A DNA stretch of 64,000 nucleotides from Candidatus Nomurabacteria bacterium (GTDB taxonomy: Bacteria > Patescibacteriota > Saccharimonadia > Saccharimonadales > Saccharimonadaceae): assembly GCA_031262695.1 (NCBI GenBank), contig JAISHF010000001.1, positions 62,001 through 126,000 on the forward strand, read 5' to 3'. Position numbers and translations under genes: made by a program. This document shows positions 1-64,000 of the stretch, piece after piece; positions within the stretch are counted from its first letter, which is position 1, and every line of letters begins with the position of its first letter. A model generated the notes under the pieces. That model was not told where the DNA came from and made no database searches. It saw only the letters and a program-made list of their open reading frames with translations.

Positions 1-1
1 C

Positions 2-838
2 ACGCAGGTGAAAAAGTTGCATGTTAAGTGTATGACGCCGATTTATATCGTACTGGAACTGCTGGCGTGTGCGGTGATTTTGCTGGTTTCACGCGGGTCG
101 GTGCTGGCGGTGACGGCGAGTGATGTGCTGATTTTCTTTGGGGCGGCGGCGTTAAATTCGGTGGCGAGTGTCCCGTATTATATGGCACTAAAAAAGAGCG
201 AGACGACAGAGGTGTCGCTATTGTCGCAGACGGCGCCGATTATGTCGCTGGTGTTGGCGTGGGCGCTGCTCGGCGAAACGATTGGCGCGTCGCAACTGGT
301 GGCGTTCTTTTTGATTATCGGCAGTGCGGTGTTTTTGATTTTGCGGTCGGGGAGCAAACATATGCGGATTAAGTTGGTGGCGGGTGGCTATATTTTGCTG
401 ACTTGTGCGTTGTGGGTGTTTAGCGATATTGTATTTGTTTTGCAGGCGCGCGAGTCGGCGTTTATGACGAGCTTTTTCTGGCTACTCCTCGGTGGCGTGG
501 CGGCAAATATGGTGCAAATGGCGGTGATGAAGAACTGGCGGCAGGATTTTAAGAAGTTTTTTGCCCGAAATCGGACGCGAAAGGTGGCGATCATTACAGT
601 GAACGAGGTGATTTGGGGTATTGCTGAGGCATCTTGGCGGTTTGGCGTGGTGATGTTGCCGGTGGCGATTGTGTCAGTGGTCGGCAATGTATCGCAACTG
701 ATTATTACTTTTGTGCTGGGGCTGATTTTATCGTCGGTGTTCCCAAGGTTTGGACGCGAAAAATTAACGAAAAAAGTGGTCGTAAATCATGCCCTCGCAA
801 CTGTGGCGATTGGCGTGGCGCTGGTAATATTGGGGTAG
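2..838 (+). CDS. EamA/DMT-family membrane transporter, 5' end outside window
   Basis: About 276 residues made almost entirely of hydrophobic helices (roughly nine), with the two-repeat layout of EamA/drug-metabolite transporters. The end of the first repeat reads LGETIGASQLVAFFLIIG, the usual glutamate-containing signature of this family. No stop codon lies between the window edge and the GTG at 8, so the true start is probably upstream; family members have ten helices in about 290-300 aa, so little is missing. The substrate cannot be read from sequence. It sits in the cytoplasmic membrane and is convergent with the next genes. Confidence 0.7.
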   Translation, partial: TQVKKLHVKCMTPIYIVLELLACAVILLVSRGSVLAVTASDVLIFFGAAALNSVASVPYYMALKKSETTEVSLLSQTAPIMSLVLAWALLGETIGASQLVAFFLIIGSAVFLILRSGSKHMRIKLVAGGYILLTCALWVFSDIVFVLQARESAFMTSFFWLLLGGVAANMVQMAVMKNWRQDFKKFFARNRTRKVAIITVNEVIWGIAEASWRFGVVMLPVAIVSVVGNVSQLIITFVLGLILSSVFPRFGREKLTKKVVVNHALATVAIGVALVILG

Positions 839-948
839 TGCGGTGCAGGCGGACTGGGGTGATAGCTGGTGATTTAGGTTCGTGCATTGGCAGTATAGAG
901 ATATTGTGGCGAGAACAGACCAATCTGGGCGGAGGTGTTTACTATTGA

Positions 949-1101
949 CTATTGACCAATCAAGACTTGGCAGCCGTTTTCGCCAGAGCAAGCGTCAATG
1001 AATTCTTGCCAGACAGGGCGACCGACGGCAACTGACCAGATGACGGCGGTGATGAGCAAGAAAAAGCCTGCGAGAACGCTAATTTGGGCCCATTTTTTCA
1101 T
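949..1101 (-). CDS. Small single-pass membrane or exported protein, 50 aa
   Basis: ATG overlaps the stop of the upstream membrane protein gene (ATGA), so the two are probably co-translated. The product has a KK-W start, one hydrophobic segment (ISVLAGFFLLITAVIWSVAV, residues about 7-26) and a short outside tail ending in CSGENGCQVLIGQ with two cysteines five apart. The topology suggests an N-in anchor with a possible disulfide outside the cell. No family recognised. Support is the coupling, the clean membrane segment and the normal codon use. Confidence 0.6.
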   Translation of the reverse strand: MKKWAQISVLAGFFLLITAVIWSVAVGRPVWQEFIDACSGENGCQVLIGQ

Positions 1102-1679
1102 TTTGCACCTTTCGTTTTGGTTGATGATTTTTTGGCTTTGCTTTTGGCTGGCCTGGCTAGCTCGGCCTCGGCTGGCTCGGCGACAGGTTTGACGGGGGTG
1201 GGTTCAGACTTGGCAGAGGTAGGCTTTGCGGCAGATTTGGCTGATTTTTTACGAGTTTTAGCCTTGTCAACTGTTTCAACCGTTAGACTGACACTGCCCT
1301 TGAACAATTTGAAAACGAGGCGGCAGAACTCCATAGCAAGTGGGAAGAAAATAAAGAGGACGCCAAGCCCTGCGAGGACGGCGGCAAAACTGACCTCGCC
1401 TTGGGCAAAGAGAGAAATCGCAACAACGGGAGTAGCAAGGGCGACACAGATAAGTGCCAGCCAAACCGAGAAAGCGACGCAAATTGCGGCGATCCAAAGG
1501 CTAAAAATGGCCGCAAGTAAAGTGACAATTAGCGCCACCGCGCCGACGGCGAGCCCAAAAACCAGCCCGACAGCACCCGCCCCCAAGCCCAACGCTACCG
1601 CTAACACCACCAAGAGGAGCGGCACGCCGAGCGGTATCGCCAGTGCCACCAAAACCCCCATAAGAAATTTGTTATTCAT
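1098..1679 (-). CDS. Multi-pass membrane protein with Lys/Ala/Pro-rich cytoplasmic tail
   Basis: 193 aa. Residues about 1-130 are very hydrophobic (four or five helices rich in Ala, Val, Leu, Gly); residues about 140-193 are a basic low-complexity tail of KSAKSAAKPTSAK type. The ATG at 1679 is placed 6 nt behind a perfect TATAAT (1686-1691), supporting a leaderless start; a GTG at 1694 would lie inside that promoter. The first half resembles DUF1700-like small membrane proteins in character, but I do not assign a family. It heads a two-gene unit with the 50-aa gene that overlaps its stop. Confidence 0.65.
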   Translation of the reverse strand: MNNKFLMGVLVALAIPLGVPLLLVVLAVALGLGAGAVGLVFGLAVGAVALIVTLLAAIFSLWIAAICVAFSVWLALICVALATPVVAISLFAQGEVSFAAVLAGLGVLFIFFPLAMEFCRLVFKLFKGSVSLTVETVDKAKTRKKSAKSAAKPTSAKSEPTPVKPVAEPAEAELARPAKSKAKKSSTKTKGAK

Positions 1680-1717
1680 AATTAAATTATACACGATTTT
1701 GATAAAAATAGTATAAA

Positions 1718-2395
1718 TTATACGGGTTTTGGCGTCTCGCCAGCGAGAGCTCGTAGTTTGGCTGCATAATCGGCGTAGTCGGCTTTGTCGCCATCGCTCA
1801 TATCGTCACCTGGGGCGGCCAAAGTTTCTAGTTGTTTTTCGTAATATTCACGGAGCGACCAGTCTGGCTGCGGCTCGGTGGCCTGTGCGGGCAAGAACTC
1901 TTGGTGCCCGTCCTCGTCCTGCAAGATTACAACACGGAAGCCATGGTTGATGAACCCTAGCTCGTCGGCTTTTTGATTGTGAGAGAGCTCGTGTTCGTAA
2001 TAGAGGTTCATAAAATCAATCTGCGGGTATCTTTCGGACATTTGGGAAAGTAATTCGCGAAACTCCTGCGGGTTTTTGGCGACAGCACTATGAGCATCAA
2101 GAATATTATTGGCCTTCGCTTCTAGCTCGGCATCATACTGACCAGTCTGAAGCTGCTTTTCATTGATAGTACTGGCCAATTCCTCGTATTTGTCAAAAGT
2201 ATCGGGTGTCATTGGGTTGTTAAATGCCTTGTTAATCTCTGCGTTGATTCTTTCAGGCATAGTGGCATCATATTGCTCCAAGGCCTCCCAGCCAGATTCT
2301 TGTGTAGCGCCAGATTGCCGTTCTAGAACTTCCCAGCCAGTGGCAAGATTCTCCTCTGAGCTATGGCCGCTGCCAGCTAGCCGCTCGCCCGTCAT
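1718..2395 (-). CDS. Acidic cytoplasmic protein with an HELSH (HExxH) motif
   Basis: 225 aa, acidic, no signal peptide or membrane segment. Around residues 131-145 it reads YYEHELSHNQKADELG; HELSH fits the zinc-binding HExxH pattern of minimal metallopeptidases, followed by a helix with further acidic residues. Whether it is an active zincin is inference, since a third ligand cannot be fixed. The ATG overlaps the stop of a 34-codon Fic remnant (GACATATGA) and a weak AAGGTGGA ribosome site lies 4 nt before it, so it appears to be expressed from the old Fic promoter. Confidence 0.55.
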   Translation of the reverse strand: MTGERLAGSGHSSEENLATGWEVLERQSGATQESGWEALEQYDATMPERINAEINKAFNNPMTPDTFDKYEELASTINEKQLQTGQYDAELEAKANNILDAHSAVAKNPQEFRELLSQMSERYPQIDFMNLYYEHELSHNQKADELGFINHGFRVVILQDEDGHQEFLPAQATEPQPDWSLREYYEKQLETLAAPGDDMSDGDKADYADYAAKLRALAGETPKPV

Positions 2396-2496
2396 ATGTC
2401 CACCTTGAAATAGGCGAGCTCGATTTGGGTTTTATGGTAAATGCCGCCTGAGATTTTGGCGGATTTTTCTTGTTCTAACACCTCTAATAGTTTCAT
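2392..2496 (-). pseudogene. Remnant of a Fic-family gene, first 34 codons
   Basis: Starts 7 nt behind TATAAT (2504-2509) and encodes 34 residues before a TGA. The piece contains SGGIYHKTQIELAYF, which closely matches the N-terminus of Fic/DOC AMP-transferases, where it is normally followed by an N-S-N-x-I-E-G segment. Here the match stops abruptly at FKVDI and the Fic catalytic HPFxxGNGR motif is absent from the window. The stop overlaps the start of the HELSH gene. Reading: a truncated Fic gene whose promoter and start now serve the next gene, or a leader peptide. The Fic call rests on remembered family sequences. Confidence 0.5.
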
Positions 2497-2566
2497 ATTT
2501 TATATTATAGCACATATTTTGCTAGGGGAAAATGTGGTTCTTGGGCATATTTTGCTAGGGAAAGTG

Positions 2567-3265
2567 TTATTTGAGACGTTTGAGGGAAAGTTTTTGGAGC
2601 CATGCCGACTTTTTCTTGACGGCGAAAAAGCCGATAATAGAGAATATTAGGGCGCCAATGCAGGCGGCGATGAGGTCTTTCATAGTGTCTTGGAGAGCAG
2701 TGCGGCCGACAAGTAGCGTGCCGTCCTCGGTGGCGAATTTTTGCATATTCATACCGAGGAGGGAATCAAAGGTGAATTCGTAAACTTCCCAGAGAACGCC
2801 GAGCGAGATGGCGAAGGAAAAGGTGAAGACGGCGACGAACAGGGGCGAGAGGGCGACGGGAACGGTGTCGGAGTTGTTGAGGAAGCTGACGAGGGTGTAG
2901 GCGAGAATGCCGAGCAGGGCGCCGCTGGAAAAGTGGAGAATAGTGTCCCAGTGGGGGACGCGGTAGTAAAACATATGGACTTCGCCGAGGTAGAGGGCGC
3001 AGTAAATAAATAGCACGTAGGCGACCATCATCCACGATGAAAGGGTGACTTTGAGGCTGTGGGCGGCGAGGCTGGGGACAAAAAGCAGCAAAATGCCCAG
3101 AATACACTGGACGAGCAAGAGGAGATAGTCGCCCTTGTGGCCGGGCTCAAAGGCGATTTGGAAACTGACGAAAATGGTGGCGATGGCGAGCGAAGCGAGG
3201 ACAAAGGCGAATAGCCCCTTGCTACTGATGAGTTTTTGGAGGATTTTGTGCAACTTTTTGACCAT
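2567..3265 (-). CDS. YjdF/DUF2238-like integral membrane protein
   Basis: 232 aa with about six membrane helices. The stretches PHWDTILHFSSGALLGI, SPLFVAVFTFSFAISLG and LWEVYEFTFDSLLGMNMQ are typical of the DUF2238/YjdF family, including the WDxxLHxxSG and WEIxEF-type motifs. The C-terminal DTMKDLIAACIGALI completes the family core. Function in the family is not established. GGAGC lies 4 nt before the ATG, one of the minority of starts here with a normal ribosome site. It is divergent from gatC. Confidence 0.75.
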   Translation of the reverse strand: MVKKLHKILQKLISSKGLFAFVLASLAIATIFVSFQIAFEPGHKGDYLLLLVQCILGILLLFVPSLAAHSLKVTLSSWMMVAYVLFIYCALYLGEVHMFYYRVPHWDTILHFSSGALLGILAYTLVSFLNNSDTVPVALSPLFVAVFTFSFAISLGVLWEVYEFTFDSLLGMNMQKFATEDGTLLVGRTALQDTMKDLIAACIGALIFSIIGFFAVKKKSAWLQKLSLKRLK

Positions 3266-3327
3266 TTTGCTCCGTATTTATGCAAAAAGTATAGCATATC
3301 GGCGGAAATTATGCTAGAATAACAGGT

Positions 3328-3615
3328 ATGGGGATGACGGAAAAAGAATTGCAGCATTTGGCGGATTTGTCAGCGTTATCGCTGTCGGAGGCGGAAATGG
3401 CGGCGTTGGGTGGCGATTTGGAGCGAATTTTGGGGTATGTGCGGCAGTTGGACGAGTTGGATACGACGGATGTGGAGCCGACTTTTCAGGTTTATGAGAT
3501 GGAAAATATCTGGCGGCCAGATGAGATTGTGGCGTTTGAGGCGGACCGTGAGGAGCTGTTGGCGTTAGCGCCAGAGTCAAAAGATAATCAAATAAAGGTG
3601 CCAAAAGTATTATGA
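3328..3615 (+). CDS. gatC: Asp/Glu-tRNA amidotransferase subunit C
   Basis: 95 aa, the normal GatC length. It stabilises GatA and bridges it to GatB in the complex that converts Glu-tRNA(Gln) or Asp-tRNA(Asn) to the amide forms. The typical order is visible: L-S-x-x-E near the start, ILGYVRQLDELDTTDVEP in the middle, and the belt region MENIWRPDE near residue 60. Start lies 7 nt behind TAGAAT (3315-3320), so the operon mRNA is probably leaderless. Its stop overlaps the gatA start. Confidence 0.93.
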   Translation: MGMTEKELQHLADLSALSLSEAEMAALGGDLERILGYVRQLDELDTTDVEPTFQVYEMENIWRPDEIVAFEADREELLALAPESKDNQIKVPKVL

Positions 3616-5000
3616 GTAGTGTAATTAAAGTTGCGTCAGAAAAAGTGAGTGCGGTGGAATTGGTGGCGGCGGCACTAGAAAAGGCGAAAAAGTTTGCCGA
3701 ATATAATGTGTTTACGAGCCTGAATGAGAAGGCGGCGCTCGCGAAGGCGGCAGAAATTGACAAAAAAATTGCTCGTGGCGAAAAGGCTGGGCGGCTGGCA
3801 GGCGTGCCTTATGCATTAAAAGACAACTTTTCAAGCCGTGAGGGTAAAACGACGGCGTCGGCAAAAATGTTAGAGAATTACCGTGCGCCGATTACCGCAA
3901 CAGCGGTGAAAAAATTGGAAGACGAGGGCGCGATTATGATTGGGCGGACGAATTTGGATGCTTTTGCGCATGGTGGCTCAACTGAAAACTCATATTTTGG
4001 GGCAACGGCTAATGCGCACGATAAGACGCGGGTGGCAGGCGGTAGTTCGGGCGGATCGGCTACAGCAGTGGCACTTGATATTGTGCCGTTTGCACTGGGG
4101 ACGGACACGGGCGGCTCAATTCGCCAGCCAGCCAGTTTTAACGGCGTTTATGGGATGAAGCCGACTTTTGGGGCGGTTAGTCGTTATGGGGTGGTGGCAA
4201 TGGCGTCATCTACAGATACGATTGGCGTGTTAGCACAGACAGCCGAAGACACGCAAATGTTGATGGGGTTATTGGCGGGCAAAGATGAAAAAGATACAAC
4301 GACGCTGGACGACTTTTTAGCAGCTGCAAAGTCGGAAAAATTGAAAATTGGCGTGATTTCGGACTTTATGGGCGAGGGTGTGGACGACGAAGTGGCAAAA
4401 TTGACGAAAGATTATATTGAAAAATTGAAAAAAGCAGGACATCAAGTCAGCGAAGTAAAAATGCCGATTTTGAAGTATGCGCTGGCAGTGTATTATGTAG
4501 TAGTGCCGGCCGAGGTGGCATCTAATTTGAGCCGTTATGACGGAATTCGCTATGGGTTCCGCGCCAAAGACGCAAAAACTTTGGGTGAGATTTATAGTAA
4601 GTCGCGCGACGAGGGTTTGATGCCCGAAAACAAGCGGCGGATTTTGATTGGCAATTTTGTGTTGTCTAGTGGGTTTTTTGATGCATATTATTTGAAGGCG
4701 CAGAAGGTGCGGACGCTGATTATTAAGGCGTATAATGAGATGTTTGCAAAATATGATGTGTTGGTTTGCCCAGTGGCGCCGACGCCAGCGTTCAAAATTG
4801 GAGAAAATACGAGTGATGCATTAAAAATGTATTTGGGCGATATTATGACGGTGCCGCCGTCTTTGGCGGGGTTGCCGGCGCTCTCGGTGCCTGCTGGCAA
4901 AACGGCTTCTGGGCTGCCAATTGGCGTGCAACTGATTGGCGCGCGGCGATCTGATGCGATTTTGATGGGCCTCGCGGCCGAAATTGAGGGGTTAAAATGA
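3612..5000 (+). CDS. gatA: Asp/Glu-tRNA amidotransferase subunit A
   Basis: 462 aa amidase-signature protein that releases ammonia from glutamine for transfer to misacylated tRNA. The catalytic Lys lies in GVPYALKDNFS (about residue 67), and the Ser-cis-Ser pair in AGGSSGGSATAV and GTDTGGSIRQPA (about residues 142-175), so the Ser-Ser-Lys triad is intact. It overlaps gatC by 4 nt (ATGA) and gatB by 4 nt. The gene order gatC-gatA-gatB and full-length subunits imply that the organism uses the indirect route to Gln-tRNA or Asn-tRNA. Confidence 0.96.
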   Translation: MSSVIKVASEKVSAVELVAAALEKAKKFAEYNVFTSLNEKAALAKAAEIDKKIARGEKAGRLAGVPYALKDNFSSREGKTTASAKMLENYRAPITATAVKKLEDEGAIMIGRTNLDAFAHGGSTENSYFGATANAHDKTRVAGGSSGGSATAVALDIVPFALGTDTGGSIRQPASFNGVYGMKPTFGAVSRYGVVAMASSTDTIGVLAQTAEDTQMLMGLLAGKDEKDTTTLDDFLAAAKSEKLKIGVISDFMGEGVDDEVAKLTKDYIEKLKKAGHQVSEVKMPILKYALAVYYVVVPAEVASNLSRYDGIRYGFRAKDAKTLGEIYSKSRDEGLMPENKRRILIGNFVLSSGFFDAYYLKAQKVRTLIIKAYNEMFAKYDVLVCPVAPTPAFKIGENTSDALKMYLGDIMTVPPSLAGLPALSVPAGKTASGLPIGVQLIGARRSDAILMGLAAEIEGLK

Positions 5001-6469
5001 GCGAAAATATGGCAAAAGATATGCATAAGAATATGTATGCCGATATGTATGAGATGACGGTGGGGATTGAGTGCCATGTGCAGCTCGCGACAAAGACAAA
5101 GTTGTTTAGTGCAGTAGATAATGATGCGCGGGGCAAGGAGCCGAATGCGTGCGTGTCGCCAGTGGATTATGCGTTGCCGGGGATGTTGCCGATGTTGAAT
5201 TCGCAAGCGGTGGTCTTGGCGGTGCGGATGGGTGAGGCGTTGGGGGCAAAGATTAACCCGAGGTCGCATTTTGATCGCAAGCATTATTATTATCCTGATT
5301 TGCCGAAGGGCTATCAAACAACGCAATTTTATGCGCCGATTATTGGGGCGGGTAAGGTAGTGCTGCCGAATGGGCATTCGGTGCGGGTGGAGCATGCGCA
5401 TTTAGAGGAGGATGCGGGCAAATTGACGCATTTTGGCGATTATTCGCTGGTGGATTTGAATCGGGCGGGGACGCCGCTGATTGAGATTGTGTCGCAGCCA
5501 GATATTCACTCAGCGGAGGACGCGCGGCTCTATGCGGAGGAATTGTGGCGGCTCGCGACTTATGCGGGGGTGAGTTTTGGCGATTTGTATCACGGGAATA
5601 TGCGGTTTGATGTGAATATTTCGGTGGCGGAGAAGGGTGCGGCGAAATTGGGGACGAGGGTGGAGGTGAAGAACTTGAACTCGTTTAGGTCGGTGGAGCG
5701 GGCGGCAAGTTTTGAGTTTGAGCGGCAGGCGGGTTTGCTGGCGGCGGGGCGAGGGGCGGAAATTCGGCAAGAAACGCGAGGCTGGTCTGACGCAACGGGC
5801 AAGACGACGACCCAGCGGAGCAAAGAGGAGGCGCAGGACTACCGCTATATGCCAGACCCAGATGTGCCGCCGCTGAATTTGTCTGCGGAATTTATTGCAG
5901 GTATTTTGGCGGAGATGCCGAAGTTGCCGGCGGCGTATCGGGCGGCGTTTGCAGGAGCAGGGATTGCGGCAGAAACCGTGGAAATTATTTTGGGCCATCA
6001 GATTTTGGCGGTGCGACTGTTAGAAGTTTTGGAGCTAGATGCAAAATTGGCGGTAAAGGTGGCGAATTTATTTACTGGAACGCTACTAGCCGAGGAAAAT
6101 GCGGGGCTAGATTTGAGCGTGGCGTCGGGCGAGCGACTGGCGGAACTAGCCCAGATGAACGAGGGCGGTGAATTGTCCTCAACGGCGACCAAGCAGGTGC
6201 TGGTGGAATTGTATGACACAAAAAATAGCGAAAAATCGGCGAAGATTTTGGCAAAAGAAATGAATTTATTGCAGGAAAACGACGACGAGGCGCTGGAAAA
6301 GATTATTCTTGGTGTTTTGGATGACCCAGCGGCGGCGTCGGCGGTGGCAGATGTGCGAGCGGGCGAGATGAAGGCGGTCGGGTTCTTGATTGGGCTGATT
6401 ATGAAAAATTCGGGTGGCAAGGCGAATCCGGCACGAGCAAGAGAACTCTTGCTGAAAAAACTCGGCTAA
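4997..6469 (+). CDS. gatB: Asp/Glu-tRNA amidotransferase subunit B
   Basis: 490 aa kinase-like subunit that binds the tRNA and activates the misacylated amino acid. The GatB core starts at TVGIECHVQLATKTKLFS; the nucleotide and metal-binding region includes DRKHYYYPDLPKGYQTTQ and GTPLIEIVSQPD; the YqeY-like tail domain covers about residues 345-490. The ATG overlapping the gatA stop gives a Met/Asp-rich leader of about 16 residues before the conserved core, so an internal ATG (MYEMT or MTVGIE) is possible. Last gene of the gatCAB unit. Confidence 0.95.
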   Translation: MSENMAKDMHKNMYADMYEMTVGIECHVQLATKTKLFSAVDNDARGKEPNACVSPVDYALPGMLPMLNSQAVVLAVRMGEALGAKINPRSHFDRKHYYYPDLPKGYQTTQFYAPIIGAGKVVLPNGHSVRVEHAHLEEDAGKLTHFGDYSLVDLNRAGTPLIEIVSQPDIHSAEDARLYAEELWRLATYAGVSFGDLYHGNMRFDVNISVAEKGAAKLGTRVEVKNLNSFRSVERAASFEFERQAGLLAAGRGAEIRQETRGWSDATGKTTTQRSKEEAQDYRYMPDPDVPPLNLSAEFIAGILAEMPKLPAAYRAAFAGAGIAAETVEIILGHQILAVRLLEVLELDAKLAVKVANLFTGTLLAEENAGLDLSVASGERLAELAQMNEGGELSSTATKQVLVELYDTKNSEKSAKILAKEMNLLQENDDEALEKIILGVLDDPAAASAVADVRAGEMKAVGFLIGLIMKNSGGKANPARARELLLKKLG

Positions 6470-6572
6470 AAACTAGCTTGGCGTGCTGGTCGCTGGGCTG
6501 AGTTGGCGTGAGGCTAGACTGGTGTGTTGGTTGTTGGCTATTGACTAATTTTTATCTGTTGATTAGCGTTGA

Positions 6573-7271
6573 CTATTTGCCAGCGTTGCGTTTAGTGGCG
6601 GCGAAATAGGCGAGGGCGTTTTGGAATTCGGCCTCGGAGAAGTCGGGCCAGAGGAGGGCGGAAAAATACAGCTCGGCATAGGCGGTTTGCCATGGCAAAA
6701 AGTTGCTGAGGCGTTGGTTTTCGGTGCCGCCAGTGCGGATAACGAGGTCAACATCGGGGGCGCCAGCGGTGTCAAGGTAGCTCGCAAAGGTGTTTTCGGT
6801 GATGTCGGCGAGATTTTGCGTGCCACTTGCGACGTCGGCGGCTAGGCGGGTGGCAGCACGGGTGATTTCGTCGCGACCGCCGTAGCTCAGGGCAATTTGA
6901 ACAAAAAGTTTGTCGCAGGCGGCGGATTTGGCCTCAATTTCTTCAATTATCGCGAGGGTGCGAGCGTCAAAATGGGTGCGTTCGCCGATAATTTTGATGC
7001 GGAGGCCGTTTTTGATGAGATTATCTAACTCGCGCTGAAAAAATATTTGCAGCAGGCCAAAAATATGCTTTTTTTCTTCCTCGGTGCGCTTCCAGTTCTC
7101 GGTAGAAAAAGCATAGGCGGTAACATATTTAACGCCATTTTGGATGCACCACTTGCAAACATCCTTAAAAACCTCGGCACCGCGATTATGCCCGAGTTCA
7201 GGTGCAAGGTTATTCCGCTTAGCCCAGCGGCGGTTGCCGTCCATAATAAAACCAATATGCTCAGGAATCAT
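6573..7271 (-). CDS. uppS: Undecaprenyl diphosphate synthase (cis-prenyltransferase)
   Basis: 232 aa, normal length. Makes the C55 lipid carrier for envelope polymers from farnesyl diphosphate and isopentenyl diphosphate at the membrane. The N-terminal HIGFIMDGNRRWAK holds the catalytic Asp of region I; RTGGTENQRLSNFLPWQTAY and AELYF hold the C-terminal substrate-binding Arg residues and hydrophobic tunnel. The ATG is 6 nt after TATAAT (7278-7283), supporting a leaderless start. Together with uppP at 59.3 kb it forms the lipid-carrier cycle. Confidence 0.95.
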   Translation of the reverse strand: MIPEHIGFIMDGNRRWAKRNNLAPELGHNRGAEVFKDVCKWCIQNGVKYVTAYAFSTENWKRTEEEKKHIFGLLQIFFQRELDNLIKNGLRIKIIGERTHFDARTLAIIEEIEAKSAACDKLFVQIALSYGGRDEITRAATRLAADVASGTQNLADITENTFASYLDTAGAPDVDLVIRTGGTENQRLSNFLPWQTAYAELYFSALLWPDFSEAEFQNALAYFAATKRNAGK

Positions 7272-7297
7272 ACAACGATTATATCACAGGGAGCTGA

Positions 7298-7468
7298 TTA
7301 ACGACATAGGTGCGCATAGCCTAGGCTCTTTAACCTTTCGTAAAAAATCTTTTTGGCTTGAGTTTTGTTGAGGTGGTTTTTGGAGTCTTTGGCGAGCTCT
7401 AAGCGGCGCCTCAGCTCCGCACGGAACCAGCGGCTGGCAGTATTGACGTTTATCGCTTTGTTTTTCAT
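7298..7468 (-). CDS. Small basic protein, 56 aa, unknown
   Basis: Begins at an ATG 6 nt behind TATAAT (7475-7480), the same leaderless arrangement as the neighbouring genes. The product is strongly basic and helical (SRWFRAELRRRLELAKDSKN, then KTQAKKIFYERLKSLGY), with no membrane segment. It could be an RNA- or DNA-binding peptide, but no family is recognised. It lies between uppS and tRNA-Arg, ends 26 nt before uppS, and has its own promoter. The composition matches host genes. Confidence 0.5.
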   Translation of the reverse strand: MKNKAINVNTASRWFRAELRRRLELAKDSKNHLNKTQAKKIFYERLKSLGYAHLCR

Positions 7469-7498
7469 ATATAGATTATATCATAGTTTTGGAGCAAA

Positions 7499-7526
7499 AC
7501 ATCATCGCCCCGAGGGGCGATGATGT
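7499..7526 (-). terminator. Intrinsic terminator behind tRNA-Arg
   Basis: A 13-bp perfect stem (acatcatcgcccc against its complement) with a two-base turn, followed on the minus strand by TTTT. It lies 14 nt beyond the 3' CCA of tRNA-Arg and fits as its terminator. Confidence 0.8.
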
Positions 7527-7539
7527 GAATAAATTAGTT

Positions 7540-7616
7540 TGGTACACCCGACAAGATTCGAACTTACGACCTTTGGCTCCGCAAGCCAACGCTCTATCCA
7601 GCTGAGCTACGGGTGC
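7540..7616 (-). tRNA. tRNA-Arg, anticodon GCG
   Basis: Cloverleaf can be folded by eye: acceptor GCACCCG with CGGGTGT (G1-U72 wobble), D arm GCTC/GAGC, anticodon stem TTGGC/GCCAA with loop TTGCGGA giving anticodon GCG, and T arm with TTCGAAT. The CCA end is encoded. Reads Arg codon CGC. A hairpin terminator follows at 7499-7526. Confidence 0.93.
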
Positions 7617-7775
7617 AAATGCTAAGCCGACAATAAAATGTAATTTTATAGACGCTTAGCCGAAAAAGTAAGGTGCGCGGTAGAACCGCAATATAATTAT
7701 ACACTAAATCGCAAAGAGTTGCAACTAATTTTTCAAAAGATTGTAAATCTGGCTGCAGTCTGTTATTATATATGT

Positions 7776-8492
7776 ATGAATAAGGGTAAAATCACACTAG
7801 GTGCACGGTGGGCGAATATTATGGCAAAAATCGCAAAGTTTCCGGCGCAGAGCTTGAAGGTGATTGCGGTTTATGGACAGGGTGGCAATGCTACCGACAC
7901 GGCAAATTTGGTACTAGAAGTCTTGAAGGCCGATGGTCGTAAGGCGGCGATGTTGGCTGATAAGTCGTTTGAGATTGCGGGGCATCGCGAATACGATGAT
8001 ACACCATACAAGCCAACGGCGGGGCTATTTCAGCGGTTTTTTGCGGCGTGCAAGAAGGCGGGGCAGGAATTTGCGGTTTTGGAGGTTAATGATTTGGCGA
8101 TGGTGAAGACGGCGCTGTATAATGTGCCAGTGTTTGCGGGGCTGGTTTTGGGTGGTGGCACAGGGGTTGAAGAATTGGTGCAGATGAGCAAATTTGCAAT
8201 TTTGCCAGATGGCGAGGAGTTTTTGAGTTTGCTAAATGGACGAGTGGCGGGTAGCGCACTAACTTTTGGGCGGAGTCGGGCGGCAACGGCAAGGATTGAT
8301 AACACGAAGTTCTACAAAAAAGGCACTGAGGCGCAATTATTGCTGGTGGGGCGGCGAGTGGAGCTTGCGACTTTTCTTGCGAGTGAGCAGGCACCAGAAG
8401 AGATGGCGGCGGTAGCAGCACTTGCTACGACCCTGCAAATTCCGAGCGACATTTTAGAATCTGGTATTGCTAGTTATATGCCGGAGAAATAA
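7776..8492 (+). CDS. Mur-ligase-like protein, probably without ligase activity
   Basis: 238 aa. The N-terminal part (ARWANIMAKIAKFPAQSLKVIAVYGQGGNATDTANLV) follows the pattern of the ATP-binding domain of Mur ligases, where the loop should read TGTNGKTT; here it reads GQGGNATDT with no Lys. It is about half the length of MurC/MurE and has no recognisable C-terminal ligase domain. ATG at 7776 is 6 nt behind TATTAT (7764-7769). It sits 3 nt before polA. A role in peptidoglycan precursor handling or regulation is a guess. Confidence 0.5.
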   Translation: MNKGKITLGARWANIMAKIAKFPAQSLKVIAVYGQGGNATDTANLVLEVLKADGRKAAMLADKSFEIAGHREYDDTPYKPTAGLFQRFFAACKKAGQEFAVLEVNDLAMVKTALYNVPVFAGLVLGGGTGVEELVQMSKFAILPDGEEFLSLLNGRVAGSALTFGRSRAATARIDNTKFYKKGTEAQLLLVGRRVELATFLASEQAPEEMAAVAALATTLQIPSDILESGIASYMPEK

Positions 8493-8495
8493 CTT

Positions 8496-11054
8496 GTGAG
8501 TGACGATAATACTGCCAAACGCCTCGTCGTAATTGACGGCAAGAGTGTGTATTATCGGGCGTTTTATGCGTTGCAAAACTTAACAACACCACGGACAAGA
8601 GACGGTGGTGGCGAGCCAATTGGCGGCGTATATGGGCTCGCAGCGATGTTAATGACGATTCACGAGCGATTAAAACCTGATATGTGGGCAGTAGCGTGGG
8701 ATAAGCGTGAGACAAATGTGCGGCGGCGGCGAGCGATTTATGCTGGTTATAAGGCGAATCGGCGGCCAGCACCAGAGGATTTTTATGCGCAGTTGCCACA
8801 TTTGTACGAGCTGTTTGAGGCGTTTCATATTCCGCTGTATGAGTTTGATGATTATGAGGCGGATGACATTATGGGCACTTTGGCGGCGCAGGCGAAGCCT
8901 GATTTGGAGGTAGATTTGGTGTCAAGCGACCTTGATATGTTGCAGGCGTTGGGGCCAAATGTGAAGTTTTTGGCGTTAAAAACTGGGTTTTCAAGCATTG
9001 AGGAGTTTGACGAAAAGGCGTTTGAGCGAAAATATGGGGTGCTGACTGAGCAATTTTTGGACTTAAAGGCGTTAAAGGGCGATACTTCGGATAATATTCC
9101 GGGGGTGCCGGGGGTGGGACCAAAAACGGCGGCGGATTTATTAGAAAATTACGGCACATTAGATAATATTTATGCGGCATTGGAGGGCGGCACTGATAAG
9201 TTGCTGACCGAACGGATGCAAGCAAGGGTGTTGGCGGGCAAAAATGATGCTTATATGTCGCGGGAGCTCGGGCGGCTAGCGACGGATGCGCCAGTGAAGT
9301 TGGACGCAGCGACCGAAAAAGCGATGAGTGCGGATTTTGACCCAGAAAAGGTAGGCGAGGTTTTTAAGAAGTTTGGGTTTAAGTCGCTACTGGCGAAAGT
9401 AGCCTCGTTGCCTGCCTCCTCGCTCCCGGCGTTGCATTCCTCGGCCGACATAGGAGAGGGGGCATCTCCTCTTGCTCCTCGCAACGCTCGGAGCAATTCA
9501 CCTCACAGTCGGCCTCAAAATGCAAACACCTCGCGCGAGGAGATGCCAGCCTCCGAGACGTCCCTCGTGACTGGCTCGCAAACACTCGGCGACGGCAACC
9601 CGCAAAAACTTGAGCCTAAGCCACTTGATGCGGCTGAAAAAGACGGGCTGCTGATTTCGTGGGATGTAAAGGGGTGGATGCATGCGCAAGATGATTTGAC
9701 GGCAGAGAGGATTTTGGCGAAGTTTGCGGGCAAAAAACTGTTTCCGTTTGATTTGACGGTAGCAAACTTTTTATTGGACGATACGGGTGCGGATTTTCCG
9801 CAGTTGCAGCGTGATTTTAATGCTAACCCACGGATCAAGTGGGTGGCGGGGAATTTGGATTTTCCGCTGATTCCAGTTTTGTATAAAATGGAAAAATTCG
9901 GGATGAAAATTGACCGTGAGCGGCTCGCAGAAATTTCGGCGGACTTAACGGCGGAGGCGGCAGGGCTAGAAAAGCAGGTAATGGCAGAGGTGGGCGAGCA
10001 GTTTAACTTGAATAGCCCGAAGCAGCTCTCGGATGTGCTGTTTGAAAAATTGAAGTTGCCGACAGAGGGGATTCGCAAGACGCAGACGGCATATAGCACG
10101 GGGCGGGCGGAACTCGCGAAGTTACACGGGGTGCATCCTGTGATTGAGATGATTGAAAAGTATCGCATCGTGCAAAAACTACTCTCAACTTATGCGGATG
10201 CCTTGCCGAAACTGGCCGATAAAAACGACCGAATCCACACGACTTTGTCGCAAACGGGGACTTCTACGGGGCGGCTCGCGAGTAGTAATCCGAATTTGCA
10301 GAATATTCCAGCGCGGACGGAACTGGGTAAGAAAATCCGCACGGCATTTGTGGCGGACAAGGGGAATGTGCTGATTGAGGCGGATTATTCGCAGTTTGAG
10401 CTGAGAATTGCGGCGGCGCTGTCGGGCGAGGGCGCAATGATTGCGGCGTTTAATGCGGGCGAGGATGCGCACCAGCTCACGGCAAGTCGGGTGTTTAATG
10501 TGCCGCTGGATGAAGTGACGAAGACGCAGCGGAGTGCGGCGAAAACAATTAATTTTGGCGTGCTATATGGGATGAGTGCGGCGGGCTTGGCGGCGGCGAC
10601 CGAGATGACGCGGACTGAGGCGTTGAAGTTTATAAATAATTATTTTGCGACCTATCCGAAGCTGGATGCGTTTATGAAAAACACCTTGAAGCAGGCGAAG
10701 CAGACGGGCTATGCGGAGACTTGGCTGGGGCGGCGGCATTACTTCCCTGATTTGCACACGCCGAATTTTTCTCTCAGGCAGGCGGCGGAGCGGGCAGCGA
10801 TGAATATGCCGATTCAGGGGACCGAGGCGGATTTGATGAAGTTGGCGATGATTCGGCTGGATGTGCGGTTGGCGAAGGAGTTTCCAGAGGCACATTTGAT
10901 TATGCAGGTGCATGATTCGCTGTTGGTGGAGGCGCCAGAGGGGCAGGCGGCTCGGGTGGCGGAGATTATGCAAGAAATTATGGAAAATGTGGCGCCGAAA
11001 TTGCCTGTGAAGTTGGCGGTGGAAGTCAGCACGGGCAAGAATTGGGGCAAGTGA
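8496..11054 (+). CDS. polA: DNA polymerase I with 5' nuclease and degenerate proofreading region
   Basis: 852 aa. Residues 1-295 form the 5'-3' flap nuclease domain (EADDIMG, SSDLDMLQAL, KGDTSDNIPGVPGVGPKTA). Residues about 400-450 are a shortened remnant of the 3'-5' exonuclease fold without the DxE motif, so proofreading is probably absent. Residues about 470-852 are the polymerase: EADYSQFELRIAAA (motif A, near 627), KTINFGVLYG (O helix, near 681) and QVHDSLLVEAP (motif C, near 803). Start is GTG, 3 nt after the upstream stop. The linker at residues about 320-355 comes from an inserted palindromic repeat (9453-9547). Confidence 0.95.
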   Translation: MSDDNTAKRLVVIDGKSVYYRAFYALQNLTTPRTRDGGGEPIGGVYGLAAMLMTIHERLKPDMWAVAWDKRETNVRRRRAIYAGYKANRRPAPEDFYAQLPHLYELFEAFHIPLYEFDDYEADDIMGTLAAQAKPDLEVDLVSSDLDMLQALGPNVKFLALKTGFSSIEEFDEKAFERKYGVLTEQFLDLKALKGDTSDNIPGVPGVGPKTAADLLENYGTLDNIYAALEGGTDKLLTERMQARVLAGKNDAYMSRELGRLATDAPVKLDAATEKAMSADFDPEKVGEVFKKFGFKSLLAKVASLPASSLPALHSSADIGEGASPLAPRNARSNSPHSRPQNANTSREEMPASETSLVTGSQTLGDGNPQKLEPKPLDAAEKDGLLISWDVKGWMHAQDDLTAERILAKFAGKKLFPFDLTVANFLLDDTGADFPQLQRDFNANPRIKWVAGNLDFPLIPVLYKMEKFGMKIDRERLAEISADLTAEAAGLEKQVMAEVGEQFNLNSPKQLSDVLFEKLKLPTEGIRKTQTAYSTGRAELAKLHGVHPVIEMIEKYRIVQKLLSTYADALPKLADKNDRIHTTLSQTGTSTGRLASSNPNLQNIPARTELGKKIRTAFVADKGNVLIEADYSQFELRIAAALSGEGAMIAAFNAGEDAHQLTASRVFNVPLDEVTKTQRSAAKTINFGVLYGMSAAGLAAATEMTRTEALKFINNYFATYPKLDAFMKNTLKQAKQTGYAETWLGRRHYFPDLHTPNFSLRQAAERAAMNMPIQGTEADLMKLAMIRLDVRLAKEFPEAHLIMQVHDSLLVEAPEGQAARVAEIMQEIMENVAPKLPVKLAVEVSTGKNWGK
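9453..9547. repeat. Palindromic repeat inserted in frame in polA linker
   Basis: Two adjacent hairpins (GGAGA...TCTCC at 9453-9469; TTGCTCC...GGAGCAA at 9472-9496), plus an 11-bp outer inverted repeat GGCATCTCCTC at 9461-9471 with its complement at 9537-9547. The flanks TCTTG and CAATTCACC are the same as around the intergenic hairpins at 22869-22909. The stretch is C-rich inside a G/T-rich gene and translates into Ser/Ala/Pro/Asn-rich linker. Confidence 0.6.
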
Positions 11055-11081
11055 TGAGAGGTGACTTTTTGCGAGGCCTTG

Positions 11082-12005
11082 ATGCCTGAGCTACCAGAGG
11101 TGGAGACGATTCGGCGAGGACTTGCTGGGGTACTGGTGGGGCAAAAGTTGCTGACTTGTAAAGGGTTTACAGGTTCGGTGCGGAGCGGAAAGATGGGCGG
11201 CCGCGTTGTTGGTTTGCGGCGATTTGGCAAGTTATTGGTGATAGATTTTGATAATGGTGAGTCGCTGGCGTTTCATTTGCGAATGACGGGGCAGTTGATT
11301 TATCGGGCGTTAACGCCATCCGTTAGCTCCTCTGGGCCTGCTTTAATTGGCTCGGTGGCAGGAGGGCATCCGAATAAGTCGTTTGTGGGGGAGTTGCCAG
11401 ACAAGACGACAAGGGCGGTGTTTGAATTTGAGAAGGGGGTGCTGTTTTTTAATGACCAGCGGAAATTTGGGCTTTTTGAGTTTTTGCCGAGTTTGGAGGT
11501 TGAGAAAATGCCGTTTGTGGCGAAATTAGGGCCAGAGCCGTGGAAAATGACGGTTTTGGAGTTGAAAAAGCGGCTTTTGCGGCATAAAAAGAGCAAAATT
11601 AAGGCGGTTTTGCTGGATCAGACGGTGATGGCGGGGTTGGGGAATATTTATGCGGATGAAACTTTGTTTTTGGCGGGAGTGCATCCTGAGCGGCTGGCTG
11701 GAGATTTGAATGATGACGAAATTGCAAAGATTATTGAGGGAGCGAAGAAGTCAATGGAGGCGTCGCTGAAGTCGGGCGGGAGCAGTTTGCGGAATTATTT
11801 GCGGGTGGATGGCAGTTATGGCGACTATTTGACGCTGTTTGCCAATGTTTATGGACGAGCGGGCGAGCGGTGCAAGGTGTGCGGCGAGAAAATTGCCAAA
11901 ATTAAAGTGGCAGTACGGGGGACGCATTTTTGCCCGAGGTGTCAGCGGGCAAGCAAGACGGTGGGCGGAGTGGCTGAGGTGGCGAATAAGCGGAGGCGAA
12001 AATGA
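11082..12005 (+). CDS. mutM: Formamidopyrimidine-DNA glycosylase
   Basis: 307 aa base-excision repair enzyme that removes 8-oxoguanine and formamidopyrimidines and cuts the strand. The start is fixed by chemistry: MPELPEVETIRRG puts the catalytic Pro2 and Glu3 at the mature N-terminus, although an open frame continues upstream. The C-terminal zinc finger is present as CKVCGEK...FCPRCQ (four Cys), and the helix-two-turn-helix around GLGNIYADETLFLAGVHP is intact. It follows polA by 27 nt and overlaps holA by 4 nt, so the three are likely one replication/repair operon. Confidence 0.95.
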   Translation: MPELPEVETIRRGLAGVLVGQKLLTCKGFTGSVRSGKMGGRVVGLRRFGKLLVIDFDNGESLAFHLRMTGQLIYRALTPSVSSSGPALIGSVAGGHPNKSFVGELPDKTTRAVFEFEKGVLFFNDQRKFGLFEFLPSLEVEKMPFVAKLGPEPWKMTVLELKKRLLRHKKSKIKAVLLDQTVMAGLGNIYADETLFLAGVHPERLAGDLNDDEIAKIIEGAKKSMEASLKSGGSSLRNYLRVDGSYGDYLTLFANVYGRAGERCKVCGEKIAKIKVAVRGTHFCPRCQRASKTVGGVAEVANKRRRK

Positions 12006-12673
12006 TTACGGTTTTGATGGGCGACGACCGAGCGCGGCTGATGCGTGAGTTGCCAGCAGAATATACGACTTTGGATGCAGAGAATTTGACCGTGCAAGAG
12101 GTGCTGGAGCCACTTTTGACGGAGTCGTTATTTGGCGAGGCGGGGGTATACTTAGTAAAAGATGTAGATAAAAATGCTGGTTTATTGGTGGAACTGGAGA
12201 AATCTTTAGCAAAAATTGGCGAGAAGGCGTCGGTTTTTTTGCAGTTTGGCGAATTAAAAAAGAATACGCGACTTTATAAAATGCTTGCGGAAACGGCCGG
12301 CGTAAGAGTGGTGGAATATAAAATATATGTTGATAATTCGCTGAATTTTAATATTTTGCCAGCGGCACTCGCGGGGAATCGGCGGGAGGCGCTGGCGTTG
12401 CTTAAAAAGTCGCAACTGGCAGGGAATGAGCCGTTGGCGGTGCTTGGGGCAATGAATTATAAGTTGGCACAGACGTTGGAGCAGGCGCGTGGGGTGGCTG
12501 GCAGGGGCAGCTCGGATGCTGCGGGCGGCGTGGCAGCAAAAAATCTGGCAAAATTGCAGAAAATCGGGCAGAAGTTCTTGAATGCCCGAGAGGTGTTACT
12601 CTCGGGCGTGATGGACCAATGGCTGTATCTGGCTACGCTCCTGACGGAGGCGACGATTATCTCCAAAAAATAA
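12002..12673 (+). CDS. holA: DNA polymerase III delta-subunit-like clamp loader protein, short
   Basis: 223 aa. The middle (LLTESLFGEAGVYLVKDVDKNAGLLVELEK) and the later RLYKMLAETAG and GNEPLAVLGAMNYKLAQTLEQA follow the HolA/delta pattern, and the tail ILSGVMDQWLYLATLL is delta-like. Family members are about 330-340 aa; the N-terminal ATPase-like domain is reduced here. It would open the sliding clamp within the clamp loader complex. It overlaps mutM (ATGA) and ends before a bidirectional terminator. Confidence 0.75.
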   Translation: MITVLMGDDRARLMRELPAEYTTLDAENLTVQEVLEPLLTESLFGEAGVYLVKDVDKNAGLLVELEKSLAKIGEKASVFLQFGELKKNTRLYKMLAETAGVRVVEYKIYVDNSLNFNILPAALAGNRREALALLKKSQLAGNEPLAVLGAMNYKLAQTLEQARGVAGRGSSDAAGGVAAKNLAKLQKIGQKFLNAREVLLSGVMDQWLYLATLLTEATIISKK

Positions 12674-12704
12674 TCTGCCTTGTTCGCAAGGTCAGATTAT
12701 TTCT
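12669..12704. terminator. Bidirectional terminator between holA and rpsT
   Basis: Stem AATAATCTG...CAGATTATT with an inner CTTG-TTCG-CAAG hairpin, T-rich on both sides (ATTTCTTT on plus, TTTTTT on minus). It serves the convergent holA and rpsT transcripts; the rpsT stop lies inside it. Confidence 0.75.
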
Positions 12705-13140
12705 TTGCGGCAGGCTTAGTAGCTTTTTTGACGGCTTTTGGCGCAGCTTTGACTTCGGCTTTGACGGCTTTTTCTACCTTTTTGGCGGTTGTGGTGGCCT
12801 TTTTCTCAACAGTTTTGGCAGTCTTAGCAACGACTTTTTTAGCGGCCTTGACCTCAGTTTTGACGGCTTTTTCTACCTTGTCGGCAGTTTTGGCGACACC
12901 AGCGTTCGCCTTGGCGATTTTGGCAGCCAGAGCCTTGCGGCGAGCGGCGGTATTCTTCTTGATGAAGCCCTTTTTGACGGCTTTGTCAAACTCGGACTGG
13001 ACATTGCCGAGGAGCTCGCGGGTTGGGTTCTTGACGAACTTCTTCCATGCGGACTTGATGGCACTCTTAATCTCGGCGTTCTTAGCGTGACGCTTGATGT
13101 CTTGACGCATTTGTTTTTTAGCTGATTTGATGATTGGCAT
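12697..13140 (-). CDS. rpsT: Ribosomal protein S20 with long Lys/Ala-rich tail
   Basis: 147 aa, against about 87 for normal S20. Residues 1-83 are a clear S20: MPIIKSAKKQMRQDIKRHAK, then SAIKSAWKKFV, and FDKAVKKGFIKKNTAARRKA. Residues about 84-147 add repeated KAVKTEVKAAKK, KTVEKKATTTAKK and KAEVKAAPKAVKK units, like a histone H1 or HU-type tail. S20 binds 16S rRNA in the small subunit; the tail could bind nucleic acid. The start has an AGGAAAGAT ribosome site. Single-gene unit with its own terminator. Confidence 0.93.
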   Translation of the reverse strand: MPIIKSAKKQMRQDIKRHAKNAEIKSAIKSAWKKFVKNPTRELLGNVQSEFDKAVKKGFIKKNTAARRKALAAKIAKANAGVAKTADKVEKAVKTEVKAAKKVVAKTAKTVEKKATTTAKKVEKAVKAEVKAAPKAVKKATKPAAKK

Positions 13141-13267
13141 ATCTTTCCTAATTTACTTTATTACAATATATCACACCTGATGCGTAATTGCAAGGGCGGA
13201 GGAGTTGATTGCTCGGCTGGCAAAGGCTAACTCCCCCTACTTAAAATGATCTGGGCAGAAAAACTTA

Positions 13268-14170
13268 TTAAGGGAGAATGCGTAAGAGTAATTCTAACTC
13301 ATATGGGGATGGATCTTCCTGCTCGTCGCCAAAGCATGTCCCATAGTTCGTGGAGTAGTACCCCCCGACCAGTGCCTCGACTTGCACTCGAACATATCTA
13401 GTAAATACATTGCTGAATGCTTGTTGCGCGTGCGGATGAGTGGAGCCACCAGCCCCAGGTTTATTGAATACTCCACTCAGTGCGCGCCACATCTCACCGT
13501 CGCTGCTTTGCTGTAAGGTTATGCGCGGGATTGGTCTACAAGAACTTCCCTCTGGCAGCGTTATAACAAACGATAGGTCGATTTTTGTATAGTTTGCCAC
13601 ATCGATAACTTTCGAAATGTGTTCGTCGGTGTTATATATTCCTCTAAACAATACCAACGTTGCCACTTGTGGCGGGTCCTGTATAGCTTGTTGTGGGGTA
13701 GGGCCAGTTCGCTTATCGACCGCATTACTATCCCCAAAACTACTAACAGAGCTTGGCGACGTCCCGCCATTACTGCTGCGCTGTAGCTCCGTATTGGGAG
13801 ACTCATCACTACTGGCTGGCAGCGTTATCGTTGCCGGGGTATCTGTCGCGGCATTATCACCGCTAGCATTACTATTGTTGTGTAGATTCGCGCTACTGAC
13901 GGCATCCCTTGTAGCGCCAACAGTACTACGGCTAATTGAAGCCTCGTTAGAGATAGGTAAGCCGCTAGTATCCTCTAGGGCATTGCCTTTTTCGTCATCG
14001 CCAAGCAATATACGGCTAGTATCTTCTTGACCTATCGGCTGCGCAGCCACATTATCTAGCCAGGTTTCAGGGCGCGAGTTAATGACTTGCGCCATAGCAA
14101 AAATAGCACCACTGGCAAAAGCTACCGCGACACTGGCAACTAGAATGCGCCTTAAAATATAATTACTCAT
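13268..14170 (-). CDS. Membrane-anchored exported protein with C-terminal beta-sandwich-like domain
   Basis: 300 aa. An N-terminal membrane anchor (residues about 9-28) is followed by a disordered Ser/Thr/Asn/Asp-rich spacer to about residue 160. A compact C-terminal domain (VATLVLFRGIYNTDEHISKV, DLSFVITLPEGSSC, SDGEMWRALSGVF, TRYVRVQVEAL) has the SSDGxxW...RYVRV pattern of discoidin (F5/8 type C) domains. Two Cys could form a disulfide. It overlaps the HEPN-like gene upstream by 8 nt, so it is third in that operon. A role in contact or binding at the cell surface is inference. Confidence 0.6.
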   Translation of the reverse strand: MSNYILRRILVASVAVAFASGAIFAMAQVINSRPETWLDNVAAQPIGQEDTSRILLGDDEKGNALEDTSGLPISNEASISRSTVGATRDAVSSANLHNNSNASGDNAATDTPATITLPASSDESPNTELQRSSNGGTSPSSVSSFGDSNAVDKRTGPTPQQAIQDPPQVATLVLFRGIYNTDEHISKVIDVANYTKIDLSFVITLPEGSSCRPIPRITLQQSSDGEMWRALSGVFNKPGAGGSTHPHAQQAFSNVFTRYVRVQVEALVGGYYSTNYGTCFGDEQEDPSPYELELLLRILP

Positions 14171-14618
14171 CTGCTACCTTCAGTGCTAGAGTAAGACCAC
14201 TTTGCTGTTTTACTAAGTAGAGCTTTTGGGCACACGCAGGCACTATTATTGGCTGGTCGTTTAATACGCTCTGAAGTGCATAGTAGAAGCTGTCAGCCTT
14301 GCAATCGTCGAGAAAACCAGTGCTTGGCTCTGTTAGGAGTGCCCTGAGCTCGTCGCGGATTTTTTGCAATAATGGCTTTGCATTGCCGTTTTCAATACAG
14401 CTTCTTAGTATATCTCGTACGCACTCACTTATGTTTTGATCGATTTTAGAATGCACGATCCAATTGCGTATAAACCAAATAAATGGACACTCGCTCCTTG
14501 TCTGTTCTAACAGCTTTCTCAACTCCACAAAGATATATACCACCTCGAAATCTTCCTCTATTGTGTTTCTATCTCGTAAAAATGTAGACAACTTATCATT
14601 AATTTCTGGTGCTGACAT
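14163..14618 (-). CDS. HEPN-like helical protein, second of a pair
   Basis: 151 aa, mainly helical. RNWIVH at residues 51-56 fits the R-x4-H motif of HEPN RNases, within FIWFIRNWIVHSKID, a pattern seen in a family of small proteins with an NWxxH core. The second half has no recognised domain. It overlaps both neighbours (20 nt with the upstream HEPN gene, 8 nt with the exported protein), so the three are translationally linked. Possible roles are ribonuclease, or inactive partner of the first HEPN protein. Composition lacks the strong G/T strand bias of host genes. Confidence 0.5.
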   Translation of the reverse strand: MSAPEINDKLSTFLRDRNTIEEDFEVVYIFVELRKLLEQTRSECPFIWFIRNWIVHSKIDQNISECVRDILRSCIENGNAKPLLQKIRDELRALLTEPSTGFLDDCKADSFYYALQSVLNDQPIIVPACAQKLYLVKQQSGLTLALKVADE

Positions 14619-15087
14619 CGCTATCCTCTCGTGCTAGCTCTGGCACGAATACGCCAAGCAAGACATCATATCCCCAGCCGACAAGATCACGATCTTCATT
14701 ATTATATAAAAGGTCTTTTTCGCCGTGAAAAAGATTGCAGCGAATCGTATAGAGCACTTTGGCTAATGAAGCGGCCGTTAGATTGCCGTTTTGCTCTAAG
14801 AGTTTCACTTTCTTGCCGGAACGCTGATTTATGACATCATTGCGTGGTTGACTGCCTCTGGTCAGCCCGACAAAACTAGCTTTCGCGCATTCGGCATGCT
14901 CATTAAGAAAAGTGCTCGCTTTTTCTTTGAAATAGCCTTGGAATTTGTCTTGCTCGCAGTTTTCGTCGCGATCTTTGAAATTTTGGTTGCAGGCCATCCA
15001 TAACAGAATGAAGCCGATAATTTTGTAGTCAGCCGAATTAAGCTGTAGTTGGTCAAGATAAGCTATTGCGCGCTGATAACTGTCCAT
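14599..15087 (-). CDS. HEPN-family protein (RxNLFHG type)
   Basis: 162 aa. The segment LAKVLYTIRCNLFHGEKD (residues 108-125) carries R-x4-H (R116, H121), the metal-independent RNase motif of HEPN domains, in the widespread RxNLFHGxK form. It is followed by the usual acidic helix NNEDRDLVGWGYDVLLGVF. HEPN proteins act as toxins or RNA-cleaving effectors in defence and stress. First gene of a three-gene operon, with AAGGAAAAT before the ATG and a 22-bp palindrome 45-66 nt upstream of the start. Confidence 0.65.
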   Translation of the reverse strand: MDSYQRAIAYLDQLQLNSADYKIIGFILLWMACNQNFKDRDENCEQDKFQGYFKEKASTFLNEHAECAKASFVGLTRGSQPRNDVINQRSGKKVKLLEQNGNLTAASLAKVLYTIRCNLFHGEKDLLYNNEDRDLVGWGYDVLLGVFVPELAREDSDVSTRN

Positions 15088-15131
15088 ATTTTCCTTTTAA
15101 TAAATCTTAGGGGCCTATGTCAATAGGAGCC

Positions 15132-15153
15132 TACTCGGAGTATACTCCAAGTA
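15132..15153. promoter_or_regulatory. 22-bp near-perfect palindrome between divergent genes
   Basis: TACTCGGAGTATACTCCAAGTA is symmetric apart from one pair, with a perfect GGAGTATACTCC core. It lies between the HEPN operon (minus) and the leaderless ORF and nuclease gene (plus). A TTGACA-like box for the minus operon lies just inside (about 15116-15121). Likely an operator for a dimeric repressor. Confidence 0.55.
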
Positions 15154-15274
15154 CTTTTTGCTGGTTTTGTTTGTTCTAGGGGTATAAATCTTACCCTTAG
15201 CGCGAGCAGAATGGCAAAAAGTAGCACTTTTTAAGATTGTTATGAAAAGGGTGGGGCTTGCATATAATACAAGT

Positions 15275-15343
15275 ATGCCAGAGACGAATAGAGGCGTGGA
15301 GCGAAATGTTTTGTGCGTACGGCAGGCTGTGGCAAAGTGTTAG
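15275..15343 (+). CDS. Leaderless 22-aa ORF before the nuclease gene
   Basis: ATG sits 6 nt behind TATAAT (15263-15268), the spacing used by most first genes in this window, and the frame encodes MPETNRGVERNVLCVRQAVA plus two residues before TAG. The nuclease gene starts 1 nt after the stop in another frame, so terminating ribosomes could reinitiate there. A leader peptide is more likely than a functional protein. Confidence 0.4.
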   Translation: MPETNRGVERNVLCVRQAVAKC

Positions 15344-15344
15344 T

Positions 15345-15722
15345 ATGAGATATAAAGTATTAGTGGAAACAGGGATTAATGATAGCCCAGAGGAGCATGA
15401 GATGTCGGCGGCAACCATCTTGACATATTATTTTAAGACGGATGTGAAGTTTATGCGCAAAAAGCCTTTTTCTGCACCAGATATTGAGGTCGGCAATATT
15501 TTTTGGGAGATAAAAAGCCCGAAAGGCGAGGGCAAAAATAATATCCACAAGCATATGCGAGAGGCGAGCCACCAATCGGAAAATATCGTGATCGATTTGC
15601 GGCGTATGAGTATGCAACAAGAGCGCGCGATCGGGCACATAAATACCTATCTTCGGCGACCAAACCGTATAAAGCGGGTGTTGATAATCACGAAAAACAA
15701 AAAAGTACTCGCAATAAAGTAG
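15345..15722 (+). CDS. CdiA-CT/PD-(D/E)xK-like nuclease domain protein
   Basis: 125 aa from ATG 15345. The core APDIEVGNIFWEIKSPKG gives the D-x(n)-E-x-K active site of the nuclease fold; it is followed by NIHKHMREASHQSENIVIDL and a basic end (RRPNRIKRVLIITKNKKV). This layout matches stand-alone relatives of the C-terminal tRNase toxin domain of CdiA. There is no export signal and no clear immunity gene nearby. An upstream TTG at 15258 would lengthen it but lies in the promoter. Function as toxin or anti-phage nuclease is inference. Confidence 0.6.
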   Translation: MRYKVLVETGINDSPEEHEMSAATILTYYFKTDVKFMRKKPFSAPDIEVGNIFWEIKSPKGEGKNNIHKHMREASHQSENIVIDLRRMSMQQERAIGHINTYLRRPNRIKRVLIITKNKKVLAIK

Positions 15723-15744
15723 ACGTCTGATATAATAGAGATAT

Positions 15745-15790
15745 AAAAGATGCGCGCGGGGCTGAATCTGACCCAGACGCATCTTTTCTT
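15745..15790 (+). terminator. Terminator after the nuclease gene
   Basis: AAAAGATGCG at 15745-15754 pairs with CGCATCTTTT at 15778-15787, followed by CTT. The same arms make it workable in both directions. A TGATATAAT box at 15728-15736 lies just before it with no gene behind. Confidence 0.6.
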
Positions 15791-15853
15791 GTCGGTTTTT
15801 CCAGAAAACAAATAGAAAATCCCGCAAGTGGCGCGCTTTGATGCCGCGTGAGC

Positions 15854-15925
15854 TGACGGAACTATGGGGAATTCCGTCAGTTGATTGACGGAATTCTTGA
15901 CATTTCCGTCAGTTTGCGATACAAT
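15854..15925 (+). promoter_or_regulatory. Promoter with four TTCCGTCA operator half-sites
   Basis: A consensus promoter, TTGACA (15897-15902), 17-nt spacer and TACAAT (15920-15925), sits 6 nt before the ATPase start. TTCCGTCA or its complement occurs four times (15854-15861, 15872-15879, 15886-15893, 15904-15911). The middle pair forms an 11-bp perfect inverted repeat, GAATTCCGTCA with a 6-nt spacer, and the last copy lies in the promoter spacer. This looks like a repressor-controlled promoter. Confidence 0.7.
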
Positions 15926-15931
15926 ATACTT

Positions 15932-17050
15932 ATGATAAAGCGAGAAATTGAAATTGAGAAGTTGGCCCGAAAGGGCAAAGCGTTGCTTATAATGGGACCA
16001 AGACGGGTCGGCAAGACAACTAGCATGAAGGACTTTTTGGAAAAATCAGGGGCTACTTATAAACTATTTGATGGGACGATGGAGTCGGCAAGGCGTAATT
16101 TTTCGGTTAATGAGTTCGCATCTTTGAACAGGCTAGTCGGGACGGCTGAGATATTGGCAATAGACGAAGCACAATATATTGAGAACGTTGGGAATTCACT
16201 AAAAATCTTAACCGACCACCGGCCAGATTTAACAGTTATCGCAACAGGGTCGAGCTCTTTTGACTTACTCGGGCAGGTCGGCGAGCCACTAGTTGGGCGC
16301 TCCAAAACTTGCTTGATGTACCCGATTTCCGTAAAAGAATATCTAGGCGACGATTATGCAAAATGGCAACTTGAAAGGGGACAGTTGTTGGTTTACGGGA
16401 TGTATCCAGATGTTTTGACTGCAAAAAGCGACGGCGAGAGGCGAGATTTCCTAGTTGAGTTGGTGAATAAATTACTTTTGAGGGATGTGCTGACTTTTCA
16501 AGAGGTTAAGGGGTCGGATGTGATTTTTCGGCTACTGCAGCTTTTGGCCTTTCAAGTGGGGAGCGAGGTTTCAATTGAAGAATTGGGGAATAGCCTTGGC
16601 ATTAGCAAGAACACCGTAAACCGCTATATTGACCTACTTAAAAAGGCCTATATTTTGTTTGAATTGTCGGGTTTTTCAAGGAACTTACGGAGTGAAATCA
16701 CGAAAAAATCAAAATACTTCTTTTTTGATAACGGGATTCGTAATGCATTGATTAATAATTTTAATGGCATAGAGTTGAGGGACGATGTCGGGAGGTTATG
16801 GGAGAATTTTGCACTTGTTGAGAGAATGAAGCGACGAGAATACAGTAAGATCTACGCTAATCAATATTTTTGGCGAACTTACAGTGGGAATGAGCTAGAT
16901 TTAGTTGAGGAGCGGGACGGGAAACTGTTCGGCTACGAATTCAAGTGGGCAAAAACGGGGGAGATGCCGAAAGAGTGGCGGGAAGCATACGGTGCAGAGG
17001 CCGAGTTTTTGAGCGTAAACCGCGATAACTTCTTGGATTTCGTGGGCTGA
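15932..17050 (+). CDS. AAA_14/DUF4143-family ATPase
   Basis: 372 aa. Walker A is MGPRRVGKTT (near residue 28), Walker B LAIDEAQY, and the sensor-like VIATGSSSFDLL and LVYGMYPDVL are typical of this family. The middle holds a winged helix (SEVSIEELGNSLGISKNTVNRYI), and the C-terminal part ENFALVERMKRRE...GNELDLVEERDGKLFGYEFKW is the DUF4143 PD-(D/E)xK-like domain with D and ExK-type residues. The ATG at 15932 is leaderless. Such ATPases are common, often mobile, and of unclear function. The operator-rich promoter suggests tight control. Confidence 0.85.
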   Translation: MIKREIEIEKLARKGKALLIMGPRRVGKTTSMKDFLEKSGATYKLFDGTMESARRNFSVNEFASLNRLVGTAEILAIDEAQYIENVGNSLKILTDHRPDLTVIATGSSSFDLLGQVGEPLVGRSKTCLMYPISVKEYLGDDYAKWQLERGQLLVYGMYPDVLTAKSDGERRDFLVELVNKLLLRDVLTFQEVKGSDVIFRLLQLLAFQVGSEVSIEELGNSLGISKNTVNRYIDLLKKAYILFELSGFSRNLRSEITKKSKYFFFDNGIRNALINNFNGIELRDDVGRLWENFALVERMKRREYSKIYANQYFWRTYSGNELDLVEERDGKLFGYEFKWAKTGEMPKEWREAYGAEAEFLSVNRDNFLDFVG

Positions 17051-17090
17051 AATCCAGAACTGACCACAAACCCCCTCGCGTTCGCAAAAG

Positions 17091-17132
17091 TTGGCAGAGG
17101 GGGTTGACGAGTGCTAATTTGTTTGATATAAT
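17091..17132 (+). promoter_or_regulatory. groESL promoter with degenerate CIRCE element
   Basis: GAGTGCTAA (17109-17117) is a perfect right half of the HrcA operator CIRCE. At the exact 9-nt spacing, the left half TTGGCAGAG (17091-17099) matches only about five of nine positions. It overlaps TTGACG (17104-17109), a 17-nt spacer and TATAAT (17127-17132). Confidence 0.6.
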
Positions 17133-17159
17133 TGGGGTAAACAGAGAGGAAGGAGATTT

Positions 17160-17414
17160 ATGGCAATAAAACCGTTAAAAGATAGGGTGGCGGCGCATCG
17201 GGTGGAGGCGGAAACGGCGACAAAGTCGGGGATTTTGCTGGGCGAGGCTAAGGATACGCCGAATACGGCGATTGTGGACGAGGTCGGCGCAGAGGTCAAG
17301 ACGCTGAAAAAGGGCGACAAGGTGCTGTTTAAGGAATATTCGGCAACAGAGGTGAAAATTGACGGCAAAGATGTGCTATTTATCGCCGAAGAAGACATCT
17401 TGGCGACTATCTAG
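17160..17414 (+). CDS. groES: Co-chaperonin GroES
   Basis: 84 aa, slightly shorter than the usual 94-97. It forms the heptameric lid over GroEL in the cytoplasm. Recognised from MAIKPLKDRVAAHRVEAE, the mobile loop region (TATKSGILLGEAKDTPNTA), VKTLKKGDKVLFKEYSATEV and the end VLFIAEEDILATI. Has a GGAAGGAG ribosome site rather than a leaderless start. First gene of groES-groEL, behind a degenerate CIRCE operator. Confidence 0.95.
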   Translation: MAIKPLKDRVAAHRVEAETATKSGILLGEAKDTPNTAIVDEVGAEVKTLKKGDKVLFKEYSATEVKIDGKDVLFIAEEDILATI

Positions 17415-17526
17415 GCTTACAGGGGTCGGGGCGTGAATTTTGGGCAAAAAAGCCGAAAATTCACGAAAAATGGCACAAAATAGCAGATTTCAAGCAAAAA
17501 TTAATTTATTTATAGAGGAGAGAATT

Positions 17527-19149
17527 ATGGCAAAAAAGATTTTTTATGACGCAGAGGCACGCGAACGGGTCCTAGGAGGCGCTAGGAGCCTCTACAACGC
17601 GGTTAAGGTTACTTTTGGGCCAAAAGGGCGGAATGTGGTTTTAAGCCGCTCCTACGGCGCTCCAACGGTCACACACGACGGGGTGACGGTCGCGGAAGGC
17701 ATAGATTTGGAGGAAACGGACGAAACTCTGGGCTACAAAACAGGGGCGGAGCTGATTAAGCAGGCGGCGAGCAAACTGAACAAGGCGGCGGGCGACGGCA
17801 CGACTACTGTTACGGTCTTGACTTACAATATTTTGGCCGAGGCGAACAAGCTAATCGCGGCGGGCTATAATCCGATGGAATTGCGTCGCGGGATTGAGGA
17901 GGCGGGGGCAGAAATTGTCAAATCTCTGGACAAAATCGCCGAAAAAGTGGACGACGACAGCGCTAAAGTGGCAGAAGTCGCGACGATTTCGGCGGGCGAC
18001 GCAGAAATCGGTAGGTTGATTGCCGAAGTTATCGGCAAAATCGGCAAAGATGGCGTGGTGACGGTGGAACAGGGGCAGGGCTTGGCGATGGAGAGCGATG
18101 TGGTGGAGGGCTTTTCGTTTGATAAGGGCTTTATTTCAACCTTTTTTGCGACCGACCCAGTGCGACAAGAGGCGGTTTATGACAAGCCAGCGGTGTTGAT
18201 TACGGACAAAAAAGTGTCGTCAGTGCAAGAATTGGTGCCAATTTTGGAAAAAATGGCGGCGGCGGGCAAAAAAGACTTGGTTTTGATTGCCGACGAGGTG
18301 GAAGGCGAGGCGCTCTCGGTGTTGGTGCTGAACAAATTGAAGGGCGTATTTAATACTTTGGCTTTGAAGGCGCCGTCGTTTGGCGACCGCCGTAAGGAGA
18401 TTTTGGCGGATATTGCCGCAGTAACAGGGGCGACAGTGGTATCGGGCGACAACGGAATGAAGTTGGATGAGGTCGGGCTAGAAGTCTTGGGTAGTGCACG
18501 CAAGGTGGTGGCGACCAAGGACGAAACGACGATTATTGAGGGTGGCGGCGCAGCAGCAGAGGTAAAACAACGGATTGAGATGGTGCGAGCGCAGGCTTTA
18601 CAGGCAAAGAGCGACTATGAAAAGAGCCAGTTTGAGGCGCGAGTGGCATCATTGCTTGGCAAAGTGGCAGTGATCAAAGTCGGCGGCGCAACAGAGACGG
18701 AAATCGCTGAAAAGAAGTTCCGCGTGGACGACGCAGTGGCGGCGACCAAGGCAGCACTCGCTGAGGGTATTGTGGCGGGCGGCGGTGTGACACTGGTAAA
18801 CTTGGCGAATGAGTTGGACGACAAGGGTGATGCCGGCCGCACAATCTTGAAAAATGCCCTGTTCTCGCCATTTGTGCAAATTACGGAGAATGCTGGGTTG
18901 AACTCGCAGGCGCTCTTGGCAGAGGTCAGCAAGGCAAAGGCGGGGTATGGCGTCAATGTGATGACCCCTGAAAAAGGCATTGTGGATTTGAAAAAGGACG
19001 GCGTGGTAGACCCTGTGAAGGTGACGAAAGAGGCGGTTTTGAACTCGGTGTCTATCGCCGCAACCGCGATTACGATGGGAGCATTGGTGGTAGATATTCC
19101 AGAGAAGGCGGCGGCTCCTGCGATGCCTGATATGGGCGGAATGTACTAG
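17527..19149 (+). CDS. groL: Chaperonin GroEL
   Basis: 540 aa, normal length; ATP-driven folding chamber in the cytoplasm. The start MAKKIFYDAEARERVL follows AGAGGAGAG, although the open frame extends upstream to 17440. The ATP site GDGTTTVTVLTYNI, the hinge and apical domain, and AAVEEG-type features (DEVEGEALSVLVLNKL, GGGVTLVNLANELD) are intact. The C-terminus MPDMGGMY is a short GGM tail. It is 112 nt from groES, and a double terminator follows. Confidence 0.97.
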   Translation: MAKKIFYDAEARERVLGGARSLYNAVKVTFGPKGRNVVLSRSYGAPTVTHDGVTVAEGIDLEETDETLGYKTGAELIKQAASKLNKAAGDGTTTVTVLTYNILAEANKLIAAGYNPMELRRGIEEAGAEIVKSLDKIAEKVDDDSAKVAEVATISAGDAEIGRLIAEVIGKIGKDGVVTVEQGQGLAMESDVVEGFSFDKGFISTFFATDPVRQEAVYDKPAVLITDKKVSSVQELVPILEKMAAAGKKDLVLIADEVEGEALSVLVLNKLKGVFNTLALKAPSFGDRRKEILADIAAVTGATVVSGDNGMKLDEVGLEVLGSARKVVATKDETTIIEGGGAAAEVKQRIEMVRAQALQAKSDYEKSQFEARVASLLGKVAVIKVGGATETEIAEKKFRVDDAVAATKAALAEGIVAGGGVTLVNLANELDDKGDAGRTILKNALFSPFVQITENAGLNSQALLAEVSKAKAGYGVNVMTPEKGIVDLKKDGVVDPVKVTKEAVLNSVSIAATAITMGALVVDIPEKAAAPAMPDMGGMY

Positions 19150-19151
19150 AC

Positions 19152-19236
19152 GAACTTTTTCTTTAAGAAAGAAAAAGTTCGGGCAAAAAGAAACAGCTAT
19201 AAAAATCAGGTCAGAGTGAATCTGACCTGATTTTTT
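19152..19236 (+). terminator. Tandem hairpins ending the groESL operon
   Basis: First hairpin: GAACTTTTTCTTT (19152-19164) with its complement (19168-19180) and a 3-nt loop. Second hairpin: ATCAGGTCAGA (19205-19215) with TCTGACCTGAT (19221-19231), flanked by A5 and T6, a classical intrinsic terminator. Confidence 0.85.
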
Positions 19237-19255
19237 GTATTTTATACTATTTTAC

Positions 19256-19284
19256 TTGACAAAACGCTTATGGTGTGATATAAT
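19256..19284 (+). promoter_or_regulatory. Consensus sigma-70-type promoter for the nucleotidase gene
   Basis: TTGACA, a 17-nt spacer ending TGTGA, and TATAAT (19279-19284). An AGGAGG ribosome site lies at 19321-19326, so this transcript has a leader of about 40 nt. TGTGATATAAT recurs upstream of other genes in the window. Confidence 0.85.
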
Positions 19285-19333
19285 GTAAGGAGAGGGTCGT
19301 AAACGGCCAATTTGAAGCTTAGGAGGGGTATGG

Positions 19334-20134
19334 ATGCTTTACTTGAACGAACGGGCGGCACATTTGTTGAAAAAGATAAAACCAGGCGAATTTTGCGTGA
19401 TTACTGACTTTGACCGAACGATTACGACGAAGAAAAGCCCAAATTCTTGGAACGGCGTGCTGGAATATGACAATTTCGTTTCGGCGGCTTTTACCGAAGA
19501 AAGCGTCGCATTATTCGAATATTACTTCCCGAAGGAGTATGACAATAGTATTTCCATTATTGAGCGGAGAAAAATGGTCGGTAAATGGTGGGAAGAAGGC
19601 ATCGCTTTGTTTGTAGAATACGGGTTGACCGAAGAAAAGGTGTTGAACGCGGGCGAGGCTCTGGCAAAAATGCAATTCCGCAAGGGCGGCGAGCGGTTTT
19701 TGCGGGCGATGCAGCAAATGGACACGCCTGTGGTAATCATTTCGGCGGGGATCGGGCATTTTATTGAACAATTTCTGCGGTTAAATGGCTGTTGGTCGGA
19801 CAATATTCACCTGATTGCAAATTTTATTGAGTTTGCGAACGGGGTGGCGACGGGCGTCAAGGGGCCGATTATTCACACGTTCAATAAGCACACGGCGGCA
19901 TTTGATGACGAATTGACGAGCAAATTACAGGGGCGGGAAACGATTTTGCTACTTGGCGACAACTTGGCGGATGCCAAAATGGTGCCTGACGAAAAACGAG
20001 AGCAAATGCTAAAAGTTGGGTTCTTGGATTACGAAATTGAGAAGAACCTGCCATACTATAAGAGAGCATTTGACGTAGTCTGCACTGACAATACCTCGTT
20101 TGACGAGTTAATGAAAACGCTGGGGCTCGACTAA
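19334..20134 (+). CDS. HAD-type pyrimidine 5'-nucleotidase, P5N-1/UMPH-1-like
   Basis: 266 aa. Motif I is VITDFDRTIT (nucleophile Asp and general acid two residues later), motif II is PVVIISAGIGHFIEQFL and motif III-IV LLLGDNLADAKMVPD. The long helical cap with W-rich KMVGKWWEEGIALFVEYGLTEEKV is that of cytosolic 5'-nucleotidase III, a family best known from animals, which dephosphorylates CMP and UMP. It would feed nucleoside salvage in the cytoplasm. It has a normal AGGAGG ribosome site; an overlapping ATG at 19330 opens another frame and was rejected. Confidence 0.8.
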   Translation: MLYLNERAAHLLKKIKPGEFCVITDFDRTITTKKSPNSWNGVLEYDNFVSAAFTEESVALFEYYFPKEYDNSISIIERRKMVGKWWEEGIALFVEYGLTEEKVLNAGEALAKMQFRKGGERFLRAMQQMDTPVVIISAGIGHFIEQFLRLNGCWSDNIHLIANFIEFANGVATGVKGPIIHTFNKHTAAFDDELTSKLQGRETILLLGDNLADAKMVPDEKREQMLKVGFLDYEIEKNLPYYKRAFDVVCTDNTSFDELMKTLGLD

Positions 20135-20139
20135 ACTCC

Positions 20140-20174
20140 AAAATTGGGTTGGTTTTATACCGGCCCAATTTTTA
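20140..20174 (+). terminator. Intrinsic terminator after the nucleotidase
   Basis: AAATTGGG (20141-20148) pairs with CCCAATTT (20164-20171), with further inner pairs, followed by T-rich sequence. Confidence 0.8.
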
Positions 20175-20204
20175 TTTGGCAGGATTTTGTGGTATTATAT
20201 AGAT

Positions 20205-20789
20205 ATGAAAAAAGCAAGTTTGCTGTGGATTGATTTGGAAATGACGGGGCTGGACGCACGAACGGACAAAATTATAGAGGTGGCGTGCATTGCGACAGAT
20301 TGGAAGTTGCGGGAGGTGGCGAGTTTTCAGGAGAACATAAAGTGGAGCAAGACGCTTTTAGAAAAGAAAATGACCGGCGAATTTTGGGAAAAACACGCTA
20401 AAACGCGGGCGGATTTGATTGCGGCGAGTGCTAAGGGGGCAGATTTGGCGAGCGTGGAGCAGGATTTGCTGGATTTTGTGGCAAAAAACTTTGCACGTCC
20501 AAGCAAAAATCACCCGATTTACTTGGCGGGCAACTCGGTGCATCAGGACCGCAAGTTTTTGGAGGTGGAAATGTCACAGTTTAACGCGCTATTTCACTAT
20601 CGCTTGCTTGATGTGTCGGCGCTGAAGATTATTTTTTCACATATTTATAAAATGAAAATCAAAAAGCCAAATGCACACCGTGCGGAAGATGATATTCGCG
20701 GTAGTATTGACGAGCTAAAGCAATATTTGGCGAAAATTGACGGGGCGACGGCAGGCAAGTTGGCAAAAAGTGGAATAAGAAATGCCTGA
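20205..20789 (+). CDS. orn: Oligoribonuclease
   Basis: 194 aa. A 3'-5' exonuclease that clears 2-5 nt RNA fragments in the cytoplasm. DEDDh residues are visible in LLWIDLEMTGLD, LAGNSVHQDRKFL and NAHRAEDDIRGSI. The ATG at 20205 is 6 nt behind TATTAT (20193-20198), so the earlier in-frame start at 20187 is rejected. The stop overlaps the next gene by 8 nt. Confidence 0.93.
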   Translation: MKKASLLWIDLEMTGLDARTDKIIEVACIATDWKLREVASFQENIKWSKTLLEKKMTGEFWEKHAKTRADLIAASAKGADLASVEQDLLDFVAKNFARPSKNHPIYLAGNSVHQDRKFLEVEMSQFNALFHYRLLDVSALKIIFSHIYKMKIKKPNAHRAEDDIRGSIDELKQYLAKIDGATAGKLAKSGIRNA

Positions 20790-21138
20790 TGCGGCGGAAT
20801 TAGAAAAGTTACTCCAAGAGTATGCCGTGGAGTTAGGGGGCGCGACAGAGGAGATTTTGCACCCGAAAAACAAATATAAGAAATTATTGGTGTTTCGGAC
20901 GGCGGGCGAAGATATTGAGCCGAAAATCTTTTTGATTATTCATAAAGACTCGGAGCCGCTGGTGATTGATTTTTTGGCACACCCCGAAATCCAGAAAAAA
21001 CTGGTGGAAGAATACGAAACGGCGTCGCGAAGCAACCTGCTAGACAAAAAGCGCGCCGTGCAACTGGTGCTGACGGGGCAATTTTCACTAGAAGACGTGA
21101 AGTCGTTTATTTGGCAAAGTAAAGAAACCGTTATTTAG
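20782..21138 (+). CDS. Conserved small protein, possibly MmcQ/YjbR-like
   Basis: 118 aa, soluble. HPKNKYKKLLVFRTAGEDIEPKIFL and LVIDFLAHPEIQKKL look like an alpha/beta fold, and the end AVQLVLTGQFSLEDVKSFIWQS resembles the last strand and helix of MmcQ/YjbR proteins. The match is weak and no function is assigned. It overlaps orn by 8 nt and overlaps the convergent ldh gene by 8 nt at its end. A near copy of the dispersed 15-bp palindrome lies inside codons 10-14. Confidence 0.5.
   Translation: MPDAAELEKLLQEYAVELGGATEEILHPKNKYKKLLVFRTAGEDIEPKIFLIIHKDSEPLVIDFLAHPEIQKKLVEEYETASRSNLLDKKRAVQLVLTGQFSLEDVKSFIWQSKETVI
20809..20823 (+). repeat. 15-bp dispersed palindrome, 14/15 match
   Basis: TTACTCCAAGAGTAT, inside the small gene after orn, read as LLQEY. 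Confidence 0.7.
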
Positions 21139-22036
21139 CGGCTTCTAGCCCAGTGCGAATTGCCTCTTGCGACTTGGCAAGTTTGCGGCGTTCTAGAGCG
21201 GAAAGTTTGATGTCTAGGCGACGCTCCACGCCGTCGCGGCCGACGACGCAAGGGTAGCCGTAGTATAATCGTTCGGCGGAGTCATAGTTAGAGAGTGGCA
21301 AAACGACGCGCTCATTGGATAAAATGGCGTTGGTGATACGGGCCAAACAGATGCCGATACCGTAATAGGTGGCGCCTTTGCGCTTGATGATTTCGTAGGC
21401 GTCGGCGCGGACGCGGTCTTCAATGGCGGTCATTTGGTCGTCGTTTAGGAAGTCGCTAGCGGGCTGCATACCGATTGAGCAGAGGCTCCACGGCACAAAA
21501 CTGGTGTCGCCGTGTTCGCCCAGCACATAGGCGTTGACGCTCTTGGGGTCAACTTTGGTTTGGTGGCCGATGGTGTATTTGAGGCGCGAGCTGTCTAGCA
21601 CGGTGCCAGTGCCAATAACTTTGGAGTGGGGCAGGCCAGAATATTTCCACGCCAGCTGGGTCATTACATCTAGTGGATTGGTCACCATTAGCAGAATGCC
21701 GTTAAAGCCACTCGCCATAACCTGCTCAATCATTGGCTGCAAAATGGCGGCATTCTTTTTGACGAGATCCATACGGGTTTCACCCTGAGCTTGCGGTGCG
21801 CCAGCGGTGATAACGACAAGATTGGCATCTTTGCAATCGGAATATTTGCCGAGGCGGATGCGCATATTGCTTGGCGAGTAGCCAAGAGTAGAATGGAGGT
21901 CAAGTGCCTCGCCAGCGGCCTTCTCACGGGTGCGGTCAATCAAAAAAAGTTCATCAACCTCGGTGCGTTGATTGAGCAGCGAAAACGCATAACTCATACC
22001 TACATTACCTGTGCCGATGATAACCACCCGTTCCAT
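21131..22036 (-). CDS. ldh: L-lactate dehydrogenase
   Basis: 301 aa. Reduces pyruvate to lactate and regenerates NAD+ in fermentation. The NAD-binding start is VVIIGTGNVGMSYAFSLL, the substrate loop AGAPQAQGETRMDL carries Gln at the specificity position (lactate rather than malate dehydrogenase), and the catalytic His is in GEHGDTSFVPW. Start at MERVV is set by TATACT (22043-22048) 6 nt upstream; the longer frame to 22081 would span the promoter. Confidence 0.93.
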   Translation of the reverse strand: MERVVIIGTGNVGMSYAFSLLNQRTEVDELFLIDRTREKAAGEALDLHSTLGYSPSNMRIRLGKYSDCKDANLVVITAGAPQAQGETRMDLVKKNAAILQPMIEQVMASGFNGILLMVTNPLDVMTQLAWKYSGLPHSKVIGTGTVLDSSRLKYTIGHQTKVDPKSVNAYVLGEHGDTSFVPWSLCSIGMQPASDFLNDDQMTAIEDRVRADAYEIIKRKGATYYGIGICLARITNAILSNERVVLPLSNYDSAERLYYGYPCVVGRDGVERRLDIKLSALERRKLAKSQEAIRTGLEAAK

Positions 22037-22113
22037 ACTTGGAGTATAGCATAAACAATTTGACAATGCAAGAAAAATCATATAGAATTATGACATAAGC
22101 ATAAAGGAAGATT

Positions 22114-22824
22114 ATGAACGACGAGAACCAAAACTCAGCACCAGTAGCAACGCCAAGTGGAGCAGCCCCAGTGGCTTCGGCCTTCGCTGAGGCGGCAGCA
22201 GCACCCGAGGCAGAGACGCCAGTAGAGGCAACCGCAACGGAACAAACTCAGGCCGTGCCTGCTACTGCAACAGAGGCGGCAAAGTCGGTTTTTGCGGAAA
22301 CAACTGCCCCAGCAGCAGAGGCTGCAACAGAGGTAGAAGTGCCTGCTACTGCGGAAACAACTGCCCCAGCAGCAGAGGCGACGGCGCCTACCGAGCCGAT
22401 CACCCCTACTGAGCCAGTAGTAGCGCCAGTAGCACCAGAAATTACACCACTTGTAGCCGAGCCGACGACGGCGGCAGTAGAGGCGCCAGAGACGACGCCA
22501 CTTACTGCTACGCCAATCGCACCAGATACAGCCCCAGCTGAGGCGGCACCAGTGATGCCAGAGCCAGTTGTAAGTTCGCCATTTGCGGGCAGCGCACCAT
22601 TTGAGCCAGCACCGATTACGCCAGCTACGGCGCCAGCGACCCCGATTGCTACGCCAGCCGCGAGCGACCCGTTTGCTACAAACTCAGCCACCAATACACA
22701 AAAAGGCGAAAAGATGCTTTTTGGTAAAAAAATCACCACGACAACGATTATTTTGATGGCGGTTTTGGGCGTACTGATTGTTGGCGGAATTGTGCTGGCG
22801 ATTTTCTTGGCCACTAATCAGTGA
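22114..22824 (+). CDS. Low-complexity Ala/Pro/Thr/Glu-rich protein with C-terminal membrane anchor
   Basis: 236 aa. Residues 1-195 are a repetitive A/P/T/E-rich chain with repeated ETTAPAAEATA-type units; at the end MLFGKKITTTTIILMAVLGV is followed by more hydrophobic residues, giving one membrane helix and a very short tail. It is likely tail-anchored or a stalk-like surface protein. AAGGAAGAT precedes the ATG. No family can be assigned from the biased composition. Confidence 0.6.
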   Translation: MNDENQNSAPVATPSGAAPVASAFAEAAAAPEAETPVEATATEQTQAVPATATEAAKSVFAETTAPAAEAATEVEVPATAETTAPAAEATAPTEPITPTEPVVAPVAPEITPLVAEPTTAAVEAPETTPLTATPIAPDTAPAEAAPVMPEPVVSSPFAGSAPFEPAPITPATAPATPIATPAASDPFATNSATNTQKGEKMLFGKKITTTTIILMAVLGVLIVGGIVLAIFLATNQ

Positions 22825-22868
22825 TTAACTAAAAATAAGAATTTCACCAAGACTCACATAAACAGCCA

Positions 22869-22909
22869 GGGGCGCTTGGCGCCCCCTCTTGGCCTTCGGC
22901 CAATTCACC
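22869..22909. repeat. Intergenic two-hairpin repeat
   Basis: GGGGCGC-TTG-GCGCCCC (22869-22885) is followed by TTGGCC-TTC-GGCCAA (22889-22903) and TTCACC. Layout and flanks match the element inserted in polA, with different but still complementary stems. It may also terminate one or both convergent neighbours. Confidence 0.6.
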
Positions 22910-22940
22910 CCCGCAATGCTCGCTATGTGTAAATTCTTTT

Positions 22941-23549
22941 TTAGGCGACGAATAGCAGGTAAAAGGCGAGCGTATTTTTCGCCATATGCATAATGATGCC
23001 AGCGTTGATGTTGCCAGTGATTTCGCGGAAGCCGCAGGCGACCATAGAGAGGGCGAAAACATCAATCGCGACATTCCACTGACCGTGAGCGAGGGCAAAA
23101 ATAAGGCTCGTGATAGTAGCAGACAAAATAAAGCCGAGCTTGGCGCGAAGCCGCCCAAAGATTAGGCCACGGAAGATGAGTTCTTCCATAATTGGGGTGA
23201 CGACGCAAATAAAGAAGAAGGCAATAAGCAAATTAGCACCAAAAAGCATATTTGGCAGGCCGACATCTTGGGTTTCGTCCCAATTGACAAAGGTAAGGAC
23301 GACACGGGCTAATGCTACGAGTAAGACCGAGGCAATAAAATAAACAATGGTGCCAAGTAGCCCGAAGCCAATGTCGCTCCATTTGGGGAGTGTTAGCCCC
23401 AATTCTTTGCGGGTGATGAGTTTTTTGCGGACGGCGGACATAATGCCGTAAAGTGCAGCAAAAATAACGCCCAAAATAGCGGCTTGCCAGAGTTGGCTAA
23501 ACAATAACTCCCAGTTGATTGACCACGAAAACGAGCGCAGACCAAGCAT
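22941..23549 (-). CDS. CPBP-family intramembrane metalloprotease
   Basis: 202 aa with about six helices. The three family motifs are intact: MEELIFRGLIFG (EExxxR), LIFALAHGQWN (FxxxH) and GIIMHMAKNTLAF (HxxxN). Bacterial members (CAAX prenyl protease 2-like) process or protect membrane proteins and peptides; the substrate here is unknown. It overlaps rseP at the start (shared base), so it is the last gene of the frr-rseP unit. Confidence 0.85.
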   Translation of the reverse strand: MLGLRSFSWSINWELLFSQLWQAAILGVIFAALYGIMSAVRKKLITRKELGLTLPKWSDIGFGLLGTIVYFIASVLLVALARVVLTFVNWDETQDVGLPNMLFGANLLIAFFFICVVTPIMEELIFRGLIFGRLRAKLGFILSATITSLIFALAHGQWNVAIDVFALSMVACGFREITGNINAGIIMHMAKNTLAFYLLFVA

Positions 23550-24715
23550 TATTTAATAATCCTCCAAACATCAAGGAAAATAGTCAGTGCAGCGAGCGCT
23601 AAGATAACCAGAAAGCCACGGGTGATGATTTTTTCTTCGGTTTGTTGGCTGATTTCTTTTTTGCTGATTTTGGAGATTAAGACCATTAGCCAGCGACCGC
23701 CGTCAAGAGCAGGGATAGGCAGCAAGTTCATTACCGCGAGCGAAAGTGAGATGATGCCGACGAGGAGTAAGACCATGCTAGCACCCGAGGCGAAAGCCCC
23801 GGGGAACAAAATACCAACGATACCGATTGGGCCAGATAGGCCGTCGCCTGCGGCGGCGATTTTGGCACCACCCGTGCCGTCGCCTGCGCCAAAAACACCT
23901 TGTAAGTTGCTCCAAATACCAGAAAAAAGGTTGGCGAGCATCCCGCCGAGACCCTTGAAGGTTTCGTAGGTGAGTTGACCGGTGAGTGCCACGCCGACAA
24001 TCGGCGCACTCCAAGTGGCACGGTTTGATTCGGTGCTAAAAGTAGAAACGCCGAGCACACCTTTGCCGCTCGTGCCGTCGCCAAGAGTGAGCGTTTTGGT
24101 AGTTTCAGCGTCTGCACGTTTGACAACAAGGCTGACCTCTTGGCTCTTGTAGGCAGCAGTCATCTTGGGGAGGTCGGTGCTGCGGAGAATTGGTTCGCCA
24201 TTGAGACTTATCAAAATATCGCCTGTTTGCAAGTCATTTTTGGCAGCGACCGAGCCGGCAACGACTTGCGAAACCTCAACTGGGCCCAAGATTTCATGGT
24301 TGTCGGCTGGCACGGTAAACTGACTGGCGACCAACTTTGGCATACCGAAGAGCGACAGCCCTGTAAATACTACGGCGGCGAGAATTAAGTTTGACACCAC
24401 ACCAGCAAGCAAAAACTGCGTTTTGCCCTTAAAGCTAGCCGCACCATATGTGCCTTTACGTTTGTCGGCCGAGTTTTCGCCCTTGACACGACAAAAACCA
24501 CCAATTGGCAGCCAGTTAATAGAGAAAATTACGCCGTTTTTGAGTTTTTTGCTCCACGCACGCGGCGGAAAGCCGATGCCGAATTCTTCTACCTCAATGC
24601 CGTTTTTGCGAGCCATCAGGTAGTGGCCGAATTCGTGAACAACAACAATCAGAGTTAGTAGCAATAAGCCGCCAATAATTTGTGCGATTAAAATCAGGAC
24701 GCCCACCAAAGTCAT
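23549..24715 (-). CDS. rseP: Site-2 zinc protease, RseP/MmpA type
   Basis: 388 aa. HEFGHYLMARKNGIEVEEFGIGFPPR has the HExxH zinc site in the first helix, a PDZ domain covers about residues 130-220 (GDILISLNGEPILRSTDL), and NLLPIPALDGGRW holds the third ligand Asp in the later helix. It cleaves membrane-bound substrates such as anti-sigma factors inside the bilayer. It overlaps frr by 4 nt, the common gene order frr-rseP. Confidence 0.93.
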   Translation of the reverse strand: MTLVGVLILIAQIIGGLLLLTLIVVVHEFGHYLMARKNGIEVEEFGIGFPPRAWSKKLKNGVIFSINWLPIGGFCRVKGENSADKRKGTYGAASFKGKTQFLLAGVVSNLILAAVVFTGLSLFGMPKLVASQFTVPADNHEILGPVEVSQVVAGSVAAKNDLQTGDILISLNGEPILRSTDLPKMTAAYKSQEVSLVVKRADAETTKTLTLGDGTSGKGVLGVSTFSTESNRATWSAPIVGVALTGQLTYETFKGLGGMLANLFSGIWSNLQGVFGAGDGTGGAKIAAAGDGLSGPIGIVGILFPGAFASGASMVLLLVGIISLSLAVMNLLPIPALDGGRWLMVLISKISKKEISQQTEEKIITRGFLVILALAALTIFLDVWRIIK

Positions 24716-25257
24716 ATCTTCATTAGTTCCGCTTCTTTGGCCTTCAATTCGGCCTCAATTTTGCTAGTAAACTCTTGGGTAGTGTCGTCAATTTGCTTTT
24801 CCATCCGCTTGGCGTCGTCTTCGGAGGCGGTTTTTTCGTCTTTCATCTTTTTGACTAGTTTGCGAGCGTCTTCACGGGCGGCACGGAGGGCAATTTTAGC
24901 TTCTTCGGCCTTGCCACTTGCAGTTTTAACAATTTCGCGACGACGTTCCTCAGTGAGGGCAGGAATCGGCACGCGAACCACACGGCCGTCGTCGGCAGGG
25001 TTTAGCCCCAAACTCTGGTCGTTGCGAATCGCTGTCGCAATCGCCTGAATTGTGCTAGGGTCAAAAGGCGTGATATTTAATAGTGTTGCGTCGGCAACAA
25101 CAACATTAGCGACTTGGTTAAGTGGCATAAACTGCCCATAAGCCTCAACCTTGACGCCAGCCAACATATCGGGGTGAGCACGCCCTGTGCGAAGTTTAGA
25201 AAGTTCGTTCTTAAACCGCTCCACCACACCCTGCATCTTCAATTTCATTTCTTCCAT
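24712..25257 (-). CDS. frr: Ribosome recycling factor
   Basis: 181 aa, normal length. Splits post-termination ribosomes with EF-G. Recognised from the start MEEMKLKMQGVVERFKNELS, RTGRAHPDMLAGVKVEAYG, PLNQVANVVV, GRVVRVPIPALTEERRREI and KKMKDEKTASEDDAKRMEK. The ATG is 6 nt behind TATACT (25264-25269); it starts the frr-rseP-CPBP operon, which is leaderless. Confidence 0.97.
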   Translation of the reverse strand: MEEMKLKMQGVVERFKNELSKLRTGRAHPDMLAGVKVEAYGQFMPLNQVANVVVADATLLNITPFDPSTIQAIATAIRNDQSLGLNPADDGRVVRVPIPALTEERRREIVKTASGKAEEAKIALRAAREDARKLVKKMKDEKTASEDDAKRMEKQIDDTTQEFTSKIEAELKAKEAELMKI

Positions 25258-25269
25258 ACTAAGAGTATA

Positions 25270-26910
25270 TCATACTTTTTTGCTAGATTTGGTGCGGAAT
25301 TTGACGGTGGCGTCGAATTTATCCATGTAGCGGCCGAGAGCGAGGCGAGTTTGCGAGTAAAAGGCGGTGGCGGAGGTGTAGCAGATGGCAACGACTGGCA
25401 CGAGCACCCATTGGGCAATAAAGCCGACTAACTTCCAATGCGTGCGGTGCTTAGGCTTAGCAGGGAGCATCCGAATTGACAAAATCACAAGCAGCAACAG
25501 TCCAACCAACGCAAACTGCTGAACGGTAGAAACGATAAAAGGCAGCTGCTGAACGAGGAGGTCGGTGCGGGCGGCGCGATTGAGGTGGAGTGGAACAAAA
25601 CCGCCAAAAGCAATTAGAAGCGGATAGGTTGCAAGGGTAAGCGGTTCACTGATAAGCACAAAAAAGTGGGCGAGTGTTTTTAGGAACGGCGCCTTGCGTT
25701 TGCGAGAGAAGAGGTTTGCGGCAACATAAGCGACATCGCTCGCACCATAGAACCAGCGGCGGAGTTGCTTCCATTGAGCCTTCATACTGGCACGCAAGGT
25801 TGGGCCTTGCACAATGTCTTGGCCGATGCTGATACCAACTGGTACGGCTTGATAGTCGCCATCAAAGAAGAAGTAGGAGCGCCAGAATTGGTGGCCGTCT
25901 TCAACGATAGAACGCTTGGTCCAGAAGCCCATCGCTTTGAGGGCGCTAAGTGGCTGGCTGTGGCTCGCAAAATTACGGGTCATATGGGGGCGCATTTGGC
26001 TGGCCAAACTCCAAAAGGTGTTGCCAGCCGCAACCACACGCATTGGGGCGGGGGCATCCCAGACATTGTTCAAAAATAGCGAAACGGGCTGGAACGAACA
26101 GCGGTCGCGGTCGGGGCGGATGACAAACTCGTAGGCGACGCGGTCAAAATAGTTTTTCTCGGGGCGGTTATCGCTGTCAAGAGTGGTGATAATGACTTGC
26201 TCGGCAGGGATTTGAGCTTGGTCAAAATAGGCGGCGACTTTGTGGCCAGCGAAAGTGATGTTTGGGCCTTTGCCGACGACTTCGTCAGGGAGGTCTTTGG
26301 GGTGCATAATCGTTAAAAAAGCATGGCATTTATTTTGAAATTTGGCTTGCAACTTTTCGGCAACTTGCTGGATTGCCTCGCCGCCACGCTCTTCGTAGGC
26401 GAGAGCGATAACAATATGGTCGCGGTCAGTGCCAGAGTTTAACACGCTTTCTATGGTTGGGGCGATAATATCATAGCCCTCGTCAAAGGCAGCGATAATA
26501 ACGGCGTGATAAACATTTTTGGCTCTGGGGTAGAGATTGCGTTCAGCGGCAAGTAGGCGGAGAGTTTCTTCGTGGTCACGGACGAGGGCGGTTTTGCGAC
26601 CGCCGTCGGCTTGGCGGCGGGCATAATTAGCATCGGCATCATCTAATTCGTGGAGCCAAGTGTGCCAGTTGATATGGCGATTGTGTTGCAAATTACGATA
26701 AGCAAGAACTAGGTTAAGCCCCATACGAAGAACACGAATAAAAACAATGGAAGTAATAAGCAGCATATAAATTGCGGCCCAAGAGGGGACGAAAATGGCG
26801 AGAATGACGAGCAAAATAATTGCACCATAGCTTAGAGCGGCGGGAAAAATCTCAAAAATGCGATAGAGCGGGCGACGCTTGCCCAGCGGAATCTCAAAAT
26901 TGCTTTTCAT
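25270..26910 (-). CDS. Membrane GT2 glycosyltransferase, cellulose-synthase-like
   Basis: 546 aa. Two N-terminal helices, a GT2 catalytic domain, then about four C-terminal helices. The domain shows AFDEGYDIIAPTIESVL, TTLDSDNRPEKNYF (DxD metal and sugar-nucleotide site), IVEDGHQFWRSYF (acceptor ED) and MKAQWKQLRRWFYG (QxxRW). A polysaccharide or glycolipid of the envelope is the expected product; sugar unknown. It overlaps the small membrane gene upstream by 4 nt. Confidence 0.85.
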   Translation of the reverse strand: MKSNFEIPLGKRRPLYRIFEIFPAALSYGAIILLVILAIFVPSWAAIYMLLITSIVFIRVLRMGLNLVLAYRNLQHNRHINWHTWLHELDDADANYARRQADGGRKTALVRDHEETLRLLAAERNLYPRAKNVYHAVIIAAFDEGYDIIAPTIESVLNSGTDRDHIVIALAYEERGGEAIQQVAEKLQAKFQNKCHAFLTIMHPKDLPDEVVGKGPNITFAGHKVAAYFDQAQIPAEQVIITTLDSDNRPEKNYFDRVAYEFVIRPDRDRCSFQPVSLFLNNVWDAPAPMRVVAAGNTFWSLASQMRPHMTRNFASHSQPLSALKAMGFWTKRSIVEDGHQFWRSYFFFDGDYQAVPVGISIGQDIVQGPTLRASMKAQWKQLRRWFYGASDVAYVAANLFSRKRKAPFLKTLAHFFVLISEPLTLATYPLLIAFGGFVPLHLNRAARTDLLVQQLPFIVSTVQQFALVGLLLLVILSIRMLPAKPKHRTHWKLVGFIAQWVLVPVVAICYTSATAFYSQTRLALGRYMDKFDATVKFRTKSSKKV

Positions 26911-27293
26911 GATAACTCCGCATTAAAAAGTAGCACACGGACCATAGTTACTCCAAGAGTAACTAGCACAAAATAAGATAAGAAAATGAAAATTTTGGCA
27001 AATTTTGCAGATTTTTGACGATAGAGTTGGAGGGCGAGGATTGTCCAGAAAAAAGTGATTCCAAGGCTCGCGATAGGAAAAATTATAGCGTGCCACCAGC
27101 GTGCGCCGAGGTAGTAATTGACGATGCCGAGGTTAGTATAAGATGAAAGGGTGCGGAGATATTTGGGTTCAAGTAAAACGAGCGAAATAATAACCGCGGC
27201 CAATGCTAAAACCCACATAATAACTAACATAGCAGCAAGACCGCGATGCTTTTGCCAGATTTCTTTAAGGCTTGCGCGAATTTCTTGGTTCAT
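26907..27293 (-). CDS. Small four-helix membrane protein upstream of the glycosyltransferase
   Basis: 128 aa with helices at about 19-41, 62-84 and 92-125 and a basic N-terminal stretch. No family recognised. Start MNQEIRASLKEIW is chosen because TATACT (27301-27306) lies 7 nt before it. It overlaps the GT2 gene by 4 nt and is divergent from the second glycosyltransferase. One perfect copy of the 15-bp palindrome lies near its 3' end, extended to 9-bp arms. Confidence 0.6.
   Translation of the reverse strand: MNQEIRASLKEIWQKHRGLAAMLVIMWVLALAAVIISLVLLEPKYLRTLSSYTNLGIVNYYLGARWWHAIIFPIASLGITFFWTILALQLYRQKSAKFAKIFIFLSYFVLVTLGVTMVRVLLFNAELS
26948..26962 (+). repeat. 15-bp dispersed palindrome, perfect
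   Basis: TTACTCCAAGAGTAA with arms extended to 9 bp (TAG...CTA); inside the membrane gene, read as TLGVT on the minus strand. Confidence 0.85.
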
Positions 27294-27329
27294 TACTAAT
27301 AGTATATCATATTGTGGTATAATATATAT

Positions 27330-28277
27330 ATGAAAACGATAGATATTATAATTCCGTGCCATAATGAGGCGGAAGTTTTCCCGAAATTGCGAGAGCGACT
27401 GGTGGATTTGGCGGAAAAAAATCCTGCATATGCTTGGGAGTTTATTTTTGTCAATGACGGTTCACGCGATAAGACACTAGAAAAAATCAAGGATTTTGCG
27501 GGGAGCGATGGTAGAGTAAAATATCTCAATTTTTCACGCAACTTTGGCAAAGAGACGGCGATGTTGGCTGGGCTAGACTATGCGGACGGCGATGCGGCAG
27601 TAATTATTGACGCCGATTTGCAAGACCCGCCAGAGTTGATACCAGAGATGGTTAAAATCTGGGGAACTGGCGTGGATGATGTTTATGCACGGCGTAAGTC
27701 GCGGGCGGGCGAGAGCGTGATGAAAAAATGGACGAGTGCGGTGTATTACAATGTATTACAAATGATGACAAGGGTGCCGATTCAGGCGGACACGGGCGAC
27801 TTTCGGCTGCTGTCGCGGCGGTGTGTTTTGGCGCTCAGACAGGTGAGGGAGCGGAACCGCAATATGAAGGCGATTTTTTCGTGGGTCGGCTACAAAAAAC
27901 AAGAGATTACTTATGACCGCGACAAGCGGGCGGCGGGAAAAACTAACTTTAACTATGTGAAGTTGATTAATTTGGCGATTGACGGCATTACTTCATTTAC
28001 GACAGCGCCGCTACGGATTGCGACGGTAGTAGGGGCTTTGATTACGCTGTTCGCATTTATCTGGATTGTGCGAGTGGTGATTCGGACGTGGCTATTTGGG
28101 CCAGACGTGGCGGGCTACCCAAGTTTGATGAGCGCGATTTTGTTGCTGGGAGGCGTGCAGTTATTGTCGCTTGGCGTGATTGGCGAATATGTCGGGCGAA
28201 TTTTTATTGAAACGAAAAACCGACCGCTTTATTTTATTGAAGAATCAAATATTAAGCGCGCCAACGAAAAAGATTGA
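27330..28277 (+). CDS. GtrB/DPM1-like polyprenyl-phosphate glycosyltransferase
   Basis: 315 aa. GT2 fold with IIIPCHNEAEVFPKL, FVNDGSRDKT, IDADLQDPPELIPEM (DxD) and DFRLLSRRCVLALRQ. The C-terminus has two helices as in GtrB, which transfers a sugar to undecaprenyl phosphate on the inner face of the membrane. ATG at 27330 is 6 nt behind TATAAT (27318-27323). It probably supplies a lipid-linked sugar to the GT-C-like protein next door. Confidence 0.9.
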   Translation: MKTIDIIIPCHNEAEVFPKLRERLVDLAEKNPAYAWEFIFVNDGSRDKTLEKIKDFAGSDGRVKYLNFSRNFGKETAMLAGLDYADGDAAVIIDADLQDPPELIPEMVKIWGTGVDDVYARRKSRAGESVMKKWTSAVYYNVLQMMTRVPIQADTGDFRLLSRRCVLALRQVRERNRNMKAIFSWVGYKKQEITYDRDKRAAGKTNFNYVKLINLAIDGITSFTTAPLRIATVVGALITLFAFIWIVRVVIRTWLFGPDVAGYPSLMSAILLLGGVQLLSLGVIGEYVGRIFIETKNRPLYFIEESNIKRANEKD

Positions 28278-28316
28278 TTGCTTTTGCGAAGTGGTTCGCC
28301 AGCGGCTTTGCGTTAG

Positions 28317-30155
28317 TTATTGCTTGCGGTGATGTCGGTGATGGGCGACCGAGTAAACGACTAGCCAAGCAACGCCAACGGCGGACAGAACAAAGCCAGT
28401 CAGAGTAGCACGGCTGGTGCCGTATCTGACTTCAATGCCGTCGGCGGTGGCGATTTGCACATCATAAACGCCGTCTAGTTCGTATTGCCCCGTGCCGACA
28501 CCGATATTCTCGCCGACGCGGATGGCGACTAAGCCGTTTGGCGACTCAAAGACTTCTAGCTTTTGCGAGTTGCCGTCAGTCGTACTGGCGGTGTAGGCCG
28601 GATAATAGAAAAGTGGGTATTCTAGGTAGCCAGCGCAAGTTAACTGCTCCACAGGCGAAGTGGTACTAGCGTCGCAAACACGAATAATGCCCGCAGCTTT
28701 GCGCGCTAAAAGCCAATCGGGCATTTCTTCTTTAAGTTGGCACTGGCGACGTTCGGTGCAGCCCATTACGCGAGCAGGTAAATACTCGTATTCGGCACCA
28801 TACCACCAAGTGCGGTCTTCACTCTCGGCGAGCGAGGACAGGCGATAGTCATACCAGTATTCCCAACGCGGATGATAGACGCCGAGTGCAATTTGCGAGG
28901 CGGCAGAGGCGACGACTAAAATCGTGCCAAAAACGGCGACGAGTTTATTGGTGTGGCTCGGCTGGGCTTGGTTGCGCTGCTCTAACCAGCCATTAACTAG
29001 CCAATAAAGGCTAATCCCAGCGACAAGAGCGAGGGCGAAGGAGGAAATAGTTAGGAGTCGCCACGGGAACTGGACGACAGTAAAAATGCTTGGCGCCCAT
29101 TGCCAAGGGAAAAACCACGCCGTCGTCATAAAGGCAGCGGATAACCCGAATATGACCATCTGGCTAGTAAATTTACGAACTGGCTCGGGGAGTTTTTTAC
29201 GCACAAAGAAGAAGGCGGCTAGCCCCAAGAACGCCACAATGCCAAGGCCGTAGAAGAGGTCGTATGCGACAGGAGTGTTAAAAAATAACTCGCCAAAATG
29301 AATGCCCCGATGCCAAACGGCGTCGGCGTTTTGGCCCATATTGGTTTCGGCGAAAACTGGGTTCATAATATTATAGAGGGTAGCGCCGCGGGCTTCTAGC
29401 ATTGGCAGCAAAAATACGGCGGCGATTAGGAGCATTAGTGTGCCAGATAAGATGAATTTTGGCAGGGTGAACTTCCAGTTTTTGGCTGCGAAAAGCGGCC
29501 GCCAGTTAACGAGAACAAAAATAAGCGCAAGGGTCGCCCAAATTAGGGCCGAAAGGTTGTGAGACAAGACCATACCTGCACCGCCAACTACTAGTGGCAG
29601 AACGGCATTTTTGTCGCTTTTTTGAATGAGGCGCCAAATCCCCAAAAAGACGAGTGGTGCAAAAATGAACGGCAGCATCTCGCCATCGGCACGACGGATA
29701 AAAAAGTCAATCATATGGTAGGGGGCGACTGTGTAGGCCGCGGCTGCCAAGATGGCTGGAGTGGTTTTGCCGGTAATCTCACGGACTAATTTATAGCAGG
29801 CAAGAGCAGCGCCAAAAATCGCGACCACCATCAGGCCATTGACGCCGAGGTAGGTTAGGCCGCCAAAAAGTTTGGTTAGTAATAGCACAACCCAACCAGT
29901 GAGCGGGCCATAAAAAAGGCTTGGCGCATAGCCAAAGCCACCAAAGGCTGCAGGGTCAAATTGCGGGATGAGTTGCCCCGATTGCCAAGCATTAATGATG
30001 CCTTGGTAGCGGAACATATGAAACGGTGCATCATGGCCAGTTAGCGGCAAGCTGTGTAGAAATGGCAACGACACAACAAAAGCAACTGCCAAAACGAGCC
30101 AAAGCCCCCAATGTTTTGCAAAAAATGCCTTTGTTTTTGCCAAAAAGTTTTTCAT
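28317..30155 (-). CDS. Large GT-C-like membrane protein (PTPS-related family type)
   Basis: 612 aa with about twelve helices. The first loop reads SLPLTGHDAPFHMFRYQGI, with the D and H expected of GT-C transferases that use lipid-linked sugars; YTVAPYHMIDFFIRRADGEM is typical of the so-called 6-pyruvoyl-tetrahydropterin synthase-related membrane proteins. A large outside domain with Cys pairs covers about residues 420-570. Likely transfers sugar outside the membrane, fitting the neighbouring GtrB-like gene. It overlaps the HIT gene by 4 nt. Confidence 0.65.
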   Translation of the reverse strand: MKNFLAKTKAFFAKHWGLWLVLAVAFVVSLPFLHSLPLTGHDAPFHMFRYQGIINAWQSGQLIPQFDPAAFGGFGYAPSLFYGPLTGWVVLLLTKLFGGLTYLGVNGLMVVAIFGAALACYKLVREITGKTTPAILAAAAYTVAPYHMIDFFIRRADGEMLPFIFAPLVFLGIWRLIQKSDKNAVLPLVVGGAGMVLSHNLSALIWATLALIFVLVNWRPLFAAKNWKFTLPKFILSGTLMLLIAAVFLLPMLEARGATLYNIMNPVFAETNMGQNADAVWHRGIHFGELFFNTPVAYDLFYGLGIVAFLGLAAFFFVRKKLPEPVRKFTSQMVIFGLSAAFMTTAWFFPWQWAPSIFTVVQFPWRLLTISSFALALVAGISLYWLVNGWLEQRNQAQPSHTNKLVAVFGTILVVASAASQIALGVYHPRWEYWYDYRLSSLAESEDRTWWYGAEYEYLPARVMGCTERRQCQLKEEMPDWLLARKAAGIIRVCDASTTSPVEQLTCAGYLEYPLFYYPAYTASTTDGNSQKLEVFESPNGLVAIRVGENIGVGTGQYELDGVYDVQIATADGIEVRYGTSRATLTGFVLSAVGVAWLVVYSVAHHRHHRKQ

Positions 30156-30568
30156 TGTGCCTCCGCGATGGCTTGCTTGATTTTGGTGGCAATTTGGGCG
30201 AATTCTTCGTCAGTCATATCGTGGTTGCGGGAGCCGTGTTTAAGTTGCTGGTCGTTGTCGATTGGCACGAGGTGGATGTGGGTGTGAGGAACTAAAAATC
30301 CTTCTACAATAATGCCGATGCGCTTGGCGTTCATAGCCCTGCGGAGTGGGCCGGCCAATTTTTTGGCAACTTGCCAGAGATAATTATATAGGTCGTCGGG
30401 CAAGTCAAACAAATAGTCCAGTTGTTGCTTGGGAATCAACAAAGTGTGGCCGGCGGTAAGCGGGGAATTGTCTAAAAACGCAAGGACTTTGTCGTCCTCG
30501 TAGATTTTGTGGGCAGGGATTTCGCCGTTGATAATGCGGCTAAAAATGCTTTTTTCATTTTGTTCCAC
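30152..30568 (-). CDS. HIT-family nucleotide hydrolase
   Basis: 138 aa. SIFSRIINGEIPAHKIYEDD, SPLTAGHTLLIPKQQ and the catalytic VPHTHIHLVP (HxHxH) define a histidine-triad protein that hydrolyses nucleotide phosphoramidates or adenylylated compounds. GTG at 30568 is preferred because AAAGGAG precedes it by 4 nt; an upstream GTG at 30595 in the same frame is possible. The stop overlaps the GT-C-like gene. Confidence 0.9.
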   Translation of the reverse strand: MEQNEKSIFSRIINGEIPAHKIYEDDKVLAFLDNSPLTAGHTLLIPKQQLDYLFDLPDDLYNYLWQVAKKLAGPLRRAMNAKRIGIIVEGFLVPHTHIHLVPIDNDQQLKHGSRNHDMTDEEFAQIATKIKQAIAEAQ

Positions 30569-30619
30569 TTCACTCCTTTTTGCAATTTTTTGCACATTTT
30601 ATATCTGTATTGTAGCATT

Positions 30620-30634
30620 TTACTCCAAGAGTAG
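30620..30634 (+). repeat. 15-bp dispersed palindrome, 14/15 match, intergenic
   Basis: TTACTCCAAGAGTAG, in the gap between the HIT gene and the PTA-like gene; the only clearly non-coding copy. Confidence 0.8.
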
Positions 30635-30656
30635 CAAGTGTTTAGGTAAATGTTTT

Positions 30657-31277
30657 TTAGGATTTTTTGGCGATTTTGGCAATAAACTCGGTGGCGGCAA
30701 TAATGTCGGCGGTGGTGTCGGTTTCAGAAATGTTGGCGGCGAGAATTGGAGCGGTTGAAAATGGGCCGAGAGGGCGAAAGGTGGTGAAGTTGGCAAAGAG
30801 GGCAGCGAGGGCGTGTTGCTGGGCGAGGTTTTCGGTGACGATGAGGTTAATGTCGTCAATGTCGGCAATATGGAAAGTGCCGCTGATGAGCCAAAGTGGG
30901 TGGGCTTTTTGCAAATCGTCCACGGTTTTGGCGTCGCCGGGGAAAATAATGGCGCGGGGCTGGGCGTTTAGGAGTTTTTCTGGGTCAAGATGGGGGAGGG
31001 CGGCGAATTCGGCAAGAAGGATTTGCTCGGGGCGACCATTTTTGGCGGTGCGGTCTAAAATCAAAAGAGTATTTTCTGGCGTAGCAGCATTAGGCTCGGC
31101 GATGGCGGAACGGCCAATGATTGCATCGGCGTCGCCGTCTTGGATAAGTTCGCGAGCTTGCGGGGCGTCGTCAACGCCAGTTAAAAGCATTGTAGTGGCG
31201 AGGCCTTCGGCTTCTAGAAAGGCCGCCGCTTCGCGAATGCGTGCGTCGTCGCCCTCGGGGAAGACGAGGCGAATCAC
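30657..31277 (-). CDS. Degenerate phosphotransacetylase (PTA/PTB)-like protein
   Basis: 206 aa, against about 330 for phosphate acetyltransferase. The opening IRLVFPEGDDARIREAAAFL matches the typical start of the family, and the end PLGPFSTAPILAANISETD lies where active-site residues would be expected, but the conserved Ser/Arg motifs are not apparent. It may be a shrunken non-catalytic relative. Start GTG at 31277 follows AGGAG by 6 nt. It is downstream of pyrG on the same strand. Confidence 0.5.
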   Translation of the reverse strand: MIRLVFPEGDDARIREAAAFLEAEGLATTMLLTGVDDAPQARELIQDGDADAIIGRSAIAEPNAATPENTLLILDRTAKNGRPEQILLAEFAALPHLDPEKLLNAQPRAIIFPGDAKTVDDLQKAHPLWLISGTFHIADIDDINLIVTENLAQQHALAALFANFTTFRPLGPFSTAPILAANISETDTTADIIAATEFIAKIAKKS

Positions 31278-31317
31278 TGGATGCTCCTAGCGCTAGCAGC
31301 GGCGAAAAGTATGTGAA

Positions 31318-32955
31318 TCATAGCAAACTCCTAATGAAGGCGTCAAAAAGTGGGTGCGGGCGGTCGGGGCGAGAGCGGAATTCGGGGTGGGCTTGGGTTG
31401 CGACCATGAACTTCATGGATGGAGACTCCATAAATTCTACTAATTTGCCGTCAGGGCTGGTGCCAGAGACGACCAAGCCACCTTTTTTGATTTGCGGTAG
31501 GAACTTTTGGTTGACTTCATAGCGGTGGCGGTGGCGTTCCACGAGATTACTCTTGGAGTAGATTGTTGCGGTTTTGGTTTTTGGCACGATTTTAGCAGGA
31601 TAATCGCCGAGTCGCATGGTGCCACCAGTGAGTTCTAGGCCTTTTTGGTCGTTCATAATATAGATGATGTTGTTTTTGCTGTCGGCGCCGAATTCTTCGC
31701 TGCTTGCACCCTCTACCCCGCCAAGCCGAGCGGCAGCGATTGCCGCAACTTGCAGGCCAAGACAGATACCGAGGTAAGGCTTGTCATTTTGCAAGGCGTA
31801 AGTAGCAGCGGCGATTTTGCCATCAACGCCACGAGTGCCAAACCCGCCCGGCACAAGCAAACCGTCCACATCACCAAATTCACGCAAGGCAAAGTCGTGG
31901 TCAGAGCCAGCCTTTTCAGCATTAATCCAGACGATTTCGAGGTTAGTCTTGTTGGCGGCAGCGGCGGCTTTGAGCGATTCGGCAACACAAATGTAGGCAT
32001 CCTCGTTGCCAACATATTTGGCGACTAGGCCGACACGCACGGTGCGAGGGTATTTTTTAGTGCGGGCCGCGCTGATTTTGTGCCATTTTGCCATGTCGGC
32101 TTTTTTACCGCCAGCGAATTTGTCCAATATGTCTAGCACGCCTGATTGAACAAGATTCAGCGGCACATCATAGACGCTAGACACGTCTGGCAAATTGACA
32201 ACTGCGTCCTCGGGGAGGCTCGCAAAGTTGGCGATTTTGGCACAAATCTCGCGCGGAGCAGGGCGCTCGGTGCGAGCGCAAACGAGGTCAGCAATAATAC
32301 CGAAGCCACGGAGGTCGCGGAGGGCATTTTGGGCGGGCTTGGTTTTAAGTTCTTTGCTGGTATTAATCCATGGCACCCAAACGACACTGACATATAAGCA
32401 GTTTTCGATGCCGACGCGGCGGCGGAACTCGCGAATCGCCTCAATGAAACTCTGGCTTTCAATGTCGCCGACGGTGCCGCCAATCTCCACAATATGCACG
32501 TCTGAGCCTTGACTTTGCTGCGACTTTTCAATCGTATCTTGGATTAAATTGGTAAAATGTGGCACAAGTTGCACGGTGCGGCCGCCGAATTTGCCGGCGC
32601 GTTCGCTGGCGATTAGTTGGCTAAATAAATCGCCAGAAAGGGTGGTAGAGAAACGGTTAGTTTCAATATCTAGAAAGCGTTCGTAATGGCCGAGGTCAAG
32701 GTCGGTTTCGCGGCCGTCGTGGGTGACGAAGCACTCGCCGTGCTCAATCGGGTTAAGCATACCTGCATCCACATTAAGATATGGGTCGCACTTCTGAATA
32801 GAGACTTTTAGCCCCTTGGCCTGTAAGATAGCGCCGATGCTGGCGGCCGTAATACCCTTGCCAACGCCTGACAAAACCCCACCAACAACAAAAATATATT
32901 TGGCGGCTGACGCCGAATTTACTGCGTGCGTTTTTTTAGTTAACCCGTTTATCAT
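31318..32955 (-). CDS. pyrG: CTP synthase
   Basis: 545 aa, full length. Makes CTP from UTP, ATP and glutamine. The synthase domain opens with KYIFVVGGVLSGVGKGITAA (P-loop), and EIGGTVGDIESQSFIEAIREF is present; the glutaminase domain has PYLGICLGLQVA (nucleophile Cys), RHRHRYEVN and ATQAHPEFRSRP. Start lies 6 nt behind TACAAT (32962-32967). A copy of the 15-bp palindrome encodes the IYSKSNL segment, where the family normally has a similar variable stretch, so the motif is accommodated in an essential gene. Confidence 0.97.
   Translation of the reverse strand: MINGLTKKTHAVNSASAAKYIFVVGGVLSGVGKGITAASIGAILQAKGLKVSIQKCDPYLNVDAGMLNPIEHGECFVTHDGRETDLDLGHYERFLDIETNRFSTTLSGDLFSQLIASERAGKFGGRTVQLVPHFTNLIQDTIEKSQQSQGSDVHIVEIGGTVGDIESQSFIEAIREFRRRVGIENCLYVSVVWVPWINTSKELKTKPAQNALRDLRGFGIIADLVCARTERPAPREICAKIANFASLPEDAVVNLPDVSSVYDVPLNLVQSGVLDILDKFAGGKKADMAKWHKISAARTKKYPRTVRVGLVAKYVGNEDAYICVAESLKAAAAANKTNLEIVWINAEKAGSDHDFALREFGDVDGLLVPGGFGTRGVDGKIAAATYALQNDKPYLGICLGLQVAAIAAARLGGVEGASSEEFGADSKNNIIYIMNDQKGLELTGGTMRLGDYPAKIVPKTKTATIYSKSNLVERHRHRYEVNQKFLPQIKKGGLVVSGTSPDGKLVEFMESPSMKFMVATQAHPEFRSRPDRPHPLFDAFIRSLL
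31547..31561 (-). repeat. 15-bp dispersed palindrome, 14/15 match
   Basis: TTACTCTTGGAGTAG on plus, within pyrG, read as YSKSN. Confidence 0.8.
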
Positions 32956-33002
32956 ATCTATATTGTATCACCACCGAGTCCGATAGGGAAGAGGTGAATT
33001 TA

Positions 33003-35135
33003 TTAAAACGCTAAACTAGTATAATAATTATTTTGGACGATGGTTTCGGAGAGGTTGAAACGGCTGGCAACGAGTTGGTTGATGAGTTGGGCATAATTAG
33101 CAGGGATAGCGGCGGCGTCAAGGCCCTCACGTGGGACGAAAAGCTTTTTGCTGGCGTAATAGCGGCCGTAATCGCTGACCCATGAGCGGTCGGCGAAAAT
33201 GGCAAGGCCAGAGGCGGATTCGTCTAAAATATCGCGCCCCATCATCAGGCGGCTGTCAAATTTAATGCCCCAGAGGTTGAGGAGTGTCGGCAAAATGTCG
33301 GCGCTAGAACCAACTTTTTCTACGCGGGCGGTCGGCATTGACGGGTTCCAGATAATCAGATTACTGCGGTTGGCTTCAATTGTAGCGTCGCGCTCGTAAG
33401 TAGAGAGCTCATTCAGATTGTCTAGACTCATCATGTACGGGTAATGGTCGCCAGCCAGCACAATGACGGTGTTGTCTAGCTCGCCCGCATTACGGAGACC
33501 TTCTACGAGCTTGCCGACAGCAAGATCTAATTCAATTTGCGAAGCTTGATAAATCTTAGCCTGGGTAGAGAGGCTGAGTTTAGCGACGGCTTTTTTATGG
33601 CGATTAGCCACCCACTGGTCATTCCAGCTGCTGTATTCGCCATGGCCAGACATTGTCAGCAGGTAAGTCGCAAAAGGAATGCGGCTACCATCGTCATTGC
33701 GGGCTTTAGCCTTTTCGGTGATGAACGGCAAAACGGTGTCAATAAGCTCGGTATCGGACTGAATCCATTGGCTGCAAGTTCTGGCGCCGACTAGCGCGTC
33801 CATACCTTGACCACAGGCAAGAAAATCCGAAAAACCGAGCGTCGGACGAGTGGCAACGCGGTCGTAGTAGGAACTTTCGGTGAGAGTGTAGGAACTTTTG
33901 GCGTCAAAACCATTCTCGGCAAAACTATTGCCAATCGCAAGCGGAAAAGTCGTTTCACCGTCGCGCCAAGTCTTGAGCAGAGTTTGAGTTGGGAGCAGAC
34001 CCGTCAACACCTGAAACTCGCCGCCGATAGTAGATAATATATAGGGCGAATAAAAATTATCAAAAACAAAGCCGGAGTTGGCCATTTGGTAGAGGTTTGG
34101 CGTCAAGGTCTCGTCCACGGCGGCAGAATTGAAGCTCTCGGCGACGATAAGAATGAGGTTTTTGTCTTTAAGCAATCCGGTGTGAGCGTTGGTGTAGGAC
34201 GGGCTAGAACCAGCCAAAGCTTGGCTAATTTCGGCGAGTTTTTTGGGCTGAGTTTTGGCGACAGCGACAAGGTCAAGTGTAGTTTGCGGGGCATAATCGT
34301 CGGCAAGCGGGCCGTGGGCGGTCGGATCGGCGGCGGCGATGACGGTCGGCTCAAAACCGAGCATCACTTGGCGGATGTCAATCGTTTCGGTGGCGATTAA
34401 GCCAAGTTCGCGGACTTGCGCACGCATATCGCTAGACTCAAAATAGAGATAATTGGGGCTACCGAATTTTTTGCCAAAAGTTTGTAAAGTGAGAAAAACC
34501 ACCCCTGTTAAAGCAATAATTACTCCAAGAGTAAAGACGATAGTTTGCCACCATTTTTGCATTTTGAGGTGCGAAAAATTGAAAAACCAGACGGCAAAAA
34601 TTGCCGCGCCAGCCACGGCAAGAAATGCGACGACGATTGGCCAATTTTGGCCGAGTTCTTGCCAAAAAGCGGTGATGACGGGGCCGACTTCGGACTTGAC
34701 CATACCCATTTGAGCGAAGCTGGCGGGCAAGTCACGGATTTGGATGAGGGCAAATTGGGTGATAAAAAGCACGGCGAGAATAGCGCAAAAAACGGTGGCG
34801 GTAATGCGGGCAGCAAGGCGTGGCAAAAAGCTAATCAAAAAACCAATAAAGGCCCAAACGAGCGAAAAAACGGCAATTAGCCAAACGGCGCGGATACTCC
34901 AGCCGCCGAGAAAGATTTTGAGAATGATTTCGCTCACGAAGGCGGCGGCGTAGAAAATAATTGGCAAAATAAGAATATTGAGGGCAGGTTTTGCCTTTTG
35001 CTCTGGTTCTTTTTTTTGTTCTGGTTGAGTTTTAGGTTTATGAATAGGTTTCGGTGCTGGGCGAACAACGCGTTTCTTTTTAGGCGCGGGGCGACCGACA
35101 ATTAAACCTTCGGTGTTAGAGATGAGGTCATTCAT
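33003..35135 (-). CDS. LtaS-type phosphoglycerol transferase (sulfatase fold)
   Basis: 710 aa. A basic Pro/Lys-rich cytoplasmic N-terminus (residues 1-55), five membrane helices to about residue 215, then an outside sulfatase-fold domain. NLILIVAESFNSAAVDETLTPN is the metal-binding start, SPYILSTIGGEFQVLTGLLP holds the Thr nucleophile, and MSGHGEYSSWN and VIVLAGDHYPYM give later metal ligands. It builds polyglycerol-phosphate polymers such as lipoteichoic acid at the cell surface. It overlaps the ABC exporter gene by 8 nt. Confidence 0.88.
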   Translation of the reverse strand: MNDLISNTEGLIVGRPAPKKKRVVRPAPKPIHKPKTQPEQKKEPEQKAKPALNILILPIIFYAAAFVSEIILKIFLGGWSIRAVWLIAVFSLVWAFIGFLISFLPRLAARITATVFCAILAVLFITQFALIQIRDLPASFAQMGMVKSEVGPVITAFWQELGQNWPIVVAFLAVAGAAIFAVWFFNFSHLKMQKWWQTIVFTLGVIIALTGVVFLTLQTFGKKFGSPNYLYFESSDMRAQVRELGLIATETIDIRQVMLGFEPTVIAAADPTAHGPLADDYAPQTTLDLVAVAKTQPKKLAEISQALAGSSPSYTNAHTGLLKDKNLILIVAESFNSAAVDETLTPNLYQMANSGFVFDNFYSPYILSTIGGEFQVLTGLLPTQTLLKTWRDGETTFPLAIGNSFAENGFDAKSSYTLTESSYYDRVATRPTLGFSDFLACGQGMDALVGARTCSQWIQSDTELIDTVLPFITEKAKARNDDGSRIPFATYLLTMSGHGEYSSWNDQWVANRHKKAVAKLSLSTQAKIYQASQIELDLAVGKLVEGLRNAGELDNTVIVLAGDHYPYMMSLDNLNELSTYERDATIEANRSNLIIWNPSMPTARVEKVGSSADILPTLLNLWGIKFDSRLMMGRDILDESASGLAIFADRSWVSDYGRYYASKKLFVPREGLDAAAIPANYAQLINQLVASRFNLSETIVQNNYYTSLAF
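34520..34534 (+). repeat. 15-bp dispersed palindrome, perfect
   Basis: TTACTCCAAGAGTAA, within the LtaS-like gene, read as TLGVI in a membrane helix. Confidence 0.85.
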
Positions 35136-36924
35136 CTAGGGCCTCAGTTTGGTAGCTTTTGGTTTGGCGGGCCCAGAGTTTGGCATAGGTGCTGTCGTTT
35201 TTGAGGAGGTCTTGATGAGTGCCGCTTTCGGTGATTTTGCCATTTGCTAGCACGACGACACGGTCAAGATTGGCGACCGTAGAAAGGCGGTGGGCGATAA
35301 CGACAGAAGTGCGGCCGCGCATCAGTTTTTGCAGAGCGTCCTGAATTAGCGCCTCGGACTCACTGTCTAGGGCGGAGGTGGCTTCATCTAGAATAAGGAT
35401 TGGGGCGTCTTTAAGGATGGCACGGGCGATGGCAATGCGTTGGCGTTGGCCACCAGAGAGTTTAACGCCGCGTTCGCCGACAAGAGTTTCTAGGCCTTTT
35501 GGCAGGTCTTTGACGAATTCCCAAGCGTTGGCTTGTTTTAACGCTTTGATGATTTCTTCGGTTGTAGCGTGTTCGCGGCCGTAGGAAACATTTTCAGCGA
35601 TAGAACGGTGAAAGAGGAGACTCTCTTGCGGCACATAGGCGATATTTTCACGCAGGGATTTTTGGGTAACATCTTTGATGTCTTGGCCGTCAATGAGGAT
35701 TGCGCCAGCCTCAACATCAGAAAATCGGAGCAGTAATTTGGTGAGGGTGGTCTTGCCAGAGCCAGAAACGCCGACCAAACCGACGCGTTCGCCTGATTTT
35801 ACTCCAAGAGTAAAATCTTGAAAAACGTTAGCTTTGCCCTCGTCGTAGCGAAAAGTGATATTGTCAAACAGGATGTCGCCTTTGTCGACCGAGAGGCGTT
35901 GGGGCGAGTTGTCGGTGATGGCGGGGTTCTCCTCTAAAATCTCGGTCATCTCGGTGGCGTTGCCAAAAGCCTCAATGATGTCTTTGATGATGCCATTGAT
36001 ATCCCACATACGACCAAAAATCAGCTGGGTGTAAGTATAAATCAGCACGGCGGTGCCAAGCGAGAGCCCAAACCACTGGGTGCCACCGATGACAAAAACA
36101 AGAGCCGTGGCTAGCAAAAGTGCCAAGACGATAGAATTGAAAATGTGGCGATTGGTGGTAAAACGGAGGCGTTTGAGATCTAGGGCAACGACCTTTTCGG
36201 TGGCCTGCTGATAGCGCTTTTTCTCGTCGGTTTCGCGGGCATAGGATTTGACGGTTAAAATATTGCCGATGGCGTCGGCAAGTTTGCCGGTTTTTTCGCT
36301 GCTGGCGCGGGCGGATTCTTCACGCAGATTATAGACGCGGCGATTGAGGAAAAATGTAAAGACAAAAAAGAGAATAATCACTACAATAAGCGTGATGGCA
36401 TAAGCAGGAATATAGCGAAAGAGGACAACACAAGAAGCGACGAGCAGGGCAATAAATGGCACGATACGAAAAACGAGGTTATCAAGCAAGCTCTCAAAAG
36501 CAGAGACGAAACGGCCAGTATAATTGACGAGCGAGCCAGAGAAGCGGTTGTTGTGGAAGGTCATAGATTGGTTGGCGACGGCTTGAAAACAGACGAGGTC
36601 AAGGTCGGCCATCATTTTGACCTCGTTCTTCCAGAGGACCCAGAGTTGCCAGCGGCGGACGAGTTCGCCTGCGAGCATTACGCCGACAGCGGTGAGAACA
36701 AGTGGTAGGAACTCGGCTAAGATATTGGCACCGAAGTTGCCGGCGGCGAGCTTGTCAATAATACGCGAAAAAACTAGCGGCACATAAGTGTCAACTAACA
36801 AAACACCTGCGACACTGGTAGCGAGCATAATAAAAAACGCCAATTTGTAATGTCGCAACTCCTGCCAATAATAGTGCAGGGTGCGACGCGGGAGCGCCTT
36901 GGGTTTGGTTGAATTTTCGTCCAT
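35128..36924 (-). CDS. ABC exporter, half-transporter with fused ATPase
   Basis: 598 aa. Six helices over residues about 30-330, then a nucleotide-binding domain: GLVGVSGSGKTTLTKLL (Walker A), LSGGQRQRIAIARA (signature), ILILDEATSALDSES (Walker B) and VIAHRLSTV (H loop). Works as a dimer exporting a lipid, peptide or drug. The start MDENSTKPK lies 9 nt behind TATACT (36934-36939); the longer frame to 37050 would overlap the RNA gene and was rejected. A copy of the 15-bp palindrome sits in the ATPase domain (DFTLGVKSG). Confidence 0.92.
   Translation of the reverse strand: MDENSTKPKALPRRTLHYYWQELRHYKLAFFIMLATSVAGVLLVDTYVPLVFSRIIDKLAAGNFGANILAEFLPLVLTAVGVMLAGELVRRWQLWVLWKNEVKMMADLDLVCFQAVANQSMTFHNNRFSGSLVNYTGRFVSAFESLLDNLVFRIVPFIALLVASCVVLFRYIPAYAITLIVVIILFFVFTFFLNRRVYNLREESARASSEKTGKLADAIGNILTVKSYARETDEKKRYQQATEKVVALDLKRLRFTTNRHIFNSIVLALLLATALVFVIGGTQWFGLSLGTAVLIYTYTQLIFGRMWDINGIIKDIIEAFGNATEMTEILEENPAITDNSPQRLSVDKGDILFDNITFRYDEGKANVFQDFTLGVKSGERVGLVGVSGSGKTTLTKLLLRFSDVEAGAILIDGQDIKDVTQKSLRENIAYVPQESLLFHRSIAENVSYGREHATTEEIIKALKQANAWEFVKDLPKGLETLVGERGVKLSGGQRQRIAIARAILKDAPILILDEATSALDSESEALIQDALQKLMRGRTSVVIAHRLSTVANLDRVVVLANGKITESGTHQDLLKNDSTYAKLWARQTKSYQTEALDE
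35799..35813 (+). repeat. 15-bp dispersed palindrome, perfect
   Basis: TTACTCCAAGAGTAA, within the ABC exporter ATPase domain, read as TLGVK. Confidence 0.85.
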
Positions 36925-37025
36925 ACTGATATAAGTATAGCACATTTTGGTAAAATTTATAAGTGCTTTTGGTAATTTATTGCCGATTTTTCGCGTTTTT
37001 TGCTTGATTTTTGATAATGGTTTTG

Positions 37026-37195
37026 GTATAATGATTTCATAGAGGCGCACCAGCGCAAGGGGTGCACCTCATTGTGAGGACACTTAACTGCTAGTAATAG
37101 CGGTTAAGTTTTTACCGTTTTCGCCCTGAAAAGAGCGAAATGGTAATGCGTAAGAACAAAATTCTTAACGATACACTCACAATTCTAGCCTAGCA
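37026..37195 (+). ncRNA. Structured RNA with promoter, family not recognised
   Basis: TATAAT at 37027-37032 drives about 150 nt with strong folding. A 5' hairpin pairs 37042-37051 with 37061-37070. An 8-bp closing stem (ATTGTGAG 37071-37078 with CTCACAAT 37176-37183) encloses three hairpins. The first is an 11-bp stem with a GTAA (GNRA) tetraloop (37083-37108); the second (37112-37146) has a bulged stem and 10-nt loop; the third pairs 37151-37156 with 37162-37167. It lacks the marks of tmRNA, RNase P, 6S and SRP RNA. No poly-T end is seen right after it. The gap 36925-37323 otherwise holds only the ABC promoter, the hairpin at 37240-37270 and the wHTH promoter. Confidence 0.65.
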
Positions 37196-37239
37196 CAACG
37201 TAAAATAAATCTAAGCATAAGTGTCAACGGTTATGTTTA

Positions 37240-37270
37240 TTCTGACCCCAGGAGGGGGTAGGGGTCAGAA
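37240..37270. terminator. Ten-bp hairpin after the structured RNA
   Basis: TTCTGACCCC (37240-37249) pairs with GGGGTCAGAA (37261-37270). The downstream sequence is A-rich rather than T-rich, so termination is uncertain. It may be the 3' end of the RNA at 37.04 kb or an operator for the next gene. Confidence 0.4.
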
Positions 37271-37323
37271 ACTTTATAAAAAAATCGTAAGAAATGGGGC
37301 GAAAAACATAGTATAATATATAT

Positions 37324-37566
37324 ATGTTGGAGGAATTGGGAGTGCCGCGGGCGAGGGTAAAAGTTTTGCGGTTTTTTGCGGGCGGCGAAATTGAGGTTGG
37401 GGTAAGGGAACTTGCACGGGCGTTAAAAATGAACGCTGGCAATGTACAGCGGGAGCTGGCAAAACTCACGAGTTTGGGGTATTTAGTAAAAAAATCGCAG
37501 AGCGGTGGGGTCGTTTACTCCAAGAGTAAGCGACTTGATGACCTCTGTAAAATGGTGGCGATTTGA
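37324..37566 (+). CDS. Small winged-helix DNA-binding regulator
   Basis: 80 aa, one winged-helix domain: VGVRELARALKMNAGNVQRELAKLTSLGYLVKKSQSGGVVYSKSKR follows the helix-turn-helix and wing pattern of ArsR/MarR-like transcription factors. ATG lies 6 nt behind TATAAT (37312-37317). Overlaps recJ by 4 nt. The wing is encoded by a perfect copy of the 15-bp palindrome (VYSKSK). Confidence 0.8.
   Translation: MLEELGVPRARVKVLRFFAGGEIEVGVRELARALKMNAGNVQRELAKLTSLGYLVKKSQSGGVVYSKSKRLDDLCKMVAI
37515..37529 (+). repeat. 15-bp dispersed palindrome, perfect
   Basis: TTACTCCAAGAGTAA, in the winged-helix gene, read as YSKSK. Confidence 0.85.
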
Positions 37567-39284
37567 TGAAAAATGAAAAAACTGCCACGGGGGCAAAATA
37601 TAGCCCGTTATTCACAAAAATATTGCAGGCGCGGGGAATTGGGCTGGAAAGTGCAGCGGATTTTTTGCAGCCAGTGTATGAAAAATTGAATGCTCCTGAC
37701 GATTTGCCAGATGTGGCGGTGGCGGTGGCACGGATTTGGCGGGCGATTAAAAATAATGAAAAGATTTTGGTGTTTGGTGATTATGATGCGGACGGGATTA
37801 CAGCGACGGCGGTGCTGGTGCGAGGGCTAAGGCATTTGGGGGCGAAGGTGGTATGGGATTTGCCAGAGCGAACGACTGACGGTTATGGTTTGCCGATGCG
37901 GATTTTGGAAACAATGCCTAAGGATGTAAAATTAGTGATTACGGTGGATTGCGGGAGTCGTGATTTGGCGGTGGTGCAGAAATTGAAGGAGCAGGGGGTG
38001 GATGTAATTATTACCGACCACCACGAGGTGGGGCAAGAAAAGGGAGCGGACGGGGTGTTGCGAGATGTTTTGCCAGAGGCGGTGGCGGTCGTCAACCCTA
38101 AGCGAGCCGATAGTAATTATCCGTTTCGGGATTTGGCAGGGGTGGGGGTGGCGTTTCAACTGGTGCGAGCGGTTGCTAGTGATGGTTGGACGAAATGGCT
38201 GCTGGATTTAGTGGCAGTGGGGACGGTCTGCGATCAGGTGCCGCTGCTCGGCGACAATCGGATTTTAGTGCAGTATGGGCTGAAAGTGATGCCGAAAACG
38301 AAGTGGGCGGGCTTACAGGAATTGACGAAAGATGTAAAAAAGTTGGATGCGTATGCACTAGCGTTTCGGGTGGGGCCAAAAATTAACGCTAGTGGGCGAC
38401 TAGAATCGCCACGATTGGCATTAGAATTATTACTAGAAGACAATAAACCGCGGGCGGCGGAATTGGCACAAAAATTAAACAAACTAAACGACCTGCGGAA
38501 GAAAAAACAAGAAAAAGCCCTCGCGGAACTGGAAGTTACTCTTGGAGTAAAAAACGGTTTAACAGGGGTAGAAAATGATAAAATCTTGATAGTTAGCGGA
38601 AAATGGGAAGAGGGCTTAATTGGGCTGATTGCGGGTAAATTGGTGGAGCAATATGGTAAGCCTGCGTTTGTTTGGACGGAGACGAGCGAAAAAATTAAGT
38701 GCAGCGCGCGGAGTTTTGGCGAATTTTCGTGTGCAGAAGCGATTGGGCGGCTACGCGAATTGGGGCTGATTGAAAAAGGCGGTGGGCATGCGGCGGCGGG
38801 TGGGGCGAGTGCGCCAAAAGCAAATTTTGCGGCAATAAAAAAAGCCCTGAACGAATATTATGACGAATTGGGGCTGCAAAATCAGGCACGTTTTTTGCGG
38901 GAGCAGGCAGATGCGACGGTGGAAGATTTTGCGGAACTGGACTTGGCGTTATGGCAGGAGTTGCAAAGTTTGGCGCCGTTTGGGCAGGGTAATGCGGAGC
39001 CAGTTTTGCGTTTGCGCGGGCGACTCTGCGAAAAGCGAACGATGGGTAAAAATAACGAGCACGTTTGCTTGATGGTGGCAGAAAAAATGCGGAGCGCGAA
39101 TGGCGAGCGGCGGCAATTTAGTTTTTGCGCGTGGGGTGGTGCAAAAAAATGGGGGACGCTAGCCTGCTGGGGCGAGGCGCCAGAAATGGGTGAATATGAT
39201 TTTGATTTTCGGGCGATTTATTCGGATTATGGTGACGAGCATTTGGAAGGGCAAGTGATAAATATCACACGAGCGAGCGATTAG
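37563..39284 (+). CDS. recJ: Single-strand-DNA exonuclease RecJ
   Basis: 573 aa. 5'-3' exonuclease of recombination and repair. The DHH phosphoesterase motifs are VFGDYDADGITATAVL, TVDCGSRD, VIITDHHEVG and FQLVRAV; the DHHA1 part shows GGGHAAAGGAS; a C-terminal OB domain follows (LAPFGQGNAEPVLRLRG). Coupled to the winged-helix gene. A perfect palindrome copy lies mid-gene and encodes EVTLGVK. Confidence 0.93.
   Translation: MMKNEKTATGAKYSPLFTKILQARGIGLESAADFLQPVYEKLNAPDDLPDVAVAVARIWRAIKNNEKILVFGDYDADGITATAVLVRGLRHLGAKVVWDLPERTTDGYGLPMRILETMPKDVKLVITVDCGSRDLAVVQKLKEQGVDVIITDHHEVGQEKGADGVLRDVLPEAVAVVNPKRADSNYPFRDLAGVGVAFQLVRAVASDGWTKWLLDLVAVGTVCDQVPLLGDNRILVQYGLKVMPKTKWAGLQELTKDVKKLDAYALAFRVGPKINASGRLESPRLALELLLEDNKPRAAELAQKLNKLNDLRKKKQEKALAELEVTLGVKNGLTGVENDKILIVSGKWEEGLIGLIAGKLVEQYGKPAFVWTETSEKIKCSARSFGEFSCAEAIGRLRELGLIEKGGGHAAAGGASAPKANFAAIKKALNEYYDELGLQNQARFLREQADATVEDFAELDLALWQELQSLAPFGQGNAEPVLRLRGRLCEKRTMGKNNEHVCLMVAEKMRSANGERRQFSFCAWGGAKKWGTLACWGEAPEMGEYDFDFRAIYSDYGDEHLEGQVINITRASD
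38536..38550 (-). repeat. 15-bp dispersed palindrome, perfect
   Basis: TTACTCTTGGAGTAA on plus, in recJ, read as TLGVK. Confidence 0.85.
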
Positions 39285-39286
39285 AA

Positions 39287-41032
39287 TTACATTGCTTGGT
39301 CGGAGGTGACGCGGTTAACTTCTTGGACCGTGGTGATGCCCTTCAAGGCCTTGAACATACCGTCTTGGCGAAGAGTAATCATACCTTTGGCGATGGCCAT
39401 TTTTTGGATGTCGCTGGCGGTGGCGTGGGCGACGATTAGCTTTTGGACATCACTGTCAATTTCTAGGGCCTCATAAACGCCGGTGCGGCCGCGGTAGCCG
39501 TCAGGGGTATCCTCAGAATCACGGCCACGGCGGAGCATAAACTCTTTGGCGTCTTTGAGTGGCAAGCCGTCATAGCCGAGATCTTCGGCAAACTTTGGGA
39601 TATCTTCAACTTTTGGTGGCAAGAGCCAGCCGACGGTTTCGCGGATTTCACTAGTTTCAATGTCATTTGCTACAACATCTTCGGCGTTTGGAGCGACGCG
39701 GCGGCAGAGCCGTTGGCCAATAATCGTATTCAATGTAGAGGCAATCAAAAACGGCTCGATGCCCATATCAAGCAGACGGGGCAAAATACCCGAGGCGGAA
39801 TTAGTGTGGAGGGTGCTAAAAACCAAGTGGCCAGTGAGGGCGGCTTGGACGGCGAGCTGGGCGGTCTCGGTGTCGCGAATCTCACCGACCATAATCACGT
39901 CAGGGTCTTGGCGAAGAATGCTGCGGAGGCCGTTGGCAAAAGTGAGCCCTGCCGCGGGATTAACTTGGATTTGATTGACACCAGCGATTTTGTATTCTAC
40001 TGGATCTTCAAGGGTGATAATATTGATTTCAGGCGATTTGATTTCTTGAATCAACGAATAGAGCGTAGTGGACTTACCAGAGCCAGTTGGACCAGACGTG
40101 ATGACCATGCCGTTTGGCTGGTCGATGCCGCGGCGAATCGTGCGGAGCGAGCGGCCGACGATGCCCATTTTTTCAATGCCAATTTGGCCAGTTTCTTTTT
40201 GCAAAATACGGATTACGACTTGCTCGCCCCAAACAACAGGCGAGGTCGCAATACGCAAGTCAATCGCTTGGTCGCCGACTTTTACAGAAAATTGACCGTC
40301 TTGCGGGGCGCGTTTTTCGTCGATTTTCAAACCAGCGAGAATTTTGATGCGGGCAACAAGTTGACCCTCAATAGTTTTAGGCAAATTCATCACCTCACGC
40401 AAGACGCCGTCAATACGGCAACGGACAAGTAGGCGAGTTTCTTCGGGCTCAATGTGAATATCAGAAGCACGCGACTTGACCGAATACTCCAAGAGTGAAA
40501 CTAAGGCTTTCGCAATCGGGCTATCCTGAACAATGGTTTTAACTTCGGTATTGACTTCGTCGTCCATGGCACGGTTCGCTTCAACGGCGTTATCAACAAC
40601 AGAAAGGTCGGAGCGATATTGCTCTAAAATGTCGCCGATGGCGTCGGGGCTGGCCATATAAACGACGAGTGGCTTGTGCAGCATATTGGAGAGGTAGTCG
40701 ATTTTTTGGGTGTCAGTGGCGTTTTCAAGAGCGACATAAACTTTGCCGTCACGCTCGGCAAGTGGCACGGCGCGCATTTTGTTGGCGGAATCCTCCGAAA
40801 CTAGGTGTAAAATATCCACGCCAATGAGAGCGCCATCAAGATAAGCAAAAGGAATGTTAAACTCGTGGGCAATGGCATGGGCGAGGATTTGCGGGCTAAT
40901 CAAACCGTCATCCAGCCAAGCTTTGGGGTTTTGCTTTTCGGGTGGCAAAATGCGGACGCGGAGGGCGTCAACAAGGCCGTTGTCAATTATCAGTTTAGCG
41001 ATTTTCGCCTGCGTATCGGCGCCAAAATCCAT
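39287..41032 (-). CDS. pilB: Type IV pilus assembly ATPase PilB/GspE family
   Basis: 581 aa. N-terminal MshEN-like domain (residues 1-150), then the motor domain: VITSGPTGSGKSTTLYSLI (Walker A), ITLEDPVEYKI (Asp box), MVGEIRDTETAQLAVQAALTGHLV (Walker B and His box). The usual four-Cys zinc motif near the C-terminus is not visible. Powers pilus extension from the cytoplasm. Last gene of the pilM-N-O cluster, overlapping the small gene upstream by one base. Confidence 0.93.
   Translation of the reverse strand: MDFGADTQAKIAKLIIDNGLVDALRVRILPPEKQNPKAWLDDGLISPQILAHAIAHEFNIPFAYLDGALIGVDILHLVSEDSANKMRAVPLAERDGKVYVALENATDTQKIDYLSNMLHKPLVVYMASPDAIGDILEQYRSDLSVVDNAVEANRAMDDEVNTEVKTIVQDSPIAKALVSLLEYSVKSRASDIHIEPEETRLLVRCRIDGVLREVMNLPKTIEGQLVARIKILAGLKIDEKRAPQDGQFSVKVGDQAIDLRIATSPVVWGEQVVIRILQKETGQIGIEKMGIVGRSLRTIRRGIDQPNGMVITSGPTGSGKSTTLYSLIQEIKSPEINIITLEDPVEYKIAGVNQIQVNPAAGLTFANGLRSILRQDPDVIMVGEIRDTETAQLAVQAALTGHLVFSTLHTNSASGILPRLLDMGIEPFLIASTLNTIIGQRLCRRVAPNAEDVVANDIETSEIRETVGWLLPPKVEDIPKFAEDLGYDGLPLKDAKEFMLRRGRDSEDTPDGYRGRTGVYEALEIDSDVQKLIVAHATASDIQKMAIAKGMITLRQDGMFKALKGITTVQEVNRVTSDQAM
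40484..40498 (+). repeat. 15-bp dispersed palindrome, 13/15 match
   Basis: ATACTCCAAGAGTGA, in pilB, read as SLLEYS on the minus strand. Confidence 0.65.
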
Positions 41033-41403
41033 CAGCGGCCTCCGCTAGTGTTAGTGCTTGGCGTAGTTTCTTCGTCGTCTTCTTCCTCTGGTAAGACGCA
41101 GGCAGGGTTTTCCTCAGGGTCGCAAGTTGGGTCAACGACCTCAAATTGGCCGTAACAATCTTCCTGCGAGATTTCGGAGCCTTGGTTCATATCGCCGATA
41201 CAGACTTCAATGGTTGGGTCAATCGCCTTGTTGTTAAAAATCAATGGATCGGGCTGGGTGACGCCGGCTGGAATCGCCTCAACTTGCTCAATAATTGCTG
41301 TGGCTTTTTCGGGTTCGCCGAAAATGGCGCGGGTGACGACGACGGCGAGAATCGCCGAAAGCACAGCGAGCGCGAAACAAACGATAATATCAACTTTTTT
41401 CAT
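41032..41403 (-). CDS. Small single-pass protein of the pilus cluster
   Basis: 123 aa. One N-terminal helix (VDIIVCFALAVLSAILAVVV), then an acidic Cys-containing outside part (CIGDMNQGSEISQEDCYGQ, CDPEENPACVLPEEEDDEE) that ends in Ser/Thr/Gly. No family recognised; the position between pilO and pilB suggests a pilus accessory factor in the slot where PilP would be found in other bacteria. Starts within the stop region of the PilO-like gene. Confidence 0.55.
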   Translation of the reverse strand: MKKVDIIVCFALAVLSAILAVVVTRAIFGEPEKATAIIEQVEAIPAGVTQPDPLIFNNKAIDPTIEVCIGDMNQGSEISQEDCYGQFEVVDPTCDPEENPACVLPEEEDDEETTPSTNTSGGR

Positions 41404-42173
41404 TGGGTTCCTCCTGTGCTAGTGCCGGGTAGCGATTTAGATTTTTTCTTGGCAAGAACGGATGCGGCGTTGATTTGGGTGGTGGTCATATTGACGGTTT
41501 TGGGTGAGGTGTAAAAACCGTTGCCTTGGACAGAAAGTTCAATCAGAGTTGGCGAGCGGAAGACGAAGGTGGCAGCATTGACTTCAATTAGGCGAATAGA
41601 ACGCTCAAGGTTATTAAGAATAGCCGAGATGCCAACTGGCTGGTCGCAAGAGGTGGCCTGCCCCGTGCAGCCGAGAGCGCCGACAACTTGGAAGGACATA
41701 TTCATTGTTTTGGCCGAAGTATTGAGGGTCGGCGTGATAGTAGAATCGCGACCAACAGAGATGCCTTGGGTGACTGCCTCATTGTCGCCGACACGAGTAA
41801 TGACGAGATTAGCGACGCTGGCGCCAAAGGCGGCAAGATTGTGGTAGGCTGGCAGGGCGTTAGCAACGACGCGGAGTGGCTCGTCACGATATTCTTGGCT
41901 TTTGGCGGTATCAATTAGGTTTTGGTTATCGCGAAGATCGTTAATGTCCGCCATCACGACCTCAAAGTTTTTAATGTTATTTTCAGTGACTTCAAGGGTG
42001 GCTTGTTTTTGCTTATTGACTTCGGTTTGGAAGGTAATCATTTTGGAAAGGTAGTTGACAGTGACGGCAGTGACGGCGATGAGCGCAGCAGCGGCGGCAA
42101 CCGAAATAAACATCAGGTAATTGGCCTTGTCAATAATTGCGCGTTTGCTGGATTGTAAACCTTTGCGGGCCAT
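41400..42173 (-). CDS. pilO: PilO-like inner-membrane alignment protein
   Basis: 257 aa. Basic N-terminus, one helix (about 20-42), a coiled-coil stretch (NKQKQATLEVTENNIKNFEV), then an outside alpha/beta domain where MSFQVVGALG and ISAILNNLERSIRLIEVNAA resemble the PilO ferredoxin-like fold. It pairs with PilN to hold the pilus machine. Identity rests mostly on topology, size and order pilM-pilN-pilO. Confidence 0.7.
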   Translation of the reverse strand: MARKGLQSSKRAIIDKANYLMFISVAAAAALIAVTAVTVNYLSKMITFQTEVNKQKQATLEVTENNIKNFEVVMADINDLRDNQNLIDTAKSQEYRDEPLRVVANALPAYHNLAAFGASVANLVITRVGDNEAVTQGISVGRDSTITPTLNTSAKTMNMSFQVVGALGCTGQATSCDQPVGISAILNNLERSIRLIEVNAATFVFRSPTLIELSVQGNGFYTSPKTVNMTTTQINAASVLAKKKSKSLPGTSTGGTQ

Positions 42174-43141
42174 TATTCTTCCTCCTCGGTGGTTGGCGCG
42201 GCGGCAAACCAGTTATTGTTGATTTGCAAGTAGGAGTCGGTGACGGTTTGGCGCGGGATGCCAAGCACGCGGACAAAACGGTGTTGCATATTGAGGGCGC
42301 CGGGGTCAATGTCAAAGGACATTTTGAAGCGGAGGGTTGGCGCGCCGCCCGAGTTGACTTCTAGGGTTGGGAGTTCGTCGTCGGCGACTGATTCGTCGGG
42401 GATTAATTTACAACTACTAGTTACGCCGTCGGGGAGCAAACACTGTGATTCAAATTTGAAGCCGTTATAATCACGACCGTCGCGATAAATGCGGATTTCA
42501 CTGCCATCTTGGGCGCGGGTGATGCCATAAATGATGCCACGAGTTGGGCTGTCGGCCTCGGTGTCAATATCTTCGCGCTCTACTTGGATTTCGTTGCCGT
42601 CGGGACCAGTGTAATAGCCGTAATCATAATAGAGCCGCTCCATTGTGGCTTTAAGAGCGTTTAGGGCCTCGTAACTATATATACTTTGGGCGTCAAAGGA
42701 AACGCGATAAGAAGTAACATTATAGTTAAGCTCAGTGAATTGAATGGTTGGCTCGCCAGTTTGTGGGTGGCGCGGCACAACATCCGAAACAATGCCAAGA
42801 ACGCGCGAGAAAACGGATTTTTGCTGGCCGATTTCGCCGAGTTCTTTTAATTGGTTTTGGATAGTAAGGTAATATTGGAGGTCGTATTTGTCGTCTTGGA
42901 CAAGACCTTGGAGCTTGGCGTGGTTTTCTTTGATTTGTTCGGTGCGGTTTGCGGTGATGGCTTTTTGCACGGCAAAAGTGGTGCCAAAAATGGCAAGCAA
43001 AATACCACAGGTGGCACCGACCAAAATGCAGCCTGCAATCACGAGGTTGCGGATTTTCTGAGTGCGGAGGGCGTCGCGTTTGATTTGTGGGACGAGGTTG
43101 ATTTCAAACAGGCCGTTGCCTTGCGGTGAATTATTTTGCAT
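42173..43141 (-). CDS. pilN: PilN-like pilus alignment protein
   Basis: 322 aa. The N-terminal FEINLVPQIKRDALR is the PilN motif that docks onto PilM, followed by a helix (VIAGCILVGATCGILLAIFG), a coiled coil (ANRTEQIKENHAKLQGLVQD) and an outside domain. It is longer than typical PilN (about 200 aa) owing to an acidic insert around residues 180-270. Coupled to pilM and pilO by one-base overlaps. Confidence 0.78.
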   Translation of the reverse strand: MQNNSPQGNGLFEINLVPQIKRDALRTQKIRNLVIAGCILVGATCGILLAIFGTTFAVQKAITANRTEQIKENHAKLQGLVQDDKYDLQYYLTIQNQLKELGEIGQQKSVFSRVLGIVSDVVPRHPQTGEPTIQFTELNYNVTSYRVSFDAQSIYSYEALNALKATMERLYYDYGYYTGPDGNEIQVEREDIDTEADSPTRGIIYGITRAQDGSEIRIYRDGRDYNGFKFESQCLLPDGVTSSCKLIPDESVADDELPTLEVNSGGAPTLRFKMSFDIDPGALNMQHRFVRVLGIPRQTVTDSYLQINNNWFAAAPTTEEEE

Positions 43142-44325
43142 TATTTGGCACCTCCACCTGGGTTGGTCGGGTCTTTGGCGCCGTCAAGCAATTTTTGGCC
43201 CGCAATGGCTGCCTTTTCGCCGACGGTTTGGGTGAAGTTGAGGAGTTTGAGCCATTTGCTTGGTTCGATGTATGGGGCGACATCGTTGGTGCGTTCGGCA
43301 AGGCCGAGCACGACCGAGAATTCGGTAGCGACAGTGCGGAGGGCGTCACGATATTCGGGCGGAACGGCGACTTTGCGCCACGGGTTCGCGGCGTCAACGG
43401 GCATTTTAAGGCGGCCAGAAATATAGTCTAGCATTAGTGGCACGGATTCGCCGTAGTTCGCGACAATCGCACCGCCGATTGGCACGGTTGGGTAGTTAGT
43501 GTTGAAGGTGCGGACGACTTTGGCAAGTTCGTAAACGAAGGTGTCTAGCGCGGCGTTGATAGCGATGAAGATTTTGCCGTCTAGTTTGTCTTGGGCGAGG
43601 CCAAATTTGAGGAGGAATTGGCGGGCTTGGTCTTCTTTGATAGAGAGGGAGGTGCTAGCGACTTTGACGAGGTCGCGGAGGCCGAGCGGGACAGAGCGGA
43701 GGAGGCGCGGCGCGCCGTAATAATAGACGGCGATGTCAGTGGTGGCCTCACCGTAGTCGACGATTAGGCGGGCATCGGTGGCCTCAAATGGGTAGAGGGC
43801 GCGGCACATGGCGATAACTTCGGGCTCGGCGGCATAGACATTGAAGCCGGCATCCTCAAAGAGGTCAAGGCGGCTCTCGGCAAAGGCGCTGGTGGTGCTA
43901 GAAAGTAAGATGTCAATATTTTCGGGGTCGCTCGGGATAGAGCCGAGGTTTTTCCAGTCAACTTCGGCGTCAGAGAGGGCGGTCGGGACAAGGCTATCTA
44001 GTTGATACATCATGGTTTTTTTGAGGTCAGCGTCGTCTTGGGTAGGGACTTTGATAATACTAGTGAAGGCCTTGCTGCTAGGGAGACCGAGGACGCAATT
44101 TTTGGTGACGATGCCAGATTGTTCAACCAGCATTTTGACCGTAGCCATAAAGGCTTGGCGGCCAGCGTTGGAGTCGTCTTGCACAAGTCCCTCGGCGATT
44201 GGCACATAACCGAAGTGTTTGAGCGTCCAGCCAGAGTGCAGGCTGCCCGTGAGTTCGGCAACGCGAAGGCTGTTCGTGCCGATATCTATTGCGAAAAATT
44301 CGCCCAACCCGTTAATTAAACTCAT
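43141..44325 (-). CDS. pilM: Pilus assembly ATPase-fold protein PilM
   Basis: 394 aa, actin/FtsA fold. FFAIDIGTNSLRVAELTG is the phosphate-1 motif, LPSSKAFTSIIKVP and MMYQLDSLVP the PilM-specific region, and PIGGAIVANYGESVP the adenosine motif. Cytoplasmic partner of PilN. First gene of the pilus operon; ATG is 8 nt behind TATAAT (44334-44339). Confidence 0.9.
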   Translation of the reverse strand: MSLINGLGEFFAIDIGTNSLRVAELTGSLHSGWTLKHFGYVPIAEGLVQDDSNAGRQAFMATVKMLVEQSGIVTKNCVLGLPSSKAFTSIIKVPTQDDADLKKTMMYQLDSLVPTALSDAEVDWKNLGSIPSDPENIDILLSSTTSAFAESRLDLFEDAGFNVYAAEPEVIAMCRALYPFEATDARLIVDYGEATTDIAVYYYGAPRLLRSVPLGLRDLVKVASTSLSIKEDQARQFLLKFGLAQDKLDGKIFIAINAALDTFVYELAKVVRTFNTNYPTVPIGGAIVANYGESVPLMLDYISGRLKMPVDAANPWRKVAVPPEYRDALRTVATEFSVVLGLAERTNDVAPYIEPSKWLKLLNFTQTVGEKAAIAGQKLLDGAKDPTNPGGGAK

Positions 44326-44363
44326 ACATATATATTATACCACAAGCGTAAACGGCGTAAATA

Positions 44364-44392
44364 TTGACTTTTAAGCATAAGTGTGATATAAT
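44364..44392 (+). promoter_or_regulatory. Strong promoter upstream of tRNA-Met
   Basis: TTGACT (44364-44369), 17-nt spacer ending TGTGA, TATAAT (44387-44392). It directs transcription towards tRNA-Met about 84 nt downstream. The rest of the gap 44326-44475 shows only G/T-rich sequence and a second weak TATGAT at 44463-44468. Confidence 0.7.
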
Positions 44393-44475
44393 GGTGGGTA
44401 AGGGGGCTTTTCTGTGCTTGCGGTTTTGGGTGTTAGACTGGCGTTTGAGGGGTGTTTGTGGTATGATTTAGATGT

Positions 44476-44551
44476 GGGGGCGTAGCTCAGGGGTTAGAGC
44501 AGCCGGCTCATAACCAGTTGGTCGTTGGTTCAAATCCAACCGCCCCCACCA
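44476..44551 (+). tRNA. tRNA-Met-type, anticodon CAT
   Basis: Acceptor GGGGGCG/CGCCCCC, D arm GCTC/GAGC, anticodon loop CTCATAA on stem GCCGG/CCAGT (one C-A mismatch), T arm GTTGG/CCAAC, encoded CCA. G1-C72 pairs, so it is not the initiator; elongator Met or lysidine-modified Ile are both possible. The foreign island begins directly after it. Confidence 0.92.
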
Positions 44552-44565
44552 ATGCCGCCTTACTC

Positions 44566-44596
44566 AAACCAAGGTCCAAAAGATCTTGGTTTTTTG
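44566..44596 (+). terminator. Terminator of tRNA-Met
   Basis: AAACCAAG (44566-44573) pairs with CTTGGTTT (44585-44592), followed by a run of T. Confidence 0.85.
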
Positions 44597-44663
44597 GGCT
44601 TAAATCCCGAAATGGAGACCAGAGATGGTCTATATTTTTGTTGCCTTGTGATAATATGGAAGC

Positions 44664-44909
44664 ATGGCAAAAGTAAGAACCGGCATGTTCGGAAACAAAA
44701 TAGTCTATAACGACGACGGCACAAAAGTAACTCTCCGACAGGGCCTATTCACCGGTAACTACACTCTAAAGAAGGATAGAAAAACCACCGGCTCCGTTCG
44801 AGTTGGATTCCTTGGAAACTACAAAGTCAGAGAACGTGGCAAAGATACAAAAACCGTAAAGCGAAGCTTTGGGGCTAACCAATTCGCTTTAGAGAACAAC
44901 GTAAATTAG
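44664..44909 (+). CDS. Small basic beta-rich protein at the island's left end
   Basis: 81 aa, basic. Three related segments (RTGMFGNKIVYNDDG, RQGLFTGNYTLKKDRK, RVGFLGNYKVRERGKD) share a GxFxGNYxxxxR-type pattern, suggesting an internal beta-hairpin repeat. No family recognised. ATG is 6 nt behind TAATAT (44652-44657). It is the first gene of the compositionally distinct island and precedes the helicase gene by 19 nt. Confidence 0.55.
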   Translation: MAKVRTGMFGNKIVYNDDGTKVTLRQGLFTGNYTLKKDRKTTGSVRVGFLGNYKVRERGKDTKTVKRSFGANQFALENNVN

Positions 44910-44928
44910 TGGTATAATGTAGACATAT

Positions 44929-47900
44929 ATGCCATTAAACATTTTCAAAGGCCACCAAGAAACGAGCGATGCGCCAAAACTCCTCGATAATATCCAAAGT
45001 AGAGCTATTGACGATCTCTCCCAAACTCTTCGGCATAATAGCCGTGTTTGTATCGCTGCCGCAAGCTTCTCGATTTACGCATATGAAGCCTTGAAAAAAG
45101 AACTAAAAAACATCGACGAGCTCAGATTTCTATTCACGCACGAAGCCTTCACGGCTGAAAAAACCAAAAAAGAAGCCCGTGAGTTCTACATCCCGCGTCT
45201 TGACTCCGAACGAAGCCTTTATGGGACCGACTTTGAAATCAAACTCCGAAACGAACTGAACCAACAAGCTATCGCAAAAGAATGCGCCGCATGGATTAAG
45301 AAAAAAGCCCGCTTCCGCGCCAACGTTAGTCAAGATTTTATTAGCCCTTTGATGGTCGTAGAAAACGGTGACGAAAAAATCGCCTATAATCCATTTAACA
45401 ACTTCACGACCGCCGAACTCGGACTCGACCGTGGCCACAACGCCTACTCGACAACCACGAAACTCTTCGCCCCTCAGTCGAAGCAGCTCCTGGATAACTT
45501 CAATTCCGTCTGGAGTGATGAGGATAAACTAACCGAAGTAACTGACCAAGTCCTAGATAGTATCACCGCCGCTTATAAAGAAAACTCCCCCGAACTTATA
45601 TATTACCTCGCCCTATATAACATCTTCTCCGAATTTCTCGAAGACCTAAACGCTGACTTCCTCCCGAACGAAGCCACTGGTTTCAAAAACTCAAAAATAT
45701 GGGGCATGCTCTATAATTTCCAAAAAGATGCCGTTCTCGGCTGTATCTCAAAGCTTGAAAAACATGGCGGGTGCATCCTCGCCGACTCAGTAGGCTTGGG
45801 AAAAACTTTCTCCGCCCTCGGCGTTATAAAATACTACGAATCCCGCAACAAAACCGTCCTCGTCCTCTGTCCGAAACGCCTCGAACAAAACTGGCGAACC
45901 TACAAACATAATTATAAAAACAACCAACTCGCCGATGACCGTCTTCGTTATGATGTCTTGTTCCATACCGACCTCGACCGCGACCGCGGCATGAGCGGCG
46001 ACATCGACCTCTCGATGATAAACTGGGGAAATTATGACCTCGTCGTCATCGATGAAAGCCACAACTTCCGAAACGGCGAACATTCGACCCATAAAAAAGA
46101 CGAAGACTATGAGAATCGCTACCAAAAACTCCTCCACAAAATCATCCAAAAAGGCGTAAAAACGAAAGTCCTAATGCTCTCCGCAACCCCAGTGAATATC
46201 GGCTTTGATGACCTAAAAAACCAACTAAAAATCGCCGCCGAAGGTGACTTAGCAACTCTCGGGGACACGCTAAAAACCGATAATCCGATCGATATCATTT
46301 TCAAAAACGCCAACGCCGCCTTTAACGCATGGAGCGAGCTCCTGCCGGCCGAACGCACGACCGAAAAACTCCTAGCTAGTCTCTCTTTTGACTTTTTCGA
46401 ACTCCTCGATTCCGTTACTATAGCCCGAAGCCGCAAACATATCGAAACATATTACAAAGACCCGAACCTCGGCAATTTCCCGACCCGCTTAAAGCCGAAG
46501 AACCCCCGCCCAGAGCTTACGGACATTGACGGAATTGACTACAACACTCTTTTCAAATACATAGACGCACTGAACCTCGACATCTACACCCCCCTAAAAT
46601 ACGTCTACCCCTCAAAACTCGAAAAATATATAAACATGGAAAATAACAGCGCCGCAAAAACCTACCTCAACCGCGAACAAGGCCGAAACGCCCTCATGAC
46701 GACGAATCTCCTAAAACGCGCCGAAAGCTCAATCTACGCCTTCCGCCTAACTTCCCAAAAAATCTACGACCTTATAAACAATACCCTCGACTCGATTGAG
46801 AAGTTCGAACAAGGACGAGGAGGAAACGAAACATTTGACGACGAAACCACTTTTGCCGAAGGCGACGAAGAAGATTTCGCCGTCGGTAAAAAGTTCAAAA
46901 TCGCCCTCGAAGATATCGATTACGTAGCATGGCGCGAAAAACTTGAATCAGACAAAAAAGTCCTCGACGAAATGCTCGAAACTACCAAAAAAATCACCCC
47001 CGACCACGACTCGAAACTAAAAGATCTAAAAAGGACGATAAAGAACAAAATCGAAAACCCAATCAACGGCAACAACAAAAAAATCCTCATTTTCACCGCC
47101 TTCGCCGACACCGCCGACTACCTCTACGAAAACCTAAAAGACCCGCTATTCGACAATTTTAATCTAAACTCCGCAAAAGTCACCGGAACGAAGACCCCCG
47201 AAACGACCATAAACTTGAGGAGCCGCGACTTTAACGAAATCCTAACTAATTTTAGTCCAAAAAGCAAAGACAAATCCGCCCTTTACGCCGATCGAAAAGA
47301 AGTCCCCGAAGACATAGATATTCTCGTCGCCACTGACTGTATTTCCGAAGGTCAGAACCTCCAAGATTGCGACTACCTCATAAACTACGACATCCACTGG
47401 AACCCCGTCCGCATCATCCAACGCTTCGGTCGAATTGACCGCATCGGAAGTAAAAACAAAGAAATCCAGCTCGTGAATTTCTGGCCAAACATCACCCTCG
47501 ATGACTACATAAACTTGAAAGCCCGTGTCGAAAACCGCATGAAACTTGTCTCGATAACGGCAACCGGCGAAAACACCCTCGAAAACTCCGATCCAGACCT
47601 CGAATATCGTAAATCCCAACTCAAAAAGCTCCAAGACGAAGTTGTAGATATTGAAGAAATGTCAGGCGGCGTAAATATCATGGACCTCGGGCTAAACGAA
47701 TTCCACCTCGACCTTCAATCCTTACTTAAAAAATACGGCGAAGCCGACAATATGCCTCACGGCATCCACGCCGTTGCCGCGAATGGAAAAGATGAGCCTA
47801 GTGGCGTCATCTTCGTTCTGAAAAACCTCAACCAAGGCGTAAATATTGACCACCAAAATCGTCTCCACCCTTTCTATCTCGTCTACCTAAAAAATAACGG

Positions 47901-48198
47901 CGAAGTCATAACGAACCACCTAAACCCAAAAGACCTCTTAGACAAATTCAAGCACCTCTGCATGAATACCGATACGCCTATAAAACCTCTTCTCGCCGAG
48001 TTTAACGAAGAAACCGAGGACGGTAAAAACATGAAAAAATATTCCGACCTCCTCGCCCGCGCCATCGAGTCAATTATCACCGTAAAATCCGAAACCGACA
48101 TCGATTCGCTCTTTTCGGCAGGAGAGACCTCCGCGTTAGAGAACCCCATCAAAGGCCTCGGCGACTTCGAACTAATCAATTTCTTGGTAGTAAAATGA
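44929..48198 (+). CDS. PLD-like/SNF2-type helicase, defence-associated
   Basis: 1089 aa. Residues 1-190 resemble a phospholipase-D-like domain (VCIAAASFSIYAYEALKKEL) without a clear HxK. The helicase core has ILADSVGLGKTFSALG (motif I, near 285), LVVIDESHNFRN (II), LMLSATPVN (III), DILVATDCISEGQNLQDCD (V) and IIQRFGRIDRIGS (VI, near 830). An acidic insert around 625-660 separates the lobes. Such proteins are translocases in restriction-like systems. TATAAT is 10 nt before the ATG; it overlaps the DUF4391 gene by 4 nt, tying the two together. Confidence 0.85.
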   Translation: MPLNIFKGHQETSDAPKLLDNIQSRAIDDLSQTLRHNSRVCIAAASFSIYAYEALKKELKNIDELRFLFTHEAFTAEKTKKEAREFYIPRLDSERSLYGTDFEIKLRNELNQQAIAKECAAWIKKKARFRANVSQDFISPLMVVENGDEKIAYNPFNNFTTAELGLDRGHNAYSTTTKLFAPQSKQLLDNFNSVWSDEDKLTEVTDQVLDSITAAYKENSPELIYYLALYNIFSEFLEDLNADFLPNEATGFKNSKIWGMLYNFQKDAVLGCISKLEKHGGCILADSVGLGKTFSALGVIKYYESRNKTVLVLCPKRLEQNWRTYKHNYKNNQLADDRLRYDVLFHTDLDRDRGMSGDIDLSMINWGNYDLVVIDESHNFRNGEHSTHKKDEDYENRYQKLLHKIIQKGVKTKVLMLSATPVNIGFDDLKNQLKIAAEGDLATLGDTLKTDNPIDIIFKNANAAFNAWSELLPAERTTEKLLASLSFDFFELLDSVTIARSRKHIETYYKDPNLGNFPTRLKPKNPRPELTDIDGIDYNTLFKYIDALNLDIYTPLKYVYPSKLEKYINMENNSAAKTYLNREQGRNALMTTNLLKRAESSIYAFRLTSQKIYDLINNTLDSIEKFEQGRGGNETFDDETTFAEGDEEDFAVGKKFKIALEDIDYVAWREKLESDKKVLDEMLETTKKITPDHDSKLKDLKRTIKNKIENPINGNNKKILIFTAFADTADYLYENLKDPLFDNFNLNSAKVTGTKTPETTINLRSRDFNEILTNFSPKSKDKSALYADRKEVPEDIDILVATDCISEGQNLQDCDYLINYDIHWNPVRIIQRFGRIDRIGSKNKEIQLVNFWPNITLDDYINLKARVENRMKLVSITATGENTLENSDPDLEYRKSQLKKLQDEVVDIEEMSGGVNIMDLGLNEFHLDLQSLLKKYGEADNMPHGIHAVAANGKDEPSGVIFVLKNLNQGVNIDHQNRLHPFYLVYLKNNGEVITNHLNPKDLLDKFKHLCMNTDTPIKPLLAEFNEETEDGKNMKKYSDLLARAIESIITVKSETDIDSLFSAGETSALENPIKGLGDFELINFLVVK

Positions 48199-48818
48199 TC
48201 GAGCTTCCCGCCTCAACTATCGTCAACCGCTTCGTCCCAAAAGAATCCTTCTATAAACACGCCGCTTTCACCCCAAAACTTCGTGAAATCTTTACGGACG
48301 AAATCGAAAAAATCACCTGGACGCACAAAATCTCCCCGGCCACTCTCCCAGTAGAATCCTCCCCCGACTACCCCGAAATCGACATCTTCCATATAAAACT
48401 TAAAACTTCCGACTTAAACCAAAAAGCCATAGAACTAATCGACAAAAACATCCCCCGTCCAGTCCTATTTATCCTGGAGCGTCCGACTGGCTACAAAAAA
48501 GCGATAATCGCCGCAAAATCCGGCAAAACCATCAACCACCACTTCGCCTCCGACTGGGCAAAAGAACAAAAAATCGCCCCAACAGGGCGAACGATGAAAG
48601 CACTCTATCTCTCAATTATATCACACCTTGACGAAAAAGTCAATATCCAAGGCGAAACCACCCCTGAAAAAGAGATAGAAAACGCCAAACTCCGAAAAGA
48701 ACTAGAAGCAAAAATAGCGAAACTAACCACCGAAATCGCCAAAGAACCCGCCATAAACAAACGCCAATCCCTCGCCAAGAAGCGCCACGAACTAGAACAA
48801 AAACTCCAGACTCTCTGA
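48195..48818 (+). CDS. DUF4391-type protein, helicase partner
   Basis: 207 aa. IELPASTIVNRFVPKESFYKHA, TWTHKISPATLPV, EIDIFHIKLKT and PVLFILERPTGYKKAIIAAKS are typical of DUF4391, often found beside helicases of restriction-like loci. The C-terminal 60 residues form a charged coiled coil (KEIENAKLRKELEAKIAKLT). Function unknown; probably an accessory subunit of the helicase or Mod-Res complex. Coupled to the helicase gene (ATGA) and followed by a hairpin. Confidence 0.75.
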   Translation: MIELPASTIVNRFVPKESFYKHAAFTPKLREIFTDEIEKITWTHKISPATLPVESSPDYPEIDIFHIKLKTSDLNQKAIELIDKNIPRPVLFILERPTGYKKAIIAAKSGKTINHHFASDWAKEQKIAPTGRTMKALYLSIISHLDEKVNIQGETTPEKEIENAKLRKELEAKIAKLTTEIAKEPAINKRQSLAKKRHELEQKLQTL

Positions 48819-48827
48819 CCATTTCGT

Positions 48828-48853
48828 TGGTCTCGACGAAATGGTATTCCCTC
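48828..48853 (+). terminator. Inverted repeat after the helicase/DUF4391 pair
   Basis: CCATTTCGT (48828-48836) is followed after 8 nt by ACGAAATGG (48845-48853). There is no T run, so it may be a partial terminator or an operator before dinD. Confidence 0.45.
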
Positions 48854-48895
48854 CTGAAAATATGATATACTTATCATAAGAAAAGGAGGTAAGCG

Positions 48896-49759
48896 ATGGG
48901 AGAAAAAGAAATAGTATTATTCGAGACTATAAAACATACAAACGAAAAAGGCGAGTCCATCTGGAGCGCCCGCGAGCTCATGTCTTACCTCGGCTACGAT
49001 CGTTGGGAGAACTTCGAAAAGGCCATTCTTCGCGCGATGGATTCGTTTCAGTCAAGCAAAGCGAAAGAGTATTTAAGCATAAGCGAGCAGTTTCGTAAAG
49101 TCACGAAACAGCTCGAAAAGAAGAATCAGCATGGCGCATATACTATTTCCGTATCTGATTACGAATTAACGTATTACGCATGCTCTCTTATCGCCCAAAA
49201 CGGCGATGTCTCAAAACCCGAGATTGCAAACGCCCAAAGTTATTTCATAATCCAGACCTTCCGCCAAGAACAGCTTGACCATATGACCGACGAAGAACGT
49301 CGCCTCTATACTCGCCAGCAAGTCACCCAAGAAGACAAAAAGCTATTTGATGCAGCAAAAGCCCATGGTGTCGAAAAATATGGAACATTTTACGATGCTG
49401 GCTACCTCGGTCTTTATGGTATGCGTTCAAAAGAAATCCGCCAGAAAAAACAACTCGGAAAAGATAAAGTTCTTGATCGTGCAGGCGCAACGGAACTTGC
49501 CGCCAACCTTTTCCGTATAACTCAAACTCAAGATAAACTAAAAAATGAATTTGAAAAAGGTAACTGCCTTGGCGACTCCGCCTCTACAAAAACACATTTC
49601 GATGTCGGTCAGGAAGTCCGGAAAACTATCGAAAAAATTGGCGGAACTATGCCCGAGGAACTCCCGCCCGAAACGGAGCACATAAAAACCCTCGAAAAAC
49701 GCCTCCACCCGAAACAACTTAAAGGCGTAGCATCAAAGAAACTAAAGGAGAAAAACTAA
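48896..49759 (+). CDS. dinD: DinD-like protein (DNA damage-inducible protein D)
   Basis: 287 aa. A BRO-N-like start (WSARELMSYLGYDRWENFEKAI) is followed by the DinD signature FRKVTKQLEKKNQ, DYELTYYACSLIAQNGD and KPEIANAQSYFIIQTFRQE, and a C-terminal helical region. DinD relatives affect RecA filaments in E. coli; in islands they often accompany restriction genes. A strong AAAAGGAGG ribosome site precedes the ATG, and a TGATATACT box lies at 48861-48869. The stop overlaps the mod start. Confidence 0.88.
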   Translation: MGEKEIVLFETIKHTNEKGESIWSARELMSYLGYDRWENFEKAILRAMDSFQSSKAKEYLSISEQFRKVTKQLEKKNQHGAYTISVSDYELTYYACSLIAQNGDVSKPEIANAQSYFIIQTFRQEQLDHMTDEERRLYTRQQVTQEDKKLFDAAKAHGVEKYGTFYDAGYLGLYGMRSKEIRQKKQLGKDKVLDRAGATELAANLFRITQTQDKLKNEFEKGNCLGDSASTKTHFDVGQEVRKTIEKIGGTMPEELPPETEHIKTLEKRLHPKQLKGVASKKLKEKN

Positions 49760-51675
49760 TGGACAATCAACCGTCATTGCGAGGAGCCGAAGGCGACGAA
49801 GCAATCCAGAAATTAAATATCGACACTCCGGTGTGTCATTCTGAACTTGTTTCAGAATCCATCGCGGAATTGAAAGACTATGTTGAACGCGCCGAAGACG
49901 CGAAAGAGCATTACGACTTTACTTGGCGCGGCAAAGCCGCCGCAATCGCCGAGGCCGCCATGCCCGTGAACAAAATCCTCCGCCCCGACCCCGAAAACTC
50001 CATTGACTTCAATAACACCGAAAACCTCTATATTGAGGGCGACAATTTGGACGCCCTAAAACTCCTCCAAGAATCCTACCTCGGCGCCGTCAAAATGATC
50101 TACATCGACCCGCCCTATAACACCGGCAAAGATTTCGTCTATCACGACAACTTCCACCAAACCGCCGAAGAATACGACGAAGAAACAGGGCGAATTGACG
50201 CCGAGGGCAACAAAAACTTCAAGAAAAACGATAAAACGAACGGCCGCTTCCACAGCGACTGGCTCTCCATGATGCTCCCCCGCCTCAAACTCGCGCGCAA
50301 CCTCCTCATGGACGACGGCGTCATCTTCATCAGCATCGACGACAACGAACAAGCCAACCTCAAACTCCTCTGTGATGAGGTTTTTGGGGAGGAGAATTTT
50401 CTAGCAACAATTTCAGTCGTAAATAATCTCAAAGGGCGTTCTGACGATGAATTTTATGCAACAGCCAGCGAGTACATGTTATGTTATGCTCGGAAAATTG
50501 ACCAAGCAGTTATAAATGGCTTTGAGTTACCAGAAAACATGCAAGAAGAATATAAGTTTAATGATGGAATTAGTAGGTATAAGGAAGTATCACTACAAAA
50601 AACTGGTAAAAGCAATCGCAGAATTGATCGTCCAAACATGTATTATGAAATATATTACAATCCAGAAACCAAAGAGTTCTTTGATAAACCAGAAAGCGGG
50701 GCGTTGGCGATTCTACCAACACCCATCAACGGAGTTGATGGGCGTTGGCGATGGGGCAAGGATACCTTCCGCAAAAACAAGGACACAGAGCTCGTAGCCC
50801 GCCAAGTCGGAGAAAACTGGCGAGTTTACGTTAAAATGCGAGATGTGGTAAATGGCGAACAGCGAAAGCTAAAACCAAAAACTGTCTGGATTGACCCGAA
50901 GTATGATACTGGAAACGGTGGGCGAGAGGTAAAAAATTTATTTGGCATTGCGAATTTATTTGAAAATCCAAAATCTGTCGATTTTCTTAAAGATGCAATT
51001 ACTGCTGGCTCCGACAAAGACGCCATCATCTGCGACTTCTTCTCCGGTTCGGGAACGACCGCCCACGCCGTGATGAAACTAAACACCGAAGACGGCGGCA
51101 ACCGCAAATTCATCCTCGTCCAACTCCCCGAGGAAACGCCCGAAAACTCCGAGGCAAAGAAAGCTGGTTACGCCACCATCCCCGAAATCGCCCGCGAACG
51201 CATCAAACGCGCCGGCGAGAAAATCACCACCGAAAACCCCGACTGGCACGGCGACGCCGGCTTCCGCCGACTTGTCATTGACAGCACCAACATCAAAGAC
51301 AACATTTTTGAGCCCGCCACCACCGAAAATCAAGCCTCGCTCCTTGACAAAGTAGAAAACACCAAACCTGACCGCACCGACCTCGACCTCCTCTTCGGCG
51401 TCCTCACCGCCGTCGCCTTGCCCTTGGGCAAAAAACTTGAAACCGCGTCCGCAAACGACACACCGTATTACCTCTACGACCACGACGGCGAACTAACCGG
51501 CGTCCTCGCTTGCTTCGCCCCGACTCTCTCCCGCGAAACCATCGAAGAATTCGCCCGCCTAAAACCCAACTTAGCCGTCTTCCGCGAATCCACCTTCCCG
51601 GACTCCGCGTCAAAAATCAACCTCACCCAAATCTTCAAAAACCTCTCCCCTGATACGAAAGTGCGCGTGATATGA
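49759..51675 (+). CDS. mod: Type III restriction-modification methyltransferase (Mod)
   Basis: 638 aa. Adenine-N6 methyltransferase of beta layout: MIYIDPPYNTGKDFVYHDNF (catalytic motif IV, near residue 117) comes before ICDFFSGSGTTAHAVMKL (SAM-binding motif I, near 420). Between them residues about 205-415 form the target-recognition region, whose codon use (A/T-ending) differs from the C-rich flanks, with switches near 50371 and 51006. Residues 5-34 are translated from two intergenic-type repeats. Works with Res at 52694. It overlaps dinD by one base and rhuM by 4 nt. Confidence 0.93.
   Translation: MDNQPSLRGAEGDEAIQKLNIDTPVCHSELVSESIAELKDYVERAEDAKEHYDFTWRGKAAAIAEAAMPVNKILRPDPENSIDFNNTENLYIEGDNLDALKLLQESYLGAVKMIYIDPPYNTGKDFVYHDNFHQTAEEYDEETGRIDAEGNKNFKKNDKTNGRFHSDWLSMMLPRLKLARNLLMDDGVIFISIDDNEQANLKLLCDEVFGEENFLATISVVNNLKGRSDDEFYATASEYMLCYARKIDQAVINGFELPENMQEEYKFNDGISRYKEVSLQKTGKSNRRIDRPNMYYEIYYNPETKEFFDKPESGALAILPTPINGVDGRWRWGKDTFRKNKDTELVARQVGENWRVYVKMRDVVNGEQRKLKPKTVWIDPKYDTGNGGREVKNLFGIANLFENPKSVDFLKDAITAGSDKDAIICDFFSGSGTTAHAVMKLNTEDGGNRKFILVQLPEETPENSEAKKAGYATIPEIARERIKRAGEKITTENPDWHGDAGFRRLVIDSTNIKDNIFEPATTENQASLLDKVENTKPDRTDLDLLFGVLTAVALPLGKKLETASANDTPYYLYDHDGELTGVLACFAPTLSRETIEEFARLKPNLAVFRESTFPDSASKINLTQIFKNLSPDTKVRVI
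49772..49809 (+). repeat. GTCATTGCGAGGAG-type palindromic repeat inside mod
   Basis: Begins CGTCATTGCGAGGAG and ends CGACGAAGCAATCCAG, a well-known intergenic repeat shape found in many bacteria. Here it is translated in frame as SLRGAEGDEAIQ. Confidence 0.75.
49832..49860 (+). repeat. GTCATTCTGAA-type palindromic repeat inside mod
   Basis: ATTCTGAA and TTCAGAAT arms around CTTGT; the second common intergenic repeat type, translated as CHSELVSESI directly before the conserved Mod sequence. Confidence 0.75.
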
Positions 51676-52697
51676 AAAAGAAATCCCCCACCATCAGATC
51701 CGACGCCGCGAGTTATCTAACCTACATTACTACGACTGGTGGTAGCGATAATATTGAAATGCGTTTTGAGGATGACAACTTATGGCTTTCGCAAAAACTC
51801 ATGGCAGAGCTTTACGACGTAGAAATTCCAACTATCGCCGAGCATTTACGGAATATTTTTGAAGATGGTGAAATTGAGCGTGAGGCAACTATTAGGAAAT
51901 TCCTAATAGTTCAAACAGAGGGAAAACGTGAAGTCCGACGCGAAATCGACCATTATAGCCTCCAAGCTATTATCGCTGTCGGCTTCAAAATTAATAACCC
52001 ACGTGCCGTGCGATTTCGTCGTTGGGCGGGCGAAATTGTCCAAGAATATACCATAAAAGGCTTCGCGCTTGACGACGAACGACTCAAAGGTCACGGTGGC
52101 GGAGCATATTTCAAACAACTCCTCGCCCGTATTCGCGACATCCGCTCAAGCGAAAAAGCAATTTATCGCCAAGTCCTTGACCTTTACGCTACTAGCTCCG
52201 ACTATGACCCAAAATCTCGCGATTCGCTCAAATTTTTCAAAATCGTCCAAAATAAGTTCCATTATGCCGTCCATCGCCATACCGCAGCCGAGGTCATTTA
52301 TAATCGTGCCGATGCCGACAAAGATTTTATGGGGCTAAAATCCTTTCGTGGCGACTTGCCAGTGCTTGACGAAGTGCGAATAGCCAAAAATTATCTTGAC
52401 GAAAAAGAATTAGATAAATTAAATCGGCTTGTTTCAGCATATTTTGAACTCGCCGAGGGCAAAGCGCTTGACAATTCTATGATGTCAATGAGCGACCACC
52501 TCAAAGGGTTGGACATAATTTTAACCGCTTACAGCGAAGGTGTGCTAATCGGCACTGGTGCAATTAGCCATGAGGACGCAGTTAAAAAAGCCGAACACGA
52601 GTATCGTAAATTCCAAGTTAAAACTTTATCGCCTGTAGAAAACGATTATCTCAAATCACTAAAAGATGAGGCAAAAAAACTGGAAGGTAAAAAATGA
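51672..52697 (+). CDS. RhuM-family protein
   Basis: 341 aa. LWLSQKLMAELYDVEIPTIAEHL, REIDHYSLQAIIAVGFKIN and RAVRFRRWAGEIVQEYTIKG are the signature of the RhuM (virulence protein) family, widespread beside type I and III restriction genes. The second half is helical (HRHTAAEVIYNRADADKDFM). Biochemical role unknown. Codon use is less C-rich than the flanking mod and res, so it may be a later cassette. It is coupled on both sides by 4-nt overlaps. Confidence 0.88.
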   Translation: MKKKSPTIRSDAASYLTYITTTGGSDNIEMRFEDDNLWLSQKLMAELYDVEIPTIAEHLRNIFEDGEIEREATIRKFLIVQTEGKREVRREIDHYSLQAIIAVGFKINNPRAVRFRRWAGEIVQEYTIKGFALDDERLKGHGGGAYFKQLLARIRDIRSSEKAIYRQVLDLYATSSDYDPKSRDSLKFFKIVQNKFHYAVHRHTAAEVIYNRADADKDFMGLKSFRGDLPVLDEVRIAKNYLDEKELDKLNRLVSAYFELAEGKALDNSMMSMSDHLKGLDIILTAYSEGVLIGTGAISHEDAVKKAEHEYRKFQVKTLSPVENDYLKSLKDEAKKLEGKK

Positions 52698-55600
52698 AAC
52701 TGAAATTCAAGCACCAAAAGTTCCAAGACGACGCCACGCGAGCCGTCGCAGATATATTTACCAGTCAGCCAAACTTGTCCCGCGAGTTCTTAATTGATCA
52801 AGGCAAAACAGCACAACTATTTGAGCGACGCGGCTTTGCTAATCCCGAAATCAAACTCCGCGACGATGAGATTCTGAAAAACCTCCGCTTTGTCCAAGGG
52901 CAGAACAGCATCGCTCAACGATCGCCGCGGCTAGAGAAGTTAAACGGTAAACCTGCCTTCACCGTAGAAATGGAAACTGGCACAGGTAAAACTTACACCT
53001 ATATAAACACAATGTTTGAACTGTCTAACCGCTATGGCTGGAACAAATATATCGTCGTTGTGCCGAGCATCGCTATTCGCGAGGGTGTGCTTAAAACTTT
53101 CCAGATTACTGCCGACCATTTCGCCGATCGCTATGGCAAAAAAGCCCGCTTTTTCGTCTACAATTCCTCTCGCCTAACCGACCTTGAGACCTTCGCCGAC
53201 GACCCCAGTATAAATGTAATGATTATCAACTCACAGGCCTTCAATGCCCGCGGCGCCGATGCTCGCCGAATCTATATGGAATTAGATACTTTCCGCGGAC
53301 GAAAGCCGATTGATGTTATCGCCAGCGTCAACCCTATCGTCATTATTGACGAACCGCAAAGCGTCATTGGCGTAGAAGATAAAAAGAATATCACTCGCGA
53401 CAGCCTAAAAAACTTCAACCCGCTATTTTTTATCAATTATTCTGCCACCCACCGCGAAAACTTCAATATGGTCTATCGCCTTGATGCCGTAGATGCCTAC
53501 CAGCAAAAACTCGTCAAGAAAATCACCGTCAAAGGTGTCTCCATCGTCGGCGAAAATGCCACGAGTGGCTACCTCTACTTGCAGAGTATCAACACCTATC
53601 CAAACAAAAATCCCGACGCCACCATCGTCATGGAATATAATTCCGAAACAAAAAGCGGCGTCCATAAAAAGACCAAAATCTTCCAACTTGGCGACAATAT
53701 TTACAACCATTCCGGCGGCGTGGAAGCGTACAAAAACGGCTTTACAATTTCCGCCATCAACGACAACAATTCAGGCGTCGTAGAATTCACTGGCGGGCTA
53801 AAACTCGCAGAGGGCGAATGTGTCGGCAACGCCAACAAAGAAGATATTCGCCGCATCCAAATCCGCGAAACCATTATGAGCCATCTAGAAAAAGAACGCG
53901 AGCTTTTCCGCAAAAACATCAAAGTTTTGTCGCTCTTTTTCATTGACGAAGTCGCCAAATACCGAGGCGAAAAAGACGAAAATGGTATTTATGCCGAGAT
54001 TTTTGACCGCGAATACAAAAACGCCATTGAAGGAATCCTGAGCGGCGAACTGCCATTTCAGGCAGACGAGAGCTATCGCGAATTCTTAAAAGAATCTTTA
54101 ACAAAAACCGTGGACGCCGGCTACTTCTCCGTGGATAAAAAAGGCAAGCCAATCAACTCCAAAGAAAAAAGCACCGAAGACGACGCAAGCGCTTATGATC
54201 TTATCATGAAAGACAAAGAGCGACTGCTGTCGTTCAGGGAACCTGTTCGCTTCATATTCTCGCACTCCGCCCTCCGCGAAGGCTGGGATAACCCCAATGT
54301 TTTTCAAATCTGCACCCTCCGCGAGAGCCAAGCAACCATCAAAAAGCGTCAAGAAATCGGCCGCGGGCTTCGCCTTTGCGTCAACGCCGACGGCGAGCGT
54401 CAAGACGAGGAAAATCTTGGCTATGACGCCGTCCAAGATATCAACGCCCTAACCGTCATTGCCAACGAAAGCTACGAAACCTTCGCCCGCGACCTCCAAG
54501 ACGAATTTGCCGAAGTGATAAAAAATCGCCCGAAAAAAATCTCTCCAGAATTATTTGCCGGAAAAACCATCACGGATACCGCCGGAAATACCCACGAAAT
54601 TACCCCTGCCGAAGCCGCCCGTATTTTCGTGAAACTCGAAGACCAAGGCTTCGTCTATCAAGAGCAATTAACCGACAATTATTACAATCTAACTCCCGAA
54701 CTTAAAGATGAAAAAATCACTGAAATCCTACCCGACAATCTAAAGCCAGCCGTCGGTGGCGTGATAAATCTCATCAATTCCGTCTATGATCCGAAGAAAA
54801 ACCCAATCGTCTCTGACGCCCGAAAGCCCGTCGAACTTTACCTAGACAAAGAAAAATACGCCAGCAATACCTTTAAGGAACTTTGGGGAAATATCAACCA
54901 CAAAACCGTTTATGAAGTAAAATTCGATGAATCCGAGCTAATTGAAAAATGCGTAAAAGCCATTGACGAGCGCTTATTCGTGACGAAAACCACCGCTATT
55001 ATTGATACTGGCGGCCTACAAGTCAAAGAAGACGACATCAACATGCGAAAATACAAGAGTTCAACCGAGAATATCGTTTCGGCAACAAACTCCGAAATCT
55101 CTTTCGACCTCATCGGCGAAATCTCCGAGCGAGTAGACCTAACGAGAATAAGCACCGCTGAGATATTGACGCGTATCCATCAAGATAAATTCGCGCTATA
55201 TACGTCAAACCCCGAAGAGTTTATTCATAACGCCGCCGATCTCATCGCTGGCGAAAAAGCCGCCACCGTCGTGGAACACATTACCTACAATGTGATAAAT
55301 GAAACATGGGACAGCGAGGACATCTTTGTCAACGACACCGAAAAAGGTCAATATGGTATAAACGTAATAGACGCCAAACGCCATCTCTACGACAAACTCC
55401 GCTACGACTCAAATATCGAGAAAACTCTCGCCGAAAACATGGATGTTTCCGACAAAATCGAGCTATATATCAAACTTCCGAAGAAATTCTACATCACAAC
55501 CCCAATGGGGAAATACAACCCAGACTGGGCAATAGCAATAAAAGACGGCGATGTGAAACACATCTACTTCGTCGCCGAAACAAAAGGCAAAGAAGGTGGC

Positions 55601-55747
55601 CTCGCCTCCGCGGCATTTCACACCACAGAAATCGAAAAAGCCAAAATCGCCTGTGCCAAGAAGCACTTCGCGACCATCTCGGAAGGAAAAGTAAAATACG
55701 ACGTCATCTCAACCTACGAAGACCTCATCCGAGCAATAAGCAAGTAG
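52694..55747 (+). CDS. res: Type III restriction enzyme subunit (Res)
   Basis: 1017 aa. Translocase-nuclease that acts with Mod. Helicase motifs: VEMETGTGKTYTYI (I, near 98), VIIDEPQSVIG (II), FINYSATHREN (III), REGWDNPNVFQICTLRES (V) and KKRQEIGRGLRLCVN (VI, near 553). The C-terminal PD-(D/E)xK nuclease reads NPDWAIAI...VAETKG (near 942-963), so it looks catalytically complete. It ends the plus-strand part of the island and overlaps rhuM by 4 nt. Confidence 0.93.
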   Translation: MKLKFKHQKFQDDATRAVADIFTSQPNLSREFLIDQGKTAQLFERRGFANPEIKLRDDEILKNLRFVQGQNSIAQRSPRLEKLNGKPAFTVEMETGTGKTYTYINTMFELSNRYGWNKYIVVVPSIAIREGVLKTFQITADHFADRYGKKARFFVYNSSRLTDLETFADDPSINVMIINSQAFNARGADARRIYMELDTFRGRKPIDVIASVNPIVIIDEPQSVIGVEDKKNITRDSLKNFNPLFFINYSATHRENFNMVYRLDAVDAYQQKLVKKITVKGVSIVGENATSGYLYLQSINTYPNKNPDATIVMEYNSETKSGVHKKTKIFQLGDNIYNHSGGVEAYKNGFTISAINDNNSGVVEFTGGLKLAEGECVGNANKEDIRRIQIRETIMSHLEKERELFRKNIKVLSLFFIDEVAKYRGEKDENGIYAEIFDREYKNAIEGILSGELPFQADESYREFLKESLTKTVDAGYFSVDKKGKPINSKEKSTEDDASAYDLIMKDKERLLSFREPVRFIFSHSALREGWDNPNVFQICTLRESQATIKKRQEIGRGLRLCVNADGERQDEENLGYDAVQDINALTVIANESYETFARDLQDEFAEVIKNRPKKISPELFAGKTITDTAGNTHEITPAEAARIFVKLEDQGFVYQEQLTDNYYNLTPELKDEKITEILPDNLKPAVGGVINLINSVYDPKKNPIVSDARKPVELYLDKEKYASNTFKELWGNINHKTVYEVKFDESELIEKCVKAIDERLFVTKTTAIIDTGGLQVKEDDINMRKYKSSTENIVSATNSEISFDLIGEISERVDLTRISTAEILTRIHQDKFALYTSNPEEFIHNAADLIAGEKAATVVEHITYNVINETWDSEDIFVNDTEKGQYGINVIDAKRHLYDKLRYDSNIEKTLAENMDVSDKIELYIKLPKKFYITTPMGKYNPDWAIAIKDGDVKHIYFVAETKGKEGGLASAAFHTTEIEKAKIACAKKHFATISEGKVKYDVISTYEDLIRAISK

Positions 55748-55750
55748 TTA

Positions 55751-55999
55751 TTACTTCTTCTCTTGCGGGTAATTCTCAATCCCGATTTCTTTCAATTGCT
55801 CGATAACCCGCATCGCCTTCGTATACCCGTAATTAAACTGGGCTTGGATGCGAGAAATCGTCAGTTTTCCGTCTTCCGCCAATCTCATACTATCCGCCAA
55901 CATTTGAGGGCTGAGATCTTCAAAATTATCGTATTCGTGAAACTTAGTCTTTTTTCGCGACGCCACCCGTATTAGTTCCAAGAACTGATCGATGTCCAT
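55751..55999 (-). CDS. FtsK-gamma-like winged-helix protein
   Basis: 82 aa. SPQMLADSMRLAEDGKLTISR followed by IQAQFNYGYTKAMRVIEQLK and EIGI matches the DNA-reading gamma domain of FtsK translocases, here as a free protein without a motor. It could read short oriented DNA sites or act as a repressor. It is the last of three overlapping small genes, and convergent with res, only 3 nt away. Confidence 0.65.
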   Translation of the reverse strand: MDIDQFLELIRVASRKKTKFHEYDNFEDLSPQMLADSMRLAEDGKLTISRIQAQFNYGYTKAMRVIEQLKEIGIENYPQEKK

Positions 56000-56121
56000 G
56001 ATGGTAATAATATCTTGGTTTTGTCTCGCAGGAATACCTGTTTTGAGCTGTTTTCGGGCGACATTTGGCGCATTACCGCCATCTGGTCATTAATCATAGC
56101 ATAGATGTCTATAACCAACAT
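55972..56121 (-). CDS. Small protein, 49 aa, middle gene of a mini-operon
   Basis: A perfect AAAGGAGG ribosome site lies 5 nt before the ATG. The product starts MLVIDIYAMINDQMAVMRQM and then has a polar tail; no family recognised. It overlaps the 50-aa gene upstream by 13 nt and the FtsK-gamma-like gene downstream by 28 nt, so all three are probably made together. Confidence 0.5.
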   Translation of the reverse strand: MLVIDIYAMINDQMAVMRQMSPENSSKQVFLRDKTKILLPSWTSISSWN

Positions 56122-56261
56122 ATCGCCTCCTTTACGACTAAAATCCCGACGACCAGCAATACACCCCAGCCGATGCCAACGAACGCATCGCTCGCCGAGA
56201 AGCTTATATGATGATAAACATGCTTTTCCTCGATCGTGGTTGATATAAATTTTTTACTCAT
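56109..56261 (-). CDS. Small membrane protein, 50 aa, first gene of a mini-operon
   Basis: AAAAGGAG lies 7 nt before the ATG. The first half is polar and His-rich (STTIEEKHVYHHI); the second half is one hydrophobic helix (AFVGIGWGVLLVVGILVV). Size and layout recall phage or plasmid small membrane proteins such as holin-like or toxin peptides, but this is a guess. Upstream lie a hairpin (56316-56344) and a palindrome (56385-56398). Confidence 0.55.
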   Translation of the reverse strand: MSKKFISTTIEEKHVYHHISFSASDAFVGIGWGVLLVVGILVVKEAICWL

Positions 56262-56315
56262 AGTTTTACTCCTTTTACCCATTCATCACTTGAATGGCTA
56301 GAAAAGTCCAGAAGA

Positions 56316-56344
56316 TTTCAACAAAAATACCCCTATAAGAGGTG
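56316..56344 (-). terminator. Hairpin upstream of the mini-operon
   Basis: AAAAATACCCC and a GAGGTGTTTTT-type arm pair with G-U steps, A/T-flanked on both sides. It could end transcripts from the HTH gene (stop at 56447) or act as an attenuator. Confidence 0.5.
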
Positions 56345-56384
56345 TTTTTACTGATCCGCTTCTACCTGAGATTTTTTAGGAAGT

Positions 56385-56398
56385 ATACCCAAGGGTAT
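56385..56398. promoter_or_regulatory. Palindrome ATACCCAAGGGTAT over a likely promoter
   Basis: Six-bp arms with an AA centre; on the minus strand it overlaps TATACT, a possible -10 box for the mini-operon at 55.75-56.26 kb. A likely operator for the nearby HTH protein, by inference. Confidence 0.45.
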
Positions 56399-56446
56399 TA
56401 ATTCGAGAGCGAATCATTTGTATCCGTATTATATTATACCGCCGTT

Positions 56447-56896
56447 TTAGGCATAAACTCCCTGTCGTTGCAGGAATTTCAGCACTGATGGATGGCTGAT
56501 TTCGAGTTGCTCCGATATTTTCTTGGCGCTGATTCCGTCTTTATATAACCCCAATATCCTCGATTCCGACCCAATTATCGATGACCGCCGATGCTTCTCT
56601 ATATCTACCCCATGTTCAGCCATTATCCGCCGCGCCGTCGTCCGGCTCAACCCATATTCAATGGATATCATGCTCAATGACTTCCCATCCCGATAATCCC
56701 GCGCCATCTTCTTCGCTTGGTTTGAGTCATAGAGCACTTTTGCTTTACGAGCATGATTTTCCACAATTTTGCCATAATTTGCCGAAAAACCCTGCGACCA
56801 AGCCGTTTTCGTGTTATAATCTGATTGGTGGCAGTTAGCCGCAGATTTAAGCAGATTTTCGTACGCGTTTGAATCTACCGCTGATAGCGCCACCAA
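56447..56896 (-). CDS. Resolvase-type helix-turn-helix protein at the island's right end
   Basis: 149 aa in the open frame. Two HTH segments: AKKMARDYRDGKSLSMISIEYGLSRTTARRI and YKDGISAKKISEQLEISHPSVLKFLQ, like the Hin-resolvase DNA-binding domain in tandem. The catalytic part of a recombinase is absent. The start is unclear: the longest frame begins at a TTG within an inverted repeat shared with the next gene's leader, and internal GTG codons are alternatives. It may control the mini-operon or be a remnant of the mobile element. Confidence 0.55.
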   Translation of the reverse strand: MVALSAVDSNAYENLLKSAANCHQSDYNTKTAWSQGFSANYGKIVENHARKAKVLYDSNQAKKMARDYRDGKSLSMISIEYGLSRTTARRIMAEHGVDIEKHRRSSIIGSESRILGLYKDGISAKKISEQLEISHPSVLKFLQRQGVYA

Positions 56897-56897
56897 T
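56824..56897. repeat. Nine-bp inverted repeat at the island's right border
   Basis: ATTGGTGGC (56824-56832) and GCCACCAAT (56889-56897) enclose a stretch with the near-repeated CAGATTTAAGCAGATTTTC. It overlaps the presumed start of the HTH gene and the leader of the next plus gene. Possible operator or element end. Confidence 0.45.
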
Positions 56898-56912
56898 TAG
56901 GAAAGGATTAAG

Positions 56913-57320
56913 ATGGAAGAGATTTTTGAGTTTTTGAAGTCTGCTGAAGTAATGACGATTAGCACGGTTAGTGAGGAGCATGGCGTAGATAGCCGGCCGT
57001 TTGGAGCGCCAGTGATGTTTGACGGCAAGATTTATCTTATCACTAAACGGACAAAAAATGTATCACGAGAACTGACGGCAGATAATCGGGCTTGCATCAC
57101 AGCCTTTGACAAAGAGAAGGATTTTCAGTGGCTAAGAATTTATTGTAATTTGATTGACGACAGTGAGAATATGGCATGCAAGCAACTATTTTTGCAAACT
57201 TTTGACGATTTAGAAGAGGAAGGCTACACCTTAGATAACCCTGATTTTCAAATACTCTACTTGGCAAATGTGCAAGCGGTAGCCAAAGATTATGACGAGC
57301 AAACTGTATTTAAAGTGTAG
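56913..57320 (+). CDS. FMN-binding split-barrel (pyridoxamine oxidase-like) protein
   Basis: 135 aa. IFEFLKSAEVMTISTVSEEHGVDSRPFGAPVMFDGKIYLIT is the typical barrel start of the general-stress and pyridoxamine 5'-phosphate oxidase-like family, and TKNVSRELTADNRACITAFD continues the fold. Likely a flavin-dependent redox protein. AGGAAAGGA precedes the ATG. It is the first gene after the island, with G/T-rich host codon use. Confidence 0.8.
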   Translation: MEEIFEFLKSAEVMTISTVSEEHGVDSRPFGAPVMFDGKIYLITKRTKNVSRELTADNRACITAFDKEKDFQWLRIYCNLIDDSENMACKQLFLQTFDDLEEEGYTLDNPDFQILYLANVQAVAKDYDEQTVFKV

Positions 57321-57327
57321 GCGCTAA

Positions 57328-57366
57328 AAGTTTTGAAAGTCTATTTTCAAAACTTGCGGTTTTTGG
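57328..57366 (+). terminator. Terminator after the split-barrel gene
   Basis: AAGTTTTGAAA (57328-57338) pairs with TTTCAAAACTT (57345-57355), then GCGGTTTTT. Confidence 0.8.
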
Positions 57367-57427
57367 AGAGTTTTGAAAACGAGATGGTTGTGCTAAGTTT
57401 TGGGGCTGGGTGTGATATAATATGGGT

Positions 57428-57970
57428 ATGAATAAGGCGAGATTGGAGTCGTTTACGGATGCGGTGCTGGCGATTGCGATGACGATTATGGTGTTGCAGT
57501 TGACGCCGCCGGTGGATAGTAGTTTTGCGGGGTTGGCACGGACGGGGCTGAGCCTGTTGATTTATGCGTTGTCGTTTTTTGCGATTGCGATCTATTGGAA
57601 GAATCATCACACTTTGTTTGCAAGTGTAGAGAAGATTAATCACCGGATTTTGTGGCTGAATATTTTGCTGCTGTTTGTGCTGAGTCTGTTTACTTTTACG
57701 ACGGCGTGGGTAGACGAGCATTGGCTAGCGATTGCACCAGAGGTGCTGTATGGACTGGTGATGCTGGCGGCAAATACGATTTATTTTTTGCTATCGTGCG
57801 AGGTTTACCGCGAGAATAAACAAAAGCCGCGCTGGGCTCGGTCGGCTTTTTCAATCTCGCTTGTTGCTGTTTCGCTGCTGCTCGCGCCAATTTTCCCGCC
57901 CGTGGTGGTGATTGCGTGCTTGGTGTCGCTGATTCCGTGGTTGTTTTTTATTAAAAAGGACGAAAGATGA
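57428..57970 (+). CDS. TMEM175-family potassium channel-like protein
   Basis: 180 aa, about six helices. The first helix reads RLESFTDAVLAIAMTIMVLQL, the FSDAVxAIAxT signature of TMEM175 channels; single-repeat bacterial forms assemble as tetramers. The ATG at 57428 lies 6 nt behind TATAAT (57416-57421), so an ATG directly after the box at 57422 is rejected. Overlaps the MBL gene by 4 nt. Confidence 0.83.
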   Translation: MNKARLESFTDAVLAIAMTIMVLQLTPPVDSSFAGLARTGLSLLIYALSFFAIAIYWKNHHTLFASVEKINHRILWLNILLLFVLSLFTFTTAWVDEHWLAIAPEVLYGLVMLAANTIYFLLSCEVYRENKQKPRWARSAFSISLVAVSLLLAPIFPPVVVIACLVSLIPWLFFIKKDER

Positions 57971-58599
57971 AAATCACCAAGTTTGACCATTCTTGTTTTT
58001 TGTTAGAAAAAGATGGTCGAGGGCTGCTTTTTGACCCCGTGGAGTTTACCCATAAATTACCTAGCATCACAAATCTTGATGCGATTATAATCACACATAT
58101 TCACGGCGATCATTTTCAGCCAGAGGTATTAAATAAGCTTCGCCAAGACAACCCACAGGCAAAGATTTTTACAACCGAAGATAACGAGGCACTAAAAGAC
58201 GTTGCCACTATTGCACTGGGCGGCGACAAAACGGCTGTTGGAGTTTTTGGTTTGGAGTTTTACGGCGAGAACCACGCCGAAATTATACCTGGGGAATTCC
58301 TTTGCAAAAATATCGGCACTTTGGTGGACGGCGTTTTTGCTAACTCAGGCGACTCATTTGACTTGCCGCCTAAAATGCCAGCAATTATCGCCGCGCCAGT
58401 TGCGGCGCCGTGGCTACGGCTTTCTGAAACAATGGGTTTTCTTAAAGAATCTGGAGTAAAGATTGTTATCCCTGCACACGATGCGCTTAATTCTGATTTT
58501 GGCAATACGGTTTGCGACAACTGGATTAGCAAAGTTTGCACCGAAAATGGCGCAAAGTATAAAAAGATCCATTTTGGCGAAGTTATGGAAGTAGAATAA
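57967..58599 (+). CDS. Metallo-beta-lactamase-fold hydrolase
   Basis: 210 aa. MKITKFDHSCFLLEKDGRG, AIIITHIHGDHFQP (HxHxDH metal site), VFANSGDSFDLP and VIPAHDALN give the ligands expected of UlaG/YtnP-type small hydrolases. Substrate unknown. Coupled to the TMEM175-like gene (ATGA) and followed by a terminator. Confidence 0.85.
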   Translation: MKITKFDHSCFLLEKDGRGLLFDPVEFTHKLPSITNLDAIIITHIHGDHFQPEVLNKLRQDNPQAKIFTTEDNEALKDVATIALGGDKTAVGVFGLEFYGENHAEIIPGEFLCKNIGTLVDGVFANSGDSFDLPPKMPAIIAAPVAAPWLRLSETMGFLKESGVKIVIPAHDALNSDFGNTVCDNWISKVCTENGAKYKKIHFGEVMEVE

Positions 58600-58630
58600 G
58601 GCTCGCATATTACGATGCAAGCCTTATTTG
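58595..58630 (+). terminator. Terminator after the MBL-fold gene
   Basis: AATAAGGC (58595-58602) pairs with GCCTTATT (58621-58628), with a T-rich end on plus and A-rich start. Confidence 0.75.
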
Positions 58631-58667
58631 TATGATTTAATCATACCAGATATGGTATAATTATGCT

Positions 58668-59387
58668 ATGATTTATGTGGTTGTTTTTTCGGCGGCGGCG
58701 GCATTGTTGTCGCTGGTGGGTGGGGTGATTTTGATGATGCGGAAGGATTGCAAGCGGCTCGCGGGCTATGCGGCGGCGTTTGCGGCGGGGGCGCTGCTGG
58801 CGACGGTGGCGTTTGACTTGTTGCCACACTTGGCGCACGAGGCACACGACGAGGGCGATTGGCCATTTGCGTTTGTGCTGGTCGGGATTTTGCTGTTCTT
58901 TGTGATTGAGTTGGTGCTAAATCATCTTGGCAAAGGCAAACATTTGGCGGCGATGGTGGTGATTGGTGATACGGTGCATAATATTATAGACGGCGCGGTG
59001 ATTGCGGCGGGGTTCTTGGTGTCGGTGCCGAGCGGAATTATCGTAGTCTTGACGGTAATTGCACACGAACTGCCGCAGGAGGTCGGCGATGCTGGGCTGT
59101 TGCTGCATAGTGGGGTCGGGCGAAAAAAGACGATTTTGCTGAATGTGGTGAGTGCATTGTTCACGGTAGCGGCGGCTGCGGTGGCGTTTGCGTTTGGCTC
59201 GGATGGCGAGCTGTCGGCGTCGTGGCTTTTGGGGCTGGCAAGTGGGTTCTTTTTGTATATCGCTTTTCATGTGCTACTAGAAATCCACCATGCCGACAGC
59301 CGCAAAACGATTTGGCAAAAAACGGGCTGGCTATTTGCGGGGCTGGTTATAGTTGCGTTAACGATAATGCTACTAGGACAACACTAG
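58668..59387 (+). CDS. ZIP-family divalent metal transporter
   Basis: 239 aa, eight helices. Helix 4 reads IGDTVHNIIDGAVIAAG and helix 5 VIAHELPQEVGDAGLLL, the binuclear metal-binding HNxxD and HExxxE signatures of ZIP. Imports zinc or iron. A His-rich loop (HLAHEAHDEGDW) is near residues 45-55. ATG is 6 nt behind TATAAT (58656-58661). The 3' end overlaps the convergent uppP by 41 nt. Confidence 0.92.
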   Translation: MIYVVVFSAAAALLSLVGGVILMMRKDCKRLAGYAAAFAAGALLATVAFDLLPHLAHEAHDEGDWPFAFVLVGILLFFVIELVLNHLGKGKHLAAMVVIGDTVHNIIDGAVIAAGFLVSVPSGIIVVLTVIAHELPQEVGDAGLLLHSGVGRKKTILLNVVSALFTVAAAAVAFAFGSDGELSASWLLGLASGFFLYIAFHVLLEIHHADSRKTIWQKTGWLFAGLVIVALTIMLLGQH

Positions 59388-60156
59388 CGAGCGCGACGCG
59401 GTAGATACCGAAAACGCGGAGGGAATTCTTGCGTTGGAGGTAGGCGAGGAGGTATTTAATAACAATGACGCCGACGATGAAGGCGGCGAGGTTGCCGAGA
59501 ATAAGCGGGAGGAGGTTCTCTCCCCAGTAGGCACGGTCAGTGCTAGATAAAAATCCTTTGGCGACGACGCCCAGAAAAAGCGGGATGCTGGCGAGGAAGG
59601 AATATTCGGCGGCATCATGGGAGTTGAGCCCGAGCAGGCGGCCGGTGATAATCGTAGCGCCTGAACGGGAAACGCCCGGAATTAGTGCGACTGATTGGCT
59701 AAGGCCGATAACGAGGGCTTGGGATTTTTTGATTTTGTCAAATTCTAGTGGCTTGGCTTTGATTTTGACAACGATTTGGTTTAAGAAAATCATAATTAAA
59801 CCGACTGTTGCCATTGCGATAGCGACGACGGCGGCGTGGCCAAAAAAGCTAGTGTTTGCGATAAAATCGCTGAGCGTTAGGCCGAGAATGCCGGCTGGGA
59901 TTGCGGTAATTAGTAAGTTAATTGCTAAGCCCCATTTTTTGCGGGCAAAAACGTCGGTAATAATTTGCCAGATTTTCTTGCGAAAAGCGACGAGTAGGGC
60001 AAGCAAAGTGCCGAGGTTAATCATCTCAACAAATAGATGGTCGACACCGCCCGCCAAATAGTCTTGCGCCAGTGCCAAATGCCCGCTGGAACTAACCGGA
60101 ATAAACTCGGTCAGCCCCTGCACCACGCCATAAATAATCGCTAGCCAAATTGTCAT
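59347..60156 (-). CDS. uppP: Undecaprenyl-diphosphatase
   Basis: 269 aa. Regenerates the lipid carrier C55-P from C55-PP. GVVQGLTEFIPVSSSGHLALAQ (first signature, with the E and S/H residues) and SQSVALIPGVSRSGATII (second, with catalytic Arg region) are intact. Start MTIWLA lies 6 nt behind TATAAT (60163-60168), rejecting the longer frame to 60171. Partner of uppS at 6.6 kb. Confidence 0.95.
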   Translation of the reverse strand: MTIWLAIIYGVVQGLTEFIPVSSSGHLALAQDYLAGGVDHLFVEMINLGTLLALLVAFRKKIWQIITDVFARKKWGLAINLLITAIPAGILGLTLSDFIANTSFFGHAAVVAIAMATVGLIMIFLNQIVVKIKAKPLEFDKIKKSQALVIGLSQSVALIPGVSRSGATIITGRLLGLNSHDAAEYSFLASIPLFLGVVAKGFLSSTDRAYWGENLLPLILGNLAAFIVGVIVIKYLLAYLQRKNSLRVFGIYRVALASVVLVALSLTQL

Positions 60157-60173
60157 AGATATATTATACACTA

Positions 60174-61124
60174 CTAATACCAGTAGACAAAAGTAGCGTC
60201 AATGTTTTGGAGGTTTTGGAGGGTGAGGTGGGTGTCTTCGATGGCGCGGCGGACTTGGGCGGACTTGAGGCCGTATTTGATTTTGACTTTGATGTAGGCG
60301 CGCTGGTAGTTTTCGCCGTAGTCGTGGAAATCTATACCGACAACTTGGGTGAATGCGGGGTTTTTGAGGACGAGTTCGCGGATAGCGGCGAGTTTTTTCG
60401 GGTCGGCGGCGCGACCGAGGAGGAGACTGAGGCTATCGGTGAAGGCACGGATTGCTTGGTAGGCGACAAAAACGACCACGATAAGACCGGCGACGCCGTC
60501 AATGGCGATGCCGGTGGAGCGAGCAAGCAGGGCGGCGGCAAAAACGACTGAGGTGACGGCGACATCACTGAGCGAATCGCGGGCGGCGGCGGAAATCAGC
60601 ACGGATTTAAGGGCGCGGTTGCGCCAATAATAGACGAACGCCATCACGGCTTTGGCGATGATAGAAATCACCAGCACGACCAGCACTGCATAACTGAAAT
60701 TGACGGGTTCTGGCTGGATGATGCTCTGGATTGAAGAGCGGGCAAGCGCCAAAACGGCGATAAAAATAAAAAACGAAACAATCATACCGCCAATGTATTC
60801 GGCGCGGCCGTGACCGTGAGGGTGGTCGGCGTCTTTGCTTTTGGCGGCGATTTTGAAGCCGATTAAAACGACAAGGGCGCTGGAAGCGTCGGTGAGGTTA
60901 TTGACACCGTCGGCAATAACGGCGATACTACCACTGATAGCGCCAACGATAAGTTTGGCGACTGACAAAATTAAGTTCGCGACAAGCCCAAAAACGCCCG
61001 TGGCGAAACCTTGCGAATAGCGCTTGGAGGTGCCGATATGCCCGACCTCGATGTTTGGCTCGGACGCTTTGGTTGGCTGGTCTAGGGCTGCCGCTTTATT
61101 GCCCACCGCTTTGGTTTTATTCAT
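60174..61124 (-). CDS. Cation diffusion facilitator (metal efflux)
   Basis: 316 aa, six helices plus a C-terminal cytoplasmic domain. VIADGVNNLTDASSALVVLI and KDADHPHGHGRAEYIGG are the helix-2 and DHPHGHGR signatures; helix 5 has SAAARDSLSDVAVTSVV with the second metal site. Exports Zn, Mn, Fe or Co by proton exchange. Start MNKTK overlaps the stop of the thioredoxin-like gene; a longer frame to 61151 is rejected. Confidence 0.92.
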   Translation of the reverse strand: MNKTKAVGNKAAALDQPTKASEPNIEVGHIGTSKRYSQGFATGVFGLVANLILSVAKLIVGAISGSIAVIADGVNNLTDASSALVVLIGFKIAAKSKDADHPHGHGRAEYIGGMIVSFFIFIAVLALARSSIQSIIQPEPVNFSYAVLVVLVISIIAKAVMAFVYYWRNRALKSVLISAAARDSLSDVAVTSVVFAAALLARSTGIAIDGVAGLIVVVFVAYQAIRAFTDSLSLLLGRAADPKKLAAIRELVLKNPAFTQVVGIDFHDYGENYQRAYIKVKIKYGLKSAQVRRAIEDTHLTLQNLQNIDATFVYWY

Positions 61125-62178
61125 AAAGCCCCGTGTGTCTTCGCCCGCCAAAGATGAGGGTTGGGATGCCTTTGGCGTTAATGCGGTCGTCTACGATGTG
61201 GCGATAACTTTGCAGGGCGTCTTTGACCTCGTCGCTTTCTGACAGGTTGCGGACGCGGTCAATTTCTATCGGGCTGGCGCCAAACTCCAAAAGCCAGCTG
61301 TCTAGCAAGTTAGTGGCGGCGGTGGCATCCAGGCGTTTGATGGCCTCTTGGTAGTTGATGCCATTTTGGTCGCTAGCAGTAAAAATGCGTTCTAAAATAC
61401 GCCAGTCATAAGGCGTGCCGTCGCTTGGCTTGACTTCGGCAAGGCGAATTGCCGTTAAATAACTGGCAACAAGGCGGGAGTTCGGGAAGCGGTCGGCGCC
61501 CGTACTGGGGTTTACGATAACATAGGGAATATAGGCGACATTATAGCGGTCAAAAAAGCCGTCGGCTTGCTGGTTACGGAAGGAGGCAAGGCAGATGGCG
61601 CAGCCGGGGTCAAAAATGTCAAGGGCGGTCGCGCGGCTCGCGTCATAACTCCAATAACTGGTATTTTGTGGCAGATATTGCTTGGCGTCCCAGCGGCGAA
61701 TGCGGTCGGGGATGCCAACGAAGATTTCGCCCCATTCGGTGAACCAGCGGCCAGCGGCTTCAAGCGGGTTTTTCGGTTCGGCTTGGTCAATGCCGCAAAC
61801 ATCGGCCGAGAGTGAGCAGTTAGATGGTTGCGAAACATTGCAGGTGCCAAAAACCCAGAGCGAAAGGCCGGCTTTGGCGCCCTCAACAAGGCTCCAAACA
61901 GTCAAGGCAACGATAAGAACGGCGGCGACTTCAATGCCCGCAGAAATTGGCTTGACGAGTTTCGGCTTTCTTACGACAACTTTACTCAAAATGCTGTTTT
62001 TGATGTCGTCCTTGAAGTTGGTTTCGCATTTTTGGAGGCGGACCTTTTTCCAGACGCAGCCCCAAGCCTTTTTGAAGGTGACCCAATATTTGGCGCCGAT
62101 GTCGCGGCGAAAAATTGACAGAACCGCCACAAAAACTGAGAGCAGGGCGAGGACAATAAACGCCGCAACGCAAACCAT
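61117..62178 (-). CDS. Membrane protein with thioredoxin-like CxxC domain
   Basis: 353 aa. Helices at about 1-20 and 83-105, then an outside domain. ATALDIFDPGCAICLASFRNQ carries a CAIC pair in thioredoxin position, followed by YNVAYIPYVIVNPST, and near the end INAKGIPTLIFGGRRH gives the cis-Pro strand of DsbA/thioredoxin folds. An outside thiol oxidoreductase is likely. It overlaps the SufS-like gene by one base and the CDF gene by 8 nt, so the three form an operon. Confidence 0.7.
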   Translation of the reverse strand: MVCVAAFIVLALLSVFVAVLSIFRRDIGAKYWVTFKKAWGCVWKKVRLQKCETNFKDDIKNSILSKVVVRKPKLVKPISAGIEVAAVLIVALTVWSLVEGAKAGLSLWVFGTCNVSQPSNCSLSADVCGIDQAEPKNPLEAAGRWFTEWGEIFVGIPDRIRRWDAKQYLPQNTSYWSYDASRATALDIFDPGCAICLASFRNQQADGFFDRYNVAYIPYVIVNPSTGADRFPNSRLVASYLTAIRLAEVKPSDGTPYDWRILERIFTASDQNGINYQEAIKRLDATAATNLLDSWLLEFGASPIEIDRVRNLSESDEVKDALQSYRHIVDDRINAKGIPTLIFGGRRHTGLYE

Positions 62179-63332
62179 TAAGCCTCCAAAACCTTTCGCA
62201 TGGCGTCTTGGAACTTAGCAATATCGGATTCGCGGTTGTGCAGCCCGAGCGACACGCGGACGAGCGGCGGATAGTTGTTTTGGTGGCTCAAATAATAGTG
62301 GGCGCAAAAATAACCAGTGCGGACCATAATGTTTTCATGACTTAGTGCAGCTCCAAGCAGGTGCGAATCAAGGCCTTCCACACAAAAACTGAGGGTCGGC
62401 GAAAATTCGCGATTTAGTAATTTTATGCGATTCTGACCCCTTAAAAACTCAAAATTACTCTTGGAGTAAGCCATGAGATTTTTGGTGTTTTGCTGCATTC
62501 GCCAGTCAATCGCAGCGCCGAGGGCAATGATTTCGCCCCACGCTTGGAGACCAGCCTCAAAACGAGTGTAAATGTGGGCGGGATTTTCGGCGGAGAGTTG
62601 GAAGGTGGACTTTTCAACATCATCAACCATACCACCGCCCAGAAAATTGACTTCTAGTTTTGGCAAAAGGTCTTTATGGGCGACGATAATGCCAAGGCTT
62701 GGGGCATACATTTTGTGGGCACTGGCGCAAATGGCGTCGGCTTCGGTCTTGGCGAGGAGTTCGGCGTTGTGGGCAAGGGCTTGGGCGGCGTCAAGAATAA
62801 TAATACCTCCCTGCTGATGGATTTTTTTGACGATTTCTTTCAAGTTTTTGAGTTCGCGGCCGTCAATGTTAGAAACAGCGCCAAACACGACAATGGACTT
62901 TGTGAAATCGTGGCTAGAGTTGATGCTGCCGTCAGGTTCACGGTCAATGACTTCACGCGGGATGCCGAGCCGTTTGGCGGCGGCGATGGTGGCGAGGAAC
63001 GGCGAGTTATGTTCTAAGTTGCTGGTGATGATTTTGACGAATTGGTTTGGTGCAATTTGCGACAAGATTAAATTGAGGCCATAAGTAGTGTTGAGGGTAA
63101 AAGATGTGAAATATTCGCGTGGGCTAAGTTTGAGATATTGAAGGACTTTGGCGCGGGTGGCGGCGACTTTTTCGTCAGTTTGTTTGCCCCAAGCGTATTT
63201 GACGCGCTCGCCGCAAGAATTGAAATTTTGATAATAATCGTTAAGGGCTTGAATTACTGGGGCAGGGCGCAGGCTCTGGCAGGCCGCATCAAAATAGGCG
63301 GCGTCGGGGCTGAGATAAGCAAAATCGTCCAT
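62178..63332 (-). CDS. SufS/CsdA-like class V PLP enzyme, probable cysteine desulfurase
   Basis: 384 aa. ADAICASAHKMYAPSLGIIV holds the PLP lysine; ITSNLEHNSPFLATIAAAKR and GAVSNIDGRELKNLKEIVK follow the family; MVRTGYFCAHYYL holds the Cys that takes up sulfur. It is shorter at the N-terminus than SufS. It would supply sulfur for Fe-S clusters or tRNA thiolation. First gene of the three-gene unit; ATG 6 nt behind TATAAT (63339-63344). A perfect palindrome copy encodes AYSKSNF. Confidence 0.85.
   Translation of the reverse strand: MDDFAYLSPDAAYFDAACQSLRPAPVIQALNDYYQNFNSCGERVKYAWGKQTDEKVAATRAKVLQYLKLSPREYFTSFTLNTTYGLNLILSQIAPNQFVKIITSNLEHNSPFLATIAAAKRLGIPREVIDREPDGSINSSHDFTKSIVVFGAVSNIDGRELKNLKEIVKKIHQQGGIIILDAAQALAHNAELLAKTEADAICASAHKMYAPSLGIIVAHKDLLPKLEVNFLGGGMVDDVEKSTFQLSAENPAHIYTRFEAGLQAWGEIIALGAAIDWRMQQNTKNLMAYSKSNFEFLRGQNRIKLLNREFSPTLSFCVEGLDSHLLGAALSHENIMVRTGYFCAHYYLSHQNNYPPLVRVSLGLHNRESDIAKFQDAMRKVLEA
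62455..62469 (-). repeat. 15-bp dispersed palindrome, perfect
   Basis: TTACTCTTGGAGTAA on plus, in the SufS-like gene, read as YSKSN. Confidence 0.85.
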
Positions 63333-63356
63333 ATATATATTATATCATATCGGGGC

Positions 63357-63417
63357 TTCACTCCGATGCAGAGCGGCTCGGATTTTTGCATAAGCGGCCG
63401 CTCTGCGCCGTAGTGAA
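63357..63417. terminator. Long interrupted inverted repeat
   Basis: TTCACT / AGTGAA outer arms, an inner 2-bp step, then a 10-bp perfect stem GCAGAGCGGC (63368-63377) with GCCGCTCTGC (63397-63406). It lies between the SufS-like promoter and the end of the next gene upstream, so it may be that gene's terminator despite lacking a T run. Confidence 0.5.
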
Positions 63418-63433
63418 ACGGCAGGGGAGAGCG

Positions 63434-64000
63434 TTATGGCGGTAATATAATGTGAGGACGCTCCCCAGCAGCCGCAGCTTGGGCGGCTGGGATGCCGATG
63501 GTATTTTTGAGGCCGTTGGAGTAGCCAAAGGTGGCGGCGTTATTGCCGGCATCAACGTAGTCTTGAGCGACATGCTTGAACAGCTCGGTGGCGTCAAGTT
63601 TGGTGCCGTCTGGCTTGCCGTCGGCGCCATAGTTGGTCAGGAATGCGTCCATATTATTATCTAGTTGGCCAACGGTTTGCAGGTTCATCTGTGCGGCAAT
63701 TTGGCGGCGGAGCGAACCGTCCTTGTCATATTGCGCGAGTTCTTTGAGGGCTTCACCGTGCATAGTGCCGTAGGTCTTTTTATATTTGCCGTCCTTGATT
63801 ACCTTGCCGATGCCGTTCTCCTTATCCCCCATGAAGTCAGCAAAAGAACCCGTGTAGCCTTTCTCAAACATGGCTTTACCATAAGCGCTGCGAGCAAAAG
63901 ATTCTTCTTTGGCCTTTGGGCTGTTGAGAATCTGCCCAAGGCGGCCACGGCCACGGGCATCACCACCCCATTTCTTCATATAAGCATCTTGCAAGGCGGC
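63434..64000 (-). CDS. C-terminal part of an unrecognised, probably large protein
   Basis: At least 188 residues; the frame is open to the window edge, so the N-terminus is missing. The visible part is soluble, Gly/Ala/Lys-rich and helical (KAKEESFARSAYGKAMFEKG, FADFMGDKENGIGKVI, KELAQYDKDGSLRRQIAAQM), with no membrane segment and a C-terminal PHIILPP. It resembles the long soluble tails of VirB6/TrbL-like secretion channel proteins, but nothing here proves that. Confidence 0.45.
   Translation of the reverse strand, partial: AALQDAYMKKWGGDARGRGRLGQILNSPKAKEESFARSAYGKAMFEKGYTGSFADFMGDKENGIGKVIKDGKYKKTYGTMHGEALKELAQYDKDGSLRRQIAAQMNLQTVGQLDNNMDAFLTNYGADGKPDGTKLDATELFKHVAQDYVDAGNNAATFGYSNGLKNTIGIPAAQAAAAGERPHIILPP

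Follow-up and report, generated by a model that had tools for sequence, protein, structure and literature searches.

A palindrome clustered around dnaA and parAB in two Saccharibacteria genomes: a candidate rewritten parS

What is the role of a 15-bp palindrome, TTACTCNNNGAGTAA, that recurs within genes and between them along a stretch of a Saccharibacteria chromosome? The stretch analysed here (the window, 64,000 nucleotides) holds six exact and four near copies at up to two mismatches, against a mean of 1.5 matches in shuffled sequence, and none of 100 shuffles reaches ten. Each of the ten coordinates given in the initial annotation proved correct on rechecking, the observation being stronger than it had stated, and its claim that the first 20 kb and a foreign island lack the motif agrees with the absence of copies from positions 1-20808 and from the reverse-skew island (approximately 44.9-56 kb). 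Three roles had been proposed: a DNA uptake signal, a chromosome-organising site and a HIP1-type repeat.

Distribution and conservation of the palindrome

Letters kept at the orthologous position of a sister species (G002) are given in brackets for each copy. Exact copies on the plus strand lie within a 151-aa ORF at 26948..26962 (15/15), a sulfatase-family gene at 34520..34534 (15/15) and an ABC transporter gene at 35799..35813 (14/15), and between called ORFs at 37515..37529 (14/15). Those on the minus strand, with the TTG centre on the plus strand, lie within a RecJ-type DHH gene at 38536..38550 (15/15) and a 384-aa gene at 62455..62469 (15/15). Copies with one mismatch were found on the plus strand at 20809..20823 (TTACTCCAAGAGTAT; 6/15, not kept) and, outside called ORFs, at 30620..30634 (5/15, not kept), and on the minus strand within the CTP synthase gene at 31547..31561, where the sister species matches at 14/15 and carries the exact palindrome. 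Codon conservation may be the cause of the weak plus-strand copy at 40484..40498 (two mismatches; 13/15), which lies within a PilB/GspE-type ATPase gene and is partly conserved in another species of the genus (G001) too.

Across the genome that contains the window (G000; 652,476 bases in five contigs), the exact palindrome occurs 13 times and its reversed-pattern control not at all. At up to two mismatches there are 41 matches versus 24 in the reversed control, so that two-mismatch matches, if unfiltered, are mostly chance; these were accepted only with a CAA/TTG-like centre, and the others were omitted from the counts of dnaA distance and conservation. The total is approximately 21-28 copies, 21 of them at up to one mismatch. 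By simple longest-ORF calls, made without a gene finder, 25 of 27 copies in the genome stretches read fall within ORFs, in all phases and at no fixed distance from gene starts, while two fall between ORFs, in keeping with the initial description of copies in coding and non-coding DNA and in all three frames. The genes that carry them are unrelated to one another.

The annotation had also suggested looking for conservation of position in relatives. At orthologous positions in the sister species, 8 of 18 alignable sites are identical at 15/15 and 12 match at 14/15 or better, versus 2.6% and 11% of control 15-mers (n = 27,687); three of the 21 sites (C5:139867, C1:137301 and C4:71831) and one of the six two-mismatch sites (C3:132852) have no spanning alignment and were uncounted. 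Six of the 18 are lost, with 5-9 of 15 letters matching. The occurrence in all phases, the unrelated genes, the diverged flanks and this conservation support the earlier view that selection acts on DNA rather than protein. Coding conservation was considered as the cause and is rejected for most sites on the first three of these features; it may explain the copy at C3:136561.

At 11 of the 27 sites the palindrome is accompanied, at a spacing of exactly 11 bp, by a second, ACAGRGGT-like box, which occurs in both orientations. In the window it is found as ACAGGGGT at 34501..34508 beside the 34520 palindrome (minus strand; 8/8 letters kept in the sister species), as ACAGAGGT at 37541..37548 beside that at 37515 (minus strand; 8/8), as ACAGGGGT at 38562..38569 beside that at 38536 (plus strand; 7/8) and, in degenerate form, as TAAGGGGT at 62436..62443 beside that at 62455 (minus strand; identical letters at the orthologous site), each at the 11-bp distance. 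At C3:131502 and C4:88615, two of the six lost sites, the sister species keeps the box without the palindrome, and the flanks of the copies have no clear common sequence past the two boxes.

The palindrome is narrowly distributed: more than one copy is present in only 2 of 394 family genomes, and among the four genus genomes (G000-G003) the motif occurs only in G000 and G002. A genome-collection scan for palindrome plus second box returned two stretches, both from G002, the genome's own or near records possibly having been excluded. At least 120 stretches of viral contigs contain the 15-mer, with one match apiece in the 80 listed, and these are read as chance. The sister species has 16 exact copies, ten with the centre CAA and the others with ATA (twice), GGC, GAC, TAC or GAA; the centre, described initially as constant CAA/TTG, can thus vary in this species. 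In G003 (71% complete) no exact copy was found, but it has one shorter TACTCGGCGAGTA, and its recF-like gene holds a degenerate near-copy, CTACTCTATGAGTGA. The palindrome of G001, GAAGTTGATCAACTTC, is quite different; its core occurs in 36 copies at up to one mismatch, with a repeated palindrome-plus-box unit and no visible gathering at dnaA or parB within the 255 kb read.

Chromosomal position and the ParB protein

Within 110 kb of dnaA lie 19 of the 21 copies at up to one mismatch, against 7.1 expected (Rayleigh p = 8e-6), on a map in whose contig order the C1-C2 join comes from a shared tandem repeat and the C4-C1 join from synteny with the sister species. When the whole site pattern is rotated on the map, p is 0.17-0.20 for closeness to dnaA, 0.06-0.23 for parB and 0.012-0.017 for both together. 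The sites are distributed across roughly a third of the genome, their group centred approximately 51-67 kb from dnaA on one side, and long stretches of the genome have no CAA-centred copy. A recF-like gene, in the order dnaA-dnaN-recF-like, carries one copy 2.1 kb from the match to the DnaA domain, and a separate group of four (one exact, three with two mismatches) lies within 6.5 kb of parB, which parA adjoins on contig C3. As the GC skew shows no switch of sign in the stretches read, the origin was placed from dnaA only. With copies clustered round dnaA and beside parAB, a chromosome-organising site is the best fit of the three roles proposed initially.

Centromere identity is almost fixed across bacteria, where parS, with the ParB residues reading it, ranks among the best-conserved protein-DNA pairs. 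In the four genus genomes, the canonical parS 16-mer (core TTTCACGTGAAA / TGTTTCACGTGAAACA) has no match at up to two mismatches. G000 has one ATTTCACGTGAAAT, within an ORF at C3:26979; it is far from dnaA and was taken as chance or a relic. Outside the genus, TTTCACGTGAAA was found in 14 of 57 genomes (17 cores, against three in 57 for the reversed control), adjoining in all 14 the same class I tRNA synthetase gene, probably valS, and at this gene G000 has no parS core. Lack of the exact core does not set this genus apart, as 43 of the 57 genomes are also without it, among them 11 of the 17 with N178 and R204 in ParB. In three relatives (G017, G019 and G015) parS is flanked by the tRNA synthetase gene and a femAB gene; in G000 these genes are apart and the one-mismatch copy C4:88615 lies at the end of the gene directly upstream of femAB, from which nothing is concluded because the sister species is without that copy.

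The ParB residues in contact with parS were taken from Jalal et al. 2020 (PMC7383237), where 173 and 201 were found to set specificity, and were placed on an alignment of 21 ParBs (four from the genus, 17 others) by the GKSR..N and G..R motifs. All four genus ParBs have D170, Q178 and K204 instead of G, N and R, whereas N178 and R204 are present in 17 of 17 others and G170 in 16. Among the genus ParBs only those of G000 and G002 have both F173 and G201, with S173 in G003 and S201 in G001, a link to the motif that was noticed post hoc in four species. The recognition helix of G003 otherwise differs little from those of G000 and G002, and the G001 ParB is also close. R173 is absent from all 21 ParBs and GTTTCACGTGAAAC from all 17 cores, which agrees with a reading of base 1 by residue 173, although the search pattern itself excluded C at that base.

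The second box also occurs within 40 bp of the parS core at 4 of 17 cores in relatives, where the rate at other loci would predict 0.10 (p = 4e-6), but the 3-kb parS loci of these relatives hold 20 further boxes in 40 kb, a local rate at which approximately 0.7 would be expected, and the association is suggestive only. The boxes at these loci are partly ValS codons, and the box also resembles a ribosome-binding site.

Candidate functions

Our leading reading, held tentatively and a little short of an even balance, is that the palindromes serve as parS for the chromosomal ParABS system of this small Saccharibacteria lineage, in which ParB and its target were rewritten jointly. Each TTACTCNNNGAGTAA would nucleate a ParB dimer, which would make an accessory contact with ACAGRGGT at the 11-bp distance, and the sites would mark a broad domain round the putative origin for segregation by ParA, perhaps also loading condensin there. 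In favour of this reading are the copies near dnaA and beside parAB, the conserved sites inside unrelated genes, the altered contact residues of the genus ParBs, the pairing of F173 with G201 in just the two species that have the motif, the missing parS core at the tRNA synthetase gene, and the agreement between residue 173 and base 1 in the relatives. Against it stand the odd length of the site, the lack of the exact core in most genomes outside the genus as well, the rotation values for dnaA and for parB taken singly, the six sites lost in the sister species, G003 with a similar ParB and no exact copy, and the third species, G001, with its other palindrome. A bolder proposal, unlikely on balance, accommodates that species in a two-part centromere, in which the palindrome would be replaced from species to species within one genus together with ParB while the accessory box stays; two species would have TTACTCNNNGAGTAA, the third perhaps GAAGTTGATCAACTTC and some relatives the parS core. 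Turnover would then be fast, and the single-sign GC skew would suggest one-way replication.

Alternatively, the sites could bind another lineage-specific dimeric chromosome organiser (Noc-, SlmA- or MatP-like) and mark the origin-side third, which we regard as rather doubtful. Such a protein would give the same clustering, intragenic placement and conservation, and it suits the free 3-bp centre, as in matS, the off-centre position of the site group relative to dnaA, and the presence or absence of the motif between species with nearly identical ParB helices. However, it leaves unexplained both the loss of parS contacts by ParB and the copies beside parAB. In addition, no ParB paralogue (Noc) was seen, each genus genome having a single PF02195 match (n = 4; G002 and G003 incomplete), and inspection by eye, with partial genome coverage, found no obvious binder among ORFs that G000 and G002 share but that are missing from the G001 sequence covered.

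Operators of a transcription-factor regulon would also be dimeric palindromes, and two copies do lie between called ORFs, but the placing of the other 25 in called ORFs, in all phases, at no set distance from starts and in unrelated genes makes this improbable. That a tiny mobile or repeat element has spread is quite improbable: several copies are identical and G001 repeats its palindrome-plus-box unit, but ungapped alignments with G001 at 26948 and at the recF-like site indicate substitution, not insertion, and the copies share no clear flanking likeness past the two boxes. DNA uptake sequences number hundreds and are spread genome-wide, so a signal for pilus-linked competence is very improbable with approximately 21-28 clustered copies, long empty stretches and fixed, conserved positions, even though the word is restricted to few species and the window has a PilB/GspE-type and a PilM gene. 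HIP1, the highly iterated palindrome, is genome-wide; 13 exact copies, not so spread, are far too few.

If the rewritten-parS reading is true, this lineage would be a natural case of bacterial centromere rewriting, while some relatives keep a parS-like core. Purified ParBs and short DNAs would then allow a direct test of how centromere specificity evolves, and the lineage might yield an orthogonal ParB-parS pair, such as serve to label DNA loci.

Comparison with known systems

Known parS sites occur in multiple copies, often near the origin and up to 20-23 in some species (PMC7333895). The palindromes resemble them in being dimer-type sites in multiple copies, with one near dnaA and a group beside parAB, in a genome that has both parA and parB. 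In contrast, their sequence differs from TGTTTCACGTGAAACA, their length is odd (15 bp, the central 3 of them free) where that of parS is even, a second box stands at 11 bp, and their range is about one third of the genome. NBS, as bound by Noc, has an even-length parS-like core. It provides a ParB-family precedent for a site changed via residues 173 and 201 (PMC7383237), but here a single ParB-type gene is present and contacts common to ParB and Noc (170, 178 and 204) are changed as well. Like matS, read by MatP, the palindrome is a short site repeated within one chromosome domain, although that domain includes dnaA here and is the terminus domain for matS. The latter has a 3-bp centre and is 13 bp long, with 23 copies in 800 kb. 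P1 plasmid parS has A and B boxes, and the putative centromere described here resembles it in having two kinds of box.

Distribution and conservation of the TTACTC palindrome

The assembly of the source genome (G000; Candidatus Nomurabacteria) comprises 652,476 bases in five contigs (C1–C5), of which the window covers C5 62001-126000, and re-searching the window placed the palindrome at all ten coordinates listed in the initial annotation. Genome-wide, the exact 15-mer TTACTCNNNGAGTAA was present 13 times, while the reversed pattern, searched alike as a control, gave no exact match, and 8 further copies carried one mismatch. Allowing up to two mismatches gave 41 matches versus 24 in the control and, because the control was high at this level, two-mismatch copies were restricted to those with a CAA/TTG-like centre. 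A sister species within the genus, G002, contained 16 exact palindromes, 10 of them CAA-centred. Among the 394 family genomes sampled, only G000 and G002 held more than one match to the pattern, while nine others held a single match each. Literature searches, with scant coverage of subscription journals, returned no match to the palindrome sequence and, among the matches listed, nothing relevant on parS in Saccharibacteria or ParB–parS in the candidate phyla radiation.

In the G000 stretches read, 25 of the 27 sites were located within called ORFs, with all three phases represented, and the genes carrying sites were unrelated (CTP synthase, sulfatase-family, ABC transporter, RecJ-type, PilB/GspE-type, recF-like, Mur ligase and sugar-transfer enzymes). 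Exactly 11 bp from the palindrome, 11 of these 27 sites carried a second box, ACAG[AG]GG[TC], on either side and in both orientations, and 15 boxes of a looser form lay within 40 bp of the 27 sites (0.44 expected). No further flanking consensus was clear around the sites.

The initial annotation had proposed conservation of position in relatives as a check. Among 21 sites picked solely on G000 sequence, 18 were alignable to G002, with 8 identical at 15/15 letters and 12 at ≥14/15, compared with 2.6% and 11%, respectively, of control 15-mers from the same alignments (n = 27,687). The remaining six matched at only 5–9 letters, and sites are therefore either retained or lost. Five of six two-mismatch sites also aligned to G002 (15, 15, 13, 10 and 8 matching letters). 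Second boxes were identical at 7–8 of 8 letters in 7 of 8 aligned cases, including two that adjoin palindromes not retained in G002 (C3:131502 and C4:88615). The TTACTC motif was absent from G001, a third genome of the genus, at the positions alignable with G000. Two gap-free alignments spanned a site (window position 26948 and the site in the recF-like gene) and point to a difference that arose by substitution rather than insertion.

Chromosomal arrangement and the candidate centromere

Contigs were ordered C1-C2-C3-C5-C4 in one orientation from contig ends and synteny, with the C1–C2 join based on a shared tandem repeat and the C4–C1 join on synteny with G002. A reverse transcriptase-like ORF, recognised by eye at C5:1007-1666 and C3:155675-156022, adjoins a 115-bp repeat that breaks the assembly at the ends of C3, C4 and C5, and together they are possibly a diversity-generating retroelement. 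In G002, short pieces of C5 ~42284-43167 have matches on several G001 and G003 contigs (G003 being the fourth genus genome) and may belong to a repeat family.

On this map, 19 of 21 sites were located within 110 kb of dnaA versus 7.1 expected (Rayleigh p = 8e-6), the closest, which falls in the recF-like gene, being 2.1 kb away from the match to the DnaA domain. Four copies, one exact and three with two mismatches, occurred within 6.5 kb of parB, separated from the others by ~100 kb without CAA-centred copies. When the pattern was rotated round the map, closeness to dnaA (p = 0.17–0.20) and to parB (p = 0.06–0.23) were each weak taken alone, while the two jointly gave p = 0.012–0.017.

Each of the four genus genomes encoded one ParB match, for which the genus should need a centromere. 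ParB numbering was set on the alignment via the GKSR..N and G..R motifs, aided by solved ParB/Spo0J sequences. All four genus ParBs carried D170, Q178 and K204, versus N178 and R204 in 17/17 ParBs of other genera and G170 in 16/17. Residues Q162 and R173 were absent from all 21 ParBs aligned, and these losses are therefore not peculiar to the genus. Positions 173 and 201, which read bases 1 and 6, respectively, according to Jalal et al. (PMC7383237), were F173 and G201 in both G000 and G002, while G003 carried S173 and G001 carried S201.

Outside the genus, the parS core TTTCACGTGAAA, searched in 57 genomes as the pattern DTTTCACGTGAAAH, gave 17 matches in 14 genomes (reversed control, 3). In all 14, the core adjoins the same gene, which is related to a class I tRNA synthetase gene of G000 and is probably valS. 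In three of these genomes (G017, G019 and G015) the core is 31–35 kb from dnaA. We read this core as a putative parS at a fixed address. Its base 1 was mostly A or T, not G. The core was missing from the tRNA synthetase address in G000 and from the assembled sequence of G001, G002 and G003. The exact core was also lacking in 43 of the 57 relatives, including 11 of the 17 with an aligned ParB, and these may have core variants beyond the searched pattern.

In G000 and G002, the strongest centromere candidate found was the TTACTC palindrome. A weak point is that the motif differs between genomes with similar ParB helices, those of G003 and G001 closely resembling those of G000 and G002. G003 had no exact palindrome copy, but one shorter, GGC-centred match and, within its recF-like gene, one near-copy, while G001 bears a different dispersed palindrome, GAAGTTGATCAACTTC / GAAGTTGCGCAACTTC. 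The GAAGTTGATCAACTTC core occurred in 36 copies at ≤1 mismatch across G001 (versus 1 in the control), with no gathering at dnaA in the 255 kb read. Around the 16 GAAGTTGATCAACTTC copies in these 255 kb, 3–4 ACAGRGGT boxes lay within 40 bp (0.05–0.12 expected), two of them in what is possibly one repeated unit. The TTACTC site is also of odd length, and we know of no ParB site like it. The same data would fit sites belonging to another lineage-specific origin-domain protein, which we consider a possible but rather unlikely alternative to a ParB-bound centromere.

GC skew and direction of replication

GC skew at fourfold-degenerate sites was positive in 27/27 G000 blocks for minus-strand genes and in 25/27 for plus-strand genes. 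Negative values were confined to the island block (−0.40) and C2:30000 (−0.08), and some C3 values were near zero. The island itself, a region of reversed skew at window ~44900-56000, was palindrome-free, as the initial annotation had stated, and is absent from the syntenic position in G002. No skew switch occurred at dnaA in the G000 stretches read, for genes of both strands. The skew was also consistent in G002 once oriented by synteny, with one exception (−0.08) and contig C6 left unoriented, and in two G001 contigs read this way after synteny orientation.

In G017, a single-contig genome of another genus, GC skew switches near dnaA, and a published closed Saccharibacteria genome shows the usual two-replichore pattern (PMC6031116). 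The single-sign skew round the chromosome in the stretches read suggests one-way replication in the genus studied here, unlike in G017. A similar single-sign skew is described for Microgenomates, where the authors likewise suggest one-way replication (PMC7143001).

What the first reader, a model, noticed from the sequence alone, without database searches (positions are those of the whole stretch)
37026..37195. Multi-hairpin RNA of unknown family next to its own promoter
A TATAAT box is followed by a 5' hairpin and an 8-bp closing stem enclosing three hairpins, one an 11-bp stem with a GNRA (GTAA) tetraloop and a second with an internal bulge that could serve as a docking site. The parts fit together without overlap over about 145 nt and the region has no plausible ORF. 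It does not show the conserved cores of tmRNA, RNase P, 6S or SRP RNA.
Basis: partly seen in the sequence, partly recalled or inferred. Interest (0 to 1): 0.78.

Follow-up and report, generated by a model that had tools for sequence, protein, structure and literature searches.

The report
Toxin-like peptide gene with antisense RNA
The predicted hairpin RNA is one strand of a repeated two-gene unit in a tiny termite-gut bacterium: a short membrane-type peptide on one strand and a small RNA covering its message on the other, which looks like a self-poison kept in check by RNA and switched on together with DNA-repair and DNA-uptake genes.

Summary
The fold is real (z = -6.3) and matches no Rfam family, but it is not a free-standing 145-nt RNA. 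Both strands are used.

The plus strand has a consensus promoter (TTGATT-17-TATAAT) and a two-hairpin RNA of about 75 nt.

There are 11 such units: 7 in this genome, 3 and 1 in two sister species, none found outside this Saccharibacteria genus. The peptides form two unrelated families (A, 21-22 aa; B, 30 aa) on one RNA chassis. Codon conservation is strong, and 16 of 21 RNA pairs show compensatory changes.

In the window copy an 84-bp deletion removed leader and Shine-Dalgarno, leaving a leaderless GTG start.

All seven peptide promoters in this genome carry a ~75-bp module shared with recA, comM, a cutinase, a MazF-like gene and two CdiA_C genes. No LexA-type protein was found.

Best reading: inducible type I toxin-antitoxin modules, apparently the first in Patescibacteria. 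Toxicity and expression are untested.

The parts
37004..37032 (+). Promoter of the antisense RNA: TTGATT-17-TATAAT with a TG before the -10
   Evidence: same geometry in all 11 units
37042..37070 (+). Stem-loop 1 of the antisense RNA
   Evidence: Covaries in 11 units
37082..37109 (+). Stem-loop 2 of the antisense RNA, followed by TTTTA (37110-37114): terminator-like but weak in this copy
   Evidence: Covaries in 11 units; six T after the stem in family B; not called by the consensus scan here
37039..37114 (+). Inferred antisense (antitoxin) RNA of about 75 nt
   Evidence: Inferred from promoter, covariance model and U-run; no transcript data
37112..37180 (-). ORF of 22 codons, GTG start: (M)SVSLRILFLRITISLFSGRKR, toxin-like peptide of family A
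   Evidence: Codon-level conservation in 8 copies
37187..37192 (-). -10 (TAGGCT) of the peptide mRNA, 6 nt before the GTG (leaderless geometry)
   Evidence: same spacing at other genes of the set
37072..37078 (.). One arm of the closing stem; in the peptide mRNA it is the 3' spacer that pairs with the 5' end
   Evidence: coordinates
37176..37182 (.). Other arm of the closing stem; in the peptide mRNA its 5' end and start codon
   Evidence: coordinates
37213..37235 (-). Inverted repeat CATAACCGTTGACACTTATGCTT, shared with recA, comM and others
   Evidence: 14 hits at 13 places in this genome, none for the reversed pattern; 4 of 4 genomes of the genus
37240..37287 (-). Second part of the shared promoter module: GACCCC...GGGGTC inverted repeat and T-rich tract
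   Evidence: 13 copies in this genome

Best explanation
A copy of a dispersed type I toxin-antitoxin-like module. The minus strand makes a short mRNA for a 22-aa hydrophobic, cationic peptide from a weak -10 promoter governed by a module shared with recA and comM, presumably inducible. The plus strand makes a ~75-nt two-hairpin RNA from a strong, constitutive-type promoter. This RNA is fully complementary to the 3' part of the peptide mRNA (and to its whole ORF if the weak terminator is read through), so in growing cells it should duplex with the mRNA and block or destroy it. The mRNA also folds its 5' end onto its own 3' spacer, which should keep the full-length message silent until processed. 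When the regulon is induced, mRNA outruns antisense RNA and the peptide acts, most likely at the membrane. Shown here: coding constraint, two-hairpin covariation, promoter sequences, repeated architecture, shared upstream module, absence from the family libraries searched. Inferred: transcription, RNA pairing in vivo, toxicity, the inducing signal.
For: Eleven units in one genus with the same anatomy. The peptide ORF is conserved by codon, with a Shine-Dalgarno in ten of eleven copies. Unrelated genes lie beside the copies, so the unit stands alone. Antisense promoters match 8-12 of 12 positions at 16-17 bp spacing. The two-hairpin RNA covaries: 16 of 21 pairs, 89.8% of cells paired against 32-50% when slid. 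The 5'-3' mRNA stem is stronger than for shuffled spacers: -90.6 against -54.8 +/- 6.2. The peptides are short, hydrophobic and basic at the C-terminus, a feature shared by several type I toxins such as LdrD, AapA1 and BsrG (PMC8309996). Inducible toxin with constitutive antisense RNA is the tisB/istR1 logic (PMC7708055); a full-length mRNA silenced by a 5'-3' stem is the aapA/IsoA logic (PMC6733600).
Against: No expression or toxicity data. No match to any known type I toxin family. Two arginines inside the hydrophobic stretch of most family A peptides make a clean membrane helix less certain. The family A terminator has only 4-5 U. No clear terminator was seen for the peptide mRNA. G-U excess on the + strand is small (11 against 4). 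The window copy has lost leader and Shine-Dalgarno and may be decaying, though its ORF is intact. The three G002 copies lack the shared upstream module.
Confidence: 0.72

Rival explanations
1. The peptide is real and antisense-controlled but is not a self-toxin: it could be a signal, a competence or envelope factor, or a peptide aimed at the host bacterium or rivals of this epibiont.
For: Expression would be tied to recA/comM-type genes; small cationic amphipathic peptides can have such roles; no toxicity data exist.
Against: No signal peptide is apparent; dispersed stand-alone copies each with an antisense RNA, and a predicted 5'-3' silenced mRNA, are the usual anatomy of type I toxins.
Confidence: 0.15
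2. A stand-alone multi-hairpin regulatory RNA of ~145 nt on the + strand, with the ORF incidental.
For: Strong fold; covarying hairpins 1 and 2; + strand promoter.
Against: Codon-level conservation of the ORF, Shine-Dalgarno in ten of eleven copies, ORF strand promoter shared with recA and comM; hairpin 3 is coding sequence and a U-run follows hairpin 2.
Confidence: 0.06
3. The window copy is a decaying remnant: the deletion silenced the peptide and only the antisense RNA still works, perhaps in trans on the other copies.
For: 84-bp loss removing leader and Shine-Dalgarno, GTG start.
Against: ORF intact; the -10 to GTG spacing of 6 nt is that of leaderless genes here; its own 5' end and 3' spacer still match each other.
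Confidence: 0.4
4. A miniature mobile element that spreads hairpins and promoters, with no toxin role.
For: Dispersed intergenic copies of ~300 bp, about 80% identical.
Against: No target-site duplication noticed when reading the ends; ORF under codon selection; the upstream part is a promoter module also present without the unit; no match in phages, plasmids or viral contigs.
Confidence: 0.04

Closest known systems
aapA/IsoA type I toxin-antitoxin systems (Helicobacter pylori)
   Same: Multicopy chromosomal modules; short peptide with basic C-terminus; antisense RNA of ~75-80 nt; full-length mRNA predicted to be closed by a 5'-3' interaction (PMC6733600)
   Different: No peptide family match; the short antisense RNA here would overlap the 3' part of the mRNA first, and the peptide promoter belongs to a recA/comM-type set
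tisB/istR1 (E. coli)
   Same: Toxin promoter in a DNA-repair-type regulon, antitoxin RNA constitutive (PMC7708055)
   Different: IstR1 pairs near the tisB mRNA 5' end; here cis-antisense to the 3' part. No LexA-type protein found in this genome
ibs/Sib (E. coli)
   Same: Structured antisense RNA with a ~20-aa hydrophobic peptide ORF on the opposite strand, several dispersed copies (PMC8309996; copy number from my own knowledge)
   Different: Peptide unrelated and cationic; no Rfam hit
par/Fst RNAI-RNAII (Enterococcus plasmid pAD1)
   Same: Toxin mRNA and antitoxin RNA whose contact starts at terminator loops (PMC8309996)
   Different: No Fst-family match, chromosomal, no clear shared bidirectional terminator
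msoT1/msoA1 (Microcystis)
   Same: Recent extension of type I systems to a new phylum from genome analysis (PMC12390103)
   Different: Different phylum; no sequence comparison made here

Membership tests
Type I toxin-antitoxin system | Small, usually hydrophobic, protein-coding toxin gene | tested here: met
   21-22 aa and 30 aa ORFs under codon selection, hydrophobic core with basic C-terminus
Type I toxin-antitoxin system | RNA complementary to the toxin mRNA, with its own promoter | tested here: met
   Promoter sequence on the opposite strand in all 11 units and a covarying two-hairpin RNA overlapping the mRNA 3' part; transcription itself not shown
Type I toxin-antitoxin system | Peptide is toxic when over-produced | not testable with these tools
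   Needs expression
Type I toxin-antitoxin system | The RNA prevents toxin synthesis | not testable with these tools
   Needs co-expression
aapA/IsoA family | mRNA closed by a 5'-3' interaction | tested here: met
   Predicted for all eleven mRNAs; summed energy 5.8 sd beyond shuffled spacers, though b5 is no better than shuffles and g3 weak; 5' ends are inferred
aapA/IsoA family | Homologous peptide | tested here: inconclusive
   No Pfam, NCBIfam or PDB match; 22-30 aa gives little power and no direct comparison with AapA1 was run
tisB/istR1-like SOS toxin | LexA-controlled toxin promoter | tested here: not met
   No Peptidase_S24 (LexA-type) protein in the genome while 10 of 14 control genomes ring; genome is 97.5% complete, so a missing gene is not fully excluded
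Rfam families | Score above a family's gathering cut-off | tested here: not met
   best sub-threshold E 0.15

The most novel reading that the evidence does not exclude
In an ultra-small, presumably episymbiotic bacterium with no LexA found, one regulator drives recA and comM together with a battery of self-poisons: seven RNA-guarded type I toxins of two unrelated peptide families on one interchangeable RNA chassis, a MazF-like gene and two CdiA_C genes. DNA damage or DNA uptake would thus trigger programmed arrest or death.
Probability: 0.35. Interest if true: 0.8.

Novelty: new variant of a known kind. Interest (0 to 1): 0.66.

Why it matters
Type I toxin-antitoxin systems have been reported only from Proteobacteria, Firmicutes and Tenericutes, with a recent candidate in Cyanobacteria (PMC12390103). 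This would extend them to the Patescibacteria/CPR, where I found no report in the papers searched. It adds two new peptide families on a shared RNA chassis. It also links them to a recA/comM promoter set, so the signal behind toxin release in a reduced genome without LexA becomes testable.

Tried and rejected
Rfam and tRNA/tmRNA: nothing at this place. Peptide HMM in 393 genomes of the order and 200 relatives, GTDB contigs, viral contigs, phages and plasmids: nothing outside the genus beyond weak noise. Covariance-model hits outside the genus: six were inspected and none shows the unit's anatomy; several look like ordinary terminators. A second interaction between the 5'UTR and stem-loop 1 was tested and left open: z -2.9 within the mRNA, -2.6 with the antisense RNA. 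Leader peptide/attenuator: rejected, as no common downstream gene exists. The inverted repeat outside the genus is at control level. One paper search call failed on a term and was repeated.

Full report
Observation. The stretch 37026-37195 folds far better than shuffled sequence (-59.6 against -35.8 +/- 3.8 kcal/mol, z -6.3). No Rfam family matches.

Copies. A DNA search of the window's own assembly and 60 relatives found four copies in this genome and three matches in two sister species. One sister genome appears in GTDB as a Candidatus Saccharibacteria MAG, Th196P3bin140. An HMM of the peptide found one more, giving eight family A units. Reading the loci that share the upstream module revealed three units of a second kind, family B.

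The other strand codes. In seven of the eight family A copies the minus strand shows a Shine-Dalgarno and a 21-22-codon ORF, e.g. MSISLRILFLRITVSLFLGRKR. The window copy has the ORF with GTG and no Shine-Dalgarno. Variable columns fall 10/4/14 on codon positions 1/2/3. The mean BLOSUM62 of changed codons is 2.76 in frame, against -0.7 to 1.6 in other frames. Family B is 30 aa, e.g. MKILNAKFLCFKVVVTAHFWRKRRKNSNRK, with the same bias (11/5/16). Neither family has a Pfam or NCBIfam match, and the family A peptide tested has no PDB match.

The plus-strand RNA. All 11 units have a promoter with TTGnnn and TATAAT-like hexamers, 17 bp apart in ten and 16 in one. A covariance model of the ~80-nt RNA puts two hairpins in all. 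89.8% of cells pair (32-50% when slid), 16 of 21 pairs change on both sides, and the covariation score is 0.59 against 0.30 in shuffles. The alignment was fitted to the model, which leans towards it. Because hairpins are symmetric between strands, covariation alone does not choose the strand; G-U outnumber A-C cells 11 to 4, slightly for the + strand. A U-run follows the second hairpin on the + strand, six T in family B.

The mRNA. With the mRNA start placed about 6 nt after the -10, the 5' end (GUGGG in most copies) pairs with the spacer between the complements of the two hairpins. The summed energy is -90.6 against -54.8 +/- 6.2 for shuffled spacers. In the window copy the 5' end is GUGAG and its spacer reads CUCAC, its best partner among all spacers. 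The mRNA start sites are inferred. A 5'-3' stem silences full-length aapA mRNA (PMC6733600).

The window copy. Its inverted repeat is 55 bp from the start codon against 139 bp in copy c98, an 84-bp loss that removed leader and Shine-Dalgarno. The GTG lies 6 nt after the -10. This is the leaderless geometry of most other genes with the same module and of 12 of 66 ORFs in the window (chance about 1). Its codon changes against c57 are 5 synonymous and 3 non-synonymous, all without a stop or frameshift. Whether it is active or decaying is open.

The shared promoter module. The 75 bp upstream of the peptide promoter recur 13 times in this genome. The inverted repeat gives 14 hits at 13 places, with none for the reversed pattern. 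It is found in 4 of 4 genomes of the genus and at control level elsewhere. Downstream genes are recA, comM and a cutinase in all four species. PemK/MazF-like and CdiA_C genes follow it in two species, as do the seven peptide units of G000 and the one of G003. No Peptidase_S24/LexA-type protein was found in this genome. Competence or DNA damage is the natural guess for the signal; whether the regulator activates or represses is not known.

Reading. The anatomy fits a type I toxin-antitoxin module with an inducible toxin and a constitutive antisense RNA. Toxicity, expression and regulation are not shown. Published accounts place type I systems in Proteobacteria, Firmicutes and Tenericutes, with one recent cyanobacterial candidate (PMC8309996, PMC12390103). 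Searches of the held papers gave none for Saccharibacteria; most subscription journals and preprints are not in that library.

Noticed in passing
window 37213-37287 (minus) and L038, L042, L049-L052, L061, L063-L069: A ~75-bp promoter module with two inverted repeats, restricted to this genus, stands before recA, comM, a cutinase, MazF-like and CdiA_C genes: a recA/comM gene set without LexA whose regulator is unknown.
   Followed up: partly
L040, L047, L048: Second peptide family (30 aa, KRRKxSNRK-type end) on the same antisense-RNA chassis and a similar leader as family A, found only in this genome.
   Followed up: partly
whole window: TAnnnT lies exactly 6 nt before the ATG in 12 of 66 ORFs (chance about 1): leaderless mRNAs seem common in this genome.
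   Followed up: partly
L013 2103-2483 and G002 contig C6 24524-26756: In sister genome G002 a family A unit lies near an ORF resembling the CdiA_C proteins, and a copy of the inverted repeat lies ~2.2 kb away beside sequence resembling the MazF-like gene; judged by eye.
   Followed up: no
L025 and L028, around the G002 C1 unit: A different repeated motif (CATATTGGTTGTGGTAAAAT-like) flanks this unit, which lacks the recA/comM-type module; possibly another regulon.
   Followed up: no
L061, L059: The shared module also precedes a secreted protein of ~370-390 aa without a Pfam match (first 250 residues tested) in G001 and G002.
   Followed up: no
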